Source: Ramlibacter monticola (GTDB lineage Bacteria; Pseudomonadota; Gammaproteobacteria; Burkholderiales; Burkholderiaceae_C). From it: 64,000 nt of DNA. The position numbers and the translations under genes were made by a program. This document shows positions 1 through 64,000 of this stretch, piece after piece. The stretch is from contig NZ_JAEQNE010000006.1 in the NCBI RefSeq assembly GCF_016722785.1, forward strand, positions 237,501 to 301,500. Reading direction: 5' to 3'. Position 1 is the stretch's first letter. Each line of letters opens with the position of its first letter. The notes under the pieces were generated by a model, which ran no database searches, was not told the DNA's origin, and was given only the letters and a program-made list of their open reading frames with translations.

Positions 1-487
1 GCACCTTCGGGGATCCCAGCAGCGCCTGCGCGAAGCCGAGCCGCTGGCGCATGCCCTTGCTGTACTCGCGCACGGCGCGGCCGGCGGCGTGGGTGAGGCC
101 CACGAGTTCCAGCGCGGCGGCGCAATCTCCCAGCGGCGCGCCCTTCAGCCGCGCGAAGTAGTGCAGCGTTTCCGTGCCCGTGAGGTTGTCGTAGAGAACG
201 ACGTTTTCCGGCAGGTAGCCGATGCCGCGCCGTACGGCGCGGAAGCCGCGCCCCTGCACCGACGCGCCGTGGATGCGGATCTCGCCGTCGGTGGCGCGCA
301 CCAGCCCCAGCATCATCTTGAACAGGGTGCTCTTGCCGGCGCCGTTGTGGCCAATCAGGCCGAACACCTCGCCGTTGCCGATCTCCAGGTCCACCCCGTT
401 GACGGCGTACACGGGGCCGTACAGCTTGACGGCGCCGCGCACGCTGATCGCGGGCGCCTCAGTGCGGGAGGGGCCGCTCTTTTCCAT
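1..487 (-). CDS. nosF: NosF, ABC transporter ATP-binding protein (partial)
   Basis: This is the N-terminal 162 residues of the cytoplasmic ATPase of the NosDFY transporter, which supports maturation of the copper centres of nitrous oxide reductase. Walker A (GHNGAGKST) lies near residues 44-52, a Q-loop-like segment (LPENVVLYDNLTG) follows, and the ABC signature region (YSKGMRQRLGFAQALLG) is close to the window edge. Walker B and the C-terminus are beyond base 1. The ATG at 485-487 overlaps the end of nosD by 29 bp, consistent with translational coupling. Its place directly after nosD, in the order nosZ-R-orf-D-F, makes the assignment firm. nosY and nosL would be expected next, outside the window. 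Confidence 0.95.
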   Translation of the reverse strand, partial: MEKSGPSRTEAPAISVRGAVKLYGPVYAVNGVDLEIGNGEVFGLIGHNGAGKSTLFKMMLGLVRATDGEIRIHGASVQGRGFRAVRRGIGYLPENVVLYDNLTGTETLHYFARLKGAPLGDCAAALELVGLTHAAGRAVREYSKGMRQRLGFAQALLGSPKV

Positions 488-1721
488 TCCAGTCGCTCCA
501 GGTCTTGTGGGTGGGCTTCATGCGCGGCTTGGGCTCCACCACGCTCGGCACGCGCAGCAGCGGGAACTGCTGGCTCACCAGCCGCAGTGCCTGCACCGCG
601 GGGCTGGCCAGCAGCAGGCGCGCCGCGGGGTGGCGCCAGATCATCCGGTCCACCAGGTCGTTGGCTTCGTAGGGGACGTCGCCACGGCCGTTGCCGTCGC
701 GGTCCCAGCCCAGGTAGTTGCTCCAGTAGTTGCCCTGCTCGCCGCCCCAGGTCTCGTCGCGCGAACCGACGTAGCGCACCTGCTCGCGGTTGCCGATGAA
801 GTCGTTGCCGTCCACCTTGTTGCGCGTGGACCCGGCGGCCAGGTGCACGCCCACCTGGTTGTTCACGACCAGGTTGCCCGCCAGGCTGGCGTACTCCACG
901 TCGTAGATGAAGAAGCCGCGTGCGTTGCCGGCGACGACGTTGTTCTCGACCCGCGAGTCCTGCAGGGTGCGCAGCATGATGCCGTGGTCGGTGTTGCCCC
1001 AGGCGCGGTTGTTGCGCACCACCTGGTCGCGCACTTCCATGAGGGCCAGGCCGCCGCGGTTCAGGTAGCTGTCGTTGTCCTCCCAGAGGTTGCGGTAGGA
1101 GTTCATGTAGTGCGTGCCGTAGCGGCTGTGGTGCAGCCGGTTGCCGCGGAAGATGGCGTCGTGCGACACGTCCACGTAGAGCGCGTCGCGCACGAAGCTG
1201 ATGTGGTTGCGCTCGATGCGCGCGCCGGTCGTGTTGTACAGCTGCACGCCGTTGCCCCGCTGCGAGGAGGCGTAGTCGCGCTTGCCGACGATGATGTTGT
1301 CCTCCACCCGCACGTCGTTGGCCTTCTCGATCCACAGGCCGAACAGGTTGTAGACCAGGTCGTTGCGGCGGACCACGGTGCGGTGCGCACCGGGTTCGAC
1401 GTAGATGCCGGCGTTCTGCGCCAGCAGGCTGTCGCCCGAGTCGCGCACGATCAGGCCCTCGATCGTCACGTCGGCCGACTTGATGCGGATGGTGTCGCCC
1501 TGCATGCCGCCGCTGAGGGTGGGCTTGCCGATGCCGCGCAGGGTCAGCGGTTTGGAGATCACCAGGTTGCCCTCGTACCGTCCCGGCTGCACTTCGACCA
1601 CGTCGCCGGCGGCGGCCCGGTCCAGCGCGGGCTGGATGGCCTCGCCGGCGCGCACCGGCCACGTCGCCGCCTGCGCGGCGCCGGCCAGGGCCAGGAGCAA
1701 CAGGGCGAGGAGGCGCTTCAT
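459..1721 (-). CDS. nosD: NosD, periplasmic copper-maturation protein
   Basis: NosD is a 420-residue periplasmic protein needed with NosF and NosY to assemble the CuZ sulfide-bridged cluster of nitrous oxide reductase. The start MKRLLALLLLALAGAAQAA is a classical Sec signal peptide. The rest is a right-handed beta-helix of the CASH/NosD type, with repeated N-rich coils such as VVRRNDLVYNLFGLWIEK and RIERNHISFVRDALYVDV. Its length matches the family. A longer open frame runs upstream, but the signal peptide and the ATGA overlap with the preceding gene (1718-1721) fix this start. It is the fourth gene of the minus-strand nos operon. Confidence 0.95.
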   Translation of the reverse strand: MKRLLALLLLALAGAAQAATWPVRAGEAIQPALDRAAAGDVVEVQPGRYEGNLVISKPLTLRGIGKPTLSGGMQGDTIRIKSADVTIEGLIVRDSGDSLLAQNAGIYVEPGAHRTVVRRNDLVYNLFGLWIEKANDVRVEDNIIVGKRDYASSQRGNGVQLYNTTGARIERNHISFVRDALYVDVSHDAIFRGNRLHHSRYGTHYMNSYRNLWEDNDSYLNRGGLALMEVRDQVVRNNRAWGNTDHGIMLRTLQDSRVENNVVAGNARGFFIYDVEYASLAGNLVVNNQVGVHLAAGSTRNKVDGNDFIGNREQVRYVGSRDETWGGEQGNYWSNYLGWDRDGNGRGDVPYEANDLVDRMIWRHPAARLLLASPAVQALRLVSQQFPLLRVPSVVEPKPRMKPTHKTWSDWNGKERPLPH

Positions 1722-2152
1722 CCCGCCACCGGCCAGCCGAGCGCCTTCAAGGCCAGGAACAGCGAGGCGCCGATCAGCAGGTTCTTGAACGCCACGTAGC
1801 AGAGCATGTCCATCACCGACGCGACCCGGTAGCGGCGGCCCCACCAGGGACCGTCCTTCACGTAGCGCTTGGCGCGCAGGCGCACCAGCACCTCGTAGAC
1901 GCTCCAGCCGAACCACCAGCCGATGATGCCGCCGGCGCGCAGCTCGCCCAGCGCGGCACCCACCCAGGCCAGCGTCACGGCCAGCGCCAGGGCGATGCCG
2001 GCGGCGCGCAGCAGTGTGTGCGGGGCGCCGACGCCGCGGCGCCAGGGCCACACGTGATCCCAGATCTCGGCGCAGATCCAGCCGCACAGGCCGGGCTGGC
2101 CGGCGGCGTACGCCGGCTGCGCGGGATCGGTGGGCATGCGGGGATCGACCAT
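1718..2152 (-). CDS. Small membrane protein between nosR and nosD
   Basis: A 144-residue protein of unknown function. It begins MVDPRMPTDPAQPAYAAG, has a Trp-rich stretch (CGWICAEIWDHVWPW), one clear hydrophobic helix (AAGIALALAVTLAWVGAALG), a second possible one (GGIIGWWFGWSVYEVLV) and a C-terminal hydrophobic segment (NLLIGASLFLALKALGW), so it probably sits in the inner membrane with two or three helices. Its ATG overlaps the nosR stop (TGATG) and its stop overlaps the nosD start (ATGA), so it is translated in lock-step with NosR and NosD. No metal-binding or redox motif is visible. A role in Nos maturation or in NosR function is inferred from position only. Confidence 0.85.
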   Translation of the reverse strand: MVDPRMPTDPAQPAYAAGQPGLCGWICAEIWDHVWPWRRGVGAPHTLLRAAGIALALAVTLAWVGAALGELRAGGIIGWWFGWSVYEVLVRLRAKRYVKDGPWWGRRYRVASVMDMLCYVAFKNLLIGASLFLALKALGWPVAG

Positions 2153-4314
2153 CAGAGCTTCTCCACCGGAATGATGGGGATGAAGTAGCCATCCCGATTG
2201 ATCCTCGTCAGCGGCAGCCCGGCGACCTCGCGGCGCTTGCGTTCCTTTACCAGGGGCGGGCAGGCATGCGTGTCCGTGTACAGGACCATGCAGTCCAGGC
2301 AGTGCAGGCACTCGCGGTGGTCGATGCGCCCGTCGGCGTCGATCGCCTGGGCGCCGCAACCCTTGGCGCAGGCCTTGCACGTGCTGCACTCCTGCTTGCG
2401 GCGCAGGCCGAACCAGCGGAAGGTCGAGGGCATCGCCAGCGAGGCGCCCAGCGGGCAGAGGTACTTGCAGAAGGGCCGCTCGACGAAGATCGACAGGGCC
2501 AGCAGCCCCGCGGCGAACAGCGTGTAGGGCCAGGAACGCTGGAACCAGCCGACCAGGAAGGTGGTCTTGAACGGTTCCACCTCGGCGAGCATCTCCGCCG
2601 TGGTCATGGAGAACATCGAGACCGCCAGCAGGCCGAAGAACACGCCGTACTTGACCCACTTCAGCTTGTCGTGCAGCCGCTTGGGCAGCGCACGCTGGAA
2701 GCGCCTGAGCCCGATCGCGCCGGCCGCCTTGTAGATCAGCTCCGAGAGCGAGCCGAAGGGGCACAGCCAGCCGCAGAACAGGCCGCGGCCCCACACGAAC
2801 ACCGTGAGGATGATGAACACCCAGAACAGGAAGATGAACGGATCGCTCAGGAAAAGCGCCCACTCCCACTTGAACAGCAGCGCATGGAACCAGGTGAGCA
2901 CCTGGGTGATGGAGGGCTGCGCCATCACGCCGAAGCCCACGAAGGCGATGCTCAGGATCCAGGCGGAATACTTGAAGATGTTGACCGGCCACTTGTTCTT
3001 GCGGGTCGCGCGCTTCGTCATCTGGTCGCGGAAGGCGTAGGCCGTCGCCACCAGCGCCAGCAGCAGGCCGAACAGCGCGATCTCCGGTGCCTTGGCCTTC
3101 CACACCTTCAGCCAGGCCGGCGGCGGCTCCTGCACTTCCGGCCGGCCGCCTTGCAGCGACCAGGCGGGTACCCAGTACTTCGCCTCGAAGCTGGCGAAGC
3201 TGCGCGTGCCGGTGGCGCGGTCGACCCGGTTGCCCAGCATCACCAGCTTCCAGGGATAGGCACCGGAAAAGGCGCCGGAGCGCACGATGAAGATCGCGGA
3301 TTCGTTGTACGCGGGCGCGCCGGTGGCTTCCAGCCCGTACAGGTTCTGGTAGTCCAGGTCGCGGAAGGTGAAGGTGTCCAGGCCCTGGCGCAGCTGCACC
3401 CGGTCGTAGATGCCGCCGCGCACGAAGCCGGAGCCCTTGAAGGACTCCTTGCCTCCCGTGCGGATCACGAAGATGGCCTGCTCGTTCGGCTTGAGCTGGG
3501 ACATCAGGCTCTCCCAGGCGGTCTTGCCCAGGAGCGAGCGGCCGATGTCCGGCGCGTTGAGCGCGCCGAACCACAGTTCGATGAAGGGCTCGGAGGAGCG
3601 CGGCAGCCCCACCTGCTCGGGCGCGACGGCCAGGCGCTGCACCGCGCCTTCCTTCGCCAGCGCGGCCCAGTCCAGCGTGCGGCCGGTGTCGGCGAACTTC
3701 GCCGGCTCGCGCACCGTGGGCGCGAGGATGCCGGTCTGGCGCGCGACGGCGCCGCCGGAGGTCATCATGACCTGGTTCTGCGCGATCACCGTGACGGTGG
3801 CGCCGGAAATTGCGTCGAGGCCCACCACGTCCTCCTCGGGACGGGAGCGGCCGATTTCCACCTTGTCGCCGACGAACTTCCCGAGGTATTGCTCGTTGAA
3901 CTTCACCAGCGCGGATTCGGGAATGCCCAGCAGCAGGATGGGCTCCGAGTGCTTCAGGACCTTCACGCCGACGAAGCGGCCCTTGAGGTCCATGCCGATC
4001 AGCGTCACCACCGGCTTGCCGGAATAGGCCGGCGTGTCGGTGATGTCGGTGGACAGCATCACGTACCCCAGCAGCGCGGGCTTGCCCTGCGTGTCCTCGC
4101 CGTAAGCCTCCACGTAGGGCGGCTGGCCCTTGCGCTCGGAGAACGTCTTCGCGCCAGGGAACACCTGGGTGCAGGGGACCAGGTCGCACAGCCGCCGCGC
4201 GGTGTGGAGGTCCTCCGGCAGCTTGGCCTCGTAGGCATCGGCCCAGGCGAACCCCGGGACGAGCAATGCGGCAGCCAGCGCCCACAGGCGCATGAGATAC
4301 GAGAACAGGGTCAT
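2152..4314 (-). CDS. nosR: NosR, membrane flavo-iron-sulfur protein
   Basis: NosR (720 aa) is the polytopic flavoprotein that supplies electrons to, and is needed for expression and activity of, nitrous oxide reductase. After a signal peptide (to about residue 25, AWA-DA) comes a periplasmic FMN-binding domain with the covalent flavin motif SGAT near residues 170-173. A membrane domain follows, with two cytoplasmic cysteine motifs of the CxxxCP type (CGWLCPFG near 513, CKYLCPLG near 616). A C-terminal ferredoxin-like segment carries CSTCKACAKGC and CLHCLDC. The start chosen gives the signal peptide; the frame stays open further upstream but that part has no such features. It lies 47 bp after nosZ on the same strand and is coupled to the next gene. 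Confidence 0.96.
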   Translation of the reverse strand: MTLFSYLMRLWALAAALLVPGFAWADAYEAKLPEDLHTARRLCDLVPCTQVFPGAKTFSERKGQPPYVEAYGEDTQGKPALLGYVMLSTDITDTPAYSGKPVVTLIGMDLKGRFVGVKVLKHSEPILLLGIPESALVKFNEQYLGKFVGDKVEIGRSRPEEDVVGLDAISGATVTVIAQNQVMMTSGGAVARQTGILAPTVREPAKFADTGRTLDWAALAKEGAVQRLAVAPEQVGLPRSSEPFIELWFGALNAPDIGRSLLGKTAWESLMSQLKPNEQAIFVIRTGGKESFKGSGFVRGGIYDRVQLRQGLDTFTFRDLDYQNLYGLEATGAPAYNESAIFIVRSGAFSGAYPWKLVMLGNRVDRATGTRSFASFEAKYWVPAWSLQGGRPEVQEPPPAWLKVWKAKAPEIALFGLLLALVATAYAFRDQMTKRATRKNKWPVNIFKYSAWILSIAFVGFGVMAQPSITQVLTWFHALLFKWEWALFLSDPFIFLFWVFIILTVFVWGRGLFCGWLCPFGSLSELIYKAAGAIGLRRFQRALPKRLHDKLKWVKYGVFFGLLAVSMFSMTTAEMLAEVEPFKTTFLVGWFQRSWPYTLFAAGLLALSIFVERPFCKYLCPLGASLAMPSTFRWFGLRRKQECSTCKACAKGCGAQAIDADGRIDHRECLHCLDCMVLYTDTHACPPLVKERKRREVAGLPLTRINRDGYFIPIIPVEKL

Positions 4315-4361
4315 GGTACGGCGGGAGCCCCGCGCGCCGGGCGCGGGGCTCGGGCGAGGCG

Positions 4362-6290
4362 TTACGCCTCGACGATCATGCGGGTGCGCATCTCCAAGTG
4401 GAGCGCGTGGCAGAAGTGCGTGCAGTAGCACCAGAACACGCCGGGCTTGTCGGCCACGAAGGTGACCGACTTCGTCTCCTGCGGGTTCACGATGAAGTTG
4501 ACGTTGTGCTGCGGGATCGCGAAGCCGTGCGTGAGGTCCTCCACCTTGTCCAGGTTGGTCAGGATCAGCGTGACCTCGTCACCCTTCTTCACCTTGAACT
4601 CGCGCATGCTGAAGGCCGGCGCCTGCGACGTCATCTTCACGGTGACCTTCCGGCCGTTGCGCGTGACGCTGCTTTCCTTCGGGTCCTTCACCGCGATGGG
4701 CGAATCGTCCAGGTTGTAGACCTGCTTCGGCTTGACCAGCTCGCGCTTGAAGATGATGAAGTCGTGCGGCTCGCCGCGCACCGGGTGGTCGGCCATCAGC
4801 ACCATCTTGTCGCCCGAGATGTCGATCAGCTGCTCGTTCTCGGGGTGCAGCGGGCCGGCGGGCAGGAAGCGGTCCTTGGAGAACTTGCAGCCCACGGCCA
4901 GGTACTTGCCGTCGGCGGCCCTGGTCTCGGACTGGCTCGCGTTCAGGTGGCCCGGCTGGTACTGCACGTCGATGCGGTCGACCACGTACTTGGCGTTCTT
5001 GTCGCCCTTGTGGAAGGCGATGGCCTTCTCGACGTTCCACTTGACCACCTGGCTGTCCAGGAAGAGCGTGGTGTAGGCATTGCCGCGGCCGTCGAAGGCG
5101 GTGTGCAGCGGGCCCAGGCCCAGCTCCACTTCGGCGACGATCGCCTCGTCGGCCTTGGCCAGCTTGCCGTCGAAGTACTCCAGCACCTTGGCCAGCTCGA
5201 TCACGGTGCCCGTGGGCGACAGCTTGCCGGCGCAGATGAAGTACTTGCCGTCCGGGCTGGCGTTCACGCCGTGCGGGTTCTTCGGCACGGACACGTAGGC
5301 GGTGAGCGCCGTCTTGGGGTCCTTGTTGGCTTCGCGCGTGCCGTCCACGACCGGCACCTTGGAGGTGCCGATGGTCTTGAACTTGCCGGCCTTGACGGCT
5401 TCCTCGATGCGGGCGATGTTGAAGAACAGGCAGGCGTCGCGCTCGGCGGACATCATGTCCTCGTACTTGACGCCCATCTCCGTGTTGTACTGGTTGGTCG
5501 CGGCCAGCTTGCCGTCGTAGGACGTGGCCGTGAGGTCGCAGTTGCCGTCGATCAGGACCTGCCAGCGCACTTCCATCGTCTCGGCGTCCACGCAGGTGAA
5601 CATCGAGCGGTACTTGGTGCCGTCCTCGATGCCGGCGTTGGGCAGGGGGACCGAGAACTCGGCGCCGCAGAACACGCGGGTCGTGTAGTTGATGTTGGCG
5701 TCGACCGGGTCGCGCTTGTCCGGGAAAATGCCGTGGAAGCCCTGCACGTTGGGCAGTTCGGTGATCTTGTCGCAGACGAAGTAGTCGAGGCGGATGCGCG
5801 CGATGCGGCTGTTGATCTTGTCGTTGATCCAGGCATAGCGGCCGTCGTAGTTGCCGTCCTTGTAGGAAGCGTGCACGTGGTGGGTGTCGGCCACGGTGTA
5901 CTTCAGGCTGCCGTCGGCCTTCGTACCCATGATCTGCTTGGACTCGTTGGTGATGCCCCAGCCGACCAGCGCGTCGGGCACGAACACCGGGATGCGCATG
6001 ATTTCGCGGCCCGAAGGCAGGCCCAGCACGCGCATGTCGCCGGTGTGGCCGCCACTCCAGAGACCGTAGTACGTATCCAGCTCACCCGGCTTCAGGTGCG
6101 CCGCATTGGCGTGCTCGCCGGGATTGGCGAGCGCCGGTGCAGAAGCCGCCTTGGCGGCCGGCGCGGTCGCCGGCTTCTCGGAGCAGGCCGCGAGGCCGAC
6201 GCCGGCCAGGCCCGCCGCCGCAGCGGTGCCCAGGAAGCGACGGCGCGCGGGGGTGGGCTCGGGGTGCGAAAGATCTTTCGCTCGGTTCAT
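4362..6290 (-). CDS. nosZ: NosZ, nitrous oxide reductase (clade I, Tat-exported, possible lipoprotein)
   Basis: NosZ (642 aa) reduces N2O to N2 in the periplasm with the copper centres CuZ and CuA. The N-terminus has a Tat motif (RRRFLG, residues 16-21), which marks the clade I enzyme. CuZ histidines are visible in DTHHVHASYKDG near residue 138. The C-terminal cupredoxin domain has the CuA ligand run CTHFCHALHLEM near 621-632, with cysteines, histidine and methionine in the canonical spacing; His stands where many NosZ have Trp between the cysteines. The signal region ends in GLAAC, which fits a lipobox and is followed by an Ala/Pro-rich linker, so the enzyme may be lipid-anchored. It is the first gene of the minus-strand nos operon, with FNR/NsrR-type sites about 100 bp upstream. 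Confidence 0.98.
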   Translation of the reverse strand: MNRAKDLSHPEPTPARRRFLGTAAAAGLAGVGLAACSEKPATAPAAKAASAPALANPGEHANAAHLKPGELDTYYGLWSGGHTGDMRVLGLPSGREIMRIPVFVPDALVGWGITNESKQIMGTKADGSLKYTVADTHHVHASYKDGNYDGRYAWINDKINSRIARIRLDYFVCDKITELPNVQGFHGIFPDKRDPVDANINYTTRVFCGAEFSVPLPNAGIEDGTKYRSMFTCVDAETMEVRWQVLIDGNCDLTATSYDGKLAATNQYNTEMGVKYEDMMSAERDACLFFNIARIEEAVKAGKFKTIGTSKVPVVDGTREANKDPKTALTAYVSVPKNPHGVNASPDGKYFICAGKLSPTGTVIELAKVLEYFDGKLAKADEAIVAEVELGLGPLHTAFDGRGNAYTTLFLDSQVVKWNVEKAIAFHKGDKNAKYVVDRIDVQYQPGHLNASQSETRAADGKYLAVGCKFSKDRFLPAGPLHPENEQLIDISGDKMVLMADHPVRGEPHDFIIFKRELVKPKQVYNLDDSPIAVKDPKESSVTRNGRKVTVKMTSQAPAFSMREFKVKKGDEVTLILTNLDKVEDLTHGFAIPQHNVNFIVNPQETKSVTFVADKPGVFWCYCTHFCHALHLEMRTRMIVEA

Positions 6291-6383
6291 GGATCAAGGT
6301 CCTCTGGTTACAAAATCGTTCGCGCACCGTGCATCGGCGCGCCTGTCTTTCTCGTCCCATGCGAATCATCGGCAGCTACGCAA

Positions 6384-6406
6384 AAGGTGTATTTGAGATG
6401 CATCAA
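6384..6406. promoter_or_regulatory. NsrR-type operator, nosZ / cytochrome c intergenic region
   Basis: An 11-1-11 imperfect palindrome: left arm AAGGTGTATTT, one G, right arm AGATGCATCAA. The known NsrR arms are AAGATGYATTT and AAATRCATCTT; here 18 of 22 arm positions fit. It overlaps the FNR box at 6393-6406. A NsrR gene is present in this window at 53.6 kb and two similar sites precede norB, which supports the reading. Binding is inferred. Confidence 0.6.
6393..6406. promoter_or_regulatory. FNR-type box between nosZ and cytochrome c
   Basis: TTGAGATGCATCAA matches TTGAT-N4-ATCAA at nine of ten positions. It lies about 103 bp upstream of the nosZ start and 82 bp upstream of the divergent cytochrome c start, so it could serve either promoter or both. 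The window encodes an FNR whose recognition helix (E..SR) is the type that reads this sequence. Confidence 0.75.
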
Positions 6407-6487
6407 TCAAGGCCCATCTATTTCTCCACGCATGGGTCGCCCTCTCTAGAATCACCGCGCACTCCTTCGAAACGACGAGACCCCGAG

Positions 6488-6895
6488 ATGAAATACCTGA
6501 CCATTGCACTCCTCTTTGCGGCGGCCCTCGCCGGCTGCAGCAAGCAGGAGGCTCCCGCGCCCGCGGCGGCACCTGCCGCTCCGGCGGCTGCGCCCACACC
6601 GGCCGCAGCGCCTGCTGCAGCGACCACCACTGCAGCGGCCGACAACGCCGTCGGCAAGTCCCTGTATGGCAAGACCTGCGCGCTGTGCCATGCGGCCGGC
6701 GTGGCGGGCGCACCGAAGCCCGGCGACAAGGAAGACTGGGCGCCGCGCATCGCCCAGGGCATGGACGTCCTGGAGAAGCACGCCATCGAGGGCTTCACCG
6801 GCAAGAAGGGCCAGATGCCCCCGCGCGGCGGCTCCACTGCCTCCGACGACGAGATGAAGGCCGCGGTGCGTTACATCGTGGACCAGTCGCGCTGA
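6488..6895 (+). CDS. Lipoprotein cytochrome c (c5-like), likely electron donor to NosZ
   Basis: A 135-residue monohaem cytochrome. The signal peptide ends in the lipobox LAGC (Cys at residue 18), followed by a linker of about 35 residues made almost only of Ala, Pro and Thr. The haem motif CALCH is near residues 59-63 and a likely axial Met lies in GQMPPRGG near 108-113. Size and motifs fit the cytochrome c5 / class I group. It is divergent from nosZ, shares the regulatory region at 6384-6406, and is translationally coupled to apbE (TGATG). The location suggests that it passes electrons to NosZ; this is inferred. The tethered linker fits a shuttle working at the outer face of the inner membrane or, if sorted by Lol, at the outer membrane. 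Confidence 0.9.
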   Translation: MKYLTIALLFAAALAGCSKQEAPAPAAAPAAPAAAPTPAAAPAAATTTAAADNAVGKSLYGKTCALCHAAGVAGAPKPGDKEDWAPRIAQGMDVLEKHAIEGFTGKKGQMPPRGGSTASDDEMKAAVRYIVDQSR

Positions 6896-7917
6896 TGACT
6901 CCCGCCGATCCTGCGCGGCGCCGCCTGCTGCTGGCAGGCGCGTGTCTCGCTGCGTGGCCACTCGCCGCGAGCGCCGCGCGGGCGCCGCAGCGCGTGCGCG
7001 ACTCGCGCGCCCTCATGGGCACGCGCTTGGACGTGGCGGCGCAGGGGCCGGACGCGGAAGCGCTGCAGCGCGCAATCGATGCGGCCTTCGCCCGCATGAC
7101 GGCGCTGAGCGCGCTCATGAGCCACTACGCGCCTGCGAGCCAGGTCTCCGCGATCGGGCTCGCCGCCGGCCTGCAGCCGGTGGAGGTCGCGCCCGAACTG
7201 ATGCAGGTGCTGCACATGGCGCGCGACGTGGCGCGCCGCACCGACGGCGCCTTCGATCCCACCGTCGGCGCGCTGGGCCTGTGGCATTTCGATGCGCCGC
7301 AGTCCTCGATCCCCACGGCGTCGGAAATCCGGCGCAGGATTTCCAGCGTCGACTGGCGCCATCTCGTGCTCGACGAGCGCCGGCAGACCGCGTACCTCAC
7401 CGAGCGCGGCATGCGGCTGGACCTGGGCGGCATCGCCAAGCTCTCCATCCTGCAGTCCGGGCTGGACACCCTGCAGGCGCACGGCGTGGGCACGGCCCTG
7501 GTCAACGGCGGCGGCGACGTGGTCGCCTGCTCGCAGAGAGGGGATGCACCCTGGCGGGTCGGCATCCGCGATCCGCGCGCGCCGCAGCGGCTGCTCGCGA
7601 CCCTCGAAGTCCGCAGCGGCTTCGTCGCTTCCTCGGGCGACTACGAACGTTTCTTCGTGCAGGACGGCCGGCGGTGGCACCACGTGCTGGATCCGCGCAC
7701 CGGCCGGCCCACCGAGGGCGTGCGCGGCATCACGCTGGTGGCCGACTCGCTGGAGGCAGTGAACGGGCTGGGCACGGCCGGAATGGTGCTCGGCGCGCGC
7801 GCCGGGCGGGAACTGCTGCGGCGTGGCGAGGGCGTGGAAGCGCTCATCGCCTCGGCGGATGGCGGCCTCTGGATGACGGACCGCCTGCGCGCGCGGCTTG
7901 TGCCCGTGGCGGGTTGA
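6895..7917 (+). CDS. apbE: FAD:protein FMN transferase (ApbE/NosX type)
   Basis: A 340-residue periplasmic flavin transferase that attaches FMN to threonine in SGAT-type motifs; the NosR encoded here carries such a motif, so NosR is the likely substrate (the family member doing this is called NosX). A signal sequence with a twin-arginine-like start (ARRRLLLAGACLAAWPLAASAA) precedes the ApbE fold. Typical segments are visible: RALMGTRLDV, LMSHYAPASQVSAI, GAFDPTVGALGLW, RLDLGGIAK, NGGGDV, SGDYERFF, HHVLDPRTGRPT and DSLEAVNGLGTAGMVLG. The ATG overlaps the cytochrome stop (TGATG), so the two are co-translated. It ends 2 bp before the convergent gene at 7920. Confidence 0.93.
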   Translation: MTPADPARRRLLLAGACLAAWPLAASAARAPQRVRDSRALMGTRLDVAAQGPDAEALQRAIDAAFARMTALSALMSHYAPASQVSAIGLAAGLQPVEVAPELMQVLHMARDVARRTDGAFDPTVGALGLWHFDAPQSSIPTASEIRRRISSVDWRHLVLDERRQTAYLTERGMRLDLGGIAKLSILQSGLDTLQAHGVGTALVNGGGDVVACSQRGDAPWRVGIRDPRAPQRLLATLEVRSGFVASSGDYERFFVQDGRRWHHVLDPRTGRPTEGVRGITLVADSLEAVNGLGTAGMVLGARAGRELLRRGEGVEALIASADGGLWMTDRLRARLVPVAG

Positions 7918-7919
7918 TC

Positions 7920-8354
7920 CTACGCGCGCCTCGCGGCCCGGCGCCACTGCAGCGTCTCGCCCAGCAACGCGCCCCAGGCCAGGTGGTCCGCGAACTGCGG
8001 CCAGAACGGCAGCGCTGCCACCGAAGGGAACAGCAGCGGCGCGATCACCCGCAGGTCCAGCCAGGCGACCGCCGCCGATCCCGCGAGCGCCCACAGGGCC
8101 ACGCGGCGGCGCGGCAGCAGGCACGCGAACACCAGCGTCCAGAGCGCCGACACCGCGGGGTGCACCACCGCCGCAGCCGCGAACAGCACGGGGGTGGCGT
8201 TCGCGCCGGGCAGCAGCATGCGCCCGGCGGCGCGCGTCGCCTCGAGCGGGTCCGCCCCCGTGAGCAAGGCGTACAGCGTCGACGGCAGGCCGCTGAAGAC
8301 CGTGGCCACCAGCCACGCCAGCGCCAGGTCGCGCAGGGGAAAGCGCAGGCTCAA
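7920..8354 (-). CDS. Hypothetical membrane protein, TTG start
   Basis: A 144-residue protein with about four hydrophobic stretches (LALAWLVATVFSGLPS, PVLFAAAAVVHPAVSALW, ALWALAGSAAVAW and a C-terminal segment). No ATG or GTG occurs before the first helix; the best start is TTG at 8352-8354, which overlaps the stop of the upstream response regulator gene and gives translational coupling. I do not recognise the family. Being third in the operon with the kinase/regulator pair suggests a linked role, but nothing in the sequence shows it. Confidence 0.65.
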   Translation of the reverse strand: MSLRFPLRDLALAWLVATVFSGLPSTLYALLTGADPLEATRAAGRMLLPGANATPVLFAAAAVVHPAVSALWTLVFACLLPRRRVALWALAGSAAVAWLDLRVIAPLLFPSVAALPFWPQFADHLAWGALLGETLQWRRAARRA

Positions 8355-8980
8355 GGCTGGATCAGGCCCCAGCTCAGCCCGATCAGCGTCAGCTCCGCCT
8401 GGTTGGCCACGCCCAGCTTCTGCTTGATGTTGTACAGGTGCGTGCCGACCGTGCTGCTGGCCAGCTTCAGCTGCTCCGCGATCTGGGGCACCGTGAAGCC
8501 CTGCGCCAGCTGGATGAACACGGCGAATTCGCGCTCGGACAGGACGTCCGACGGACTCGCCTCCCCTTCGACCTGGGCCTGCGCCATGCGGTGGGCGATG
8601 TCGGGATCGACGTAGCGCTCGCCCCGGGCGACGGTGCGCACCGCCTCGATCAGCGCATCCGGGGCGCTGCGCTTGGAGAGGTAGCCCAGCGCACCGCCAT
8701 TGAGGGCGCGCTGCGCGTACGCGACCGCGTCGTGCGCCGACAGCGCCAGCACGCGCGCATCGGGCCGGTGCGCCAGCAGGCGGCGCAGCGCCTCCAGGCC
8801 GCCCATGCCGGGCATGGAGATGTCCATCACCACCACGTCCGCCAGCACCCGCGGATCGTCGCGGCAGGCCTGCTCCCCGCTCTCGGCCTCGGCCACCACC
8901 TCCATCTGCGCGGTCGCCAGCAGCATGCGGAAGCCCATGCGCACGACGGCGTGGTCGTCGACCAGCATCACGCGGATCAT
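8351..8980 (-). CDS. NarL/FixJ-family response regulator
   Basis: A 209-residue two-domain regulator. The receiver starts MIRVMLVDDHAVVRMG with the acidic pair at residues 8-9, the phospho-acceptor Asp in VVVMDISMPGMGG near residue 53, and the conserved Lys in GYLSKRSAP. The LuxR-type helix-turn-helix follows (LSEREFAVFIQLAQG, then QIAEQLKLASSTVGTHLYNI). It overlaps the kinase gene by 4 bp (ATGA) and is its cognate partner. The divergent neighbour is the pqq operon, about 130 bp away from the kinase start, so these genes are possible targets; this is inferred from position. Relatives are often annotated as UhpA- or NarL-like. Confidence 0.92.
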   Translation of the reverse strand: MIRVMLVDDHAVVRMGFRMLLATAQMEVVAEAESGEQACRDDPRVLADVVVMDISMPGMGGLEALRRLLAHRPDARVLALSAHDAVAYAQRALNGGALGYLSKRSAPDALIEAVRTVARGERYVDPDIAHRMAQAQVEGEASPSDVLSEREFAVFIQLAQGFTVPQIAEQLKLASSTVGTHLYNIKQKLGVANQAELTLIGLSWGLIQP

Positions 8981-10401
8981 GCGGCCTCCGCCAGCGCCGG
9001 CGCCAGCGGCAGCCGCGCGCACAGTTCGGCGCCGCCTTCGGGCCGCCGCGACAAGCCCAGTTCGCCGCCCACGGCATCGGCCCGTTCGCCCAGCCAGCGC
9101 AGGCCGAAATGGCCGGGCCGGGACCAGTCGGCGGGCGGCCCCACGCCGTCGTCCTGCACCCGCACCACGAGGAAGTCGCGCTCGCGCGCCAGCTGCACGC
9201 GCACCCGGCGCGCGGACGCGTGCTGCAGCGCATTCGTGAGCCCTTCCTGCACGATGCGGTAGGCGGCCAGCGTCGTGGCCGGGGCCAGCTCCGGCGGCAG
9301 GTCCCGCAGGTCGTGCTCGATGGCCACCGCAGGGTGCGCGGAGCGCGCCCGCTCCAGCAGTTCGGCCACCGCCTCGCCCAGGCCCAGGGACTCCAGTTCC
9401 ATCGGCGCCAGCCGCGGGATCATGCGGTGCATGGCGTCGTAGAGGCGGCCGGCCTCGTCGGCGATCACGCCCGCGGCCTGCGCCGCCTCGGCGTCGGCGT
9501 CCCCGCATCGGCGCGCGACCGACAGCGCCAGGCTGCGGATCGCCGTGACCGACTGCCCCAGCTCGTCGTGCAGGGCCCGCGCGATCTCGCGCCGTTCCGT
9601 TTCGATGTGGGTCTCGATCAGCCCGGCCAGCTCGCGCGAATCGGACAGCCGTCGTTCCGCCTCGAAGGCGCGCTGGCCGCTGGCGATGTTCTCCTGCAGC
9701 ACGGCGGCCATGCGGTTGAAGGCGCCGCCGATGGCGGCCGCCTCCCGCCCCGGCAGCGCCGGCAGGGTCACGCCGAAGTCGCCGGCCTTCAGGCGGTCGA
9801 GCGCCGCCACGATCTGCGAGAAGGGGCGCAAGGCCCGGCCCACGGCCCAGAACACCAGCACGTTGATCACGAGCAGCCCGCCGGCGCCGATGGCCGCGAG
9901 CGTCACCACCTCGTCCCAGCCGTCGAGCACGGCGCGCGAGGGTTCGGCGTCGATGGTCATGCGCCCGCCGGGCAGCTCGATGATCTGGTGCGACGGCTGC
10001 GGGACGACCAGCGCCGCGAACCAGTCGGGCGCCTCCCGCCCCACCTTGTAGGTCGAGGGCGGTGAACGGTAGAGCACCTTGCCGGTGGAGTCGGTCAGGG
10101 TGATGTCGTTGGCGCGCACGCGCCCGAGCTGCTCGAGGAAGCGCACCAGCCCGAGGGGGCCGCCCTCGGCGTAGACCCGGCCCACCCGGTTCAGCAACTG
10201 CGTGGTCACGCGGTTGGCGGCCACGATCTCCTCGCGCACCGCGCTGCGCAGCGACACGAGCTGCAGGGCGATCATCGACGCGACCAGCACGGTGATCACG
10301 CCGGCCACGATGAGGTTGATGCGCAGGCTGAGGCTCACCGATGCGGTCCTTTCGCGGCATTCGGCCTGAAAGCGCGGCCGTTGGCAATCGGGCGGATTCA
10401 T
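8977..10401 (-). CDS. Sensor histidine kinase, HisKA_3 type
   Basis: A 474-residue membrane kinase. A first transmembrane helix (INLIVAGVITVLVASMIALQL) leads to a periplasmic sensor region of about 120 residues, a second helix (VVTLAAIGAGGLLVINVLVFWAV), a HAMP domain (LRPFSQIVAALDRLKAGDFGVTLP), the HisKA_3 dimerisation box with the phospho-His (EIARALHDELGQSVTAIRSL) and a compact HATPase with DDGVGPP and GLRWLGERADAVGG. This is the NarX/UhpB/DegS class. An alternative GTG start at about 10338 would remove 21 residues and is equally plausible. It is coupled to its regulator by a 4-bp overlap. The signal is unknown; the neighbouring pqq operon hints at an alcohol or sugar substrate. Confidence 0.9.
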   Translation of the reverse strand: MNPPDCQRPRFQAECRERTASVSLSLRINLIVAGVITVLVASMIALQLVSLRSAVREEIVAANRVTTQLLNRVGRVYAEGGPLGLVRFLEQLGRVRANDITLTDSTGKVLYRSPPSTYKVGREAPDWFAALVVPQPSHQIIELPGGRMTIDAEPSRAVLDGWDEVVTLAAIGAGGLLVINVLVFWAVGRALRPFSQIVAALDRLKAGDFGVTLPALPGREAAAIGGAFNRMAAVLQENIASGQRAFEAERRLSDSRELAGLIETHIETERREIARALHDELGQSVTAIRSLALSVARRCGDADAEAAQAAGVIADEAGRLYDAMHRMIPRLAPMELESLGLGEAVAELLERARSAHPAVAIEHDLRDLPPELAPATTLAAYRIVQEGLTNALQHASARRVRVQLARERDFLVVRVQDDGVGPPADWSRPGHFGLRWLGERADAVGGELGLSRRPEGGAELCARLPLAPALAEAA

Positions 10402-10531
10402 GAAAATCTGGAAGACGGTGGCGGGCCGCAGCCCCTAAGCTCGGGTCGGAACAAGGGGCGCTCAAGGCGCTCAGCGCCGATTCGCCGGGACGGCGCCTCC
10501 AATCCCGGCACCACCCCACGAGGAGACCTTG

Positions 10532-10606
10532 ATGACCTGGACGACACCGCAAGCCATCGATTTCCGCTTCGGTTTCGAAATCACGATGTACGTCGCGGCC
10601 CGCTGA
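10532..10606 (+). CDS. pqqA: PqqA, precursor peptide of pyrroloquinoline quinone
   Basis: A 24-residue peptide that supplies the Glu and Tyr from which PQQ is built. It reads MTWTTPQAIDFRFG then FEITMYVAAR; Glu16 and Tyr20 have the obligatory E-x3-Y spacing, and the Trp and FGFEITMY context is typical of the family. A good ribosome binding site (GAGGAGA) lies a few bases before the ATG. It opens the pqqABCDE operon and lies 52 bp before pqqB. Confidence 0.97.
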   Translation: MTWTTPQAIDFRFGFEITMYVAAR

Positions 10607-10658
10607 CGGGCGCCAGCGGCACCGCGCCGCAACGCGCGGTGCCGCGCACCGACTGCCC

Positions 10659-11579
10659 ATGCGCGTGCATGTCCTGGGGGCTGCTGCCGGCGGCGGCTTC
10701 CCGCAGTGGAACTGCAACTGCCCCAACTGCACGCGACTGCGTGCCGGCCGGCTGAACGGGCGAGCGCGCACGCAATCCTCGATCTGCGTGCAGGGGCTGC
10801 CGGGGCCGGACTGGGCCCTCGTGAACGCGTCGCCGGACATCCTTGCGCAGATCCGCGCCGCGGCCGTCCTGCAACCCAACCGCGCCGCGCGCGACAGCGG
10901 CATCGCCGCCGTGCTGCTCAGCGACGCGCAGGTGGACCACTCCACCGGCCTGCTGATGCTGCGCGAGAGCACCCGGCCGCTGCCGCTGTGGTGCACCGAC
11001 CCCGTGTACGAGGACCTGACGCGCGGCAACCCGATCCTGGGCGTGCTGGGGCACTTCTGCGGCGTCGAACGCCGGGCCGTGCCCCTGGACGGCAGCCCGT
11101 TCACGATCGACGGGGTGCCGGGCCTGCAGGTTTCCGCGATGCCGCTGGCGAGCAAGGCGGCGCCCTACTCGCCGCATCGCGAGCACCCGGTGCCGGGCGA
11201 CAACATCGGCCTCACCTTCATCGACACGGCCAGCGGCCGGCGCCTGTTCTATGCGCCCGGCCTCGGCGAGCGCACGGACGCGGTGGATGCCGCGATGCGC
11301 GCCGCGCAGTGCGTGCTGGTCGACGGCACCTTCTGGACCGACGACGAGATGATCGCCATGGGCCTGAGCCGCAAGACCGGCCGCAGCATCGGCCACCTGC
11401 CGCAGTCCGGCCCCGGCGGCATGCTCGAGTGGCTGGCGGAACTGCCGCAGTCCACGCGCAAGGTGCTGATCCACGTGAACAACACCAATCCCATCCTCGA
11501 CGAGGACTCGCCCCAGCGCGCGGAGCTCCGGCAGCGCGGCGTCGAGGTGGCCTGGGACGGCCTGGAAATCGAACCATGA
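10659..11579 (+). CDS. pqqB: PqqB, metallo-beta-lactamase-fold PQQ biosynthesis protein
   Basis: A 306-residue cytoplasmic member of the metallo-beta-lactamase superfamily; PqqB is reported to hydroxylate the tyrosine-derived part of the PQQ precursor. The N-terminus [19 protein letters not shown] and the structural zinc motif CNCPNC (residues 19-24) are diagnostic. Further family segments are [17 protein letters not shown] and [20 protein letters not shown]. Its length equals that of typical PqqB. It lies between pqqA and pqqC with short gaps. Confidence 0.97.
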
Positions 11580-11601
11580 CAACCGCACCGGGAGACCTTG
11601 C

Positions 11602-12345
11602 ATGAGCGCCCTGATCGACTCCGCCCTCGCCCCGCCCCGCGCGCCCGACACGGAGCCGGGGTGGAGCCGCGAGGAATTCGAGGCCCGCCTGCGCGACAAG
11701 GGCGCCGGCTACCACATCCGGCATCCCTTCAACGTGATGCTCAATACCGGCAAGGCCTCGCGCGAACAGGTGCGCGGCTGGGTCGCCAACCGCTTCTACT
11801 ACCAGATCGCCATCCCGGTGAAGGACGCCGCGGTGCTCTCGAACTGCCCCGACCGCGAGGTGCGGCGCGCCTGGGTGCAGCGCATCCTGGACCACGACGG
11901 CAGCGGCGACGACCCGGGCGGCATCGAGGCCTGGATCCGGCTGGGCATCGCCGCCGGCCTCGCGCGCGAGGAGATCACCGACCTGCGCCACGTGCTGCCG
12001 GCGCTGCGCTTCGCGGTCGACGCCTACGTGAACTTCGCGCGCCGGGCGCCGTGGCAGGAGGCCGTGTGTTCCTCGCTCACCGAGCTGTTCGCGCCGGACA
12101 TCCACAAGCAGCGCCTGGCCGGCTGGCCCGAGTACTACCCCTGGATCGAAAGCGCCGGCCTGCAGTACTTCCGCAACCGCGTGAGCCAGGCCCGGCGCGA
12201 CGTGGAGCAGGCGCTGGCGCTGACGCTGGACCACTTCACCACGCGCGGCCAGCAGCAGCGCGCACTGGACATCCTGCAGTTCAAGCTGGACATCCTGTGG
12301 GCCATGAACGACGCGATGGGGAAGCACTACGGGGTGGCGGCGTGA
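11602..12345 (+). CDS. pqqC: PqqC, pyrroloquinoline-quinone synthase
   Basis: A 247-residue cofactorless oxidase that performs the last ring closure and eight-electron oxidation to PQQ. Conserved segments are [40 protein letters not shown] and ILDHDG; a fourth, [15 protein letters not shown], follows. The fold is the all-helical haem-oxygenase type, and length matches the family. It follows pqqB by 22 bp. Confidence 0.97.
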
Positions 12346-12373
12346 GCGCCGCACGGCCGCCCGAAGGCGCTCG

Positions 12374-12395
12374 CCCCCTCCGCTCGCGGAGGGGG
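12374..12395. repeat. Palindromic hairpin between pqqC and pqqD
   Basis: A 10-bp perfect stem (CCCCCTCCGC with GCGGAGGGGG) around a 2-base TC turn. It sits in the only sizeable gap of the pqq operon (91 bp). There is no T-tract, so it is not an intrinsic terminator. It looks like a small dispersed palindromic repeat and may stabilise or partly attenuate the message. The purine-rich GGGGGAGG just before pqqD probably doubles as its ribosome binding site. Confidence 0.6.
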
Positions 12396-12436
12396 GAGGC
12401 GAAGCACGCAGTGCGGAGCCTGGGGGAGGTTGCCCT

Positions 12437-12712
12437 ATGAACCCGCCCGCCGTCGAAAGCCGCCCGCGCGTGGCGGCCGGGTTCCGGCTCCAATGGGAGC
12501 CGGCGCAGGAGTGCCACGTGCTGCTCTATCCCGAGGGCATGGTGAAGCTGAACCAGAGCGCGGGCGAGATCCTCAAGCGTTGCGACGGCGCGAAGGACGT
12601 GAACGCGATCGTCTCCGACCTCGAGGACAGCTTCGGGACCACCGGCCTGCGCGACGACGTGCTGGCCTTCCTGGCCATCGCGATGCAACAACGCTGGGTG
12701 GAGCTGGCATGA
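12437..12712 (+). CDS. pqqD: PqqD, PqqA peptide chaperone
   Basis: A 91-residue RiPP-recognition protein that binds PqqA and presents it to PqqE. Family segments are PRVAAGFRLQWEPAQECHVLL, PEGMVKLNQSAGEILKRCDG and FLAIAMQQRWVEL. Its stop overlaps the pqqE start (ATGA), so PqqD and PqqE are made in coupled fashion, consistent with their physical complex. Confidence 0.95.
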   Translation: MNPPAVESRPRVAAGFRLQWEPAQECHVLLYPEGMVKLNQSAGEILKRCDGAKDVNAIVSDLEDSFGTTGLRDDVLAFLAIAMQQRWVELA

Positions 12713-13809
12713 AGCCCGGTCCGCCCCTGTGGCTGCTGGCGGAGCTGACCTACCGCTGCCCGCTGCATTGCGCCTTCTGCTACAACCCGCTGGACTTCGC
12801 CAAGCACGAGGACGAACTGCCCACCGCGGACTGGCTGCGCATCCTGCGCGAGGCGCGCGCGCTGGGCTCGGTGCAGTGCGGCTTTTCCGGCGGCGAGCCG
12901 CTGGTGCGCGACGACCTCGAGGAACTGGTGGCCGAGGCCCACGCCCTGGGCTACTACACCAACCTGCTCACCTCGGGGGTGGGCCTCACCGAAGCGCGGG
13001 CGGCGGCGCTGAAGGCGGCGGGCCTCGACCACGTGCAGTTGTCCTTCCAGGACTCCACCCGCGAGGTGAACGACTTCCTGTCGCACACGCGCACCTTCGA
13101 CCTGAAGCAGAAGGTCGCCCGCATCATCAAGGCGCAGGGCTGGCCCATGGTGATGAACTGCGTGATCCACCGCCTCAACATAGACCACGTCGACCGCATC
13201 ATCGCGATGGCCGACGAGATCGGCGCCGAATACCTGGAGCTGGCCAACACGCAGTACTACTCCTGGGCCTTCGAGAACCGCGAGCACCTGCTGCCCACGC
13301 GGGAGCAGCTGCGGCAGGCCGAGGAGGTGACGGACCAGTGGCGCGTGCGCCTGGCCGGGCGCATGCGCCTGTTCTTCGTCGCCCCCGACTACCACGACGG
13401 CAAGCCGAAGCGCTGTGTCAACGGCTGGGGGACGACGCTGCTGACGGTGGCGCCCGACGGCGTCGCCCTGCCCTGCCACACGGCGCGCATGCTGCCGGGA
13501 CTGCGCTTCCCCAGCCTGCGCGACACCAGCGTGAGCGCCGCCTGGTACGAATCGGAAGGTTTCGAACGCTACCGCGGCACCGGTTGGATGAAGGAGCCCT
13601 GCAGCAGCTGCGAATTCCGCGAACAGGACCTGGGCGGCTGCCGCTGCCAGGCCTTCCTGCTGGCCGGGGATGCGGCGGCGGCGGACCCGGTCTGCCCCAA
13701 GAGCCCGGAGCACGGGCGGGTGCAAGAGGCGCTTCAGCGGGCGGAGCGCGGCGAGCCGCCCGAGCGGCCGCTGGTGTTCCGCGACCGGCGCAGCCGCGTC
13801 ACGACCTGA
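12709..13809 (+). CDS. pqqE: PqqE, radical SAM PqqA cross-linking enzyme
   Basis: A 366-residue radical SAM/SPASM enzyme that forms the carbon-carbon bond between Glu and Tyr of PqqA. The radical SAM cluster motif CPLHCAFC is at residues 17-24, with GFSGGEPLVRDDL after it. The C-terminal SPASM domain carries the auxiliary-cluster cysteines (CVNGWG, LPCHTAR, CSSCEFREQDLGGCRC and CPKS). The start overlaps pqqD by 4 bp; a longer reading frame upstream is only pqqD sequence in another frame. No pqqF-type protease gene follows. Confidence 0.97.
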   Translation: MKPGPPLWLLAELTYRCPLHCAFCYNPLDFAKHEDELPTADWLRILREARALGSVQCGFSGGEPLVRDDLEELVAEAHALGYYTNLLTSGVGLTEARAAALKAAGLDHVQLSFQDSTREVNDFLSHTRTFDLKQKVARIIKAQGWPMVMNCVIHRLNIDHVDRIIAMADEIGAEYLELANTQYYSWAFENREHLLPTREQLRQAEEVTDQWRVRLAGRMRLFFVAPDYHDGKPKRCVNGWGTTLLTVAPDGVALPCHTARMLPGLRFPSLRDTSVSAAWYESEGFERYRGTGWMKEPCSSCEFREQDLGGCRCQAFLLAGDAAAADPVCPKSPEHGRVQEALQRAERGEPPERPLVFRDRRSRVTT

Positions 13810-13857
13810 ATCCCGTTCGGCTTCGGCCGCTTCCCGGCCAAGCCCGCCAGTCGGGGA

Positions 13858-14331
13858 TCAGGGCGCGGCCAGTCCGTTCGCCTTGAAGGTCGCCTGCGTG
13901 TCCTCGCTCGCCAGCAGGATCAGCAGCGAGAGGGCGGCGTTCGAATTGGACGCCATGGTCGACACCGCTCCCGCGTAGACGCCGGCATTCGTCCGGCCCG
14001 GCAGGTCCCTGGCGAGCAGGATGATGGAGCCGTCGGACACGGCGCCGTCCTTCGCCAGCGCCTCCAGCAGCGCCGGCGGCAGCACCGCGAGGTCGAACTC
14101 CTCGCCCCGGCGGAGGCGCTCGGCCAGCGCGTCGACGCCCTCGCTGACCACCACCACCTTGTGGCCGGTGCGTTTCTCGAAGGCGGGGGCCACGGCCGTG
14201 ACGACCGGCTGGAATGCCTTGGCGGCGAAGACCTTCACGTCGTCCGCCGCAGCGGCCAGCGAGAAGCTCCAGCCGAAGGCGAACGCGGCCAGCAGGACGG
14301 CCCGGCGCGGGAAAGCAGTGGGGATGCGCAT
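13858..14331 (-). CDS. ModA-like periplasmic binding protein, internally shortened
   Basis: A 157-residue secreted protein with a signal peptide (ending SLAAAA). The N-terminal half (VKVFAAKAFQPVVTAVAPAF, RLRRGEEFDLAVLPPALLEAL) and the C-terminal end (LSLLILLASEDTQATFKANGL) fit ModA-like solute-binding proteins, which are about 230-260 residues. The central part that completes lobe 2 and the hinge is missing, with the frame intact across the junction near residue 110. It may therefore be a decaying or repurposed binding protein. It is convergent with pqqE and no ABC transporter genes are adjacent. The family call is moderate; the substrate is unknown. Confidence 0.7.
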   Translation of the reverse strand: MRIPTAFPRRAVLLAAFAFGWSFSLAAAADDVKVFAAKAFQPVVTAVAPAFEKRTGHKVVVVSEGVDALAERLRRGEEFDLAVLPPALLEALAKDGAVSDGSIILLARDLPGRTNAGVYAGAVSTMASNSNAALSLLILLASEDTQATFKANGLAAP

Positions 14332-14465
14332 GGTGCGATTCTAGAGACGCGTGCCGCCGGCATCGCGCACGGTCCCGTCGCCCCTCGTCCTCGCCTTGAC
14401 CGAAAGCAACAAGCGTCACGCCGACGCGCCGCCCGTGGTGCGCCGACCGCAGCCGGGCCCGGGGC

Positions 14466-15362
14466 TCAGCCCTGCCCCTTCTCCTGCACCAGCAGGCCCA
14501 GCGCGGCCCAATCCAGCTCGCCGCGGCCGCTTTCGCACAACTCGTCGACGAGGCGTTCGGCCAGCACGGCGCCCTGCAGGCCGGCGCCGGCGCTGCGCGC
14601 GGTGGCCAGCGCGATGCGCAGGTCCTTGCGCATCAGGCGCGCCCGGAAACCGGGCTGGTAGTCGCCGTCGATCACGCGCTGGCCGTGCTTCTCCAGCACG
14701 AAACTGCGCGCAGTCCCACCGAGCAGGACCTCGCGCATCACCTTCGGGTCCACGCCCTGCGAGCGCGCCAGCGCGATCGCGTCGGCGACGCCCAGCAGTG
14801 CGCCGGCCACGGCGACCTGGTTGCAGGACTTCACCGTCTGGCCCGCGCCGACCTCGCCCACGTGCGTGATCGCCTTGCAGAAGGCGCCCATCACCTCGCG
14901 CAGCGCCGCCACCGCGTCGGCCGGGCCGCCGATCATGCAGGCCAGCGTGCCGGTCTCGGCGCCCTGCTGGCCGCCGCTGATGGGCGCGTCGAGGAAGGTG
15001 ACGCCCCGCGGCGCCAGCCGCTGCGCGAAGGCGCGCGCCGAGCTCGCGGCGATGGTGCTGGTGTCGACCACGCAGCTGCCGGCGGCGAGCCCCTGGGCGA
15101 GGCCGGCTTCGCCGAACAGGACCTGCTCCACCGCCGCGTCGTCCGACAGGCACAGGAACACCAGCCGGCAGTCCCGCGCCAGCGCAGCCGGCGAAGGGGC
15201 GCGCTGCGCCCCGGCGTCGACCACCGGGCGCGCCGCCTCGTCGCGGCGCGCGAACACCTGCAGCTTCCATCCCTGGCGCAGCAGGCACTGCGCCATGCCG
15301 CCGCCCATCACGCCGAGGCCGATGAAGCCCACCGGCTGCTGCCTGTCGAAAACCTGGTCCAT
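14466..15362 (-). CDS. 3-hydroxyisobutyrate dehydrogenase-family oxidoreductase
   Basis: A 298-residue NAD(P)-dependent beta-hydroxyacid dehydrogenase. The Rossmann motif is GFIGLGVMGGGMA (about residues 13-25), the substrate motif DAPISGGQQGAETGTL is near 125-140, and the catalytic Lys is in GQTVKSCNQ near 175. Relatives oxidise 3-hydroxyisobutyrate, tartronate semialdehyde or related acids; the substrate cannot be told from sequence. It lies 43 bp after the LysR gene on the same strand, and the divergent genes encode other hydroxy-acid enzymes, which suggests a shared pathway. Confidence 0.88.
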   Translation of the reverse strand: MDQVFDRQQPVGFIGLGVMGGGMAQCLLRQGWKLQVFARRDEAARPVVDAGAQRAPSPAALARDCRLVFLCLSDDAAVEQVLFGEAGLAQGLAAGSCVVDTSTIAASSARAFAQRLAPRGVTFLDAPISGGQQGAETGTLACMIGGPADAVAALREVMGAFCKAITHVGEVGAGQTVKSCNQVAVAGALLGVADAIALARSQGVDPKVMREVLLGGTARSFVLEKHGQRVIDGDYQPGFRARLMRKDLRIALATARSAGAGLQGAVLAERLVDELCESGRGELDWAALGLLVQEKGQG

Positions 15363-15405
15363 GACGTCTCCTCCGGCGGGCGGTGCGTCCGCCGCCGCCC
15401 CGGCA

Positions 15406-16305
15406 TCATGCCTCGTCGAGGCCTGCCACCACGTCCTGCGTCACCTTGCGGAAGGAGCGGATCGCCGGCGTCTCGTGGCCCCGGCGCCACGCCAGGGCCA
15501 CGTGCACCGGCTCGGCCTTGTCGGCGATCTGCACGAAGCGCACCTGGCGCGGATGCAGGTTGCGCCCGCTGGCCGGGACCACCGCCACCCCGAGCCCCGC
15601 GCCCACCAGGCCCACCACGGTGTGGATCTGGGTCGCATGCTGCACCACGTCGGGCGTGAAGCCCGCCTGCCGGCACATCGCCTGCACGCGGTCGCTCAGG
15701 AGGGGCGCGCTCTGCTCCGCGAACATCACGAAGGGATCGTCCGCCACGCTGCGCAGGCGCACGAGGCGGCGGTCCGCCAGCGGATGGGCGGCCGGCAGCG
15801 CCAGCACGAAAGGGTCCGACAGGATGGTGAGCACCTCCAGCTCCGCCGGCGCGTGCTGCACGCGCAGCAGGCCGACGTCGATGGTCCCGCGCAGCAAGGC
15901 CGTGTGCTGCACCGTGATCGGCATCTCGTGCAGTTCCAGCTCGATGCCCGGATAGAGCTGGCGGAAGCGCCCGATGATCGAGGGCAGCAGCCCGTAGGTG
16001 GCGGAGTGGATGAAGCCCAGCGAGAGCCGCCCCAGCTCCCCCGCGCCCGTGCGGCGGACGTCGTTGAGCGTCCGCGCCAGTTCCTGCTGGATGGCGCGGC
16101 TGCGTTCCAGCAGCAGCGCGCCGGCCGGCAGCAGTTCCACCCGCCGCTGCGTGCGCCGCAGCAGGGGCGTGCCCAGCTCCTCCTCGATCTGCTGGATCTG
16201 GCGCGACAGGGCGGGCTGGGCGATGGCCAGCCGCGCCGCGGCGCGGCCGAAGTGCAGTTCCTCGGCCACCGCCTGGAAGTAGCGCAGCTGGCGCAGGTCG
16301 ATCAT
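15406..16305 (-). CDS. LysR-family transcriptional regulator
   Basis: A 299-residue LysR regulator. The N-terminal winged helix-turn-helix is clear (LRQLRYFQAVAEELHFGRAA, then QPALSRQIQQIEEELGTPLL), followed by a periplasmic-binding-like effector domain. The ATG at 16303-16305 is preferred over a TTG two codons upstream. It is divergent from the FMN-dependent oxidase gene with only 77 bp between the starts, the classic layout for a LysR protein controlling the neighbouring catabolic operon. The effector is probably a substrate or intermediate of that pathway (inferred). Confidence 0.92.
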   Translation of the reverse strand: MIDLRQLRYFQAVAEELHFGRAAARLAIAQPALSRQIQQIEEELGTPLLRRTQRRVELLPAGALLLERSRAIQQELARTLNDVRRTGAGELGRLSLGFIHSATYGLLPSIIGRFRQLYPGIELELHEMPITVQHTALLRGTIDVGLLRVQHAPAELEVLTILSDPFVLALPAAHPLADRRLVRLRSVADDPFVMFAEQSAPLLSDRVQAMCRQAGFTPDVVQHATQIHTVVGLVGAGLGVAVVPASGRNLHPRQVRFVQIADKAEPVHVALAWRRGHETPAIRSFRKVTQDVVAGLDEA

Positions 16306-16382
16306 TGGCAATGCCGCACGGGTATCAATCTGCGCTCAATTATGTATTGGACGCCCAACTGCCCCGGCCCGACACTCGCGGG

Positions 16383-17627
16383 ATGCCGATCGAGTCTTCC
16401 GCCGCCGGCGCCGCCGCGGCGCCACCGGCCTCCCCCCGGACCGCCGCTGCCGCACCCGCCCTCGCGCTGCCCGTGCGCCTGGGCCACCTCCTGTCCCTCG
16501 ACGACTTCGAGGAGGCCGCGCGCCGCCACCTGCCGCGCCCGGTCTTCGCCTACATCTCGGGCGCCGTCGAACGCAACCAGTCGCTGGCGGCCAACCGCGA
16601 CTCCTACGCCCAGTACGAGTTCGTTCCCCGCGTGCTGGTCGACATCTCGCGCCGCTCCACCGCGGCCCCGCTGCTGGGCCGGCGCTACGCGGCGCCCTTC
16701 GGCATCGCGCCCATGGGCATCAGCGCCCTCTCCGCCTACCGCGGCGACCTGGTGCAGGCGCAGGCCGCGGCCGCCGGGAACGTGCCCATGGTCATGAGCG
16801 GCTCCTCCCTGATCCGCATGGAGGAAGTGGCCCGCGCCAACCCCGACGCCTGGTTCCAGGCCTACCTGCCGGGCGACGAGCCGAACATCGTGGCGCTGAT
16901 CGAGCGGGTGCGCGCGGCGGGCTTCCGCACGCTGGTGATCACGGTGGACACGCCGGTCAGCTCCAACCGCGAGAACAACGTCCGCGCCGGCTTCTCCACG
17001 CCGCTGCGGCCCAGCCTGCGCCTGGCCTGGGACGGCCTCAGCCACCCGCGCTGGCTGTTCGGCACCTTCCTGAAGACGATCGCGCTGCACGGCATGCCGC
17101 ACTTCGAGAACAACTTCGCGCACCGCGGCGCGCCCATCCTGTCGCAGGACGTGGTGCGCGACCTGTCCGAGCGCGGCCACCTGGACTGGCAGCACTTCCG
17201 CACCATCCGCCGCATGTGGCCGGGCCAGATCGTGGTCAAGGGCATCCTCGATGCGCGCGACGCCCGCCTCGCGGTGGACCACGGCGCCGACGGCATCATC
17301 GTCTCCAACCATGGCGGCCGCCAGCTCGATGGCGCCGTGGCGCCGCTGCGCGTGCTGCCGCAGGTGGTGGCCGCCTGCCCCGACGTGCCAGTGATGATCG
17401 ACAGCGGCATCCGCCGCGGCAGCGACGTGCTCAAGGCGCTGGCGCTGGGCGCGAAGTTCGTCTTCGTGGGGCGGCCCTTCAACTACGCCGCCGCCGTGGC
17501 GGGGGAGGCCGGCGTGCGCCACGCGATCGCCCTGCTGCAGCAGGAGGTCTCGCGCAACATGGCCATGCTGGGCGTGAACTCGCTGTCCGAGCTCGATGCC
17601 AGCTACCTGCGCAAGGCGGGCGCCTGA
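16383..17627 (+). CDS. FMN-dependent 2-hydroxyacid oxidase/dehydrogenase
   Basis: A 414-residue member of the lactate/glycolate/mandelate oxidase family, which oxidises L-2-hydroxyacids with FMN. Family marks are FGIAPMGISALSAYRGDL, the FMN lysine in IVVKGILDARDA, the catalytic His in SNHGGRQLDG, and the phosphate-binding end DSGIRRGSDVLKALALGA with FVGRPF. The N-terminus has an extra Ala/Pro-rich tail of about 30 residues. Upstream in-frame codons exist but overlap the LysR promoter, so the ATG at 16383 is chosen. It is the first gene of a plus-strand catabolic operon. The exact substrate is unknown. Confidence 0.88.
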   Translation: MPIESSAAGAAAAPPASPRTAAAAPALALPVRLGHLLSLDDFEEAARRHLPRPVFAYISGAVERNQSLAANRDSYAQYEFVPRVLVDISRRSTAAPLLGRRYAAPFGIAPMGISALSAYRGDLVQAQAAAAGNVPMVMSGSSLIRMEEVARANPDAWFQAYLPGDEPNIVALIERVRAAGFRTLVITVDTPVSSNRENNVRAGFSTPLRPSLRLAWDGLSHPRWLFGTFLKTIALHGMPHFENNFAHRGAPILSQDVVRDLSERGHLDWQHFRTIRRMWPGQIVVKGILDARDARLAVDHGADGIIVSNHGGRQLDGAVAPLRVLPQVVAACPDVPVMIDSGIRRGSDVLKALALGAKFVFVGRPFNYAAAVAGEAGVRHAIALLQQEVSRNMAMLGVNSLSELDASYLRKAGA

Positions 17628-17676
17628 GCATCCGCCGTACATTCCGCATTCTTCCCCGAGAGAGAGACTCCAGAAC

Positions 17677-18354
17677 ATGGTCGGATTCCAGATCCTCAAG
17701 CGCCACCGCCAGGTGGACCCGCGCCACGTCCAGGCCTTCGCCGACATCCCGGTGGCGAACGTCAGCGACTGCATGACGCGCCTGACCGCTGGCGGACCGC
17801 GCCTGCGCCCCATGCACAAGGGCGGCCGCCTGGGCGGCCCCGCCCTCACCGTGAAGTGCCGGCCCGGCGACAACCTGATGATCCACAAGGCGCTGGACCT
17901 GGCCGTGCCGGGCGACGTCGTCGTGGTCGACGCCGGCGGCGACCTGACCAACTCGCTGTTCGGCGAACTGATGCTGTCCTATGCGATGCAGCGGCGCCTG
18001 GGCGGCATCGTCCTGAACGGCGCGGTGCGCGACATCGACGTGATCGCCGCGGGCAGCTTCCCGCTCTATGCCGCGGGCGTCACCCACCGCGGCCCCTACA
18101 AGGACGGCCCCGGCGAGATCAACGTGCCGATCGCCATCGACGGCATGGTGATCCATCCCGGCGACCTGGTGCTCGGCGACGCCGACGGCCTGCTGTGCGT
18201 GCCCTACGACGACGTGGAGCAGGTGCTGGCCGCCTCGCGCGAGAAGGTCGCGCTGGAGCAGAAGACCATCGCCAACATCCGCGGCGGCACGCACGACACC
18301 TCCTGGGTCGACGCGCGCCTGAAGGCCCTCGGCTGCGACCCGGTCCCGCGATGA
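17677..18354 (+). CDS. RraA-family aldolase/decarboxylase-like protein
   Basis: A 225-residue protein of the RraA / 4-hydroxy-4-methyl-2-oxoglutarate aldolase family, whose catabolic members cleave 4-carboxy-4-hydroxy-2-oxoacids or decarboxylate oxaloacetate using a divalent metal. Conserved parts are VANVSDCMTRL, GPALTVKCRPGDNLMIHKAL, GDVVVVDAGGDLTNSLFGEL and the active-site region GGIVLNGAVRDID. A purine-rich ribosome binding site (GAGAGAGA) precedes the ATG. Its stop overlaps the next start (ATGA). The catabolic context favours an aldolase over the RNase E inhibitor role of E. coli RraA. Confidence 0.88.
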   Translation: MVGFQILKRHRQVDPRHVQAFADIPVANVSDCMTRLTAGGPRLRPMHKGGRLGGPALTVKCRPGDNLMIHKALDLAVPGDVVVVDAGGDLTNSLFGELMLSYAMQRRLGGIVLNGAVRDIDVIAAGSFPLYAAGVTHRGPYKDGPGEINVPIAIDGMVIHPGDLVLGDADGLLCVPYDDVEQVLAASREKVALEQKTIANIRGGTHDTSWVDARLKALGCDPVPR

Positions 18355-19394
18355 GCAGCGGCATGGCGCACGGCAAGCACGTGGTCCGGTCGGACCTCTG
18401 GCTCAATCCGGTCTTCGACGCGCGGCTGGCGCGGGAAAAGGACATCTCCCTCGGCGTCTTCCCGGTGCGCGGCAACGCCGCCGCGGCCTGGGAGATCCTC
18501 GCCGGCGCGAACGTGTACCACGTCTCCGCGGCCAAGGACGAACTGCCGCACGAGTGGTTCGCGACGAAGGAGTTGATCGCGCGCTGCCCGCGGCTCTTCT
18601 GCGTCTCCTCCAGCGGCGCCGGCTACGACACGGTGGACGTGCCGGCCTGCACCGCCGCGGGGATCGCGGTGGTCAACCAGGCCGGCGGCAACGCCGACTC
18701 GGTGGCGGAGCACACGCTGGCGATGCTGCTCTCGCTGTCGCGGCACATGCTGCAGTGCGACCGCCGCATGCGCCGCGAGACCGGCTTCACGCGCGAGGAC
18801 ATCATGGGCCACGAGGCGCGCGGCCGCACGGTGGGTGTGGTGGGCATCGGCAACGTGGGCACGCGGGTGGCGCGGCTGGCCCGGGCCTTCGGCATGGAGG
18901 TGGTCGGCACCGACCCCTACGTGGACGCGGCGGAGATCGAGCGCCGCGGCGCCCGCCCGGTGAGCCTGCAGCAGTTGCTGGAGCAATCCGACTTCGTCTC
19001 GCTGCACTGCCCGCGCGACGCCAGCACGCTGAAGATGATCGACGACGCGGCCTTCGCCCGCATGAAGAAGGGCGCGATCTTCATCAGCACGGCGCGCGGC
19101 GGCATCCACGACGAATCGGCCCTGGTGCGGGCGCTGCAGTCGGGGCATCTTGCAGGCGCAGGTGTCGACGTGTGGGACCGCGAGCCGCCGCCACTGGACC
19201 ACCCGCTGCTGGCCATGGACAACGTGTACTGCACCTTCCACAACGCCGGCGTGACGCACGAGGCGCGGCGCAACGTGGCGCAGATCGCGGCCGACCAGAT
19301 CGTGGAACTGCTGGGCGGCGCCCGGCCGCCGCGGCTGGTCAACCCGGAGGTCTGGCCGGCCTACCTGGAACGGCGCGCCCGCGCGCTGGCTTGA
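18351..19394 (+). CDS. D-2-hydroxyacid dehydrogenase (NAD-dependent)
   Basis: A 347-residue member of the phosphoglycerate/glyoxylate reductase family. The NAD motif is VGVVGIGNVGTRVARLARAF, followed by an acidic residue in GTDPYVD. The catalytic Arg is in ISTARGGIHDE, the Glu in DVWDREPPP, and the usual final His motif appears as FHNAGVTHEA. The ATG at 18351 overlaps the RraA-like stop by 4 bp. Working with the FMN oxidase, it could interconvert hydroxy and keto acids in the same pathway; which acid is not visible. Confidence 0.87.
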   Translation: MSSGMAHGKHVVRSDLWLNPVFDARLAREKDISLGVFPVRGNAAAAWEILAGANVYHVSAAKDELPHEWFATKELIARCPRLFCVSSSGAGYDTVDVPACTAAGIAVVNQAGGNADSVAEHTLAMLLSLSRHMLQCDRRMRRETGFTREDIMGHEARGRTVGVVGIGNVGTRVARLARAFGMEVVGTDPYVDAAEIERRGARPVSLQQLLEQSDFVSLHCPRDASTLKMIDDAAFARMKKGAIFISTARGGIHDESALVRALQSGHLAGAGVDVWDREPPPLDHPLLAMDNVYCTFHNAGVTHEARRNVAQIAADQIVELLGGARPPRLVNPEVWPAYLERRARALA

Positions 19395-19433
19395 GGCCCC
19401 GGAAGAACGAACCAAGACGGAGACAAAGTAGTC

Positions 19434-20423
19434 ATGCAACGCATTCCCTCCCTCCTGCGCCGGCTGCTGCCGACGCTGCTGCTGGCGGCCGCGGCCGCCG
19501 CGCCCGGCCTGGCGCGCGCCGCCTATCCCGAGCAGCCGATCAAGATGGTGGTGGCCTACGCCGCCGGCGGCGGCACCGACATCATCGCCCGCGTGATGGC
19601 GCCCTACATCGGCAAGTACCTGGGCCCCGGCGCGAGCATCGTCGTGATCAACCGTCCGGGCGCGGGCGGCGGCATCGGCTTCGCGGAAGTCGCCAACGCG
19701 CCGCCGGACGGCTACACCATCGGCTTCATCAACACGCCCAACGTGCTGACGATCCCGATCGAGCGCAAGGCGCCCTTCACCTGGCAGAGCTTCGACCTGC
19801 TGGGAAACGTGATCGACGACCCGGGCAACTTCTCGGTGCACGCGGACAGCCCGGTGAAGAACCTGGCCGAACTGGTGGCCTACGCCAAGGCCAACCCGGG
19901 CGCGGTGAGCTACGGCACCACCGGCATCGGCTCGGACGACCACCTCGCCGCCATGATGTTCGAGCGCGCGGCCGGCGTGAAGCTGACGCACGTGCCTTTC
20001 AAGGGCGCGGCCGAAGTGCACAACGCGATCGCCAGCAAGCAGATCTACATGGCCTCCATGAACATCGGCGAGGCCCTGCAGTACCAGAAGGGCGGCACGC
20101 CGCTGCGGCACCTGGGCCAGATGAGCGCGAGCCGCACCAACCTGGCGCCCGGTGTCCCCACCTTCAGCGAGCAGGGCTACAGGATCGTGATGGCCTCCCT
20201 GCGCGGCATCGCCGCGCCCAAGGGCCTGCCGCCGGCCGTGCGCGAGCAGCTGGTGAACGCGGTCCAGAAGGCCGCCGCCGACCCCGAGTTCCAGGCCAAG
20301 GCCGCCGGCTACTTCGCGCCGCTGCGCTACCTGCCGCCGGCGAAGTACGAGGCGGAACTGCGCGAGGCGGAGATGGGCTTCCGGCAGATGTGGAAGGAAA
20401 TGCCCTGGGGGGAGAACAAGTAG
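19434..20423 (+). CDS. Bug/TctC-family periplasmic solute receptor
   Basis: A 329-residue extracytoplasmic receptor. The signal peptide ends near GLARA-AYPEQ, then come the family hallmarks YPEQPIKMVVAYAAGGGTD, VVINRPGAGGGIG and ANAPPDGYT. Bug proteins bind carboxylates or amides and are greatly expanded in Burkholderiales. It follows the dehydrogenase by 39 bp and probably captures the substrate of this operon, but no TctA/TctB membrane genes are adjacent. Orphan receptors of this kind are common in the order. Confidence 0.92.
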   Translation: MQRIPSLLRRLLPTLLLAAAAAAPGLARAAYPEQPIKMVVAYAAGGGTDIIARVMAPYIGKYLGPGASIVVINRPGAGGGIGFAEVANAPPDGYTIGFINTPNVLTIPIERKAPFTWQSFDLLGNVIDDPGNFSVHADSPVKNLAELVAYAKANPGAVSYGTTGIGSDDHLAAMMFERAAGVKLTHVPFKGAAEVHNAIASKQIYMASMNIGEALQYQKGGTPLRHLGQMSASRTNLAPGVPTFSEQGYRIVMASLRGIAAPKGLPPAVREQLVNAVQKAAADPEFQAKAAGYFAPLRYLPPAKYEAELREAEMGFRQMWKEMPWGENK

Positions 20424-20436
20424 CTTGCGTCGTCAC

Positions 20437-20452
20437 TCCCGCGCACGCGGGA
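20437..20452. repeat. Short palindromic repeat in convergent gap
   Basis: TCCCGCGCACGCGGGA forms a 7-bp stem with a 2-base turn, followed by AAT. It lies between the convergent Bug receptor and murQ genes. A sequence of the same type, ATTCCCGC...GCGGGAA, is at 33424-33441, again near a gene end. It resembles the dispersed small palindromes common in Burkholderiales genomes. Confidence 0.55.
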
Positions 20453-20468
20453 ATGGCGCAGTCGCGAT

Positions 20469-21437
20469 TCAGCGACCGAACAAGGCCGCGATGGAGCCGC
20501 CGGCCTTTTCCAGGCGCTTGCGCGCGGCTTCCGCATCGAGGGACAGGCGCGACATCACGATCGCGGTCTTCACGTGGCCGCCCGACGCATCGAGCAGCTG
20601 CGCGGCCTCGTCGCGGGAAACGCCCAGCGTCTCCATCAGGATCCGCTCGCCCCGGTCCTGCAGCTTCTGGCAGGTCACCTGCAGGTCCACCATCAGGTTG
20701 CCGTACACCTTGCCGGTCTTCACCATGGCGGCGGTGCTGATCATGTTCAGCACCATCTTGGTCGCGGTCCCCGCCTTCATGCGCGTGGACCCCGTGATCA
20801 CCTCGGGCCCCACCAGCGGCGCGATCACCACGTCATGGGCCTGCAGCAGTTCCTCGGTGGGGTAGGTGCAGAGCAGGAATCCGGTGCGGGCGCCCCGCTC
20901 GCGCGCGCGCTGCAAGGCGCCGTGCACGAAGGGCGTGGTGCCCGAGGCCGCGATGCCCAGCACGAAGTCGCGGCCGTCCACCTCGCGGTCGTCCATCGCT
21001 TGGGCCCCATCCTCGGGGATGTCCTCGGCGCCCTCCTGCGCGCGCAGCAGCGCCTCGTAGCCGCCGGCCATGACGCCCTGCACCAACTCCGGCTCGATGC
21101 GGTAGGTGGGCGGCATCTCGGAGGCGTCCAGCACCCCCAGGCGACCGGACGTGCCGGCGCCGACGTAGATCAGCCGGCCACCCTGGCGGAAGGATTCGAC
21201 GACCAGGTCGATCGCGCGCGCGATGTGCTCGCGCTCGTCGCTCACGGCCGCGGCCACCAGCCGGTCCTCGCCGTTGACCAGGTCGACGATCTCCAGCGAC
21301 GACATCTGGTCGACGCGCAGGCTGCGCGGATTGCGCTGCTCGGTCAGGCGCGCATCCAGCGGCGGCTGGGCGGGCGGGTTCGGCTTGCGCGCGGCGTCCA
21401 TGGCGGTGGGGGCGGGCTCCAGCTTCAGGTCAGGCAT
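20469..21437 (-). CDS. murQ: MurQ, N-acetylmuramic acid 6-phosphate etherase
   Basis: A 322-residue SIS-fold enzyme that cleaves the lactyl ether of MurNAc-6-phosphate to GlcNAc-6-phosphate and lactate in cell-wall recycling. Family marks are TEQRNPRSLRVDQMSSLEIV, GGRLIYVGAGTSGRLGVLDA, the segment SEMPPTY, GIAASGTTPFV, VGPEVITGSTRMKAGTATK and LNMISTAAMVKTGKVYGN. The start at 21435-21437 (MPDLKL) is chosen; a start 18 codons downstream (MDAARK) is possible since the first residues are poorly conserved. It stands alone here, convergent with the Bug gene; no PTS or kinase for MurNAc is nearby. Confidence 0.95.
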   Translation of the reverse strand: MPDLKLEPAPTAMDAARKPNPPAQPPLDARLTEQRNPRSLRVDQMSSLEIVDLVNGEDRLVAAAVSDEREHIARAIDLVVESFRQGGRLIYVGAGTSGRLGVLDASEMPPTYRIEPELVQGVMAGGYEALLRAQEGAEDIPEDGAQAMDDREVDGRDFVLGIAASGTTPFVHGALQRARERGARTGFLLCTYPTEELLQAHDVVIAPLVGPEVITGSTRMKAGTATKMVLNMISTAAMVKTGKVYGNLMVDLQVTCQKLQDRGERILMETLGVSRDEAAQLLDASGGHVKTAIVMSRLSLDAEAARKRLEKAGGSIAALFGR

Positions 21438-21539
21438 GCGGATGTCCCATGGTAGAGGTGATCCCATCCTCGCGCCACCACGCCCGCCAGGCTGTAGGAG
21501 CTCCGGCCCAATCCGTGTCCCCTCCCAGTGGCGGCACGG

Positions 21540-21659
21540 CTACAAGGCGTCGGGCAGGAGGCAAGACCCCATGCCCAGCACCAGCGCGGGCGTGCGCATG
21601 AGCGTGCCGCCCGGGAACGGCAGGGGGCGGATCCGCGCCAGCACGTCGAAATGCTCGAC
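21540..21659 (-). pseudogene. Possible C-terminal gene remnant downstream of the TauE/SafE gene
   Basis: Directly after the TAG stop of the TauE/SafE gene and in the same frame, 39 codons stay open to a TAG at 21540-21542. They encode VEHFDVLARIRPLPFPGG and then TLMRTPALVLGMG. This looks like protein rather than random frame and resembles the end of a larger enzyme, but I cannot name the family, and no start codon or ribosome binding site is obvious. The rest of the 222-bp gap to murQ shows nothing else. Confidence 0.25.
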
Positions 21660-22382
21660 CTAGCGAACGGCGGCCCACAGCAAGGTGAGGCCCGAGCACA
21701 GCATGAGCCCGTCGACCAGCGTCCGGTACGCGCCCGGCGTGAGCGCGAGCACGATCGCCCGGCCGACGAAGGAACCCGCCATCAGCGAGGAGCCGACGAT
21801 CAGCCCGTCCAGCACCACCGGCGCCGGCAGTGCGCCCAGCGCCTGGAACGTCGCCACCTTGGAGGCGTACATGCCGATGGAGGCGGCCGCCTCGGTCCCC
21901 AGCAGGCCGCCCCGCTCCAGGCCGTAGAAGGTGAAGAGCGGCACGGTCATCGGCCCGGTCGACACGACCAGCCCGGTCAGCACGCCCATCGGCCCTCCGA
22001 GCAGCGCGAGGTGCAGGCGGGTCAGGCGGAACGAGCGCCGCGCCAGCCAGCGCCGCAGCGGGATCAGCGACAGGAAGAACACGCCCAGCGCGAGTTCGGC
22101 CACGCCCGGCGGGATGGCCAGCAGCAGGCTGGCCCCGAGCACCGCGCCGGGAACGGCCGTCGCGCAATAGGCCAGGCAGGCGCGCCAGTCGATGTCGCGG
22201 CGCCAGGCGATCACGCGGCCGGCGTTGCCCATGATCGCGGCGATCGCCATGATCGGCACCGCCTGCCGGGCGCCGAACAGGAGCACCAGCACCGGCATCA
22301 GCACGATCGACGAGCCGGTGCCGACGACGCCGCCGAGCGTGCCCGCCGCCAGCCCCACCACGAGAACGAAGAGGTATTCCAC
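21660..22382 (-). CDS. TauE/SafE-family membrane permease
   Basis: A 240-residue polytopic membrane protein of the sulfite exporter/TSUP family. About eight helices are visible, and the family glycine motif is in VGLAAGTLGGVVGTGSSIVLMPVLV near the N-terminus, with a second half starting GGPMGVLTGLVVSTGPMTV. The family moves sulfite, sulfonates or other small organic anions. The best start is GTG at 22380-22382, as there is no ATG before helix 1. It is divergent from the cytochrome c4 gene. The substrate is unknown. Confidence 0.85.
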   Translation of the reverse strand: MEYLFVLVVGLAAGTLGGVVGTGSSIVLMPVLVLLFGARQAVPIMAIAAIMGNAGRVIAWRRDIDWRACLAYCATAVPGAVLGASLLLAIPPGVAELALGVFFLSLIPLRRWLARRSFRLTRLHLALLGGPMGVLTGLVVSTGPMTVPLFTFYGLERGGLLGTEAAASIGMYASKVATFQALGALPAPVVLDGLIVGSSLMAGSFVGRAIVLALTPGAYRTLVDGLMLCSGLTLLWAAVR

Positions 22383-22442
22383 GGCCGCGCATTCTGGGGC
22401 CGGGCGGCCGGGGCCGCAAGGCACGCCGTGGCCGCGTCGCAC

Positions 22443-22456
22443 TTGACTTTTCTCAA
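22443..22456. promoter_or_regulatory. FNR-type box upstream of cytochrome c4
   Basis: TTGACTTTTCTCAA has the exact TTGA-N6-TCAA core. It is centred about 41 bp before the cytochrome c4 start codon. Such closeness leaves only a very short leader if this is a class II activator site, so a repressing or differently spaced role cannot be excluded. Confidence 0.6.
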
Positions 22457-22490
22457 GCGCACCCCGGCCGCCCTCTGCATCATCTCGGCG

Positions 22491-23177
22491 ATGAAATATT
22501 CCGCACTCGCGTGCCTGCTCGCGATGGGGCTCGCCTGCGCCGCCTCGGCGCAGCCGACCGCGGCCACTCCGGCGCAGCCGGCGGCGTCCCATCCGGCGGC
22601 CGTCCTCCCGCAGTGGGCGCAGGACAAGCTGGCCGCGGCCAAGGCAGACCCGAAGCTCCAGGAGCAGGCCTACCGGCAGGGCGCCAAGCTCGCCACCTTC
22701 TGTGCCAACTGCCACGGCCCCTCCGGCCAGAGCGTGCGGCCCGACGTGCCCAACCTGGCCGGGCAGAACACGATCTACGTGCTGAACCAGCTGAACAAGT
22801 TCCACGACGGCCGCCGCAAGGGCGCCTTCTTCATGGAAGGCCTGGTGAAGGCGATGAGCAACGAGGAGCGCTTCGCCGTCGCCGTCTATTACACGAACCA
22901 GGAAGCGCCCGCGGCGCGGCCGTCGGGCGACGCGAAGCTGGCCGCCCAGGGCAAGGCGGTGTACGAGAACGGCTGCAGGAAGTGCCACGGCGAGTCCGGC
23001 GCCGGCAGCGAGAAGAACTCGCGCCTCGCCGGCCAGCAGCCGAACTACCTGGAAACGGCGATCCGGCGCTACCGCGACAACGACGTGCGCACCGACGAGA
23101 AGATGTTCAAGTACACCAAGGGCCTGACGGATGCCGAGATCAAGGCCCTGGTCGCCTACATCGGCGCCCTGAGGTGA
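22491..23177 (+). CDS. Dihaem cytochrome c4
   Basis: A 228-residue periplasmic dihaem cytochrome. A signal peptide (to ASAQ, about residue 20) and an Ala/Pro-rich stretch lead into two class I haem domains with CANCH near residue 71 and CRKCH near 163. Each domain has a later Met as likely axial ligand (FMEGLVKAMS and EKMFKYTKG). Cytochromes c4 carry electrons from bc1 to cbb3 oxidase or to nitrogen-oxide reductases, which are all encoded nearby. The FNR-type box in front fits an anaerobic or microaerobic role. Confidence 0.92.
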   Translation: MKYSALACLLAMGLACAASAQPTAATPAQPAASHPAAVLPQWAQDKLAAAKADPKLQEQAYRQGAKLATFCANCHGPSGQSVRPDVPNLAGQNTIYVLNQLNKFHDGRRKGAFFMEGLVKAMSNEERFAVAVYYTNQEAPAARPSGDAKLAAQGKAVYENGCRKCHGESGAGSEKNSRLAGQQPNYLETAIRRYRDNDVRTDEKMFKYTKGLTDAEIKALVAYIGALR

Positions 23178-23190
23178 GCGCCGTGTGGAA

Positions 23191-23670
23191 TCAGCCTTCG
23201 GCCCCCATGCAGCGCGCGTAGTCGGCCGCCGTGAACGACCACGCCTGCGCGAAGCCCCCCACCACGCGTAGCGAGCGCGGTTCGATCAGGAACAGCGAGA
23301 AGTCGGCGAAGCCGAACATCTCCTGGCTGTTCGGGAAGCGCGAGAGGTAGGCCTCCTTCGCCGCCGCGTACAGCGGCGCCTCGGGCGGGCAAGGCCGCGC
23401 GTCGCCCTGCACCGTGACGCGCGCCAGCGCCTGCGGGGGCACCTCGGGCGCGCGCTCGTCCATCACGAGCAGGCTGACGCCGGGGTGCTGCTCCATGTCC
23501 TTCGTGTGCGTGGCCAGCCGGCTCACGTGGATCACGAAGCCGCGACCCTGCGGCGCCAGCGCATAGGGCACCATGGAGACGAAGGGTTCGCCGTTGTGCA
23601 GCGTGCCGAGCGCGGCGATCTCCTGCCGTTCCAGCAGCTGGCGCAGGGCCCCCGCCTGGATTGCGTTCAT
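23191..23670 (-). CDS. Pyridoxamine 5'-phosphate oxidase-family protein (HugZ-like)
   Basis: A 159-residue split-barrel flavin/haem-binding protein. The typical start ALRQLLERQEIAALGTLHNG then EPFVSMVPYAL, and VIHVSRLATHTKDMEQHPGVSLLV, match the PPOX/HugZ group, some of which degrade haem. The C-terminal DUF2470 domain of full HugZ proteins is absent. It is convergent with the cytochrome c4 gene (13-bp gap) and 21 bp downstream of a secreted-protein gene on its own strand. The substrate is not evident. Confidence 0.85.
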   Translation of the reverse strand: MNAIQAGALRQLLERQEIAALGTLHNGEPFVSMVPYALAPQGRGFVIHVSRLATHTKDMEQHPGVSLLVMDERAPEVPPQALARVTVQGDARPCPPEAPLYAAAKEAYLSRFPNSQEMFGFADFSLFLIEPRSLRVVGGFAQAWSFTAADYARCMGAEG

Positions 23671-23691
23671 GCCTGCTCCTTGCGTGCGGCG

Positions 23692-24135
23692 TCAGCCATT
23701 GGCTCTGGGCCGCAATGCGGCGCATTGTCGCGCGAGGGATTCGAGGCCGGCCTGGTCGGTGCGCAGCCAGGCGCCGCCGCGCAGGGCAGCGTCGACCGCG
23801 AGGCCCTTGCCGTCGGCCACCGCCTTCGGGAGGGTGGCGAACAGGGGCGGCCGGGCCGGCTCGCAAGCGGGCGCGGGCTTGCCGGCCAGCGCATGGCAGC
23901 CGCGCAGCACCAGGTTGCCCTCCTTGTCCTTTTGCGCCTGGCCTGCGGCCGCGTCCGCGCGGCCCCAGCTCGCCTCCCAGGCGCGCTCGCCCTTGCGCAC
24001 GTCGACCAGCAGGTAGTTCTTCTCCGCCGTCCACCGCGGCTGGCACTGGAACCAGAGGCCGGCATACGCGGCGTGCGCGGACTGCGCCAGCACCGCCAGC
24101 GCAAGCATCCCCAGCCCACGGACCCTGTCTTTCAT
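23692..24135 (-). CDS. Hypothetical secreted protein
   Basis: A 147-residue protein with a signal peptide (MKDRVRGLGMLALAVLAQSA, cleavage near HAA). The mature part contains three or four cysteines (FQCQPRW, RGCHALAG, PACEPAR, RQCAAL), which suggests disulfides, and no known domain that I recognise. The ATG at 24133-24135 gives a clean signal peptide; an ATG six codons upstream is also possible. It precedes the HugZ-like gene on the same strand and is divergent from the sensor kinase gene at 24307. Confidence 0.7.
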   Translation of the reverse strand: MKDRVRGLGMLALAVLAQSAHAAYAGLWFQCQPRWTAEKNYLLVDVRKGERAWEASWGRADAAAGQAQKDKEGNLVLRGCHALAGKPAPACEPARPPLFATLPKAVADGKGLAVDAALRGGAWLRTDQAGLESLARQCAALRPRANG

Positions 24136-24306
24136 TCGCACCCGTCCTTCCATTCGCGCGCCGGAGATTACACGAGGCGCGCCCCGCGCGATGCGACACC
24201 GCGCAAGCTTCGCGTTGATGGGCATGCCCTCGTCCATTAGACTCGCGAAGGTGAGGAAGTACCGGATTCCCGGCGGCGACGAGCCGCCTTCGCCAAGGAG
24301 GCGAGC

Positions 24307-25989
24307 ATGAGGCTGCGCCCCCTGCTCGCTTCGTGGCGGCCTGCCCTCCCCGGCCCCTCGGCGGAGAGTGGCCGCCCCTTCCAGCTGACCCGCTACTTCA
24401 CCGCCACCAGCCTGATGGCGTTCGTCGTGCTGGCGATCGCGCTGTACCTGCTGGAGCTGGGCGAGCAGCGCTTCTTCGCCGCGACCCAGCGCGAACAGGG
24501 CAACTTCCTCGCCACCGTGCAGGCGCAGCTGCTGCAGGAACAAAAGGAAGCGGGCCGCAGCAACCTGGTCTCGGTCCACGAAGCCGGCCACGTCACGCTG
24601 GCGCACGTGTTCGCCAATGCGCTGTGGGAGTCGCACTTCGCCCCGCTGGTCGCCCGCGCCCAGGCGGTGCCGGTGGAGCGTTGCCGCGCATCGGCCCCGG
24701 ACGTCCAGCGCGGCCCCGTCGCGGACGCGAAGGCCTGCACCGCGGAGCTGCGGCGGCAGGTGGCCGCCCTGCCCGGCTTCCCCGACGTCGACGCGCCGGT
24801 GCGCGCGCTCATGCGCCGCACCAGCGTGTTCAAGATCAAGGTCTACGACCTGCGCGGCCTCACCGTCTATTCCTCCGAGCTGGCGCAGGTCGGCGAGGAC
24901 AAGGCCGAGAACCGGGGCTGGCGCTCCGCCGCGGACGGCCACCCGGCCAGCGAGCTGGTCCACCGCAATCGCTTCAGCGCCTTCGAGGGGGAAGTCGAGC
25001 ACCGCGACCTGATCCAGAGCTACATCCCGGTGGACCTGCCGCGCGGCGGGGTGGGCGGCGTCTTCGAGATCTACTCGGACGTCACCCCGCTGCTGCAGCA
25101 GCTCGATTCCGCCGGCCTGCGGCTGGGCGACGTGACGAAGCGCAACCAGGAGCGCGTGCAGCAGGCCGCCGAGCGCAACCAGGCGACGATGGAGCGGTCC
25201 TCCACGCGACTGCTGCTGGTGAGCGCGGCGCTGCTCGTGATGGTGTACCTCGCGCTGCTCTATCTGGTGCGCAACGCCCAGCGCATCATCGACGCCGAGG
25301 CGCGCGCCCGCGAGCAGATGGCCGTGCGCGAGCACGAGTGGCACCAGGACAAGATGGCCACCATGGCGACCATGGCGGCCCACATCTCGCACGAGGTGGG
25401 CAACCCGCTGGCGATCATCTCCGGCATGGCGGAGGAGATCGAGCACTGGCGCACGCCGGCCGACATCCAGCCGGAGATGGCCAGGACCATCGTGCAGCAG
25501 ACCGCCCGCATCTCCGGCATGACGCGCCGCATCAGCGACTTCGCCACGGCCGGCAGCGACACCCCCGAAGTGGTGAACATCAACCAGGCGGTGAGCTCGG
25601 TGTGCGATTTCCTGCGTTTCGACCGCCGCTTCCGCGGCACGCCGATCGAGCAGCGCCGCGGCGAGGGGCTGCTGGCCTGCGAGGCGATCCCGGACCAGCT
25701 CACCGAGGTGCTGATGGGGCTGCTGCACGCCCTGGAAGAGAACTGCGAGCGCTGCGGCGGCGCCGGCGGCACCCGGCTGGTGGTGAGCACGGAGGCGCTG
25801 CAGGACACGGTGCGCCTCCACATCGCCTGCCAATGCGGCCCGCACCAGCTGGCCTGCCGCATCCCGCCCGACGAGGGCCGCATGGCCGCGGCCCGCCGTC
25901 GCATCGAGGGCATGGGGGGCGATCTGGAACTTTCGCTGACCGGCGTCGAGATCCGGTTGCCGGCCTGGAAGCCGCCGTCCGTGTCCTGA
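24307..25989 (+). CDS. Sensor histidine kinase-like protein with degenerate ATPase domain
   Basis: A 560-residue membrane protein with strong ribosome binding site AAGGAGG. A first helix (SLMAFVVLAIALYLLEL) is followed by a long periplasmic region of about 230 residues, a second helix (LLLVSAALLVMVYLALLYLV), a coiled segment, and a HisKA box with the expected His in AAHISHEVGNPLAIISGMAEE. The catalytic domain is abnormal: the N-box reads EVLMGLLHALEENC instead of a canonical NLLxNA, and no DxGxG motif is found where CQCGPHQLACR stands. It ends with GMGGDLELS as kinases do. It may be a phosphatase, a pseudokinase or a very divergent kinase. No response regulator is adjacent; the next gene on its side is convergent. 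Confidence 0.8.
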   Translation: MRLRPLLASWRPALPGPSAESGRPFQLTRYFTATSLMAFVVLAIALYLLELGEQRFFAATQREQGNFLATVQAQLLQEQKEAGRSNLVSVHEAGHVTLAHVFANALWESHFAPLVARAQAVPVERCRASAPDVQRGPVADAKACTAELRRQVAALPGFPDVDAPVRALMRRTSVFKIKVYDLRGLTVYSSELAQVGEDKAENRGWRSAADGHPASELVHRNRFSAFEGEVEHRDLIQSYIPVDLPRGGVGGVFEIYSDVTPLLQQLDSAGLRLGDVTKRNQERVQQAAERNQATMERSSTRLLLVSAALLVMVYLALLYLVRNAQRIIDAEARAREQMAVREHEWHQDKMATMATMAAHISHEVGNPLAIISGMAEEIEHWRTPADIQPEMARTIVQQTARISGMTRRISDFATAGSDTPEVVNINQAVSSVCDFLRFDRRFRGTPIEQRRGEGLLACEAIPDQLTEVLMGLLHALEENCERCGGAGGTRLVVSTEALQDTVRLHIACQCGPHQLACRIPPDEGRMAAARRRIEGMGGDLELSLTGVEIRLPAWKPPSVS

Positions 25990-26010
25990 GGCGCCGCGGA
26001 AGCCAGCGGC

Positions 26011-26691
26011 TCAGGCCAGCCCGCACCACTCGGCGATGCGATGGGCCAGGTCCATCCACAGCGCCCAGGCGGCGGTGGCGGCCAGCAGGCCGCCGGCGAT
26101 GCGGGTGCCCCAGTCCTTGCGCAGGCGGTTGCCCAGGTCCTGCAGCTTGCGGAAGGCGGCCGGGGCGAGCCCCAGCGCGATGCCGCTGCCCAGGGCGAAC
26201 AGGGCCATGCTCAGCGCGCCCTCCAGCGGGCCGCCGGAGAGCGATGCCACCAGCAACGCCGAATAGAGCAGCCCGCAGGGCATGAAGGTCCACAGCGCGC
26301 CGGTCACGACGAGCCCGCCGCGGCGCTGCGCCAGCGGCCGCACGCGCTGCCAGATCCCGCGGCCGGCGGACTCCACCCACTGCGGCTGGCGGGCCTGCGC
26401 CAGCAGCATCACGCCCCAGACGAGCACGGCGACGTGGAACAGCGTCCAGGCCGGGCGCAGGGCGGCGGTGTGGGAGGAGAGCCAGGCGAAGCTCTGCACG
26501 GCCAGTCCGGCCGCGGCGCCCGCCAGGCTGTAACCCAGCAGGCGGCCGGCCTGGAAGGTCCACATGCCGCGGGCCGGCTTCGCGCCGACGCCGCGGATCA
26601 CGCCGCCGCAGGCGGCGCCGCACATGGCCAGGCAGTGGGGTCCCCCGACCAGCCCCATCAGAAAGGCGGTGCCGGCGAGGGTGAGCGTCAT
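26011..26691 (-). CDS. SafE/DsbD_2-like membrane protein linked to cbb3 oxidase assembly
   Basis: A 226-residue protein with six to seven membrane helices. Cysteine-containing helix ends GLVGGPHCLAMCGAACGG (N-terminal) and FMPCGLLYSALLVAS (middle) mark the SafE/DsbD_2-like family (often called sulfite exporter TauE/SafE). In many proteobacteria this gene sits next to ccoIS, hemN and fnr and is linked to copper handling for cbb3 oxidase. Here its ATG overlaps the hemN stop (TGATG), so it is coupled to HemN synthesis. A copper role is inferred from family context. Confidence 0.85.
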   Translation of the reverse strand: MTLTLAGTAFLMGLVGGPHCLAMCGAACGGVIRGVGAKPARGMWTFQAGRLLGYSLAGAAAGLAVQSFAWLSSHTAALRPAWTLFHVAVLVWGVMLLAQARQPQWVESAGRGIWQRVRPLAQRRGGLVVTGALWTFMPCGLLYSALLVASLSGGPLEGALSMALFALGSGIALGLAPAAFRKLQDLGNRLRKDWGTRIAGGLLAATAAWALWMDLAHRIAEWCGLA

Positions 26692-28076
26692 CAGATGATC
26701 CGGGAGAAGCGCGTCCGGTTGCGGTCGGCCTGCAGGTACTTGTCGAACTGCATGGCGACGGCGCGGACGAAGAACCAGCCCTGCGCGGTGACCTGGATGC
26801 CCTCGTCGTCGACGACGACCATGCCCTGCTCCTGCAGCTGGCGCATCTGTTCCATCTCGGCGGCGAAGTAGCTCTTGAAGTCCAGCAGCCAGGCCAGCTC
26901 GATCGACTCGAACACCACCTGCCCCTGGCACATCAGGGCCATGATCACCGCCCGCCGCGCCAGGTCGTCGCGCGACAGCGCCAGCCCGCGCACGACCGGC
27001 AGCCTGCCCTGGTCGAGCGAGTCGCAATATTCGTCCATGGTCTTGGCGTTCTGGCTGTAGGTGGCGCCCACCTTGCCGATCGCCGAGACGCCCAGGCCGA
27101 TCAGGTCGCAGTCGGCCTGCGTGCTGTAGCCCTGGAAGTTGCGATGCAGGCGGCCCTGGCGCTTGGCTACGGCCAGCGCGTCGCCGGGCAGCGCGAAGTG
27201 GTCCATGCCGATGTAGACGTAGCCGGCGCTGATGAAGGCGGCCAGCGCCTGCGACAGCATGGAGACCTTGTTGGCCGCGCCGGGCAGTTCGGCCGCGATG
27301 ATGCGCCGCTGCGGCTTGAAGCGCTCCGGCAGGTGCGCGTACGCGTACAGGGCGATACGGTCCGGCCGCAGGGTGGAGACCTGCTGCAGCGTGCGGGTGA
27401 AGGACTCGGGCGTCTGGCGCGGCAGGCCGTAGATCAGGTCCACGTTGACGGAGTCGAAGCCGATGCGGCGGGCATCTTCCATCAGGGCGGCGACCTGCTC
27501 GTAGGGCTGCACGCGGTGCACGGCCTTCTGCACGTCGGGGTCGAAGTCCTGCACGCCGTAGCTGATGCGGTTGAAACCCAGGTCGTACAGGAACTGCAGG
27601 CGCTCGGTGGTGACGGTGCGCGGGTCGATCTCGATCGAGGACTCGGCGCCGGGCGCGATCGCGAAGTTGCGGCGCAGCATGGCCATCAGCTGGCGCAGTT
27701 CGTCGTCGGTCAGGAAGGTCGGCGAGCCGCCGCCCAGGTGGAGCTGGCTGACCGGCTGCCCGGTGCCCAGCACCTCGGCGTGCAGTTCCACCTCGCGGGT
27801 CAGGTAGCGCAGGTAGGGCGCGGCCCGCTCGTGGTGCTTGGTGATGATCTTGTTGCAGGCGCAGTAGTAGCACAGCGATTCGCAGAACGGAATGTGCACG
27901 TACAGCGACAGCGGCAGGGCCATGGCCGCAGGGCCCTCCCGGCGCTGGGCCAGGGCCTGCTCGTAGTCGGCCGGTCCGAACGCCTCGACGAAACGGTCCG
28001 CGGTCGGATAGGAGGTATACCGGGGACCGGGAACGTCGTACTTGCGCAGCAGATCGGGGGAGATGGTGGTCGTCAT
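26691..28076 (-). CDS. hemN: HemN, oxygen-independent coproporphyrinogen III dehydrogenase
   Basis: A 461-residue radical SAM enzyme that converts coproporphyrinogen III to protoporphyrinogen IX without oxygen, providing haem for the many cytochromes encoded here. The start region YDVPGPRYTSYPTADRF is diagnostic, the cluster motif is CESLCYYC (near residue 62-69), then LHLGGGSPTFL and the second-SAM region RISYGVQDFDPDVQKAVHR. Length equals that of E. coli HemN. An FNR-type box lies 52 bp upstream of its start, shared with the divergent fnr gene. Confidence 0.96.
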   Translation of the reverse strand: MTTTISPDLLRKYDVPGPRYTSYPTADRFVEAFGPADYEQALAQRREGPAAMALPLSLYVHIPFCESLCYYCACNKIITKHHERAAPYLRYLTREVELHAEVLGTGQPVSQLHLGGGSPTFLTDDELRQLMAMLRRNFAIAPGAESSIEIDPRTVTTERLQFLYDLGFNRISYGVQDFDPDVQKAVHRVQPYEQVAALMEDARRIGFDSVNVDLIYGLPRQTPESFTRTLQQVSTLRPDRIALYAYAHLPERFKPQRRIIAAELPGAANKVSMLSQALAAFISAGYVYIGMDHFALPGDALAVAKRQGRLHRNFQGYSTQADCDLIGLGVSAIGKVGATYSQNAKTMDEYCDSLDQGRLPVVRGLALSRDDLARRAVIMALMCQGQVVFESIELAWLLDFKSYFAAEMEQMRQLQEQGMVVVDDEGIQVTAQGWFFVRAVAMQFDKYLQADRNRTRFSRII

Positions 28077-28127
28077 TGGGGGGTCTTCTCTGGCGGTGAA
28101 TCGTGCGCCCGGCCACTCCGGGCCCAG

Positions 28128-28141
28128 TTGATCTGAGTCAA
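28128..28141. promoter_or_regulatory. FNR-type box between hemN and fnr
   Basis: TTGATCTGAGTCAA, exact TTGA-N6-TCAA core, nine of ten positions of the full consensus. It is 52 bp from the hemN start and about 75 bp from the fnr start. It could activate hemN and autoregulate fnr, as known in other proteobacteria (inferred). Confidence 0.75.
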
Positions 28142-28215
28142 CCGGGGGGGAAACCCGCCCCTGACAATTTACCTGTCGATACGAGCACCCTTACGCCCGG
28201 AAAGTGCCCACCCTC

Positions 28216-28971
28216 ATGTCCCCAGTTGCGAGAGAAGACGCGCCCAAGCTGAGCCCCACCACCATCAAGGTGGCGTGCTCGAACTGCAACCTGCGCGAAC
28301 TATGCATGCCGATCGGCCTGAGCGACGAGGACCTGGCCCGCCTCGACGAGGTGATCACCTCGCGGCGCAAGGTACGGCGCAAGACGGCGTTGTTCCGCAA
28401 TGGCGAGAAGTTCCACGCGCTCTACGCCATCCGCACCGGCGTGTTCAAGACCTGCGTGACGGCCGAGGACGGCCGCGACCAGGTGACGGGCTTCCAGATG
28501 GCGGGCGAGATCGTCGGCCTCGACGGCATCGTCAACGACCACCACACCTGCGACGCCGTGGCCCTGGAGGACGCCGAGGTGTGCGTCCTGCCCTTCGACC
28601 GCATCGGCGAGCTGTCGCGCGAAGTCGGCGCGCTGCAGCACCACCTGCACCGCGTGATGAGCCGCGAGATCGTGCGCGAGCACGGCGTGATGCTGCTGCT
28701 CGGGACCATGCGCGCCGAGGAGCGCCTCGCGGCCTTCCTGCTGAACCTCGTGCAGCGCCTGCAGGCCCGCGGCTTCTCGCGCTCCGAGCTGGTGCTGCGC
28801 ATGACCCGGCAGGAGATCGGCAGCTACCTCGGCCTCAAGTTGGAGACGGTGAGCCGCACCTTCTCACGCTTCGCCGAAGAAAACATGATCGAGGTGCACC
28901 AGCGCCACGTGCGCATCGTGGACGTCGATCGCCTGCGCGGCCTGCTGGCCCAGCCGGGCACCGGCTTCTGA
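28216..28971 (+). CDS. fnr: FNR-type oxygen-sensing transcriptional regulator
   Basis: A 251-residue Crp/Fnr-family regulator. The N-terminal cysteines CSNCNLREL-C and the internal Cys in HHTCDAVALE give the four ligands of an oxygen-labile [4Fe-4S] cluster. The cNMP-like barrel follows (LFRNGEKFHALYAIRTGVF). The C-terminal helix-turn-helix MTRQEIGSYLGLKLETVSRTF contains E..SR, which reads TTGAT half sites. A GTG start four codons upstream is also possible. The many TTGA-N6-TCAA boxes in this window are its probable targets. It is divergent from hemN. Confidence 0.95.
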   Translation: MSPVAREDAPKLSPTTIKVACSNCNLRELCMPIGLSDEDLARLDEVITSRRKVRRKTALFRNGEKFHALYAIRTGVFKTCVTAEDGRDQVTGFQMAGEIVGLDGIVNDHHTCDAVALEDAEVCVLPFDRIGELSREVGALQHHLHRVMSREIVREHGVMLLLGTMRAEERLAAFLLNLVQRLQARGFSRSELVLRMTRQEIGSYLGLKLETVSRTFSRFAEENMIEVHQRHVRIVDVDRLRGLLAQPGTGF

Positions 28972-29095
28972 CGGCCGCGCCGCCGGCGAGCCCTCTGCTG
29001 TAGGAGCGGGCGGACCCGCATTGCCGCGTTGCGCCCCTGTCGCGGCCACGCCTGCGCCCCAAGATGGTAAGCATCAACCATCCCAAGGAGGCCAG

Positions 29096-29314
29096 ATGAA
29101 CAAGCAGCAGATCAAGGGTGTCGCCAACCAGGTGACGGGCGAGATCAAGCAGAAGGTCGGGCGCCTGACCGGCGACAGCAGCACCACGGCGAGCGGCCAC
29201 GCCCGCGAGATCAAGGGCCGCGTGCAGCAGGGCATCGGCAACGCGCGCGAGGACGTGCGGCAGGAGCGCGAACTGAAACGCGACATCGAGCGCGAGCGGC
29301 TGGACCGGCGTTGA
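29096..29314 (+). CDS. CsbD-family small stress protein
   Basis: A 72-residue hydrophilic, highly charged protein. The start MNKQQIKGVANQVTGEIKQK and KVGRLTGD match the CsbD domain, with a second half-repeat EIKGRVQQGIGNA and a helical Arg/Glu-rich tail. Such proteins accumulate under general stress; their function is unknown. A good ribosome binding site (AAGGAGG) precedes the ATG, and an intrinsic terminator follows at 29340. Confidence 0.9.
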   Translation: MNKQQIKGVANQVTGEIKQKVGRLTGDSSTTASGHAREIKGRVQQGIGNAREDVRQERELKRDIERERLDRR

Positions 29315-29339
29315 GGTCCTGACGCATCCCATGAAAAAA

Positions 29340-29365
29340 GCCGGGACTGTCCCGGCTTTTTTTTT
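29340..29365 (+). terminator. Intrinsic terminator after csbD-like gene
   Basis: A 7-bp stem GCCGGGA / TCCCGGC with loop CTG, followed by nine T residues and preceded by six A residues, so it may act in both directions. It ends the csbD-like transcript just before the 462-bp repeat element. Confidence 0.9.
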
Positions 29366-29449
29366 GCGCCGATCTCCCGGGGGGGTGATGGTCGGGGTTC
29401 ATTTCCGCCGGATGAGGGAATCGCAGGTGCGCGCAGCGGCCTTCTTGCC

Positions 29450-29576
29450 GGACCAGAGCGGGGCTGTCCGTCTCTGCGACTGTCCCCCGGCGCGGGTGAG
29501 ACGCGCGGCCCGGGGTGAGCGCCGCGCCCGCGCCTCCTCCTTTATGTCGCCGAGCCGGACAGCCCCGCTCTGGCCC
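29450..29576 (+). repeat. Hairpin-bounded module 1 (type 1)
   Basis: The left end GGACCAGAGCGGGGCTGTCC and the right end GACAGCCCCGCTCTGGCC are reverse complements apart from one base. Next to the left end is CGACTGTCCCCCGGCGCGG, next to the right end CTCCTCCTTTATGTCGCCG; these inner tags recur in all four modules. Module 4 (57086-57211) is its inverted counterpart. Confidence 0.85.
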
Positions 29577-29682
29577 TGCGCCGCGCCAGGTTCGTGCGCA
29601 GCGGCTTCGTTGACGCGTGCCGTATGCCGTCCCCCGCAAGAACCAGGTGCGCGAGGGAAGCTGCCGAATCGCGCGCTGCGCA

Positions 29683-29808
29683 GGACCAGGGCGGGCCTGT
29701 CCGCCTCGGCGACATAAAGGAGGGTGCGCGGGCGCGGCGAGCTTACGGGCCTGGACTCTCATCCGCGCCGGGGGACAGTCGCCGAGGCGGACAGGTCCGT
29801 CCTGGTCC
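29683..29808 (-). repeat. Hairpin-bounded module 2 (type 2)
   Basis: Same architecture as module 1 but reversed: the CGACATAAAGGAGG tag is at the left and the GGGGGACAGTCG tag at the right. The terminal repeats are of a second type (GGACCAGGGCGGGCCTGTCC on the left, GGACAGGTCCGTCCTGGTCC on the right). Its counterpart in copy 2 is at 56853-56978. Confidence 0.85.
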
Positions 29809-29909
29809 GGGCCACTGGCAACGAAGCGAGTCAGCGTATGACCGCGCCAATTCGAACGACAGTGCCTCTCCGCCGAACACCCTTCACCCCTTTGCCCCGC
29901 CAAGGCCAT

Positions 29910-32861
29910 TCACTCGCTGGGCGCCGACACGCTGCCGCTCGCCTGTCCCGCCGGTGCAGGGCTCGGGCTCGCATCGGCGCCCGACGGAACAGGCCCATTC
30001 GACTCGATCCGCGTGCTGCTGCCCGGCGACGTCCCCAGCGTGTCCGGGCGGCTGCCTCCGCCCGTAGTGGCCGTGGTATCGGGCCGGCTGCTCCCGCTCG
30101 GGGTGGAGGTCGTGGTCGTGTCCGGACGGTTGCTGCCGGCGGTGCCGCCGCGCATCGCCGTGCCGTCCGACCGCCCGTCCAGGTTCGTCGCCGGTTCCCG
30201 GCTGGTGGCGGGACCGCCGATACGGTCGTCCGCCCGGCTCGAGGGCCCGCCCAGCGTCGCCGTGGAGGAGCCGGTGCCCGCCGGTGGCGCCGTCCGCGCC
30301 GTCTGAGGAGGCGCCCGCACCACGTCCGGCGGCAGCGTCGGGTCGGGCGCATTCCGCGGCGTGTCGGGCATGCGGTAGACCTGCGTTCCCGGGATGGTGT
30401 CGATCGGCCGCGCGGGGGCGGGCTGCTCCAGCGGGCGCGGGAAGGCCGGGATGCGACGCGGCAGGTTGTCCGCGATCACCGGCGCATCCGGGGTCACCGC
30501 GGGCAGGGGCGCCGTCTCGGGCAGCGGCAGCGGCGGGGGCGCCACGGTGATCTGCTGCGGCGGCGGCTCGAGCACCGGCGGCTCCAGGTTGACCGGGGGC
30601 AGCGAGGCCACTTCCGGCTCGGACGCCGGCTCCGTGGGGATGTTGAACACGCTGTTCCACCAGTCGCCCATGCGATCCAGCAGGGGCTTCTCCTGGTCCC
30701 TCAGGCGCGGCGCGGCGAAGGCCGCCTTGGCATCGACCAGGTTCGCCTTGGTGGTCTGCTGCATGAAGTCGCCCACCAGCAGCAGCGCGTTGTGCGCGCC
30801 CTGCCCCCAGTAGGAACTGCGCATGGTCACGCGGTTGTCGTTGAAGCCGACCCAGGCGCCGGCCACCAGCTGCGGGTGCATCAGGATGAACCAGCCGTCG
30901 GTGTTGTCCTGGGTGGTGCCGGTCTTGCCGGCGAGGTCGCCGCTGAGGCCGAAGCGCGGCCGCAGGCCGGCGGCCGTGCCGTACTCGATCGTGCCGCGCA
31001 GCACGTCCAGCAGCGTCAGCGCGGCCTGGTTCTGCAGGGCCGGCTCGGGCGTGCGGGGCGCGAAGCTTTCCAGCACGTTGTGCTGGCGATCCTCCACCGC
31101 CGTCACGATCTGCGGCTCGATGTAGTTGCCGCCGTTGGCGATGGTGCCGAAGGACGCCACCATCTCCTTCAGCGTGACCGGGCTGGTGCCCAGGGCCAGC
31201 GAAGGCACTTCGTCCAGCTTGCTCTGGCGCACGCCCATCGCCCGCGCCAGGCCCGCCACGCGGGAGGGGCCGACCTGCATCATGAGCTGCGCGGTGATGG
31301 TGTTCTTGGACTTGGCGAGGCCGTCGCGCAGCGTCACGGGCAGGCCGGTCGGGGAGCCTTCGATGTCGCCCGGACGCCAGACCTTGTTGCGGTCGATCTG
31401 GATCTCCACCGGCTGGTCCATGAGGGTCTCGTTCGGCTGGTGCCCCATCTCGAAGGCGGCGCCGTACACGAAGGGCTTGAACGTGGAACCGGCCTGGCGC
31501 CGGGCCTGCTGCACGTGGTCGAACTTGTCCTCGGCGTAGTCGCGGCTGCCGACCCAGGCCTTCACGGCGCCGGTCTGCGGCTCGATCGCCAGGAAGCCGG
31601 CCTGCAGCAGGGTCTTCTGCCGCCGCAGCGCGCGCATGAATTCGGCGTTGGCCTGCAGGTCCTTGAGGGCCTGGGCCTCGCCCTGGCCCTGCTCGCGCGC
31701 CGCCTTGTACTCCTGCGAGTCCTTGATCCAGGCCTTCACCAGGTTCGGGTTGCTGTTCCAGAAGAATTCGAAGGGCGCGTACTTGCCGCGCGCCGCCGCG
31801 TAGTTGTTCGGATCGGACCCCAGCGCGACCAGCGCGCTGCGGCTCCACTCGACGTCCGCCACGGCCTGCAGCGCCCGGGTCTGGCGCTCCACCGCCTTCG
31901 TGGCCATCTCCTGCAGGCGGGAGTCGATGGTGGTCCGCACCACCAGGCCGTCGGCATAGATGTTGTAGTCGTGCCGGTCGGCCCACTCGATCAGCCAGCG
32001 GCGCAGGGATTCCGCCAGGTGCGGCGCCATGCCGTTGAATTCCGGCACCCGCTCGAAATCGAGCTTCATGGGCTGGGCCTTGAGCTGCTCGTAGCGCGCC
32101 TCGGGCAGCTTGCCCTCCTTGACCATCATGGCCAGCACCGTGTTGCGGCGCTGCAGCGCGCGTTCCGGGTTCATCACGGGGTTGTAGTAGGCCGTGCCCT
32201 TCAGCATGCCGACCAGCGTGGCGGCTTCCACCTCGTTGAGGTCTTTCGCGGACTTGTCGAAATAGGTCCGCGCGGCCATCTGGATGCCCCAGGCGTTGTA
32301 GAGGAAGGAAACGGAGTTGAGGTAGGTCTCCAGGATCTCCTCCTTGCTGTAGACCGCCTCGATCTTCAGCGCGGTGATCGCTTCCTTGACCTTGCGCGTG
32401 ACCGTCTGCTCGCGCCCGATCTGTCCCGGGTACAGGTTGCGCGCGAGCTGCTGCGTGAGGGTGGAGCCGCCTTCCACGTCGCCGTTGAGCGTGTTGAGCA
32501 CCGCCTTGGCCGTGCGCGCCACGTCGATGCCGTGGTGCTCGTAGAAGCGCTTGTCCTCGGTGGCGAGCAGGGCGTCCGTCACTTTCGGCGAGATGTCGGC
32601 AAGCTTCACCCAGTCGCGGTTGGCGCGCTTGAACACCGCCAGTTCCTTGCCGTCCGCCGACAGCACCACCGAGGGCTGTTCCTGCTTGGCCTTCTTGATG
32701 TCCCCGATGCTGGGCGTGAAGGGCAGCAGGGCCGCCGTGTACACGACGAGCGCCAGCGGCAGCGCGAGCGCGGCGCGCCATGGGTGCCGGCGGATCGCGC
32801 CGGCGATGCGCCGCAGGCCGGAGGCCGCGCGGCCCGTGACTCCCTCTGTCGCTCTTTTCAT
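29910..32861 (-). CDS. Class A penicillin-binding protein (PBP1a-type) with long disordered tail
   Basis: A 983-residue bifunctional peptidoglycan synthase. After a cytoplasmic basic segment and one membrane helix (AALALPLALVVYTAALLPF) comes the glycosyltransferase domain with the catalytic Glu in LLATEDKRFYEHHG near residue 102 and GGSTLTQQLARNL. The transpeptidase domain has the nucleophile motif STFK near residue 460, SKN, and KTGTT near 645. From about residue 715 the protein is Pro/Thr/Ser-rich and disordered, ending with three RPDT-containing repeats. The tail of over 250 residues is unusual. The gene stands alone, convergent with the csbD-like gene across the 462-bp repeat. Confidence 0.93.
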   Translation of the reverse strand: MKRATEGVTGRAASGLRRIAGAIRRHPWRAALALPLALVVYTAALLPFTPSIGDIKKAKQEQPSVVLSADGKELAVFKRANRDWVKLADISPKVTDALLATEDKRFYEHHGIDVARTAKAVLNTLNGDVEGGSTLTQQLARNLYPGQIGREQTVTRKVKEAITALKIEAVYSKEEILETYLNSVSFLYNAWGIQMAARTYFDKSAKDLNEVEAATLVGMLKGTAYYNPVMNPERALQRRNTVLAMMVKEGKLPEARYEQLKAQPMKLDFERVPEFNGMAPHLAESLRRWLIEWADRHDYNIYADGLVVRTTIDSRLQEMATKAVERQTRALQAVADVEWSRSALVALGSDPNNYAAARGKYAPFEFFWNSNPNLVKAWIKDSQEYKAAREQGQGEAQALKDLQANAEFMRALRRQKTLLQAGFLAIEPQTGAVKAWVGSRDYAEDKFDHVQQARRQAGSTFKPFVYGAAFEMGHQPNETLMDQPVEIQIDRNKVWRPGDIEGSPTGLPVTLRDGLAKSKNTITAQLMMQVGPSRVAGLARAMGVRQSKLDEVPSLALGTSPVTLKEMVASFGTIANGGNYIEPQIVTAVEDRQHNVLESFAPRTPEPALQNQAALTLLDVLRGTIEYGTAAGLRPRFGLSGDLAGKTGTTQDNTDGWFILMHPQLVAGAWVGFNDNRVTMRSSYWGQGAHNALLLVGDFMQQTTKANLVDAKAAFAAPRLRDQEKPLLDRMGDWWNSVFNIPTEPASEPEVASLPPVNLEPPVLEPPPQQITVAPPPLPLPETAPLPAVTPDAPVIADNLPRRIPAFPRPLEQPAPARPIDTIPGTQVYRMPDTPRNAPDPTLPPDVVRAPPQTARTAPPAGTGSSTATLGGPSSRADDRIGGPATSREPATNLDGRSDGTAMRGGTAGSNRPDTTTTSTPSGSSRPDTTATTGGGSRPDTLGTSPGSSTRIESNGPVPSGADASPSPAPAGQASGSVSAPSE

Positions 32862-33070
32862 GATGCGGTGTTCCTCATGGGTGGAGGAATTAGGGCGGCA
32901 CGGCGGTGGCGCGACTGTAGGACGGCTGCGCGGTGGGAACGGGGGCTTTGCCGCGTGCGGATTGCCCCTGCGGATGACGGAATGCGGGCGCGGTGGCCGG
33001 CCTTCGTACAGCCGTGCCGGAAGCCGTCCGACGAAAGGCCGCCCGCGGGCGGGCGGAACATGGATGCCCT

Positions 33071-33376
33071 ATGCAATTCGCCCTCCAGCCGCCGGCTTTC
33101 GTCTCCCGCCTGTTCGCGCGCGCCGAAGCGCCGCCGCGCGTCACCCGCTGGTACGCGGCCGGGGTGCGCCAGGGCACCACGCGCGAGATTCCCCGCATGG
33201 GCCCGCGCCAGACCGTGCACTGCCGCGATGGCGAAGCCTGGATCACGCACGACGGCGACCCGCGCGACATCGTGCTGCAGCCGCAGCAGAGCTATCGCGT
33301 GGAGGGCCACGGCAGGCGCATGACGGTGCATGCGCTGCGGGGCGATTGCGTGCTGGAGATCGAGGTCGGCGACTGA
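33071..33376 (+). CDS. DUF2917-family small protein
   Basis: A 101-residue protein of unknown function. The core QTVHCRDGEAWITHDGDPRD and DIVLQPQQSYRVEGHGRRMTVHALRGDC is a cupin-like beta sandwich pattern typical of DUF2917, where an aromatic and LxxG segments repeat. The ATG at 33071 gives a family-size protein; upstream codons in frame are not conserved-looking. It is divergent from the penicillin-binding protein gene and convergent with the response regulator at 33452. Confidence 0.7.
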   Translation: MQFALQPPAFVSRLFARAEAPPRVTRWYAAGVRQGTTREIPRMGPRQTVHCRDGEAWITHDGDPRDIVLQPQQSYRVEGHGRRMTVHALRGDCVLEIEVGD

Positions 33377-33423
33377 GCGCCGCTGCCGGCACGGTCGCAG
33401 GACGCGGCTGCCGTCAGCCCGGA

Positions 33424-33441
33424 TTCCCGCCTGCGCGGGAA
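33424..33441. repeat. Short palindromic repeat in convergent gap
   Basis: TTCCCGCCTGCGCGGGAA is a 7-bp stem with a 4-base loop, preceded by GGA. It is of the same type as the palindrome at 20437-20452 and, like it, lies between two convergent genes. No T-tract follows. Confidence 0.5.
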
Positions 33442-33451
33442 GGACGGGTGT

Positions 33452-34096
33452 TCAGCTGAGCGGATCCGCCAGCCCGTGCTTCAGTGCATACCGCACCAGC
33501 TCGGTCTGGTTGCTCAGCCCCAGCTTCTGCATCAGGTTGGCCTTGTGCGTGCTGACGGTCTTCACGGACAGGTTCAGCTGGTGCGCGATGTCGGAGACCG
33601 CATCGCCCGCCACCAGCAGCCGGAACACCTCGAACTCCCGGTCCGACAGGCTCTCGTGCGGCAGCGTGTCGCTGCCCGGCATGGCGCCCAGCGCGAGCTG
33701 CTCCGCCACTTCGGCGCTGATGTAGGCGCCGCCGCCGGCGATCTTGCGGATGGCCTGTTCGAGCTGCGCCGGCGCGCTTTCCTTGGTGAGGTAGCCGCTG
33801 GCGCCCGACTTGATGGCCCGCACCGCGTACTGCGTCTCCTGGTGCATGCTCAGGACCAGGATGCGCAGCTTCGGCTTCTCGGACTTGACGAGCTTGATCA
33901 GCTCCATGCCGCTGCGCCCCGGCATCGACAGGTCCAGCACCAGGATGTCGAACTCCAGCTCGCGCACGGCCTTCATCACCTCGCCGCCGTCCGCTGCCTC
34001 GCCGGTGACCTCCAGGTCCCCGGCCCCGCCGACGATGCGCTTGAGCCCCTCCCGGACGATCGCATGATCGTCCGCGATGACGATGCGGATCGTCAT
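33452..34096 (-). CDS. NarL/FixJ-family response regulator
   Basis: A 214-residue regulator. The receiver starts MTIRIVIADDHAIVREGLKR, the phospho-acceptor is in ILVLDLSMPGRSGMEL (about residue 54), and the Lys is in GYLTKESAP. The LuxR-type DNA-binding domain has LSDREFEVFRLLVAGD and DIAHQLNLSVKTVSTHKANL. The start overlaps the kinase gene by 4 bp (ATGA), which shows the pair is co-translated. Targets are unknown. Confidence 0.93.
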   Translation of the reverse strand: MTIRIVIADDHAIVREGLKRIVGGAGDLEVTGEAADGGEVMKAVRELEFDILVLDLSMPGRSGMELIKLVKSEKPKLRILVLSMHQETQYAVRAIKSGASGYLTKESAPAQLEQAIRKIAGGGAYISAEVAEQLALGAMPGSDTLPHESLSDREFEVFRLLVAGDAVSDIAHQLNLSVKTVSTHKANLMQKLGLSNQTELVRYALKHGLADPLS

Positions 34097-35148
34097 GCGT
34101 CGGCCCTGGTCGTGGGGATGCGGGCCTCCACGCGCGTGCCCGCGCCGGGGCTGCTGTCCACGCGCAGTTCGCCGCGCATCAGCTGGGCGCGCTCTCGCAG
34201 GCCCACCAGGCCCAGCGACTGCGGCTTGCGCGGCTGCGAGGGCCGGAAGCCGATGCCGTCGTCCTGCACCCGCAGCAATAGGTAGTCTCCCTCGGAATTC
34301 AGTTCCACCTCCACCTGGGTCGCCTCGGCGTGCTTGGCCACGTTCTGGAGCGACTCCTGCACGATCCGGAACACGCCGGTGGCGAAGGGTTCTTCCAGTT
34401 CGAGGTCCTCGTCGACGATCAGCTCGCAGGGCACGTGGGTGCGCTGCATGAAGTTCTGCACCACCCATTCCAGCGCCGGCACCAGCCCGAGGTCGTCCAG
34501 CACCAGCGGCCGCAGGTCGGCCGCGATGCGCCGGGTGGAGGCGACGCAGGTATCCAGCATGCTCAGCATGGTGGCGATCTTGGACTGCGCCTCGGGGTCG
34601 GCGGACAGGTGGTCGCGCAGCCAGATCGCGTCCATCTTGGCGGCGGTGAGCGACTGCGCCAGTTCGTCGTGCAGTTCGCGGGCGATGCGCGACTTCTCCT
34701 GCTCGCGCACGCCGGCCGATTCGGAGGCGAAGGCCGCCAGTTCCTCGCGCGCCCGCTCCCGCTCCGTGATGTCCCGCAGGATCACGGTATAGAGCTTGCC
34801 CTCGGGGGTGTTCAGCTGCGAGATCGAGGCGTCGATCGGGAATTCGTCCCCGCTCTTGCGCCGCGCGTACAGCACCGTGGTGTCGCCCATGCGACGCGAG
34901 GTCGTGCCGGTGGCGCCGAAGCGGCGCACCTGCTGCGCGTGCAGCTGGTGGAAGCGCGTCGGAATGAGCATTTCCAGCGGCTGCCCGATCGCCTCTTCGG
35001 GTGGCCAGCCGAAGATCCTTTCGGCGGCGCGGTTGTACAGCACGATCTTCTGCGTGTCGTCGCAGCTGATGATCGCATCCATGGCGGACTCGAGCAAGCC
35101 GGCCAGCCGCTGCTTGGCGTTGGCGTCGGAGAGGAGCGAGAAGGTCAC
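34093..35148 (-). CDS. Cytoplasmic PAS-domain sensor histidine kinase (HisKA_3)
   Basis: A 351-residue soluble kinase without membrane helices. An N-terminal PAS domain (AMDAIISCDDTQKIVLYNRA through ILRDITERERAREEL) is followed by the HisKA_3 box with phospho-His in RIARELHDELAQSLTAAKMD and a HATPase with NVAKHAEA, DDGIGF and GLVGLRERAQLM. This layout resembles oxygen- or redox-sensing PAS kinases, but no haem or flavin ligand can be assigned. The start is GTG at 35146-35148. It pairs with the regulator at 33452. Confidence 0.9.
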   Translation of the reverse strand: MTFSLLSDANAKQRLAGLLESAMDAIISCDDTQKIVLYNRAAERIFGWPPEEAIGQPLEMLIPTRFHQLHAQQVRRFGATGTTSRRMGDTTVLYARRKSGDEFPIDASISQLNTPEGKLYTVILRDITERERAREELAAFASESAGVREQEKSRIARELHDELAQSLTAAKMDAIWLRDHLSADPEAQSKIATMLSMLDTCVASTRRIAADLRPLVLDDLGLVPALEWVVQNFMQRTHVPCELIVDEDLELEEPFATGVFRIVQESLQNVAKHAEATQVEVELNSEGDYLLLRVQDDGIGFRPSQPRKPQSLGLVGLRERAQLMRGELRVDSSPGAGTRVEARIPTTRADA

Positions 35149-35320
35149 AGAATGTCGCCTGTCATAGCCCGCAAATTACAGCACAACCTGAGCGCCGCCA
35201 ACATGGCTCGTCAGGCTCGATGCGGGGTCGAGGGCGCCAGGGTGCTGCCGCAATGGTCCTACACCCCGCCCCAAAGGGACCTGACAGGGGGGGCGCGGCC
35301 CCGGTCCGAGACTCTTCCAC

Positions 35321-36070
35321 GTGCTGGCGCTCGAAGATCCCGTCACCCCCAACTCCGTCCCCCCAGCGGCCGGTGGCCCCGATGCGTCGCCCCAGCGCCT
35401 GCGCAGTCTCGCCCGGGCCGCGCAGCACGACATCCTGAGGCGCCTGACGCCGCCGCTGCGGCACGACATGGTGGTGCCCCTGCAGTCCCTGGGCATGATG
35501 GCCGAAGCGCTGGGCGCCCGCATGGACCGGGGCGCGGTCGCCCCGGACGATCTCCAGGCCGCCGTCTCCAGGCTCAACCGTCTGTCGCGCCAGGCCGTCG
35601 CGCGCTGCCTGGAGGTCTGCACCTGGATGCAGGCCGACGAGGACGATTCCGTCGAACTGCGCGAGGGCGTGTCGGAGGTGCTGCGGCTGCTCTCCACCAG
35701 CCTCAATTTCCGCGGATTCGACCTGCGCACCGAGCCGGGCGACGGCGATTTCGAGGTCTCGCGCAGCGCCGTGCGCTTCCTCCTCTCGGCGGCCCTCCTC
35801 ACCCTGGCCGACGCGGCACCGGGCCCGGGCGAGCTGGTGGTGCGCACCGAGCGCTCCTCCTCCCACGGCGTGGTGGCGGTGGAATACCAGCCGCGGCCGG
35901 ATGGCAGTTCCACCCAGCCGCACGAGCCGGGCGATTGCCCGCTGGCGTGGCCGGAGGTGCAGGCGCTGGCCGTGCAGCATGGCGTGGAACTGCTGCGCAA
36001 CGGCCCGGCGATCATGCTGCGCCTGCCCCGCGCGGTGGTCACGAGCCCGCTGAAGATGGTTCCGGTGTGA
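35321..36070 (+). CDS. Histidine phosphotransfer/DHp-like protein of unknown role
   Basis: A 249-residue soluble protein. It has a helical segment RRLTPPLRHDMVVPLQSLGMM whose central His and flanking pattern resemble a kinase dimerisation helix, and a second half (VRFLLSAALLTLADAAPGPG to the end) with the outline of a HATPase but lacking N, G1 and G2 boxes. It may be a ChpT-like phosphotransfer protein or a pseudokinase. The start is GTG at 35321. Its last 32 bp overlap the end of the convergent GGDEF-EAL gene. The single receiver gene at 38632 could be a partner; this is inferred. Confidence 0.65.
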   Translation: MLALEDPVTPNSVPPAAGGPDASPQRLRSLARAAQHDILRRLTPPLRHDMVVPLQSLGMMAEALGARMDRGAVAPDDLQAAVSRLNRLSRQAVARCLEVCTWMQADEDDSVELREGVSEVLRLLSTSLNFRGFDLRTEPGDGDFEVSRSAVRFLLSAALLTLADAAPGPGELVVRTERSSSHGVVAVEYQPRPDGSSTQPHEPGDCPLAWPEVQALAVQHGVELLRNGPAIMLRLPRAVVTSPLKMVPV

Positions 36071-38546
36071 GGCGCGCCCCGCCCTCGGCACGGTCGATGA
36101 AGGCCTCCAGGTCCGCGATCGGCAGCGGGCGGCAGAACAGGTAGCCCTGGTAGCGGTGGCAGCCCTGGCGGGCCAGGAACTCCCGCTGCGCCTCGGTCTC
36201 GACCCCCTCCGCGATCACCTCCAGCCCCAGGTTGCGGCACAGGCCGATGATCGTCCCGGCGATGGCGGCGTCGTTGCCGTCCGTGAGGATGTCCCGGATG
36301 AAGCCGCGGTCGATCTTGAGCTCGTCGATCGGCAGCCGCTTCAGGTACGACAGCGCGGAATAGCCGATGCCGAAATCGTCGACCGACAGCCGCACGCCCA
36401 TGTCCTTCAGGTTGCGCATCCTGGCGATGGCGGCGTCGAGGTTGTCGGCCAGCAGGCTCTCGGTGAGTTCCAGCTTGAGCCTGCCGGGGGGCACGCCGTG
36501 GCGCCGAACGCAGTGCATCACCTCGTCGATGAAGTCGGGATGGCGGAACTGCCGCACGCTCACGTTCACCGCGATGCCCAGGTGGGCACGCCCGGGGTGC
36601 CGCGCCCACAGGGCCAGCTGCGCGCAGGCGGTTTCCAGCACCCAATGGCCGATCGGGATGATCAGGGACGTTTCTTCGGCGGTGGGGATGAAGTGGTCCG
36701 GCTGCACCAGGCCGCGGCTTGGGTGCTCCCAGCGCAGCAGCGCCTCCACGCCGGTCATGCGGCCGTCCATGCCGACCTGCGGCTGGTATTCGATGGCCAG
36801 GTGGTTGTCGCGCCAGGCCTGGCGCAGGTCGGCCGCCAGCGCCGCGTTCTCGCTCGCCACGGCCTGCATCTCGGGGTCGAAGAAGCGCACGGTATTGCGG
36901 CCGGCGGCCTTGGCCTGGTACATGGCCAGGTCCGCCTGCTTCAGCAGTTCGCTGACCCCCGAGCGGGCCGGGCCGAACACCGTCACGCCGATGCTGCAGG
37001 TGCTGTGGTGCAGGTAGCCCGGAAGCACGTAGGGTTCCCCCAGCGCGTCGAGGATGCGCTGGCTGACCGACTGCGCCGCCGTCAGCGGGTCCAGCGGCTT
37101 CTCCGGCGTGTTTTCCAGCAGCACCACGAACTCGTCGCCCCCGAGCCGCGCCACCATGTCGCCGCGAGCCACGCAGTTGCGCAGCCGGCGCGCCACCTGC
37201 TGCAGCAGCAGGTCGCCCTTCTGGTGGCCCAGGGTATCGTTCAGCACCTTGAAGTTGTCGAGGTCGATGAACATCAGGGCGCCGTCGCGGCCCGGCCCGC
37301 CCTCGCCGGCCGCCGCGCCCAGCCGCTCGAGCAACCGCTGCCGGTTCGGCAGCTCCGTCAGGGGGTCGTAGAACGCGAGGTACTGGATCTTCTCCTCGTC
37401 GCGCTTGCGCTCGGTGATGTCGCGGCCCACCGCCACCCAGTGCGTGAGGCGCCGCGATTCGTCCCACACCGGCGAGACGTCGAGGTCTACCCAGTAGGGC
37501 TCGCCACTGCGGGTGTAGTTGACCAGGTCGACGCGCACGCGCTCCCACTGCTCCAGCGCGGCGCGAATGCGATCGAGCTGGCTTCGCTGCGTGTCCGGCC
37601 CCTGCAGGAAGCGCGGCGAGTGGCCCAGGACCTCGTCGCGGGTGTAGCCGGTGCGCCGCTCGAAGGCCTCGTTGACGAACACGATGCGCGGGCCCGGCGC
37701 GCGGTACGGCGCCGCCTCGGTGATGATGACGATGTCGTTCAGCCGCGCGATGCTGCCTTCCAGCAGCATCAGGTGCTGCTGGGCGCGCCGGCGCGAGGAC
37801 ACGTCGCGCAGGTGCAGCGCCAGCCCCGAGCCGAAGGGGAAGCCGCGCAGCTCCAGCCAGTGGCGCACCTGGGCGTCGAGTTCCTCCAGCTCGATGGCCT
37901 CGCGCTGCTCCAGCGCCTGCATGAAGCGCTCCTCCAGGCCGAGCCGGGCGCGCTTCTGGAAGTAGCTCCAGATCTTGCGGCCCACCAGCGGCTCGCCGCC
38001 GGGGGCCAGCATCCGGGCCGCCTCCCCGTTGGCGTAGCTGATGCGGCCCTGGCGGTCGACGGTCGCGAAGGCCTCGCCGCTACCCAGCGCGCCTCCCATG
38101 CTGACGACGTGGCGCAGCAGCGTGCCGGGCGCGTAGCCGGAAGGCGCGATCTCCTGCACCAGGCCCTCGCAGCCGACGATGGCACCGCCGGGGTCGCGCA
38201 GCGCCTGCCCCACGCAGCGGACCCAGGTGCGGCGCCCCTGCATGGAGTGGAGCTGCACCTCGAGATCGAAGGGCGTGCCCTCCTCCAGGCAGGCGCGGAT
38301 GCCCGCGCGCAGCTCCGACCGGTGTTCCCCGGCGTAGCGCGCCAGCGCGTCTTCCAGGGTGGGGGCGTAGCCCTCCGGGGCGTCGTGCAGGCGGGCGAGC
38401 TGCGCGGACCAGGAAGGGCGGCCCTCGCGCGCATCGAGCCGCCAGAAACCGAGGGAGACGCTTTGCTCCACCAGCTGCAGCAGCTGGCCGGGTTCGCGCG
38501 CGAAGACCGGGTCCATGGACATGCTCGTCGCCATCTTACGGGGCAT
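36039..38546 (-). CDS. PAS-GGDEF-EAL cyclic-di-GMP protein
   Basis: An 835-residue cytoplasmic signalling protein. Three PAS-like regions occupy residues 15-400; the third (IVFVNEAFERRTGYTRDEVLG) looks LOV-like but has GHSPRFLQ where photoactive LOV domains have a Cys. The diguanylate cyclase domain follows, with intact LGGDEF near residue 469, then the phosphodiesterase domain with GVEALLRW near 599 and later metal-binding parts (NVSVRQF, ELTESLL, DDFGIGYSAL, KIDRGFI). Both domains look catalytically competent. No RxxD inhibitory site is evident upstream of GGDEF. A start at MSMDPVF ten residues in is an alternative. Confidence 0.92.
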   Translation of the reverse strand: MPRKMATSMSMDPVFAREPGQLLQLVEQSVSLGFWRLDAREGRPSWSAQLARLHDAPEGYAPTLEDALARYAGEHRSELRAGIRACLEEGTPFDLEVQLHSMQGRRTWVRCVGQALRDPGGAIVGCEGLVQEIAPSGYAPGTLLRHVVSMGGALGSGEAFATVDRQGRISYANGEAARMLAPGGEPLVGRKIWSYFQKRARLGLEERFMQALEQREAIELEELDAQVRHWLELRGFPFGSGLALHLRDVSSRRRAQQHLMLLEGSIARLNDIVIITEAAPYRAPGPRIVFVNEAFERRTGYTRDEVLGHSPRFLQGPDTQRSQLDRIRAALEQWERVRVDLVNYTRSGEPYWVDLDVSPVWDESRRLTHWVAVGRDITERKRDEEKIQYLAFYDPLTELPNRQRLLERLGAAAGEGGPGRDGALMFIDLDNFKVLNDTLGHQKGDLLLQQVARRLRNCVARGDMVARLGGDEFVVLLENTPEKPLDPLTAAQSVSQRILDALGEPYVLPGYLHHSTCSIGVTVFGPARSGVSELLKQADLAMYQAKAAGRNTVRFFDPEMQAVASENAALAADLRQAWRDNHLAIEYQPQVGMDGRMTGVEALLRWEHPSRGLVQPDHFIPTAEETSLIIPIGHWVLETACAQLALWARHPGRAHLGIAVNVSVRQFRHPDFIDEVMHCVRRHGVPPGRLKLELTESLLADNLDAAIARMRNLKDMGVRLSVDDFGIGYSALSYLKRLPIDELKIDRGFIRDILTDGNDAAIAGTIIGLCRNLGLEVIAEGVETEAQREFLARQGCHRYQGYLFCRPLPIADLEAFIDRAEGGARLTPEPSSAGS

Positions 38547-38631
38547 GGCACGATCCCGGTTTCCGCGGTAGGCAGGCTCCTACATGCAAACGCGGGGGCC
38601 TCCGAAAAGAGGGCCTGGCTGAGCGGATAGA

Positions 38632-39078
38632 GTGCCTTACGCCTTGGAACCGACACCCACCCCATCGCCCGTGCAACTCGCGGTCTTCCTCGTCGAGGAC
38701 AACACGGAGATCCATGAAAACCTCGTGGGCGCGCTCGAGGCACTCACCTGCGTCAAGGTGATCGGCGGCGCGACCACCGAGGAAGGCGCGCTGGCCTGGA
38801 TCGCCGCGCGCACGGACTGGCACATGGTCATCGTCGACCTGTTCCTCCGGGGCGGCAGCGGCATGCGCCTCGTGCAGCGGGTGCAGCGCGCCCGCGCCGA
38901 CCAGAAGATCGTCGTCTTCAGCAACTACGTGAACGCCAGCGTGCGCAAGCGCTGCGCCCAGCTGGGCGTGGATGCGGTGTTCGACAAGTCCACCGAGATC
39001 GACGCGCTGGTGGACTACTGCGCGCACCAGTGCAGCCTGCTGGCCGCGTCCGGACCTGCGGCCGGAGGTCCCCCGTGA
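38632..39078 (+). CDS. Single-domain response regulator
   Basis: A 148-residue receiver protein with no output domain. Acidic residues lie in VFLVEDNTEIHENLV, the phospho-acceptor Asp in MVIVDLFLRGGSGMRL near residue 66, and the conserved Lys in VFDKSTEID near 116. The best start is GTG at 38632. It is divergent from the GGDEF-EAL gene (85 bp between starts), which suggests that they act in one pathway. The partner kinase is not certain. Confidence 0.88.
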   Translation: MPYALEPTPTPSPVQLAVFLVEDNTEIHENLVGALEALTCVKVIGGATTEEGALAWIAARTDWHMVIVDLFLRGGSGMRLVQRVQRARADQKIVVFSNYVNASVRKRCAQLGVDAVFDKSTEIDALVDYCAHQCSLLAASGPAAGGPP

Positions 39079-39102
39079 TCGAGCCCCTGGACCGAAGGGG
39101 AA

Positions 39103-39393
39103 TTACACGACGCCCGTTTCGCCGGGACAGGCCGCGGGGCGCTGGTCGCGCGGATACGGGCAGGAATTGAATTCGGAGGGATCCATGCGCAGCAGGGTGG
39201 TCAGCGCGCAGGCGCCCATGCACACAACCCAGAACGTGAAGAACGACAGCGTGTACACCGCCTGCCGCGACCAGCCCAGGTTCTGGCCGGACCACTGCAG
39301 TTCGAGCGGGTCCACCACCGCGAACACCAGCAGTTCCAGCATGCAGGCGGCCATGAACGCCGGCCAGGCGATCCACATCAAGCGCGTGCCCAT
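39103..39393 (-). CDS. Small membrane protein at the end of the cco cluster
   Basis: A 96-residue protein with two hydrophobic helices (LMWIAWPAFMAACMLELLVFAVV and AVYTLSFFTFWVVCMGACALTTLL) and a hydrophilic, Pro-rich C-terminus containing NSCPYPRDQRPAACPG. I do not know a function. It follows ccoH by 39 bp on the same strand and is probably the last gene of the ccoGH transcript. The two C-terminal cysteines could bind metal, but this is speculation. Confidence 0.75.
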   Translation of the reverse strand: MGTRLMWIAWPAFMAACMLELLVFAVVDPLELQWSGQNLGWSRQAVYTLSFFTFWVVCMGACALTTLLRMDPSEFNSCPYPRDQRPAACPGETGVV

Positions 39394-39432
39394 GTCCGTC
39401 TCGTCTCCCAGACTGGTGACCTGGCGCGCGTG

Positions 39433-39696
39433 TCAGGGCTGCTGCGTCGGCGCGGCGGCGTGGTTGCGCCCCTGCAGCGCCGGCAGGTTGGCCTTGTCTC
39501 GCGCGGCCAGGGTCTTGTTGATTTCGATCCCACGCCGATAATAGTCGGCTTCCACGACGGGATCAGGGCTTTTCACCGCGATCCAGGCTGTGACAAACCC
39601 TGCCACGACGACGGTGGCGGGCCCGGCGATCAGCAGCCACACGTGGCCGTACTTCCACCACGGGGCGCCGGCCTGCTTCTCGGTCTCGTTGCTCAT
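39433..39696 (-). CDS. ccoH: FixH/CcoH-like protein, short form
   Basis: An 87-residue membrane protein with one helix (HVWLLIAGPATVVVAGFVTAWIAV) and the FixH signature DPVVEADYYRRGIEINKTL. FixH/CcoH helps assemble or stabilise cbb3 oxidase. Classical FixH is about 150-170 residues; here the C-terminal periplasmic domain is absent, which I regard as a short form rather than damage because the gene is intact. It lies 18 bp after ccoG. Confidence 0.88.
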   Translation of the reverse strand: MSNETEKQAGAPWWKYGHVWLLIAGPATVVVAGFVTAWIAVKSPDPVVEADYYRRGIEINKTLAARDKANLPALQGRNHAAAPTQQP

Positions 39697-39714
39697 GCGG
39701 GACTGCCTTTCGTT

Positions 39715-41130
39715 TCAGCGGGGGACCAGGAACACCGATTTCTCGCGCACGCGGGCATCGGCGCCGTTGTCGATCTCGAAGTGGATGGGATGCGAACCCG
39801 ACGCGGCGGAGCCGTACGGGATCTGCAGCCGCACGGCGACCCAGCGCGATTCGGCCGGGCCGACCTCGACCACCCGCTCGGAGGCGATCGACAGGCCCGG
39901 CAGGCCGGAGGCGTCGAGGCGGTAGCGCTGCGGCTGCTCGCTCGCGTTCATGACCTGCAGCCGGTAGACGTTCTCCAGCATGCCGCCGGCCACGATGCGC
40001 GAGAGCGCTGCGCGGTCGCGGACCACGTCCACCTTCAGCGGCGTGCGCATCGCCAGGCTCACCATCACGGCGCACGTGAGCACCAGCAGGATCGACGCGT
40101 AGACGAGCACGCGCGGGCGCAGGATGCGCGCGACGATCGCGTCGCGGCCGCCGCCGGTGGCCATCGCGTTCTGCGTGGAGAACCGGATCAGCCCGCGCGG
40201 GTAGTTCATCTTGTCCATCACGCCGTCGCAGGCGTCGATGCAGGCGCCGCAGCCGATGCACTCGTACTGCAGGCCCTGGCGGATGTCGATGCCGGTCGGG
40301 CAGACCTGCACGCACAGCGTGCAGTCGATGCAGGAGCCGAGGTTCAGCGCCTTCGGGTCGGCCTTGCGGGCGCGCGAGCCGCGCGGTTCGCCGCGGTCCG
40401 TGTCGTAGCTCACGATCAGGGTGTCGCGGTCGAACATCGCGCTCTGGAAGCGCGCGTACGGGCACATGTACTTGCACACCTGCTCGCGCATGAAGCCGGC
40501 GTTGCCGTAGGTGGCGAAGGCGTAGAAGAAGACCCAGAAGATCTCCCACGAACCCATGCGGGTCTGCAGGAACTCCATCCCCAGTTCGGTGATGGGCGTG
40601 AAGTAGCCGACGAAGGTGAAGCCGGTCCACATCGCGAACATGCCCCAAAGCAGGTGCTTGAACGCCTTCTTGACGAACTTCTCCAGGTCGAGGCCGGAGC
40701 GATCGAGCTTCATGCGGGCGCCGCGGTCGCCCTCGACCTTGTGCTCGATCCACAGGAAGATCTCCGTGTAGACGGTCTGCGGGCAGGAGAAGCCGCACCA
40801 CAGCCGCCCGGCGACGGCGGTGAAGAGGAACAGCGACAGGGCCGCGATCACCAGCAGCCCGGTCAGGTAGATGAAGTCCTGCGGGTACAGGACGTAGCCG
40901 AAGATGTAGAAGCGCCGCGCCCCCAGGTCGAACAGCACCGCCTGGCGCTCGCCCCACTGCAGCCAGGGCAGGCCGTAGAAGATGATCTGCGTCAGCCACA
41001 CGAAGGCCCAGCGCCAGCGCGCGAAGATGCCTCTCACCCAGCGCGGGTAGACCTTGCTTTCGGACGTGTAGAGCCCCTGGATCTGGCCGTCTGCTGCGGC
41101 ATCCACCGGGACGATCGGGATGACTTTCAT
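39715..41130 (-). CDS. ccoG: CcoG, cbb3-oxidase accessory iron-sulfur protein
   Basis: A 471-residue membrane protein (also called RdxA or FixG) that reduces Cu(II) for copper insertion into cbb3 oxidase. It has four or five membrane helices, the motif CGFSCPQTVYTE near residue 111, CKYMCPYARFQS near 228, and two ferredoxin motifs, CIDCTLCVQVCP near 274 and CIGCGACIDACD near 295. The C-terminal domain is immunoglobulin-like and periplasmic. The family length is matched. A terminator and an FNR-type box separate it from ccoP, so ccoG, ccoH and the small gene form their own unit. Confidence 0.95.
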   Translation of the reverse strand: MKVIPIVPVDAAADGQIQGLYTSESKVYPRWVRGIFARWRWAFVWLTQIIFYGLPWLQWGERQAVLFDLGARRFYIFGYVLYPQDFIYLTGLLVIAALSLFLFTAVAGRLWCGFSCPQTVYTEIFLWIEHKVEGDRGARMKLDRSGLDLEKFVKKAFKHLLWGMFAMWTGFTFVGYFTPITELGMEFLQTRMGSWEIFWVFFYAFATYGNAGFMREQVCKYMCPYARFQSAMFDRDTLIVSYDTDRGEPRGSRARKADPKALNLGSCIDCTLCVQVCPTGIDIRQGLQYECIGCGACIDACDGVMDKMNYPRGLIRFSTQNAMATGGGRDAIVARILRPRVLVYASILLVLTCAVMVSLAMRTPLKVDVVRDRAALSRIVAGGMLENVYRLQVMNASEQPQRYRLDASGLPGLSIASERVVEVGPAESRWVAVRLQIPYGSAASGSHPIHFEIDNGADARVREKSVFLVPR

Positions 41131-41167
41131 ATTTCGGGAATCATGCGGCGCGCAAGGAAGCCGTCAG

Positions 41168-41181
41168 TTGACTTTGATCAG
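41168..41181. promoter_or_regulatory. Near-consensus FNR box upstream of ccoG
   Basis: TTGACTTTGATCAG matches TTGA-N6-TCAA at seven of eight core bases (last A is G). It is centred about 44 bp before the ccoG start and just past the ccoP terminator. Confidence 0.55.
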
Positions 41182-41186
41182 ACGCA

Positions 41187-41217
41187 AAGAAAAAGGGGGC
41201 GCCTCGGGCCCCCCCCC
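41187..41217 (-). terminator. Probable intrinsic terminator after ccoP
   Basis: Read on the minus strand, a G-run and GGGGGCCCGAGGCGCCCCC form a GC-rich hairpin followed by TTTTTCTTT. It lies 33 bp past the ccoP stop and in front of the ccoG FNR-type box, so it separates ccoNOQP from ccoGH. Confidence 0.7.
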
Positions 41218-41249
41218 GCTTTCCCGACGACAATCCGAGAACTTTCGAC

Positions 41250-42167
41250 CTATGGTTTCGCGCTGGCCGGCTTGTGCGACAGGCTCCAGACGTAGCTCGC
41301 GAGCACGTGGATCTGGGCTTCGGTCAGCTTGCCCTCCTGGGCCGGCATCTGGTTGGTCTTGCCGCCGGTCACCATGGCGACGATCGCGTTCTCACCCCAG
41401 CCGTGCAGCCAGATGTCGTCCGACAGGTTGGGCGCGCCGATCGCCTGGTTGCCCTTGCCGTCCGGCCCGTGGCAGGCGGCGCAGGCGGCGAATTTCGCCT
41501 TGCCCAGTTGGGCGCGCACGGAGTCGTGCGGGCTGCCCGACAGGCTCAGGACGTAGTGCGCCACGTTGCGCACGTCGTCGGGCGAGCCGACGGCGGCGGC
41601 CATCGGGGGCATCATGCCGATGCGGCCCTTGGTGATCGTTTCCTTGATCTTCTCGGGCGTGCCGCCGTGCAGCCAGTCGGCGTCGGCCAGGTTCGGGAAG
41701 CCCTTGCTGCCGCGGGCGTCGGAGCCGTGGCACTGCGCGCAGTTGTTCATGAACAGGCGCTCGCCGATCGCCATGGCATTCGGGTCGCCGGCCAGCTCTT
41801 CCGTCTTCTTCGCCGTGAACTGCGCGTACATCGGCTCGAGTTCCTTGTTGGCCTTGGCCACCTCGGACTCGTACTCGCCGCGGGTGCTCCACTTCAGTTC
41901 GCCCTCGTAGGAACCCAGGCCGGGGTAGGCGACCAGGTACAGCAGCGAGAAGACGATCGTGATGATGAACAGGCCCACCCACCACATGGGCAGCGGGTTG
42001 TTCATCTCCGTCAGGTCCTCGTCCCAGACGTGGCCCGTGGTGTTGTCGGCGCCCGGCTCGACCTTCTTGCGCGACGTCATCCACAGCAGAAGCGCGCAGC
42101 CGAAGATGCCGCCCAGCGTGATCGTGATGACCCAGAAGGACCAGAAGCTACTCGTGAAATCGCTCAT
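41250..42167 (-). CDS. ccoP: CcoP, cbb3-type cytochrome oxidase dihaem subunit
   Basis: A 305-residue membrane-anchored dihaem cytochrome c that delivers electrons to CcoO and CcoN. Two N-terminal helices (FWVITITLGGIFGCALLLWM and WVGLFIITIVFSLLYLVAYP) flank the conserved loop HVWDEDLTEMNNPLP. Haem sites are CAQCHGSDARGSKG near residue 141 and CAACHGPDGKGNQ near 231, with Met ligands in GMMPPMA and NQMPAQ. It is preceded by ccoQ (9 bp gap). Confidence 0.97.
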   Translation of the reverse strand: MSDFTSSFWSFWVITITLGGIFGCALLLWMTSRKKVEPGADNTTGHVWDEDLTEMNNPLPMWWVGLFIITIVFSLLYLVAYPGLGSYEGELKWSTRGEYESEVAKANKELEPMYAQFTAKKTEELAGDPNAMAIGERLFMNNCAQCHGSDARGSKGFPNLADADWLHGGTPEKIKETITKGRIGMMPPMAAAVGSPDDVRNVAHYVLSLSGSPHDSVRAQLGKAKFAACAACHGPDGKGNQAIGAPNLSDDIWLHGWGENAIVAMVTGGKTNQMPAQEGKLTEAQIHVLASYVWSLSHKPASAKP

Positions 42168-42176
42168 GGTCTCCTC

Positions 42177-42314
42177 TTAGTCCTGCAGGAAAGGGATGCG
42201 GCCGGCTTCCTCGAAGCTGGCGCGGTTGCGGCGGGCCCAGGCCCAGGCGACGATGCCGATGAAGGTGGCGAACGAGACGACCGTCACGATCTCGCGCACG
42301 GTGTTGATGTCCAT
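42177..42314 (-). CDS. ccoQ: CcoQ, small cbb3 oxidase subunit
   Basis: A 45-residue single-helix protein, MDINTVREIVTVVSFATFIG continuing to FEEAGRIPFLQD. CcoQ stabilises the cbb3 complex under oxygen. It is too short for usual gene-length cut-offs but its place between ccoO and ccoP, the helix, and a GGAGAAC ribosome binding site make it certain. Confidence 0.93.
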   Translation of the reverse strand: MDINTVREIVTVVSFATFIGIVAWAWARRNRASFEEAGRIPFLQD

Positions 42315-42327
42315 GCTCTTGTTCTCC

Positions 42328-42951
42328 TTACTTGAGGGCCTTGCCCAGGGACTGGAGATAGGCCACCACGGCGTCCATCTCGGTCTTGCCCTTGAGCTGC
42401 TCGGGGGCCTTGGCGATCTCTTCGTCGGTGTACGGGACGCCGACGGTGCGCAGCGCCTTCATGTGGGCGGAGATGGTGGACGCGTCGGCTGCGTTCTTCT
42501 CCAGCCACGTGTAGGCCGGCATGTTGGACTCGGGCACGACGTCGCGAGGGTTGTTCAGGTGGATGCGATGCCACTCGTCCGAGTACTTGCCGCCCACGCG
42601 GTGCAGGTCGGGGCCGGTGCGCTTGGAACCCCACTGGAAGGGGTGGTCCCACACGAACTCGCCCGCCACGGAGTAGTGGCCGTAGCGCATGGTCTCGGCG
42701 CGGAACGGCCGGATCATCTGAGAGTGGCAGTTGTAGCAGCCCTCGCGCAGGTAGATGTCGCGGCCGGCGACCTGCAGCGCCGTGTAGGGCTTCAGGCCGG
42801 CGACGGGCTCGGTGGTGGACTTCTGGAAGAACAGGGGCACGATCTCCGCCAGGCCGCCGAAGGCGACCACGACGAGGATCAGCACGATCATCAGGAAGTT
42901 GTTGGTCTCGATCTTCTCGTGGGAGAAGCCGGGTGCGGTCTTGTCGCTCAT
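42328..42951 (-). CDS. ccoO: CcoO, cbb3-type cytochrome oxidase monohaem subunit
   Basis: A 207-residue membrane-anchored cytochrome c. One helix ([24 protein letters not shown]) is followed by the haem site [22 protein letters not shown] near residue 75 and a Met ligand in [10 protein letters not shown]. The start MSDKTAPGF is chosen over longer in-frame options because it directly follows ccoN with normal spacing (19 bp). It transfers electrons from CcoP to CcoN. Confidence 0.97.
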
Positions 42952-42970
42952 GGTGCTGCTCTTTCTGGTG

Positions 42971-44407
42971 TCAGGCGTGGGCGGCCACCGCGGGGATGCT
43001 GACGCGCACGGCGCGGCCGTTGGCAACGGTCATCCAGGTGTTCCAGGCCATCACCACCATGCCGGTCAGGTACAGCAGGCCGCCGAGCACGCGGATCACG
43101 TAGAAGGGATAGGTCGCCTTGACGCTTTCCACGAAGGTGTAGGTGAGCGTGCCGTCGACGTTGACCGCGCGCCACATCAGGCCCTGCATCACGCCGGCGA
43201 TCCACATGGCGGCGATGTACAGCACGATGCCGATGGTGGCGGTCCAGAAGTGCAGCTCGATCGCCTTGACCGAGTACATCTTCTTCTGGCCGAACAGGCG
43301 CGGGATCAGGTAGTACAGGGAGCCCATGGAGATCAGGCCCACCCAGCCCAGCGCGCCGGAGTGCACGTGGCCGATCGTCCAGTCGGTGTAGTGCGACAGC
43401 GCGTTGACCGTCTTGATCGACATCATCGGGCCCTCGAACGTGCTCATGCCGTAGAAGGACAGCGACACGATCAGGAAGCGCAGCACGGGGTCGTCGCGCA
43501 GCTTGTGCCAGGCCCCCGAGAGGGTCATGATGCCGTTGATCATGCCGCCCCAGCTGGGCGCCAGCAGGATCAGGGAGAACATCATGCCGACCGACTGCGT
43601 CCAGTCCGGCAGCGCGGTGTAGTGCAGGTGGTGCGGGCCCGCCCACATGTAGGTGAAGATCAGGGCCCAGAAGTGCACGATGGACAGGCGATAGCTGTAC
43701 ACCGGGCGCTCGGCCTGCTTGGGGATGAAGTAGTACATCATCCCCAGGAAGCCCGCGGTCAGGAAGAAGCCCACCGCGTTATGGCCGTACCACCACTGCA
43801 CCATGGCGTCCTGCACGCCGGCGTAGGCGGAGTAGGACTTCATGAAGCCGGCGGGGATCGCGGCGCTGTTGACGATGTGCAGCAGCGCCACCGCCAGGAT
43901 GAAGCCGCCGTAGAACCAGTTGGCCACGTAGATGTGCCTGACCTTGCGGATGCCGACCGTGCCGAAGAACACGATGGCGTAGGCCACCCAGACGAGCGCG
44001 ATCAGGATGTCGATCGGCCACTCGAGTTCGGCGTATTCCTTGCCCGAGGTGTAGCCCAGGGGCAGGCTGATGGCGGCCGCCACGATCACGGCCTGCCAGC
44101 CCCAGAAGGTGAACGACGCCAGCTTCGGCGCGAAAAGGGAGACCTGCGAGGTGCGCTGGACCACCCAGTAGGAGGTGGCGAACAGGGCGCTGCCGCCGAA
44201 CGCGAAGATGACCGCGTTGGTGTGCAGCGGGCGCAGTCGCCCATAGCTGAGCCAGGGAATGCCCAGATTCAGTTCGGGCCAGGCCAGCTGGGCCGCGATG
44301 AACACGCCGACGAGCATGCCCACCACGCCCCATACCACGGCCATCAGCGAGAACTGCCGGACGACCGTGTCGTTGTACGTGGCAGAGGTAACGCTAGGTT
44401 CGTTCAT
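42971..44407 (-). CDS. ccoN: CcoN, cbb3-type cytochrome oxidase catalytic subunit
   Basis: A 478-residue polytopic haem-copper oxidase subunit (haem b, haem b3-CuB) with high oxygen affinity. About twelve helices; the haem b His is in [13 protein letters not shown], the CuB/haem region in [20 protein letters not shown] with YGHNAV, the HH pair in [18 protein letters not shown], and the final haem histidines in [16 protein letters not shown]. It is the first gene of ccoNOQP, with two FNR-type boxes in the 109-bp gap upstream, as expected for a microaerobically induced oxidase. Confidence 0.98.
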
Positions 44408-44460
44408 GAAGCACCTTTTACAGATGCCCGAGAGTGTCCTGTCGGGGATCTGCGCCCCGG

Positions 44461-44474
44461 TTGATGAAGGTCAA
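44461..44474. promoter_or_regulatory. FNR-type box 1 upstream of ccoN
   Basis: TTGATGAAGGTCAA, exact TTGA-N6-TCAA core, nine of ten positions of the full consensus. It is about 54 bp from the ccoN start codon. Confidence 0.8.
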
Positions 44475-44489
44475 GCGGCCCGGGTTTTC

Positions 44490-44503
44490 TTGACCCGCAT
44501 CAA
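44490..44503. promoter_or_regulatory. FNR-type box 2 upstream of ccoN
   Basis: TTGACCCGCATCAA, exact core, nine of ten of the full consensus. Its centre is 29 bp further upstream than box 1, close to three helical turns, and it lies 13 bp past the ccoS stop. The two boxes could give cooperative or graded oxygen control. Confidence 0.75.
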
Positions 44504-44516
44504 GTTTTGCGCGACG

Positions 44517-44654
44517 TCAATCTTCGCGCAGGATGCGTTCGCCCTCGGCCTCGATGCCGTCGAACTGCCCGCGCCACACGGCCCACCCGAGCGCGGCCAG
44601 GATGGCGAGCGCGAGCACGACCGACAGGGGAACCAGCACGAAGAGGATGTCCAT
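44517..44654 (-). CDS. ccoS: CcoS, cbb3 oxidase maturation protein
   Basis: A 45-residue single-helix protein (MDILFVLVPLSVVLALAILA, then WAVWRGQFDGIEAEGERIL). The C-terminal QFDxxExEGxRIL motif is diagnostic of CcoS, which is needed for cofactor insertion into CcoN. It starts 5 bp after the ccoI stop. Confidence 0.95.
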   Translation of the reverse strand: MDILFVLVPLSVVLALAILAALGWAVWRGQFDGIEAEGERILRED

Positions 44655-44659
44655 ACTTG

Positions 44660-46951
44660 TTACGTCCGCAGGCGCGCCAGGCGCGCCGCATTGAGTACGA
44701 CCAACAGGGAACTGGCCGCCATGCCCAGGCCCGCGAGCCAAGGCGGCATCTGCCCCGCGATCGCGAGCGGCACGGACACCGCGTTGTAGAGGCCCGCCCA
44801 GAACAGGTTCTGCCGCACGACCGAGCGGGTGCGCCGCGCCTGCCGCAGCACCGCAGCCACGCCCTCCAGCTGCCCGCCCTGGATAATGAAATCGGCCCGC
44901 GCCTGGGCGACCGGCACGGCCTGCCCCAGCGCGATGGAGAGGTCGGCCCGGGCGAGCACCGGGCCGTCGTTCATGCCGTCGCCGACCATGGCGACGCGAT
45001 GGCCATGCGCCTGCAGGCCGGCCACGTGATCGAGCTTGTGCTGCGGCGTCTGGCCGCCCAGGGCGCTGGAGAAGCCGAGCCGTTGCGCCAGCCGCTGCAC
45101 GGCCGCGGGCTGGTCCCCGGACAGCACCTCGGGCTGCAGGCCCAGGCGCTGCAGGCCGGCCATCGCTTCCGGCGCGCCAGGCCGCAGGGTCTCCTCCAGC
45201 GCGAAGCTGGCGAGCCAGCCGCTCTCGTCCGCCAGGTGGACCTGGGGAAAGCCGGCCTGTTCCCCGGCCGCGATGCCGCAGAAGGCGGCGGAGCCCAGGC
45301 GCAGCGTGCGACTCGCGCCGGCTGCCTCCAGCCGGCCCTGGACGCCACGGCCGCCCTGTTCCTGCACGGCCTGCACCTGCGGCCCCGTCCCGGACGCCGC
45401 GTCGGCGAGCGCCCGCGAAGCCGGATGCAATGAATGCCGCGCCAGCGCGCCGGCCAGCGCGAGCGCTTCCTGTTCGGCGACGCCGTCCCGCGTGCGCACG
45501 CTGCGCACCGACATGCGATCCGTGGTGAGCGTGCCGGTCTTGTCGAACACCACCGTGTCGATGGAGGCGCCGGATTCGAGTGCGTCCAGCCGCTGCACCA
45601 GGATGCCGCGGCGCGCCAGCGCGCCGGCGGCGGCCAGCGTGGCCGCGGGCGTGGCCAGCGACAGCGCGCAGGGGCAGGTCACGATCAGCACGGCGACGGC
45701 CACGCCGAGCGCCTGGCCCGGGCCCTGGGGCCACCACCACCAGGCGGCGGCGCCGGCGGCGAACAGGACGGCCAGCAGGAAGGGGGTCGCCAGGCGGTCC
45801 GCCAGCCGCGCGATGGCGGGCTTCTCCACCGAGGCGCGCTCCATCATGGCCACGATCTGGCCATAGCGGGTGTCCGCGCCGGTGCGCTCCACCAGCACGA
45901 CGATGGTTCCGCCGAGGTTGGCGCTGCCGGCGATCACGCCCTGCCCCGCCGCGCGCGGCAGCGGCGTCGACTCGCCCGTCAGCAGCGCCTCGTCGACCTG
46001 GGTCTCGCCCTCCAGGATGCGGCCGTCGGCCGGGAAGACCTCGCCGGCCCGCAGGCGGATGCGGTCGCCGGCTTGCAGGCGGCGCACCGGGACGCGTTCG
46101 GCGCCGCCGTCGGCGGCCAGGCGCTCCACCGTGTCCGGCAGGCGGCGCGCCAGGGCCTCCAGCGCGCCGGCGGTGCGGTCGCGCAGGCGCTGTTCCAGCA
46201 ACCGGCCGGACAGCAGGAAGAACACGAACATGGTGACCGAGTCGTACCAGACTTCGCCGCCCATGGGCCCCTGGGGATCGAAGGTGACGGCGGTGCTCGC
46301 CCCGAAGGCGATCAGGATCCCCAGCGAGACCGGCACGTCCATGCCCACGCGGGCGTGGCGCAGGTCGCGCCAGGCGGAGGCGAAGAAGGGACGGCAGGAG
46401 AACACCAGCACCGGCAGCGTCAGCAGCCAGGCGGCCCAGCGCAGCAGCGCGGCCACGTCCGGCGTCATCTCCCCCGGGGCGGCGACGTAGGCCGGCACGG
46501 CGTACATCATCACCTGCATCATGCAGAAGCCGGCCACCAGCCAGCGCCACAGCAGCATGCGCTGGGCCTGCCGCCGCGGGACGGCCACGAGCTGGTCGCT
46601 CGCCGGCAGGCCGCGGTAGCCGGCGCGCTGCAGGGCCTCCAGCCACTGCGAAGGCCGGCCCCGCTGCGGCGTCCAGACCACGCGGGCGGTGGCGGTGGCG
46701 CCGTTCACCTGCACGTCCTCCACCCCGGGCAGGGGTTTCAGGGCGTCCTCGACGGTGAGCGAGCAGCCGGGGCAGTACATGCCCTCGATGGCCAGGTAGG
46801 ACTCCCAGGCGTCGTCGCGGCCCTTGACCGGCCGGCTGAACGACTCCCACTCGGCGCGGTCGTCCAGCGCCGCCGCGTCCGCGCCGCGCGCGGGCGCTTC
46901 CGCGGCCTGCGGTGCGACGGACAGGGGAGACGGGAGGGCAGCAGCCTGCAT
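44660..46951 (-). CDS. ccoI: CcoI/FixI, copper-exporting P1B-type ATPase for cbb3 assembly
   Basis: A 763-residue heavy-metal ATPase that moves copper across the inner membrane for assembly of the CcoN copper site. A cysteine-containing metal-binding domain (IEGMYCPGCSLTVEDALKPL) near residue 60 is followed by eight helices, the actuator domain with TGES, the ion-binding motif TCPCALSLATPAA near 429, the phosphorylation site DKTGTLT near 472 and the hinge MVGDGMNDGPVLA. It is first of the ccoIS unit and lies upstream of ccoN on the same strand. An FNR-type box is 35 bp before its start. Confidence 0.96.
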   Translation of the reverse strand: MQAAALPSPLSVAPQAAEAPARGADAAALDDRAEWESFSRPVKGRDDAWESYLAIEGMYCPGCSLTVEDALKPLPGVEDVQVNGATATARVVWTPQRGRPSQWLEALQRAGYRGLPASDQLVAVPRRQAQRMLLWRWLVAGFCMMQVMMYAVPAYVAAPGEMTPDVAALLRWAAWLLTLPVLVFSCRPFFASAWRDLRHARVGMDVPVSLGILIAFGASTAVTFDPQGPMGGEVWYDSVTMFVFFLLSGRLLEQRLRDRTAGALEALARRLPDTVERLAADGGAERVPVRRLQAGDRIRLRAGEVFPADGRILEGETQVDEALLTGESTPLPRAAGQGVIAGSANLGGTIVVLVERTGADTRYGQIVAMMERASVEKPAIARLADRLATPFLLAVLFAAGAAAWWWWPQGPGQALGVAVAVLIVTCPCALSLATPAATLAAAGALARRGILVQRLDALESGASIDTVVFDKTGTLTTDRMSVRSVRTRDGVAEQEALALAGALARHSLHPASRALADAASGTGPQVQAVQEQGGRGVQGRLEAAGASRTLRLGSAAFCGIAAGEQAGFPQVHLADESGWLASFALEETLRPGAPEAMAGLQRLGLQPEVLSGDQPAAVQRLAQRLGFSSALGGQTPQHKLDHVAGLQAHGHRVAMVGDGMNDGPVLARADLSIALGQAVPVAQARADFIIQGGQLEGVAAVLRQARRTRSVVRQNLFWAGLYNAVSVPLAIAGQMPPWLAGLGMAASSLLVVLNAARLARLRT

Positions 46952-46985
46952 GCGACGAGACTAAGGGCCGCCCCACGCCCGCCGG

Positions 46986-46999
46986 TTGATGCACGTCAA
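46986..46999. promoter_or_regulatory. FNR-type box between ccoI and the usp genes
   Basis: TTGATGCACGTCAA, exact core, nine of ten of the full consensus, itself nearly a perfect palindrome. It is 35 bp from the ccoI start and about 60 bp from the universal stress protein start, so it may serve both directions. Confidence 0.75.
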
Positions 47000-47059
47000 T
47001 CGGCGCCGGGGGCCGCCGCCTAAGCTTGCCTCATCCATACAGCAACGACGGGAGCCGCC

Positions 47060-47503
47060 ATGTACAAACGCATCCTGGTTCCGACCGACGGGTCCGCGCT
47101 GTCGAAGAAGGCCATCAAGAGCGCCGTGGAACTGGCCGCGGCGCTCGGCGCGGAAGTCGTGGCCCTCAACGTGGTGCCGCGCTATCCCCGCTCCTACTTC
47201 GAGGGCGGCGTGTCCGTCAGCGTCGCGGACGTGGCGCGCATCGAGAAGCAGTGGGCCGAGCAGGGCCAGGCGGTGGCCGACGAGGTCGGCAAGGCGGCCG
47301 CGAAGGCGGGCGTGCAGTCCCGCGCGACCACCGTGCGCTCCGACCTGGTGGCGGAGGCGATCCTCGCCGCCGCGCGCAAGAGCAGGTGCGACCTGATCGT
47401 GATGGCCTCGCACGGCCGCAGGGGCATCAAGCGGCTGCTGCTGGGCAGCGAGACGCAGCACGTGCTGACCCATGGCAACATACCGGTGCTGGTCCTGCGC
47501 TGA
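47060..47503 (+). CDS. Universal stress protein (UspA family)
   Basis: A 147-residue cytoplasmic protein. The start MYKRILVPTDGSALSKKAIK and the ATP-binding end VMASHGRRGIKRLLLGSETQ match the nucleotide-binding UspA branch (G-x2-G-x9-G-S/T). It is followed after 37 bp by a second, less similar Usp gene. The FNR-type box upstream suggests induction when oxygen falls, as known for Usp proteins near cbb3 and denitrification genes. Confidence 0.93.
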   Translation: MYKRILVPTDGSALSKKAIKSAVELAAALGAEVVALNVVPRYPRSYFEGGVSVSVADVARIEKQWAEQGQAVADEVGKAAAKAGVQSRATTVRSDLVAEAILAAARKSRCDLIVMASHGRRGIKRLLLGSETQHVLTHGNIPVLVLR

Positions 47504-47540
47504 CCGGCATCCCAATGGCAAAGAACAAGAGAGTGGAAGC

Positions 47541-47963
47541 ATGAAGATCCTCCTCGCTGCCGATGGCAGCACCTACACCAAGAAGGCCCTCGCCTTCCTC
47601 GTCACGAATCACGAGATCGCCGGCGGGGACGGGGAAATCGTGGTCGTGAACGTGCAGCCGGCCATGCCGCCGCGCGTGAAGAGCATGGTCGGCGCGGCCG
47701 CCGTGCAGGACTACCACCGCGAGGAAGCCGAGAAGGTGCTCAAGCCGATCGAGAAGTTCCTGGAGCGCCACTCCATTTCCTACACCTCGCGCTGGGCGGT
47801 CGGCAATCCCGGCGTCGAGATCGTCAAGGCCGCCAAGAAGGACAAGGCGCAGATGATCGTGATGGGCACCCACGGCCACGGCATCCTGGGGCGCGCGATC
47901 CTGGGCAGCGTCGCCCAGAACGTGCTGACGCAGATCGAGATCCCGGTCCTGCTCGTGAAGTAG
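47541..47963 (+). CDS. Universal stress protein (UspA family), second copy
   Basis: A 140-residue Usp protein starting MKILLAADGSTYTKKALAFL and ending MGTHGHGILGRAILGSVAQN, with the ATP-binding motif intact. It differs clearly from the preceding Usp, so the pair is not a recent duplication. The two probably share one transcript from the FNR-box promoter at 46986. A purine-rich ribosome binding site (GAGAGTGGAAG) is present. Confidence 0.92.
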   Translation: MKILLAADGSTYTKKALAFLVTNHEIAGGDGEIVVVNVQPAMPPRVKSMVGAAAVQDYHREEAEKVLKPIEKFLERHSISYTSRWAVGNPGVEIVKAAKKDKAQMIVMGTHGHGILGRAILGSVAQNVLTQIEIPVLLVK

Positions 47964-47979
47964 GGGCCCCGCGCCCCTG

Positions 47980-47993
47980 TTGACCGCCGTCAA
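47980..47993. promoter_or_regulatory. FNR-type box upstream of narX
   Basis: TTGACCGCCGTCAA, exact TTGA-N6-TCAA core. It lies 66 bp before the GTG start of the NarX-like kinase gene and 17 bp after the second usp gene. Confidence 0.65.
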
Positions 47994-48052
47994 GGCGCCT
48001 CGCCACCCGGCTCCTAAGCTGGGGGCAGGCGCGAGCTTGCGCCCGCCCCTTC

Positions 48053-49954
48053 GTGAAGCCGACCCTCACCATCACCGCCAAGCTGGTCGTCACCGCAATC
48101 GGCCTCCTGCTGCTGGCGCTGGTTTCCATCGTTCTCACGCTGTGGGTCACCTGGAACATGCAGGGCGGCGCCGCCGCGGTGAACGAGGCCGGCCGCCTGC
48201 GCATGCAGACCTACCGGCTGGCGCTGATCCTGCACACCTCGGGCAACGGCGCCGAAGCACGCCTGCTGGCCCGCGGCTTCGACGAGAGCGTCGCCCTGCT
48301 GCGGCAGGGGGACCCGTCGCGGCCCCTGTTCGTGCCCTGGTCGGAGGAGTCGCGCGCGCGCTTCGCGCAAGTGGGCACGCGCTGGGAAGCGCTGCGCGGG
48401 CGCTGGCTCGACGAGCACCCCGACCCGGACCTGGTGGCGGAAAGCGCCGGTTTCGTGGCGCTGGTGGACGGCTTCGTCGCCGCGATCGAGACCCAGATCT
48501 CCCGCTGGACCGCGGTGCTGCAGATGTTCCAGCTGGCGCTGGTGGGCCTGGCCGTCGCGAGCGCCATGGCCGCGTTCTATTCCGGCTACGTGTTCGTGCT
48601 GCAACCGCTCGCGCGCCTGAAGAAGGGCCTCGCAGCGGTGCAGGCGGGCGACCTGGGCACGCGCGTGGAGGTCGACAGCGGCGACGAATTCGGCGAACTG
48701 GCCGCGGGCTTTAACGCCATGACCGGCACCCTGCAGTCGCTCTACGGCGAGCTGGAGGGCAAGGTGCGCGAGAAGACGCAGCGGCTGGAGCGCGAGCGCC
48801 AGCGGCTGGCGGACCTGTACGAGATCAGCGCCTTCGTGGCCGACGCACCCACCCTGGACGCGCTGGCCCGGGGCTTCGCCGCCCACCTGCGCCGCATCGG
48901 CCGCGCGGACGCCTCGGCGGTGCGCCTGTGCGCGCCGGACCCCGGCCGCTTCGTGCTGGTCGCGCACGAGTGCCTGCCGCAGGAGATCGCTGCCGCGGGC
49001 GCCTGCATCGAGCGCGGTGACTGCTATTGCGGCGAGGTCACGGCGCACGGCCACACCCGCGTGATCCCGATCCTCGACGGCGGCCGCCCGACGCTGGGCC
49101 ACTGCGGGCGGGCGGGCTTTTCGGCGATGGTGTCGGTGCCGATCCGCGTGCACGACCGCCTGCTGGGCGAAGTGAACCTGTTCTACCGCCACCCGGTGGA
49201 GCTGTCGCACGAGGACCGCGAGCTGCTGGACGCCCTGGCCAGCCACCTCGCCAGCGGCCTGGAGAGCCAGCGTGCCGCCGCCCTGGAGCGCGAGGCCGCC
49301 GTCGCCGAGGAACGCGGGCTGCTGGCGCGCGAGCTGCACGACTCCATCGCCCAGGCGCTGCTGTTCATGAAGATCCAGGTCGGCCTGGTGCGGCAGGCGG
49401 CGCAGCGCGGCGACCACGCCGCGGTGGAGCGCGGCATCGCCGAACTGGAGACCGGCGTGCGCGACTGTTATGCCGACGTGCGCGAGCTGCTGCTGCACTT
49501 CCGCACCCGCACCAGCGCCGAGGACATCGAGCCGGCGCTGCGCACCACGCTGCAGAAATTCGAGCACCAGACCGGGCTGCCGGCGCAGCTGCGCATGGAG
49601 GGCCACGGCGTGCCGCTGGCGCCCGACGTGCAGGTGCAGGTGCTGCACATCGTGCAGGAGGCGCTGTCGAACGTGCGCAAGCACGCGCACGCCCGCCACG
49701 TGGAGCTGCGCGTGTGCTCCGCTCCGCACTGGACCTTCGAGGTGCACGACGACGGCGCCGGCTTCGACCCGCAGCGCCCCGGCTCGGACGCCACCCACGT
49801 GGGCCTGCGGATCATGCAGGAGCGCGCGCTGCGCATCGGCGCGCGCGTGCGGGTGCACTCGGCGCCCGGCGCCGGCTGCACCGTCACCCTGGACCTGCCC
49901 GCCACGGGCCCGGCCGCAGCCCCCGCCCCGCTGGCGGAGGCGCTGGCCCGATAA
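48053..49954 (+). CDS. narX: NarX-type nitrate/nitrite sensor histidine kinase
   Basis: A 633-residue membrane kinase. The first helix is LVVTAIGLLLLALVSIVLTL; just after it comes the P-box-like nitrate site AAVNEAGRLRMQTYRLAL, the signature of NarX/NarQ. A second helix (LVGLAVASAMAAFYSGYVFVL), HAMP domain, coiled linker, a Cys-containing GAF-like region (AACIERG.. DCYCGEV) and the HisKA_3 box with phospho-His in LLARELHDSIAQALLFMKIQ follow; the HATPase has NVRKHAHA and DDGAGF. The start is GTG at 48053. narL follows 12 bp later. Confidence 0.93.
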   Translation: MKPTLTITAKLVVTAIGLLLLALVSIVLTLWVTWNMQGGAAAVNEAGRLRMQTYRLALILHTSGNGAEARLLARGFDESVALLRQGDPSRPLFVPWSEESRARFAQVGTRWEALRGRWLDEHPDPDLVAESAGFVALVDGFVAAIETQISRWTAVLQMFQLALVGLAVASAMAAFYSGYVFVLQPLARLKKGLAAVQAGDLGTRVEVDSGDEFGELAAGFNAMTGTLQSLYGELEGKVREKTQRLERERQRLADLYEISAFVADAPTLDALARGFAAHLRRIGRADASAVRLCAPDPGRFVLVAHECLPQEIAAAGACIERGDCYCGEVTAHGHTRVIPILDGGRPTLGHCGRAGFSAMVSVPIRVHDRLLGEVNLFYRHPVELSHEDRELLDALASHLASGLESQRAAALEREAAVAEERGLLARELHDSIAQALLFMKIQVGLVRQAAQRGDHAAVERGIAELETGVRDCYADVRELLLHFRTRTSAEDIEPALRTTLQKFEHQTGLPAQLRMEGHGVPLAPDVQVQVLHIVQEALSNVRKHAHARHVELRVCSAPHWTFEVHDDGAGFDPQRPGSDATHVGLRIMQERALRIGARVRVHSAPGAGCTVTLDLPATGPAAAPAPLAEALAR

Positions 49955-49966
49955 GGAGAAAACGAG

Positions 49967-50644
49967 ATGTCCCCCGTTCGCCTGCTGGTCGTCGACGACC
50001 ACACCCTGTTCCGCCGCGGACTCGTCGCCCTGCTGGCGGCCGACCTCAGCGTCGAAGTGGTGGGCGAGGCCGCCGACGCACCCGAGGCCGTACGCAAAGC
50101 CGGTGCCCTGCAGCCGGACCTCATCCTGCTGGACAACCACCTGCCCGGCGCCACCGGCATCCAGGCGCTGGCGGAGCTGCGCGAGGCGGCGCCGCTGGCC
50201 AAGGTGGTGCTGCTCACCGTGAGCGAGGACGACCAGGACCTGCGGATGGCGCTGCAGGGCGGCGCCAACGGCTACCTGCTCAAGACCATCGAGGGCGACA
50301 TGCTGATCGCCTGCATCCACCGCGTGATGCGGGGCGAGCCCGTGATCAGCCCGGAGCTCATGACCCGGCTGGTGACGGCGCTGCAGGCCGGCGGCGCGCA
50401 GGCCCTCTCGGCCCTGAGCGCCGAGCCGACCCCGCACCCGGAAGGGGCGGCCCTGCTCTCCCCGCGCGAGCAGGAGGTGCTGCAGGAGATCGCCCGCGGC
50501 GCCAGCAACAAGGAGATCGCGCGCGCGCTGCAGATCGCCGAGACCACGGTGAAGATCCACGTCCAGCACATCCTGCGCAAGCTCGGCGTGAGCTCGCGGG
50601 TGCAGGCAGCGGTGGTGGCGACGGCGGGACAGGCGCGCATGTAG
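49967..50644 (+). CDS. narL: NarL-type nitrate/nitrite response regulator
   Basis: A 225-residue regulator. Receiver residues lie in LLVVDDHTLFRRGLVALLAA, LILLDNHLPGATGIQAL (phospho-Asp near residue 56) and GYLLKTIEGD, and the LuxR-type DNA-binding domain in LSPREQEVLQEIARGASNKE, then KEIARALQIAETTVKIHVQH. The sequence agrees well with NarL. Its partner kinase NarX is directly upstream. Targets likely include the narK/narG operon at the window end; no NarL heptamer pattern was firmly identified. Confidence 0.93.
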   Translation: MSPVRLLVVDDHTLFRRGLVALLAADLSVEVVGEAADAPEAVRKAGALQPDLILLDNHLPGATGIQALAELREAAPLAKVVLLTVSEDDQDLRMALQGGANGYLLKTIEGDMLIACIHRVMRGEPVISPELMTRLVTALQAGGAQALSALSAEPTPHPEGAALLSPREQEVLQEIARGASNKEIARALQIAETTVKIHVQHILRKLGVSSRVQAAVVATAGQARM

Positions 50645-50681
50645 GGGTGTGGCCGGCGATCGGCCGCCACTGCAACAACCG

Positions 50682-50780
50682 AACGCAGGGTGCGCAAAGG
50701 TGCAGAGAACGCAAAAGAACATCCTTCAAAGGTTTTTTTTGCGTCCTCTGCGTCCCTTTGCGCCCTCTGCGTCCGGATGT
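50682..50780. repeat. Long imperfect inverted repeat between narL and norB operon
   Basis: Left arm AACGCAGGGTGCGCAAAGG with GCAGAGAACGCAAAA pairs with right arm TTTTTTTTGCGTCCTCTGCG and CCCTTTGCGCCCTCTGCG. Together they form a hairpin of about 35 bp with an A+T-rich loop. The phrases GCAAAGG and GCAGAGG recur in short steps. It resembles dispersed intergenic repeats seen in many proteobacteria, and could act as a terminator of narXL because of the T run. Confidence 0.65.
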
Positions 50781-50812
50781 TGTAGTGAACCCCCATTACG
50801 CCCCGTTGCGTA

Positions 50813-50835
50813 AAGGTGTATTTGAAATAGACCTT
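50813..50835. promoter_or_regulatory. NsrR-type operator 1 upstream of the norB operon
   Basis: Left arm AAGGTGTATTT, a central G, and right arm AAATAGACCTT; the arms are complementary but for one base pair and fit the NsrR 11-1-11 consensus well. It abuts the FNR box at 50835. NsrR is encoded downstream at 53583. Confidence 0.7.
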
Positions 50836-50848
50836 TGACCCAGATCAA
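50835..50848. promoter_or_regulatory. FNR-type box upstream of the norB operon
   Basis: TTGACCCAGATCAA, nine of ten of the full consensus. If it acts at position -41.5, transcription would start near 50883, inside NsrR-type operator 2. A GACATT at 50871-50876 is a weak -10 candidate at the right place. Confidence 0.75.
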
Positions 50849-50875
50849 ATCGGGTCTGCCCGGGCTCCGCGACAT

Positions 50876-50898
50876 TAGGTGCATCCGAAATGCACCTT
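50876..50898. promoter_or_regulatory. NsrR-type operator 2 upstream of the norB operon
   Basis: Left arm TAGGTGCATCC, central G, right arm AAATGCACCTT. The 8-bp inner arms AGGTGCAT and ATGCACCT are perfectly complementary. It covers the predicted start of transcription and would block it when NsrR is NO-free (inferred). Confidence 0.7.
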
Positions 50899-50915
50899 AT
50901 CCAAGAGGAGCCCGC

Positions 50916-51206
50916 ATGAGCCAGACCGCAGTCCGCATCGACGTCCAGTCCCTTCCGCCGCACGTGCGGCATTCCACGATCTTCGCCACCTTCGGCGAGC
51001 TGGCCACCGGCCAGGGGCTGGAGCTCGTGAACAACCACGATCCGCGCCCCCTGTTCTTCCAGTTCCAGAACTTCGTGCCCGGCCAGTTCGACTGGGCCTA
51101 CCTGGAGCAGGGGCCGCAGACCTGGCGCGTCGCGATCAAGCGCATCAAGGACGGCGCCGCCTACGACGGCGGCAGCAGCTGCTGCGGCGGCGGCTGCGGC
51201 GGCTGA
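50916..51206 (+). CDS. DUF2249-family protein with cysteine-rich tail, co-operonic with norB
   Basis: A 96-residue cytoplasmic protein. The core has IDVQSLPPHVRHSTIFATFG, GLELVNNHDPRPLFFQFQNF and GQFDWAYLEQGPQTWRVAI, the DUF2249 pattern (TusA-like fold), and the C-terminus is SSCCGGGCGG, a possible metal or Fe-S site. The start MSQTAVRID follows a strong ribosome binding site (AAGAGGAG); a longer frame runs through the operator region. norB starts 51 bp downstream. DUF2249 genes are regularly beside NO-detoxification genes, but their function is not established. Confidence 0.85.
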   Translation: MSQTAVRIDVQSLPPHVRHSTIFATFGELATGQGLELVNNHDPRPLFFQFQNFVPGQFDWAYLEQGPQTWRVAIKRIKDGAAYDGGSSCCGGGCGG

Positions 51207-51257
51207 ACCCCTCCTCCGCCCGAATCCATCGCCCTTCCTCTTTACGAGTCAAGATCC

Positions 51258-53534
51258 ATGCGAAGCAACAACACTCTCTGGCGCTGGCTGGCACTGATCT
51301 TCGTGCTGTCCTTCGGCGTCCTCGGTTACCTGGGCTACCAGATCTACCTGACGGCCCCTCCCATCCCGCAGAAGGTGGTCAGCACCGATGGCCAGGTGCT
51401 CTTCACCGGTGAACAGATCCAGAAGGGCCAGCAGGTCTGGCTCGCCGCCGGCGGCCAGCAGCAGGGCTCCGTCTGGGGCCACGGCGCCTACGTCGCGCCC
51501 GACTGGTCGGCCGACTGGCTGCACCGCGAAGCGGTCGCCCTGCAGACCCTGCGCGCCAAGGCCATCGTCAGCGACCCCTCCGCCCTGAAGCCCGCCGAGC
51601 GCGGCGCCGTCGACGCGGCGGTGAAGGACGAGATGCGCCGCAATACCTACGACGCCGCCACCGGCGCCGTCTCGGTGTCCCCGGTCCGCGCCCAGGCCAT
51701 CCGCGAAGTCACCGACCACTACACCGGCCTGTTCGGCAATGCCGCCTCGCTGTCCAAGCTGCGCGAGCAATACGCCATGCGCGACGGCACCGTGCCCGAC
51801 GCCGCCGAGCGCCAGGCCCTGAGCGCCTTCTTCTTCTGGAGCGCCTGGGCCGCCGGCACCGACCGTCCGAACGACCCCGGCATTTCCTACACCAGCAACT
51901 GGCCGCACGAGCCGCTGATCGGCAACACCATGACGGCCTCGGCCGCGATGTGGTCGGTCGCCTCCGTGATCCTGCTGCTGGCCGGCATCGCCGCCCTGCT
52001 GTGGCTGCACGGCGCCGGCAAGCACGAGGAAGAAGCCGTCCCGCCCAAGAGCGACCCGCTGGCGGGCGCCAAGGCGACGCCTTCCATGAAGGCCACCCGC
52101 AAGTACTTCTTCGTCGTGATCGGCCTGATGCTGCTGCAGATCGCCATGGGCGCCATCACCGCGCACTACGCGGTCGAAGGCCAGTCCTTCTTCGGCCTGC
52201 CGATCGGCGACCTGCTGCCCTACGTGACCAGCCGCACCATCCACACGCAAGTGGGCATTTTCTGGATCGCCACCGCGTGGCTCGCCACCGGCCTCTACAT
52301 CGCCCCGCTGCTCGGCGGCAAGGAACCCAAGCTGCAGAAGCTGGGCGTGGACGTCCTGTTCTGGGCGCTGATCGCGATCGTGGTCGGCTCCACCGCCACC
52401 GGCTGGCTCGGCACCCTGCAGCACCGCGGCGTCGACTTCGCCTTCTGGCTCGGCAACCAGGGCCTGGAATTCACCAGCATGGGCCGCGTCTGGCAGATCC
52501 TGCTGTTCATCGGCCTGCTGTTCTGGGCCTTCCTGCTCGGCCGCGCCCTGTGGCCCGCGCTGACCAAGCCCTCGGAAAGCCGCGGCCTGATCGCCATGGT
52601 GTTCCTGTCGGCCGTCTGCATCGGCGGCTTCTACTCCACGTCGCTGACCTGGGGCCAGAACACCCACTACTCGATGGTGGAGTACTGGAGGTGGTGGCTG
52701 GTGCACCTGTGGGTGGAGGGCTTCTTCGAAGTGTTCGCCACCGCGGTGATCGCGCTGATCTTCACCAAGCTGGGCCTGGTCCGCGCCGAGAGCGCCAACC
52801 GCGCCATCATCGCCGAGACCATCGTGTTCCTGTTCGGCGGCATCCTGGGCACCCTGCACCACCTGTACTGGACCGGCACGCCGGTGTCCGTGATCGCCGT
52901 CGGCGCCGTGTTCTCCGCGCTGGAAGTGGTTCCGCTGACGCTGATCGGCCTGGAAGCCCTGCAGACCTGGAAGCGCTCGCAAGGCATCGCCTGGCTGAAC
53001 GCCTACAAGTGGCCCACCCTGTGCTTCGTCGCCGTGGGCTTCTGGAACACCGTCGGCGCCGGCCTGCTCGGCTTCGCGATCAACCCGCCGGCCTCGCTGT
53101 ACTACGTGCAGGGCCTGAACATGACCGCCGCCCACGGCCACGCCGCCCTGTTCGGTGTCTACGGCATGCTCGGCATCGGCCTGATGCTGTTCTGCCTGCG
53201 CGGCCTCTATGCCCGCCACCTGCACGCCGACGGCTGGATCAAGCCCGCCTTCTGGAGCCTGAACATCGGCCTGGCCATGATGGTGTTCATGTCGCTGCTG
53301 CCCGCCGGCATCTACCAGGCGTACGCGGCGATCACCAAGGGCCTGTGGTTCGCCCGCTCGCCGGAAGTGATCCACTCCGGCGTGATGGAAACCCTGGTGT
53401 GGCTGCGCGTCCCCGGCGACATCGTGTTCGCCATCGGCGCGGTCCTGCTCGGCGTCTATGCCCTCAAGCTGCTGCGGCGCGACACCTCGCCGCAAGGAGT
53501 GGCTACGGGTGAGATGGCATCCGTGACGAGGTAA
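51258..53534 (+). CDS. norB: NorB/NorZ, quinol-dependent nitric oxide reductase (qNor)
   Basis: A 758-residue single-subunit NO reductase that reduces two NO to N2O with electrons from quinol. Residues 1-220 form the extra N-terminal helix and a periplasmic cytochrome-c-like fold without haem (KVVSTDGQVLFTGEQIQKGQ, then SNWPHEPLIGNT). The rest is a 12-helix haem-copper oxidase core with metal-binding histidines in VTSRTIHTQVGIFW, WWLVHLWVEGFFEVF, GTLHHLYWTGTP and NMTAAHGHAALFGVYG, and the Glu-rich region of NO reductases (GFFEVF, FSALEVVPL). The length and absence of norC confirm the quinol type. It may act in denitrification as well as in NO defence. Confidence 0.97.
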   Translation: MRSNNTLWRWLALIFVLSFGVLGYLGYQIYLTAPPIPQKVVSTDGQVLFTGEQIQKGQQVWLAAGGQQQGSVWGHGAYVAPDWSADWLHREAVALQTLRAKAIVSDPSALKPAERGAVDAAVKDEMRRNTYDAATGAVSVSPVRAQAIREVTDHYTGLFGNAASLSKLREQYAMRDGTVPDAAERQALSAFFFWSAWAAGTDRPNDPGISYTSNWPHEPLIGNTMTASAAMWSVASVILLLAGIAALLWLHGAGKHEEEAVPPKSDPLAGAKATPSMKATRKYFFVVIGLMLLQIAMGAITAHYAVEGQSFFGLPIGDLLPYVTSRTIHTQVGIFWIATAWLATGLYIAPLLGGKEPKLQKLGVDVLFWALIAIVVGSTATGWLGTLQHRGVDFAFWLGNQGLEFTSMGRVWQILLFIGLLFWAFLLGRALWPALTKPSESRGLIAMVFLSAVCIGGFYSTSLTWGQNTHYSMVEYWRWWLVHLWVEGFFEVFATAVIALIFTKLGLVRAESANRAIIAETIVFLFGGILGTLHHLYWTGTPVSVIAVGAVFSALEVVPLTLIGLEALQTWKRSQGIAWLNAYKWPTLCFVAVGFWNTVGAGLLGFAINPPASLYYVQGLNMTAAHGHAALFGVYGMLGIGLMLFCLRGLYARHLHADGWIKPAFWSLNIGLAMMVFMSLLPAGIYQAYAAITKGLWFARSPEVIHSGVMETLVWLRVPGDIVFAIGAVLLGVYALKLLRRDTSPQGVATGEMASVTR

Positions 53535-53541
53535 GCTGCGG

Positions 53542-53563
53542 AGGCCGGCGCAAGCCGGCCTTT
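53542..53563 (+). terminator. Possible terminator after norB
   Basis: GGCCGGC and GCCGGCC form a perfect 7-bp stem with loop GCAA, followed by only three T residues. It may partly end the norB transcript before nsrR, which starts 20 bp later. Confidence 0.55.
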
Positions 53564-53582
53564 GCCGTTGAGGGGACCCCCG

Positions 53583-54050
53583 ATGAAACTGACCACCTTC
53601 ACCGACTACAGCCTGCGCGTGCTGATCTACCTGGCCGCGCAACCCGCCGACCGCGCCACGATCGCGCAGATCGCCGGCGCGTTCCAGGTGTCCGAGAACC
53701 ATTTGGTCAAGGTGGTGCACTTCCTCGGCAAGCAGGGCTGGCTGACCAACGTGCGCGGCAAGGGAGGTGGGATGGAACTCGGGATGCCCCCCGAGGCGAT
53801 CGTCGTCGGCAAGGTGGTGCGGGAAACCGAAGGCCTGAGCCAGTTGGCCGAATGCTTCGGCGAGACCGACGGCGACTGCGCCATCGCCCCCGACTGCCGC
53901 CTGCGCGGCGTGCTGGGCGAATCCATCAAGGCCTTCTACGGCGTGCTGGACCGCTACACCCTCGCCGACCTGGTCGGCAACCGCAAGCAGCTCGCGCAGA
54001 TCCTGTTCGTCGAGCGCGACGCCGCGCCACGCAAGGGAGCCCGCCCATGA
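53583..54050 (+). CDS. nsrR: NsrR, NO-sensing Rrf2-family repressor
   Basis: A 155-residue Rrf2 protein. The start MKLTTFTDYSLRVLIYLAAQ and QVSENHLVKVVHFLGKQGWL form the winged helix; GGGMELGMPPEAIVVGKVVR is the wing and linker. Three Fe-S cysteines occur in ECFGETDGDC and APDC, with C-x7-C-x5-C spacing as in NsrR. The cluster reacts with NO and releases DNA. Operators that fit it are upstream of norB and of nosZ. Its stop overlaps the next start (ATGA), beginning a four-gene coupled operon. Confidence 0.95.
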   Translation: MKLTTFTDYSLRVLIYLAAQPADRATIAQIAGAFQVSENHLVKVVHFLGKQGWLTNVRGKGGGMELGMPPEAIVVGKVVRETEGLSQLAECFGETDGDCAIAPDCRLRGVLGESIKAFYGVLDRYTLADLVGNRKQLAQILFVERDAAPRKGARP

Positions 54051-54382
54051 GCGACGAAGACCGCTTCATCTACTCCGGCCCGCCGGAACTGCTGCCGCCC
54101 CTGGTCGAAGCGCTGGAACGCGTGGTGGACCCGGAGGTGGCCCTCAACATCGTCGACGTCGGCCTCGTGTACGGCGTCGTCGTCAAGGACAAGCGCATGG
54201 ACGTCAGCGTGACGATGACCTCGGCCGCCTGCCCGGTCACGGACACGATCATCGACGACATCGAAACCCAGCTGGACCGGGCCCTGCCGCCCGACATGCT
54301 GATCCACGTGGAGCTGGTCTGGGAGCCGCCATGGACGCCCGAGCGCATGAGCGACAAGGCCCGCGGCTTCATGGGCTGGTGA
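54047..54382 (+). CDS. MIP18/DUF59-family iron-sulfur assembly factor (SufT/PaaD-like)
   Basis: A 111-residue protein with the DUF59 core LERVVDPEVALNIVDVGLVY, the single conserved Cys in TMTSAACPVTD, and a C-terminal VELVWEPPWTPERMSDKARG typical of this group. Members help mature Fe-S proteins. Coupled by ATGA to nsrR and by an overlap to the next gene, it may repair NO-damaged clusters, including that of NsrR; that role is inferred. Confidence 0.88.
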   Translation: MSDEDRFIYSGPPELLPPLVEALERVVDPEVALNIVDVGLVYGVVVKDKRMDVSVTMTSAACPVTDTIIDDIETQLDRALPPDMLIHVELVWEPPWTPERMSDKARGFMGW

Positions 54383-55488
54383 ACCCTCGTTCCGTCATCG
54401 CCGGCTCGCTGGTCGCCTGCGTGGCGGCGGCGCTGCTCTCCGGCATCGCCGGCGGCCTGCTGCGCGTGGGCATCACCCTGCCGGTGGCGGCCGACGCCCC
54501 CTGGCTCACCCGCGCCGCCCTCGCCCATGCCGCGCTGATGATGTGCGGCTTCATGGGCACCGTGATCTCCATCGAGCGTGCCGTCGCCTTCAAGCATCGC
54601 GCCGCCTGGACGGCCCCGTTCGCCTCGGGCGCCGCCGCCCTCGCCCTCCTGTGCGGCGCCCAGCTGCCCGCCGCCCTGCTGCTGGTGCTCGGCTCCGGCG
54701 CCTTCGTCCTCGTCAACGCGCTGCTGCTGCGCCGCCAGCCCGCGGCCCACACCGCCCTGCTGCTCGCCAGCGCCGTCGCCTGGTTCACCGGCAACGTGCT
54801 GCTGGCCGTGGGCGCCAGCAGCAGCACCGTGCTGCCCTGGTGGTTCGCCTTCCTGGTGGTGACCATCGCCGCCGAACGCCTCGAGATGACCCGCCTGATG
54901 CGGCGCCGCCGCGGCGCCCAGCCCGCGCTGCACCTCGTGCTGGCCGCGCTGGCCTGGGGCGCCGCCTGTTCCGGCCTCGAGCCGCGCTTCGGCGGCGTGC
55001 TGTTCGGCGCCGCGCTGTGCGGCCTGGCCGCCTGGCTGCTCGCCTTCGACATCGCGCGGCGCACGGTGCGCGCCGAAGGCCTGTCGCGCTACATGGCCGT
55101 GTGCCTGCTCGGGGGCTACGTGTGGCTCGCCATCGGCGGCGTCGCCTGGGGCGCCACGGCCCTCGGCTATCCGGTGCGCGACATCGCCCTGCACGCGCTC
55201 GGGCTCGGCTTCATCGTCAGCATGATCATGGGCCACGCGCCGGTGATCCTGCCCGCCGTCACCCGCGTGAAGCTGCAGTTCGGCAACTTCTTCTACCTGC
55301 CCCTGCTCGCGCTGCACCTGTCGCTCGCCCTGCGCCTGGCCGGCGGCGCGGTGGACTTCCACCTCCGCGCCCAGGGGGCCCTTTTCAACGCACTGGCCAT
55401 CGCGCTGTTCGCCGCCACCGCCGGCGGCTCCGCGCTGGCCTGGCGGCAGCGGCAGGGGCCGCGCCGCGTTTCCGACCCGAGACCATGA
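54379..55488 (+). CDS. Polytopic membrane protein of the nsrR-nnrS operon
   Basis: A 369-residue hydrophobic protein with roughly ten helices. I do not recognise a named family with certainty; regions such as LAHAALMMCGFMGTVISIER and GLGFIVSMIMGHAPVILPAV have the histidines and glycines seen in NnrS-like proteins, so it may be a distant NnrS relative. The start is GTG at 54379, overlapping the previous stop (TGGTGA), and its own stop overlaps nnrS (ATGA). Full coupling to nsrR, a SufT-like gene and nnrS points to NO stress or denitrification. Confidence 0.8.
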   Translation: MNPRSVIAGSLVACVAAALLSGIAGGLLRVGITLPVAADAPWLTRAALAHAALMMCGFMGTVISIERAVAFKHRAAWTAPFASGAAALALLCGAQLPAALLLVLGSGAFVLVNALLLRRQPAAHTALLLASAVAWFTGNVLLAVGASSSTVLPWWFAFLVVTIAAERLEMTRLMRRRRGAQPALHLVLAALAWGAACSGLEPRFGGVLFGAALCGLAAWLLAFDIARRTVRAEGLSRYMAVCLLGGYVWLAIGGVAWGATALGYPVRDIALHALGLGFIVSMIMGHAPVILPAVTRVKLQFGNFFYLPLLALHLSLALRLAGGAVDFHLRAQGALFNALAIALFAATAGGSALAWRQRQGPRRVSDPRP

Positions 55489-56675
55489 GCAGCTTCTTCC
55501 AGATCGAGGAACCGCCGCGCGCCGCCCCGCGTGGCTTCGCCCTGTGGCAACTGGGCTTCCGGCCCTTCTACCTGCTGGCCAGCGCCTTCGCCGCCGTGTC
55601 CATCCTGCTGTGGGGCCTGCAGTTCACCGGCCACCTCGCCGCGCCCTACCTGCCGGGCGCGCTGTGGCACGCGCACGAGATGCTGTTCGGATTCGCGCTG
55701 GCGGTGATCGTGGGCTTCCTGTTCACGGCGGGACGCAACTGGACCGGCCTGCCCACGCCCACCGGCGGCAAGCTCGCCGCGCTGGCCGTCCTCTGGCTGC
55801 TCGCGCGGGTGCTGGTGCTCACGCCCTGGGGCTGGCTCTCCGCCGTCGCCAACACCGCCTTCCCGCTCGCGGCGGCCGTCGCGCTGGGCATTCCCTTCGT
55901 GAAGGCGGGCAACCGCCGCAACTACTTCTTCGTCGGCGTGCTCACGCTGCTGGGGCTGGGGTCCCTCGCCGTGCACCTGAACCAGCTGGGCGTGGTGGCC
56001 CTGCCGGCCTGGGCCGGCATCCAGCTCGGGCTGGACGCGGTGCTGTTCGTCCTGTGCGTGATGGGCGGACGGGTGATCCCCATGTTCACGATCAACGGCG
56101 TGCCCGGCGCGGCGTCGCGGCGCCATCCCCGGGTGGAGCAGGTGGCACTGGGCTCGGTGCTCGCGCTGTTCGCGGCCGACGCCCTGCAGGCGCCGCCGCT
56201 GGTGCTGGGCGCCGTCGCGGCCGTCGCCGCCCTCGCCCACCTGGCGCGCTGGGTGCTGTGGCAGCCGTGGGTCACGCTGCGCACGCCACTGGTGTGGGTG
56301 CTGCATCTCGCGTACGCCTGGATCCCGGTGCACCTCGCGCTGCGCGCCCTGGCCGCCGCCGGCTGGGTCGCGCCTTCCGCTGCCATCCATTCGCTGACCG
56401 TCGGCGCCATCGGCGGCCTGGTGATCGGAATGATGACCCGCACCGCCCGCGGCCACACGGCCCGTCCGCTGCGCGCCGACCGGCGCGACGTCGCCTGCTA
56501 CCTGCTGGTCGCCAGCGCCGCCTTCGTGCGCGTGCTGGTGCCGCTCGCCGCGCCCGCCTTCACCATGGAGGCCGTGCTGTGCGCCGCCACGCTGTGGTCG
56601 GCCGGCTTCGCGCTGTACTTCGTGAGCTACTGGAACGTGCTGACCCGCCCACGCCTGGACGGCCGTCCCGGCTGA
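55485..56675 (+). CDS. nnrS: NnrS-family haem-copper membrane protein
   Basis: A 396-residue polytopic membrane protein (about twelve helices). NnrS marks are WQLGFRPFYLLASAFAAVSI, HAHEMLFGFALAVIVGFLFT, GRVIPMFTINGVPG and HSLTVGAIGGLVIGMMTRTARGH, where the last glycine-rich helix ends with TARGHTG-like residues. NnrS relieves NO stress and keeps metabolism running during denitrification. It is the last gene of the coupled nsrR operon and is followed by a strong terminator. Confidence 0.94.
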   Translation: MSSFFQIEEPPRAAPRGFALWQLGFRPFYLLASAFAAVSILLWGLQFTGHLAAPYLPGALWHAHEMLFGFALAVIVGFLFTAGRNWTGLPTPTGGKLAALAVLWLLARVLVLTPWGWLSAVANTAFPLAAAVALGIPFVKAGNRRNYFFVGVLTLLGLGSLAVHLNQLGVVALPAWAGIQLGLDAVLFVLCVMGGRVIPMFTINGVPGAASRRHPRVEQVALGSVLALFAADALQAPPLVLGAVAAVAALAHLARWVLWQPWVTLRTPLVWVLHLAYAWIPVHLALRALAAAGWVAPSAAIHSLTVGAIGGLVIGMMTRTARGHTARPLRADRRDVACYLLVASAAFVRVLVPLAAPAFTMEAVLCAATLWSAGFALYFVSYWNVLTRPRLDGRPG

Positions 56676-56709
56676 CGCGCATGCCCTGAATTCATTTCAG
56701 CCCTCTTGG

Positions 56710-56744
56710 TCCCGCACGGGTTCGCCCCTGCGGGATTTTTTTTT
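56710..56744 (+). terminator. Strong intrinsic terminator after nnrS
   Basis: Outer stem TCCCGCA / TGCGGGA and inner stem GGG-TTCG-CCC, followed by nine T residues. It closes the nsrR-nnrS operon and lies 60 bp before copy 2 of the 462-bp repeat. Confidence 0.92.
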
Positions 56745-56852
56745 GGTCCTTCGCCGATTTGCGGGAAACGGGTGAATTCGCGTTCGGCGGGGAGCGCACC
56801 GTGGTTCGAATTGGCGCGGTCCTGCGCTGGTTCGATTCGTTGCCAGTGGGCC

Positions 56853-56978
56853 GGACCAGGACGGGCCTGTCCGCCTCTGCGACTGTCCCCCGGCGCGGAT
56901 GAGAGCCCAGGCCCGTAAGCTCGCCGCGCCCGCGCCTCCTCCTTTATGTCGCCGAGCCGGACAGGCCCGCCCTGGTCC
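56853..56978 (+). repeat. Hairpin-bounded module 3 (type 2)
   Basis: Left end GGACCAGGACGGGCCTGTCC and right end GGACAGGCCCGCCCTGGTCC are reverse complements apart from one position. Inner tags CGACTGTCCCCCGGCGCGG and CTCCTCCTTTATGTCGCCG are as in module 1. Confidence 0.85.
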
Positions 56979-57085
56979 TACGCAGCGCGCGGATCAGGCA
57001 GCTTCCCTCGCGCACCTGCTTCTCGCGGTGCACCACTTGCGGTACGCGTCAACGAAGCCGCTGCGCCCGAACCCGGCGCGGCGCA

Positions 57086-57211
57086 GGACCAGAGCGGGGC
57101 TGTCCGGCTCGGCGACATAAAGGAGGAGGCGCGGGCGCCGCGCTCACCCGGGGTGCGGTTCTCACCCGCGCCGGGGGACAGTCGCAGAGACGGACAGCCC
57201 CGCTCTGGTCC
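57086..57211 (-). repeat. Hairpin-bounded module 4 (type 1)
   Basis: Left end GGACCAGAGCGGGGCTGTCC and right end GGACAGCCCCGCTCTGGTCC are perfect reverse complements over 20 bases. The CGACATAAAGGAGG tag is at the left and GGGGGACAGTCG at the right. It is the inverted counterpart of module 1. Confidence 0.85.
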
Positions 57212-57355
57212 GGCAAGAAGGCCGCTGCGCGCACCCGAGGATGCCCTCATCCGGCAGAAGTGAACCCTGGCCAGCAGCCCTGGAGATTGGCGAATAACTT
57301 TCAGCGGCTGTCACTGCGACAGCCCGGACGCCCCCCAGGCGACCGCACTTCCACC

Positions 57356-57369
57356 TTGATGCCCATCAA
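57356..57369. promoter_or_regulatory. Perfect FNR box upstream of nrfH
   Basis: TTGATGCCCATCAA fits TTGAT-N4-ATCAA at all ten positions. Its centre is 55 bp before the nrfH start, which gives a leader of roughly 14 bases if it acts at -41.5. Confidence 0.85.
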
Positions 57370-57417
57370 CGTAGATCCCGCCCCCCGACCTATCAATGAA
57401 GGAACGGGGGAGCACAC

Positions 57418-57930
57418 ATGGGCACCGCTCTGGAAAGGCCGCAACGCGGCATCGGAGGCAGCTCGCCGCTGCTGCTCGCACTGGCTGTCCTGGTGGGCGC
57501 GGTGGCCGGCATCGGAGGCTACACGCTGTTCTACGCGGAAGGCTTCTCGTACCTGAGCTCCGAGCCGAAGGTGTGCGCGAACTGCCACGTGATGCAGGCG
57601 CAGTACGACGCCTGGCAGAAATCGAGCCACCACCACGTCGCCACCTGCAACGACTGCCACCTGCCGCGTGGCTTCGTCGCACCGTACTTCGCGAAGCTGG
57701 TCAACGGCTGGAACCATTCCAAGGCGTACACGCTGCAGGACTTCGCCGAGCCGATCGCGATCAAGCCGTTCAACAGCGAGATCCTGCAGGCCAGCTGCCT
57801 GGCCTGCCACCGCGACCTGGTGCACGACGCCGTGATGGCGCGCGGCCCCACGGAGGAAGCGAGCTGCGTGCACTGCCACGCGACCGCGGGCCACGGCGAG
57901 CGCACCGGACTCGGCGGACCGCGCACCTGA
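57418..57930 (+). CDS. nrfH: NrfH, tetrahaem quinol dehydrogenase
   Basis: A 170-residue membrane-anchored NapC/NirT-type cytochrome that takes electrons from quinol and passes them to NrfA. One N-terminal helix ([21 protein letters not shown]) is followed by four haem motifs: CANCH, CNDCH, CLACH and CVHCH, with the NrfH-type context [20 protein letters not shown], then [15 protein letters not shown]. Length fits NrfH. It is followed after 17 bp by nrfA. The perfect FNR box upstream fits anaerobic induction. Confidence 0.95.
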
Positions 57931-57947
57931 ACCACGGAGGGACTCTC

Positions 57948-59411
57948 ATGAAATCCGCATCCCGTCGGCGCGCCCAGCGCGGCCTCTCGAAAATCCCGGT
58001 CCTGTCGGCGGCCGCGCTGGCCGCCATCTTCGCCGCGGGCCTGGCAGCCCTGCTGGTGAACATCGCCGAGCGCAAGCAGGAGGCGAAGGTCACGACGACC
58101 CGGCTGGTCGAAGTGACGCAGGACACCACCGACCCGGCCAAGTGGGGCGTGAACTGGCCCAAGCAGTACGACGCGTACAAGCTCACCGCCCAGCCCACGC
58201 GCACGCGCTTCGGCGGCCACGGCGGCAGCGAGGCGCTGCCGCAGGAGAAGATCGACCGCGATCCGTGGCTCAAGCGCATGTTCCTCGGCTACGCCTTCTC
58301 GATCGACTACCGCGACCGGCGCGGCCACGCGTACATGCTGGTGGACCAGGAGAACACGCAGCGGCAGACCAAGCCGCAGACCGGCTCCTGCCTGCACTGC
58401 CACGGCTCCGTGATCCCGCTGTACCGCGAGCTCGGGGGCGGCGACGTGATCAAGGGCTTCGAGACGACCTACAAGATCCCCTACAAGGAGCTGAACAAGA
58501 AGCTGCACGACATGGGCCATGCCCAGACCGTGAGCTGCCCGGACTGCCACGATGCCCAGACCATGAAGCTGATCGTGACGCGGCCGGCCTTCCTGATCGG
58601 CATCCAGAAGCTGGCCGCCAGCCAGGCCTCCACGCCGTTCGCGCCCTCCATCGAGCGCTGGCGCGCCACGGACAAGTCCAGGCCCTACGACCCGAACGCG
58701 GACGCGACGCGCAACGAGATGCGCACCTTCGTCTGCGCCCAGTGCCACATCGAGTACTACTGCTCCTCCGCGATGCCGCTCACGGCGCCCTGGGGCAAGG
58801 GCCTGAACGTGGACCAGATCGAGATGTTCTGGAACGAGACGAAGATGCCCGACGGCGGCCGCTTCTTCGACTACAAGCACGCCGAAACGGGCGCGCCCAT
58901 CCTGAAGGCGCAGCACCCCGAGTTCGAGCTCTGGAGCCAGGGCGTGCATGCGCGCAGCGGCGTCGCCTGCGCCGACTGCCACATGCCCTATGCCCGCGAC
59001 GGCGCGACCAAGGTGTCCGACCACTGGGTGCGCAGCCCGCTGCTGAACATCAGCCGCGCCTGCCAGCCCTGCCACCGCATGTCCGAGGACGAGATCAAGA
59101 CGCGCGTCGACCTGATCCAGACCAGGAACAACGAGCTGCTGCAGCGGGGCGGCGTGGCGATCACCGCGCTGATGGACGCCGTGCTGGCCGCGAAGCAGGA
59201 CGGCGCGAGCGACGCGCAGCTCGCCCCGGCGCTGGAGCTGCAGCGCAAGGCCCAGTGGCGGCTGGACTTCATCGCCGCCGAGAACTCGATGGGCTTCCAC
59301 GCGCCGCAGGAAGCGGCCCGCGCGCTGGCCGAAGCGATCGACTACGCGCGCCAGGGCGAGCTGGCGGCGCTGCGGCGCGGCGCGGCCAAGGTGGCGGAGG
59401 CCCGGAACTGA
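57948..59411 (+). CDS. nrfA: NrfA, ammonia-forming cytochrome c nitrite reductase
   Basis: A 487-residue pentahaem enzyme that reduces nitrite to ammonium in the periplasm. A signal anchor ([20 protein letters not shown]) precedes five haem motifs: CLHCH, CPDCH, CAQCH, CADCH and CQPCH. The first, active-site haem is CxxCH rather than the CxxCK of E. coli NrfA. Catalytic residues are present: Tyr in CHIEYYC, His in [16 protein letters not shown], and the Ca-site region [14 protein letters not shown]. The ATG at 57948 follows a GGAGG; earlier in-frame codons lie within nrfH. A terminator follows. Confidence 0.95.
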
Positions 59412-59421
59412 AGACCCAAAT

Positions 59422-59449
59422 GAGAGAGCGGCCTGGGGCCGCTCTCTTT
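59422..59449 (+). terminator. Intrinsic terminator after nrfA
   Basis: A 10-bp perfect stem GAGAGCGGCC / GGCCGCTCTC with loop TGG, followed by TTTC. It ends the nrfHA operon. Confidence 0.8.
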
Positions 59450-59543
59450 CCCGCCTGAAGCGGGGTGACGCTCGATGCGTCAGGGATCTCGCCGGGATCT
59501 GTGGCGAGTGAAGACAGGTTACGCCCGCCCCACCCCGGATTTC

Positions 59544-59557
59544 TTGCCCCAGATCAA
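59544..59557. promoter_or_regulatory. Near-consensus FNR box upstream of narK1
   Basis: TTGCCCCAGATCAA matches seven of eight core bases of TTGA-N6-TCAA. It lies about 145 bp before the narK1 start in the 284-bp gap after nrfA. The rest of this gap shows only the nrfA terminator and no gene. Confidence 0.5.
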
Positions 59558-59695
59558 GGTCGCCGCGGGACTACTCCCACGGAACTATCGAGGCTCGTTC
59601 TTCCGCCGCGCGCGGCTGGTCCACGGAGGGATGTTCCGAGTCGCCCTGCGCGACCACAGTGATGGTGTCGACAAGCACAACCAACGGAGCCCATC

Positions 59696-61009
59696 TTGTC
59701 CAGCGCAACCCTCTCCGCCGACGCACCTGCCGTCGTCTCGCGCGCGGCGCCCTCGGCCACCCGCCAGGCGTGGTCGGTCCTCGTGGTCAGCACCCTGTCC
59801 TTCACCGTGTGCTTCATGGTGTGGATGATGTTCGGCGTCATCGGCATCCCGATCAAGAAGGCGCTGAACCTCAGCGCCACCGAGTTCGGCCTGCTCACCG
59901 CCACTCCCGTGCTCACCGGCTCGCTGATCCGCGTGCCGCTGGGCATCTGGACCGACCGCTTCGGCGGCCGCATCGTGCTGGCCGCCCTGATGGCCCTCAC
60001 CGTGCCGGCGATCTGGCTGATGGCCTACGCCACCCAGTTCTGGCACTTCCTGGCGATCGGCCTGTTCGTCGGCCTCGCCGGCGGCTCCTTCTCGGTCGGA
60101 ACGCCCTACGTCGCGCGCTGGTTCCCGAAGAGCCGCCAGGGCTTCGCGATGGGCGTGTACGGCGCGGGCAACTCCGGCGCCGCGGTCAACAAGTTCGTCG
60201 CCCCGGCGCTGCTCGTCGCGTTCGGCTGGCAGGCGGTGCCGCAGGTCTATGCGGCCGTGATGCTGGGCATGGTGGTCCTGTTCTGCATGTTCAGCTTCAG
60301 CAACCCGCAGCACCTGGTGCCCAGCACCGTCACCTTCCGCGACCAGCTGCGCGCGCTGAAGGACCCGAAGGTGCTGCGCTACTGCCAGTACTACAGCATC
60401 GTGTTCGGCGGCTACGTGGCCCTGTCGCTGTGGATGGTGCAGTACTACGTCGGCGAGTTCGGCCTCGACATCCGCGTCGCCGCCCTGCTGGCGGCCTGCT
60501 TCTCGCTGCCCGGCGGCGTGCTGCGCGCCATCGGCGGCTGGCTGTCCGACAAGTACGGCGCGCACCAGATGACCTGGTGGGTCATGTGGGTCAGCTGGAT
60601 CTGCCTGTTCTTGCTGTCGTATCCGCAGACCGACCTGACCATCTTCACCGTCGAAGGCGCGAAGAGCTTCCACATCGGCCTGAACGTCTACGGATTCACC
60701 GCGCTGATGTTCGTCCTGGGCATCGCCTGGGCGTTCGGCAAGGCCAGCGTCTTCAAGTACATCAGCGACGACTACCCGCACAACATCGGCGCCATCTCCG
60801 GCATCGTCGGCCTGGCCGGCGGCCTGGGCGGATTCCTGCTGCCGATCATGTTCGGCGCCCTCATGGACCTCACCGGCGTGCGCTCCAGCGCCTTCATGCT
60901 GATGTACGGCGTCGTGTGGGTCTCCCTGATCTGGATGTACTTCACCGAGGTGCGCAAGACCGAGGTGCTGGGCGAGCACGCGCCCGCTTCCCCTTCCTTC
61001 CATCACTGA
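59696..61009 (+). CDS. narK1: NarK1-type nitrate transporter (MFS)
   Basis: A 437-residue major facilitator protein with twelve helices, of the NarK1 group thought to import nitrate with protons. Nitrate signature 1 is GLAGGSFSVGTPYVARWFPK with GFAMGVYGAGNSGAA; the second is AGGLGGFLLPIMFG. The start is TTG at 59696 (followed by SSATLSADAP) with an ACGGAGC ribosome binding site; no ATG occurs before the first helix. It begins the narK1-narK2-narG operon, 16 bp before narK2. Confidence 0.93.
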   Translation: MSSATLSADAPAVVSRAAPSATRQAWSVLVVSTLSFTVCFMVWMMFGVIGIPIKKALNLSATEFGLLTATPVLTGSLIRVPLGIWTDRFGGRIVLAALMALTVPAIWLMAYATQFWHFLAIGLFVGLAGGSFSVGTPYVARWFPKSRQGFAMGVYGAGNSGAAVNKFVAPALLVAFGWQAVPQVYAAVMLGMVVLFCMFSFSNPQHLVPSTVTFRDQLRALKDPKVLRYCQYYSIVFGGYVALSLWMVQYYVGEFGLDIRVAALLAACFSLPGGVLRAIGGWLSDKYGAHQMTWWVMWVSWICLFLLSYPQTDLTIFTVEGAKSFHIGLNVYGFTALMFVLGIAWAFGKASVFKYISDDYPHNIGAISGIVGLAGGLGGFLLPIMFGALMDLTGVRSSAFMLMYGVVWVSLIWMYFTEVRKTEVLGEHAPASPSFHH

Positions 61010-61025
61010 CTCCAGGAGCCTGTCC

Positions 61026-62444
61026 ATGGCATTCGGCACCACCACCGTCCCGCTCTCGCGGCCGGGACGCACCCTGACCATCTGGACTCCCGAGGACAAG
61101 GCGTTCTGGGAGCGCGAGGGCGAGGCCATCGCCAAGATCAACCTGTGGATCAGCGTGCCCGCGCTGTTCCTCGCCTTCGCCGTCTGGCAGGTCTGGAGCG
61201 TCGTCGCCGTCGGCCTGCCGGCCCTGGGCTTCAAGTATTCGACCAACCAGCTGTTCTGGCTGGCCGCGGCGCCCGCGCTCTCCGGCGCCACGCTGCGCAT
61301 CTTCTACTCCTTCATCGTGCCGCTGGTGGGCGGGCGGCGCTGGACGGCGATCTCCACCGCCTCGCTGCTGATCCCCGCCATCGGCATCGGCATGGCGGTG
61401 CAGGACAGCAGCACCAGCTATCCCACGATGCTGACGCTCGCGCTGCTGTGCGGCCTGGGCGGCGGCAACTTCAGCTCCAGCATGGCCAACATCAGCTTCT
61501 TCTTCCCGAAGGAGCGCAAGGGCTCGGCGCTGGGCGTGAACGCCGGCCTCGGCAACCTGGGCGTCTCGGTGGTGCAGTTCCTCAGCCCGCTCGTGATCAC
61601 GGCCGGCGTGTTCGGCATCTTCGGCGGCGACGCGCAGACGATCGTCAAGAACGGCGAGACCGTGAAGGTGTGGACGCAGAACGCCGCCTTCATCTGGGTG
61701 CCCTTCATCCTGCTGGCCTCGGTGACGGCGTGGTTCGGCATGAACGACATCGCCGACGCCAAGGCCTCCTTCGCCACCCAGGCCACCATCTTCGGCCGCA
61801 AGCACACGTGGCTGATGTGCGTGCTGTACCTCGGGACCTTCGGCTCCTTCATCGGCTACGCCGCCGGCTTCCCGCTCCTGATCAAGAGCCAGTTCCCGGG
61901 CGTCAACCCGCTCGCCTACGCCTGGATGGGCCCCCTGGTCGGCGCCGTGATCCGCCCCTTCGGCGGCTGGCTGTCCGACAAGCTCGGCGGCGCCCGCGTG
62001 ACCCTCTGGAACTTCGTCGTGATGGCCTGCGCGGTGGTCGGCGTGCTGTACTTCCTGCCGGTGAACGGCCAGGGCGGCAACTTCGCCGGCTTCTTCGTCA
62101 TGTTCCTGCTGCTGTTCCTCACCACGGGCATCGGCAACGGCTCCACCTTCCGCATGATCCCGGTGATCTTCCTGAGCCAGGCGCTGCGCGGCGTGAACCG
62201 GTACGACCGCGACGCCGTCGCCCGCGCCACCAAGGAAGGCAACACCGAAGGCGCCGCCACCCTGGGCTTCACCGCGGCCTTCGCGGCCTACGGCGGCTTC
62301 TTCATCCCCAAGAGCTACGGCACCTCCATCACGCTGACCGGCGGCCCGGAAGCGGCCCTGATGGTGTTCGTGGGCTTCTACCTCCTGTGCATCGCCGTCA
62401 CCTGGTGGTACTACGCGCGCAAGGGCGCCGAGATGCCTTGCTGA
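61026..62444 (+). CDS. narK2: NarK2-type nitrate/nitrite antiporter (MFS)
   Basis: A 472-residue MFS protein of the NarK2 group, which exchanges nitrate for nitrite. Nitrate signatures are LGGGNFSSSMANISFFFPKE with ALGVNAGLGNLGVS, and GFTAAFAAYGGFFIPKSYG near the C-terminus. A large central loop (DDAQTIVKNGETVKVW-like region at residues 200-225) is typical. It follows narK1 and precedes narG by 19 bp. The pair narK1K2 before narGHJI is a common denitrifier arrangement. Confidence 0.94.
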   Translation: MAFGTTTVPLSRPGRTLTIWTPEDKAFWEREGEAIAKINLWISVPALFLAFAVWQVWSVVAVGLPALGFKYSTNQLFWLAAAPALSGATLRIFYSFIVPLVGGRRWTAISTASLLIPAIGIGMAVQDSSTSYPTMLTLALLCGLGGGNFSSSMANISFFFPKERKGSALGVNAGLGNLGVSVVQFLSPLVITAGVFGIFGGDAQTIVKNGETVKVWTQNAAFIWVPFILLASVTAWFGMNDIADAKASFATQATIFGRKHTWLMCVLYLGTFGSFIGYAAGFPLLIKSQFPGVNPLAYAWMGPLVGAVIRPFGGWLSDKLGGARVTLWNFVVMACAVVGVLYFLPVNGQGGNFAGFFVMFLLLFLTTGIGNGSTFRMIPVIFLSQALRGVNRYDRDAVARATKEGNTEGAATLGFTAAFAAYGGFFIPKSYGTSITLTGGPEAALMVFVGFYLLCIAVTWWYYARKGAEMPC

Positions 62445-62463
62445 TCAACCTGGGAAGACAAAA

Positions 62464-64000
62464 ATGAGCCATTTCCTCGACCGCCTCACCTGGTTCGCGC
62501 AACCGCGCGAACCCTTCGCGGAGGGCCACGGCCAGACCACCAACGAAGATCGCAGCTGGGAGCAGGCCTACCGGGACCGCTGGGCCCACGACAAGATCGT
62601 GCGCAGCACCCACGGCGTGAACTGCACGGGCTCCTGCTCGTGGAAGATCTACGTGAAGGGAGGCATCGTCACCTGGGAGACCCAGCAGACGGACTATCCC
62701 CGCACCCGCTGGGACATGCCCAACCACGAGCCGCGCGGTTGCGCCCGCGGCGCCAGCTACAGCTGGTACCTCTATTCCGCCAACCGCGTGAAGTACCCGC
62801 TGGTGCGCGGCCGCCTGCTGAAGCTGTGGCGCGAGGCGCGCCGCACGCTGCCGCCGGTGGCGGCCTGGGCCCGGATCGTCGGCGACGACAGCGCGCGCCG
62901 CAGCTGGCAGCAGGTGCGCGGCCTCGGCGGCTTCGTGCGTTCGAGCTGGGACGAAGTCAACGAGCTCATTGCGGCGGCCAACATCCACACGATCGGCCGC
63001 CACGGGCCGGACCGCATCATCGGCTTCTCGCCGATCCCGGCGATGTCCATGGTCAGCTACGCCGCCGGCTCGCGCTACCTGTCGCTGATCGGCGGGGTGT
63101 GCATGTCCTTCTACGACTGGTACTGCGACCTGCCGCCCTCCTCGCCGCAGATCTGGGGCGAACAGACCGACGTGCCGGAATCGGCCGACTGGTACAACAG
63201 CAACTACATCATCGCCTGGGGCTCCAACGTCCCGCAGACCCGCACGCCCGACGCCCACTTCTTCACCGAGGTCCGCTACAAGGGCACCAAGACCGTCGCC
63301 GTCACGCCCGACTACTCCGAGGTCGCCAAGCTGGCCGACCTGTGGATGCACCCCAAGCAGGGCACGGACGCGGCGCTCGCGATGGCCATGGGCCACGTGA
63401 TCCTGAAGGAGTTCTACTTCGACCGGCGCTCGGCGTACTTCGACGACTACGCGCGCCGCTATACCGACCTGCCCATGCTGGTCCTGATGAAGGAGCAGCA
63501 GCTGCCTTCCGGCGAGACCGCGCTGGTACCCGACCGCTACCTGCGCGCCTCCGACTTCAACGGCAAGCTGGGCCAGTCGAACAACCCCGAGTGGAAGACG
63601 CTGGCCTTCGACGAGGCCGGCAAGGTGGTCGTGCCCAAGGGCGCGATCGGCTTCCGCTGGGGCCCCGACGGCCGCCCCGACGCCGGCCAGTGGAACCTCG
63701 AGGCGAAGGAAGCCCGGGGCAATGCCGACGTCAAGCTGAAGCTCTCGGTGCTGGAGGGTGACAACGCCGACGCGCAGAGCGCGAAGGTGGCCTTCCCCTA
63801 CTTCGGCGGCATCGCCCACGAGCACTTCACCGCCAGCGAGCATGGCAATGTGCTGGTGCGCACCGTGCCGGTCCAGCGCATCAGGCTGGGCAAGGCGGGC
63901 GAGGAACGCTACGCGACGGTCGCCACCGTGTTCGACCTGCAGGCGGGGCAGTACGGCGTCGCCCGCGGCCTGCCCGGCGAGTACGCCGCCGCGAACTACG
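62464..64000 (+). CDS. narG: NarG, respiratory nitrate reductase alpha subunit (partial)
   Basis: The first 512 residues of the cytoplasm-facing molybdopterin (bis-MGD) catalytic subunit that reduces nitrate to nitrite. The FS0 [4Fe-4S] ligands are in STHGVNCTGSCSWKIY (His and Cys), then YPRTRWDMPNHEPRGCARGA. The Mo ligand Asp lies in YNSNYIIAWGSNVPQTRTPD. There is no Tat signal beyond the remnant-type N-terminus, as in all NarG. The remainder, and narHJI, lie beyond the window end. Confidence 0.97.
   Translation, partial: MSHFLDRLTWFAQPREPFAEGHGQTTNEDRSWEQAYRDRWAHDKIVRSTHGVNCTGSCSWKIYVKGGIVTWETQQTDYPRTRWDMPNHEPRGCARGASYSWYLYSANRVKYPLVRGRLLKLWREARRTLPPVAAWARIVGDDSARRSWQQVRGLGGFVRSSWDEVNELIAAANIHTIGRHGPDRIIGFSPIPAMSMVSYAAGSRYLSLIGGVCMSFYDWYCDLPPSSPQIWGEQTDVPESADWYNSNYIIAWGSNVPQTRTPDAHFFTEVRYKGTKTVAVTPDYSEVAKLADLWMHPKQGTDAALAMAMGHVILKEFYFDRRSAYFDDYARRYTDLPMLVLMKEQQLPSGETALVPDRYLRASDFNGKLGQSNNPEWKTLAFDEAGKVVVPKGAIGFRWGPDGRPDAGQWNLEAKEARGNADVKLKLSVLEGDNADAQSAKVAFPYFGGIAHEHFTASEHGNVLVRTVPVQRIRLGKAGEERYATVATVFDLQAGQYGVARGLPGEYAAANY

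Follow-up and report, generated by a model that had tools for sequence, protein, structure and literature searches.

Inverted hairpin doublets with covarying arms and a conserved purine-rich loop form a dispersed repeat family in Ramlibacter monticola and its relatives

The window analyzed here, a stretch of 64,000 nucleotides from Ramlibacter monticola, carries a compound repeat of 462 bases in two copies, one at 29396-29857 and the other, inverted, at 56804-57266. Each copy holds two head-to-head hairpin modules of about 130 bp with paired arms. A preliminary description of the locus had reported two 462-bp elements and four modules, and all of these were recovered by a covariance model of the module (R1) together with repeat searches. 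Some of its particulars need adjustment. The copies are alike, but the term near-identical is slightly strong because their identity is 91%. Inverted repeats do close each module, but in the window modules they measure 31-34 bp (88-94% complementary) rather than about 21 bp. Likewise, the 462-bp repeat is real but is part of a longer insertion, which alignment with sister copies places approximately at 29359-29907 (insertion 1) and 56745-57299 (insertion 2, inverted relative to insertion 1). The degenerate ends of the insertion read GGTTCTTCGCCGATCT / AAATCGGCGAAGAACC, with insertion 2 ending in AGTTATTCGCCAATCT and AAATCGGCGAAGGACC. Insertion 1 lies directly 3' of a terminator-like T-run, between a terminator-like inverted repeat at 29334-29362 and the end of a penicillin-binding-protein-like (PBP1A-like) gene. 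By sequence, the small gene before this inverted repeat looks like csbD, and the other neighbor looks like a penicillin-binding protein.

We designate as the S strand of a module the strand that reads ATAAAGGAGGAG first. In insertion 1, R1 detects a module at 29443-29581 with its S strand on minus (108.5 bits; arms 29447-29480 / 29546-29579) and type 1 arms (GAGCGGGGC), and one at 29678-29815 with its S strand on plus (101.8 bits; arms 29683-29713 / 29778-29808) and type 2 arms (GGGCGGGCC / GGTCCGTCC), which form G.U pairs on the S strand. Insertion 2 holds a type 2 module at 56846-56983, S strand on minus (114.0 bits; arms 56853-56883 / 56948-56978), and a type 1 module at 57081-57218, S strand on plus (116.9 bits; arms 57083-57116 / 57181-57214). 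Because the modules are palindromic, four weaker R1 mirror matches appear on the opposite strands. Motif search with up to 2 mismatches places the conserved loop strand GCGACATAAAGGAG at 29537-29550 (-), 29709-29722 (+), 56939-56952 (-) and 57112-57125 (+), that is, at 4 places in the window and without a mismatch at any of them; the expectation from shuffled sequence is 0.18. The opposite loop strand, GCGACTGTCCCCCG (equivalent to GGGGGACA on the S strand), lies at 29476-29489 (+) in the module at 29443-29581, and its counterpart in the module at 29678-29815 lies at 29769-29782 (-); searched alone at the same tolerance, GCGACTGTCCCCCG occurs 5 times in the window against 2.09 expected, which is not significant, as 11 of 100 shuffles reach 5. 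Both the whole 462 bases (z of -17.65, reached by 0 of 100 shuffles) and a single module (z of -6.39, 0 of 200) fold far better than shuffled sequence.

The repeat extends well beyond the window. A blastn search with one module against the source genome (6.14 Mb in 19 contigs) yields 46 places at E <= 1.0e-17, beyond which there are weaker partial or mirror matches, and the tag CGACATAAAGGAG has 36 exact copies in this genome versus 1 for a reversed control. Confinement of the module to the two sites of the window, which would have spoken against the preliminary reading, is thus refuted by these places and by many relatives. An exact pattern matched only the source genome among 299 genomes of the family, whereas the structure model matches many, because arm sequence is almost free. 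Within the genus, blastn detects the 462-base unit in 15 of 60 genomes, and R1 at E <= 1e-5 matches 39 of 147 near genomes, namely 29 from the genus, 8 from other genera of the family and 2 from another family. At the level of the order, R1 matches 13 of 300 genomes and a shorter model, R2, matches 19 of 399 genomes in 10 of 159 genera; at the level of the class 3 of 274 genomes match. Each of these counts from the 462-base unit onwards includes the source genome. One of the class-level matches is in a family without earlier matches, with 13 matches there. Copies per genome obtained with R1 and R2 are lower bounds because 11-24 candidates were scored per genome, with strict filters that drop weak matches, and the searched genomes include some that are incomplete or carry partial contamination. 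The distribution of the family is patchy, which is suggestive of transfer or repeated loss.

A pattern scan of genome contigs returned two stretches, one from Ramlibacter alkalitolerans and one from a Clostridia MAG; the latter is a chance occurrence without arms and was left out of later counts. When R. alkalitolerans loci were aligned (8 given, 7 modules found), homology outside the module proved patchy. At three loci of this species (L114, L115 and L116) another repeated GC-rich sequence, about 250 bases long, comes after the single modules and looks like a second repeat family. A query of 376 window bases matched none of the plasmid and phage records. Among viral contigs one pattern gave a single stretch and another none; the single stretch holds an R2 module of 60 bits (L300, 7354-7427) on the IMG/VR contig IMGVR_UViG_3300024949_000020, which is 42.8 kb long and classed as viral, but may represent a prophage or host DNA.

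In an initial set of 82 modules, drawn from the first loci, arm pairing was counted outward from the tags, with the stem unaligned, against 1000 shuffles of the right arms. Stem positions 18-26 are Watson-Crick in 654 of 738 cases (shuffled mean 380, maximum 436), and positions 35-45 pair no more than shuffled arms do (226 of 902, mean 246); the end of the stem was therefore set there. Positions 6, 10 and 32 are mostly mismatched in these modules: position 10 departs from Watson-Crick pairing in 66 of the 82, but more rarely in a wider non-redundant set, and position 6 is still mismatched in 51 of 76 non-redundant modules. RNAalifold, applied to 32 diverse modules (alignment A1, comprising 32 of 35 non-redundant modules, with L018, L019 and L097 left out), predicts 31 pairs, 27 of them with compensated double changes. 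In 28 more diverse modules spanning genera (alignment A2, 28 of 29 modules, with L134 left out), 22 of 23 pairs show double changes. Here, 161 double-change cells stand against a shuffled mean of 48.2, with 0 of 500 shuffles reaching the observed count and slid versions giving at most 37, and the covariation score, which is other than that of R-scape, is 0.696 against 0.189 for shuffled and at most 0.132 for slid alignments. Hence, the covariation of the arms that was first noticed in the window holds in a wider alignment. In both the outer and the inner stem the sequence changes across genera and the pairing stays, and lineages can share little of the arm sequence of the outer stem yet keep the same loop. 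The selected secondary structure proposed from the co-changing arms is accordingly supported by stem covariation and by the dispersal of the family, and we conclude that this is a real, structure-conserved, dispersed repeat family.

The two strands of a module can be compared because every G.T pair on one of them corresponds to an A.C mismatch on its complement. In 76 non-redundant modules out of 216, with credit for Watson-Crick pairs only, the S strand has 144 G.U against 19 A.C, with G.U commoner in 60 modules and A.C in 4. Crediting G.T in the selection of modules gives 148 against 21, and an earlier set of 35 modules chosen by tags gives 43 against 13 in the same sense. The S strand is also more stable than its complement in 72 of 76 modules with RNA parameters and in 73 of 76 with DNA energies, and the folding preference therefore does not tell RNA from DNA. 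A G.U-type strand bias would not be expected of a cruciform in duplex DNA, and these sequence statistics show which strand folds. This refines the earlier inference of a selected structure, in that the structure belongs to one strand.

Between the outer and inner stems a purine-rich internal loop is kept, with RTNAAGGAGGAG facing GGGGGACA. The facing pair A8.G3' occurs in 188 of 216 modules and is swapped to G8.A3' in 13, with one-sided changes to AA in 3, GG in 1 and CG in 11; G7.G4' occurs in 210, replaced by A.T 4 times and by A.G 2 times. One-sided loop changes (15 of 216) are thus about as many as double ones. The loop changes match what would be expected if the S strand folds, with the reservation that the A-to-C replacements (11 modules) affect one side only. 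Opposite the loop-adjacent GA stands TC in 129 of 216 modules and GA in 74, the latter being a possible tandem GA pair. The module finder used for these counts demands the loop with at most 1 mismatch per side, so that loop conservation is partly built in, whereas stem covariation is not; it misses degenerate modules, among them the window module at 29678-29815 (the second module of L001), and returns a stem length of 0 for some tandem-GA modules, which inflates some spacers. In modules of many genera, the loop strand often holds AAAGGAGG on the S strand, which we take to look like a perfect Shine-Dalgarno sequence, with its complement presumably resembling the 3' end of 16S rRNA.

The hairpins, which are about 100-140 nt long across the family, have a fixed mutual orientation. 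In 81 of 82 neighboring pairs less than 300 bases apart the S strands point away from each other, in 1 they have the same orientation and in none do they face each other; the spacing between the hairpins of these 82 doublets is 20-222 bp. The 5' arms within a doublet have a median identity of 61% (66 pairs), and self-pairing per module has a median of 93% with G.T counted. With gene positions from a simple codon-usage gene caller, only 1 of 235 modules is mostly inside a called gene, and the median distance from a module to a gene 3' end is 64.5 nt. Module-bearing gaps are convergent in 63 cases, co-directional in 66 and divergent in 10 (n = 139), as against 5, 16 and 16, respectively, among the few (n = 37) control gaps without a module, taken from the same loci and at least 120 bases long; an earlier count assigned 72 clusters to 30 convergent, 31 co-directional and 4 divergent gaps, with 7 at edges. 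Where a co-directional gap holds a single module, the module has the sense orientation in 18 of 26 cases. The modules therefore usually sit between genes and downstream of them.

The site of insertion 1 is empty in related genomes. We fetched 30 PBP1A-like loci, some of which may be paralogues, and searched 20 of them with R1, one being that of the source genome itself: both modules are present in the source genome and modules are absent from all 19 others (one locus per genome). Both neighbors are recognizable by blastn in 9 PBP1A-like loci, and in 6 of these the gap was read and contains no module. In two relatives (L242 and L250) the gap between the csbD-like and penicillin-binding-protein-like genes holds another short palindromic sequence, and this gap seems to attract palindromes, because the two hold a different palindrome there. 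As judged by eye, the insertion end abuts a T- or A-run in many of the copies in the source genome, the run often coming from a terminator, and their flanks show no consistent target-site duplication, the ends being degenerate. The ends GGTTCTTCGCCGATCT / AAATCGGCGAAGAACC are found near 18 of 39 modules of the source genome (0-2 of 39 in reversed or shuffled controls) and near 4 of 14 modules of R. alkalitolerans (controls 0 of 14), and elsewhere near 6 of 165 modules, which is the control level (2-7 of 165); thus, by sequence, they appear to be partly shared with R. alkalitolerans. As no excision or transposition event was observed, we infer mobility only from the copies and the one empty site.

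The preliminary description had also envisaged target-site duplications and a partner transposase with matching ends; both were looked for in part and none were found. None of twelve Y1_Tnp loci, comprising the single one of the source genome and 11 located in ten of twelve further genomes, has an R1 match closer than about 1.5 kb, and two module-bearing genomes (G020 and G537) lack any Y1_Tnp match. The enzyme that would move the doublet is probably not a RAYT. The single Y1 transposase gene of the source genome (L124, G000:C14:382163) is bounded by repeated ends of its own that contain GGGGTCAGA; the same motif occurs at several Y1 genes of relatives, and the gene would represent a separate RAYT-like system. 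The degenerate insertion ends resemble what we take to be ISL3-type ends, ISL3 being the sole transposase family searched besides Y1. The one PF01610 match, in a draft genome, was rejected as a partner: it is a 404-aa frame without flanking paired GGTTCTTCGCCGA ends, and we read it as a fatty-acid desaturase. Neighboring frames of 80 or more amino acids with codon-position bias were also clustered; by eye, none of the 14 largest clusters resembles a recombinase-like family, the largest (14 genomes) resembling ABC transporters and the other 13 host genes. A DUF4357 gene at L182 (1634-2533, genome G329) lies between a minus-strand and a plus-strand module about 1.2 kb apart; it was dismissed as a partner and taken as cargo or chance.

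We then compared the family with known repeats. ERIC is an imperfect intergenic palindrome of about 127 bp, like these modules, but differs in its host range and in having conserved arms; the 10-base GGGGTGAGCG overlaps an ERIC primer, presumably by chance. Searches of Rfam, with 1,201 bases of the window and with 10 loci at a permissive threshold, gave no gathering-score match, and in the open-access literature we recognized no repeat as the hairpin-doublet element. REPINs, in the available part of their description, are linked to adjacent RAYTs (PMC3116915). The present elements share with REPIN/REP doublets an organization as many-copy, extragenic, inverted hairpin doublets, and with REPINs a doublet that looks like the replicating unit and a fold predicted in single-stranded DNA or mRNA (PMC3116915, same part). 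REPs, as far as the available text of PMC3733652 describes them, are 20-40 bp long and end with GTAG or CGTC. Like such tagged repeats, the modules are palindromic and extragenic; unlike those repeats, which a terminal tetranucleotide defines (PMC3733652), the modules have GTAG at 0 of 171 hairpin ends, with CGTC at 4 of 171 5' ends and 6 of 171 3' ends. Unlike REPs, the hairpins here are about 100-140 nt long, with the internal loop as their conserved part and free arms, and unlike REPINs they have no RAYT adjoining the modules at 12 loci. The element thus fails two REPIN features, a RAYT flanked by the same repeats and a 20-40 bp palindrome with GTAG/CGTC, and, though its working may be REPIN-like, it is not to be filed as a REPIN because no adjoining RAYT (Y1_Tnp) was found.

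The nearest published repeat that we found is BRE (Beta-proteobacterial repeat element), which the available sections of PMC3110155 describe as GC-rich, about 90 bases long and present in Bordetella and Comamonadaceae, with one locus giving rise to 80-nt and ~200-nt RNAs. In common with our family, it is GC-rich, betaproteobacterial including Comamonadaceae, and mostly intergenic, with up to 29 copies per genome, and its length is similar to that of R2 matches, whose arms were cut to 20 bp (PMC3110155, same sections). BREs are sometimes tandem and variable in number, whereas the neighbor here is inverted in 81 of 82 pairs and in the same orientation in 1, and section 14 of that source describes them without a hairpin or covariation (PMC3110155). 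The two may overlap, and they are set apart here by description only. The family was unrecognized in the preliminary description, and remains so in having no Rfam gathering-score match, RAYT link or GTAG end tag, with the comparison to BRE being one of descriptions.

On balance, and with confidence a little above even, we regard the family as small, non-autonomous, gene-less mobile elements, that is, inverted hairpin doublets moved by an enzyme encoded elsewhere. The unit would be an inverted doublet of hairpins of about 100-140 nt, each with a long outer and a short inner stem, free in sequence while paired, around the conserved purine-rich loop. The enzyme would recognize not the arm sequence but the single-strand fold, comprising the outer helix and the purine loop, and would spread the doublet; arms could then drift freely because the fold would be what is recognized. 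In the source genome the doublet would ride in the ~550-bp insertion, often abutting terminator T- or A-runs, and would work like a REPIN. This reading rests on repetition, extragenic position near gene ends, covariation, the one-strand fold, the fixed orientation and the empty orthologous site. Against it, an RNA element would fit the fold equally well, and an RNA role would predict the lean towards the sense strand (18 of 26). Under that alternative the S strand would function at the RNA level within 3' UTRs, in protection of the mRNA 3' end, in processing or in protein binding at the purine loop, with host selection keeping the fold and dispersal being secondary. It would account for the excess of G.U on one strand, for the tandem GA and the purine loop, both of which are features of RNA structure, for the median distance of 64.5 nt after gene 3' ends, for the rarity of divergent gaps (10 of 139; controls, 16 of 37), and for the sense bias of single modules. 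However, read-through of a doublet meets both orientations, and since a transcript would meet one module in each, half of the doublet copies would be antisense; moreover, a 3'-UTR function does not require the fixed orientation (81 of 82), species differ in copy number and position, and DNA energies also favor the S strand (73 of 76). We consider this alternative unlikely.

Polymerase template switching, which is known at quasi-palindromes, could also copy one arm onto the other and produce covariation without selection, and the arms are indeed near-perfect inverted repeats that change together. Such neutral correction would erase mismatches, whereas position 6 stays mismatched in 51 of 76 modules, position 10 in 66 of 82 of the first set, and the tandem GA persists; it predicts no strand bias, whereas G.U is about 7.6 times A.C; and the non-Watson-Crick loop pairs change together as well. 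Already weakened by these observations, it appears very improbable. An ordinary MITE, mobilized by a DDE transposase through the ends of the ~550-bp unit and carrying the hairpins as passengers, would agree with the occurrence of GGTTCTTCGCCGATCT / AAATCGGCGAAGAACC above controls in the source genome and R. alkalitolerans. Elsewhere these ends are at the control level (6 of 165) though the doublet is the same, no duplication was seen, and the one family searched offered no matching transposase, leaving this explanation improbable.

Conserved sequence is the usual basis on which palindromic repeats of bacteria are catalogued. In the present family the arm sequence is almost free, and what persists across several bacterial families is the pairing, the loop and the mutual orientation. 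A tentative and still rather doubtful prospect is a class of mobile repeats recognized by shape, in which an enzyme would bind a single-strand rod of two free helices and a fixed homopurine loop and move the doublet. If this were true and the recognized strand were RNA, the family could spread via an RNA copy, as a bacterial counterpart of SINE-like retroposition. The family is well suited to the question of which strand is recognized in such repeats and by which enzyme, and the order-wide set of modules supplies natural compensatory variants for a binding test.

The modules themselves appear to be sites of insertion. Six modules have an insertion-sequence end beginning TGACCCGTCCTG at an identical position of the stem, in the 3' arm in L018, L019, L027 and L053 (CGGACAG|) and in the 5' arm in L014 and L042 (...CTG|). 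As contigs stop at these points, one junction per site is all that can be seen; an insertion sequence with this end seems to target the module, because the same stem point recurs six times. At L041 an integrase-core (rve) protein is encoded by an insertion sequence at a contig end next to another module, and we assume this insertion sequence to belong to the same type. REPs, too, are known targets of insertion sequences.
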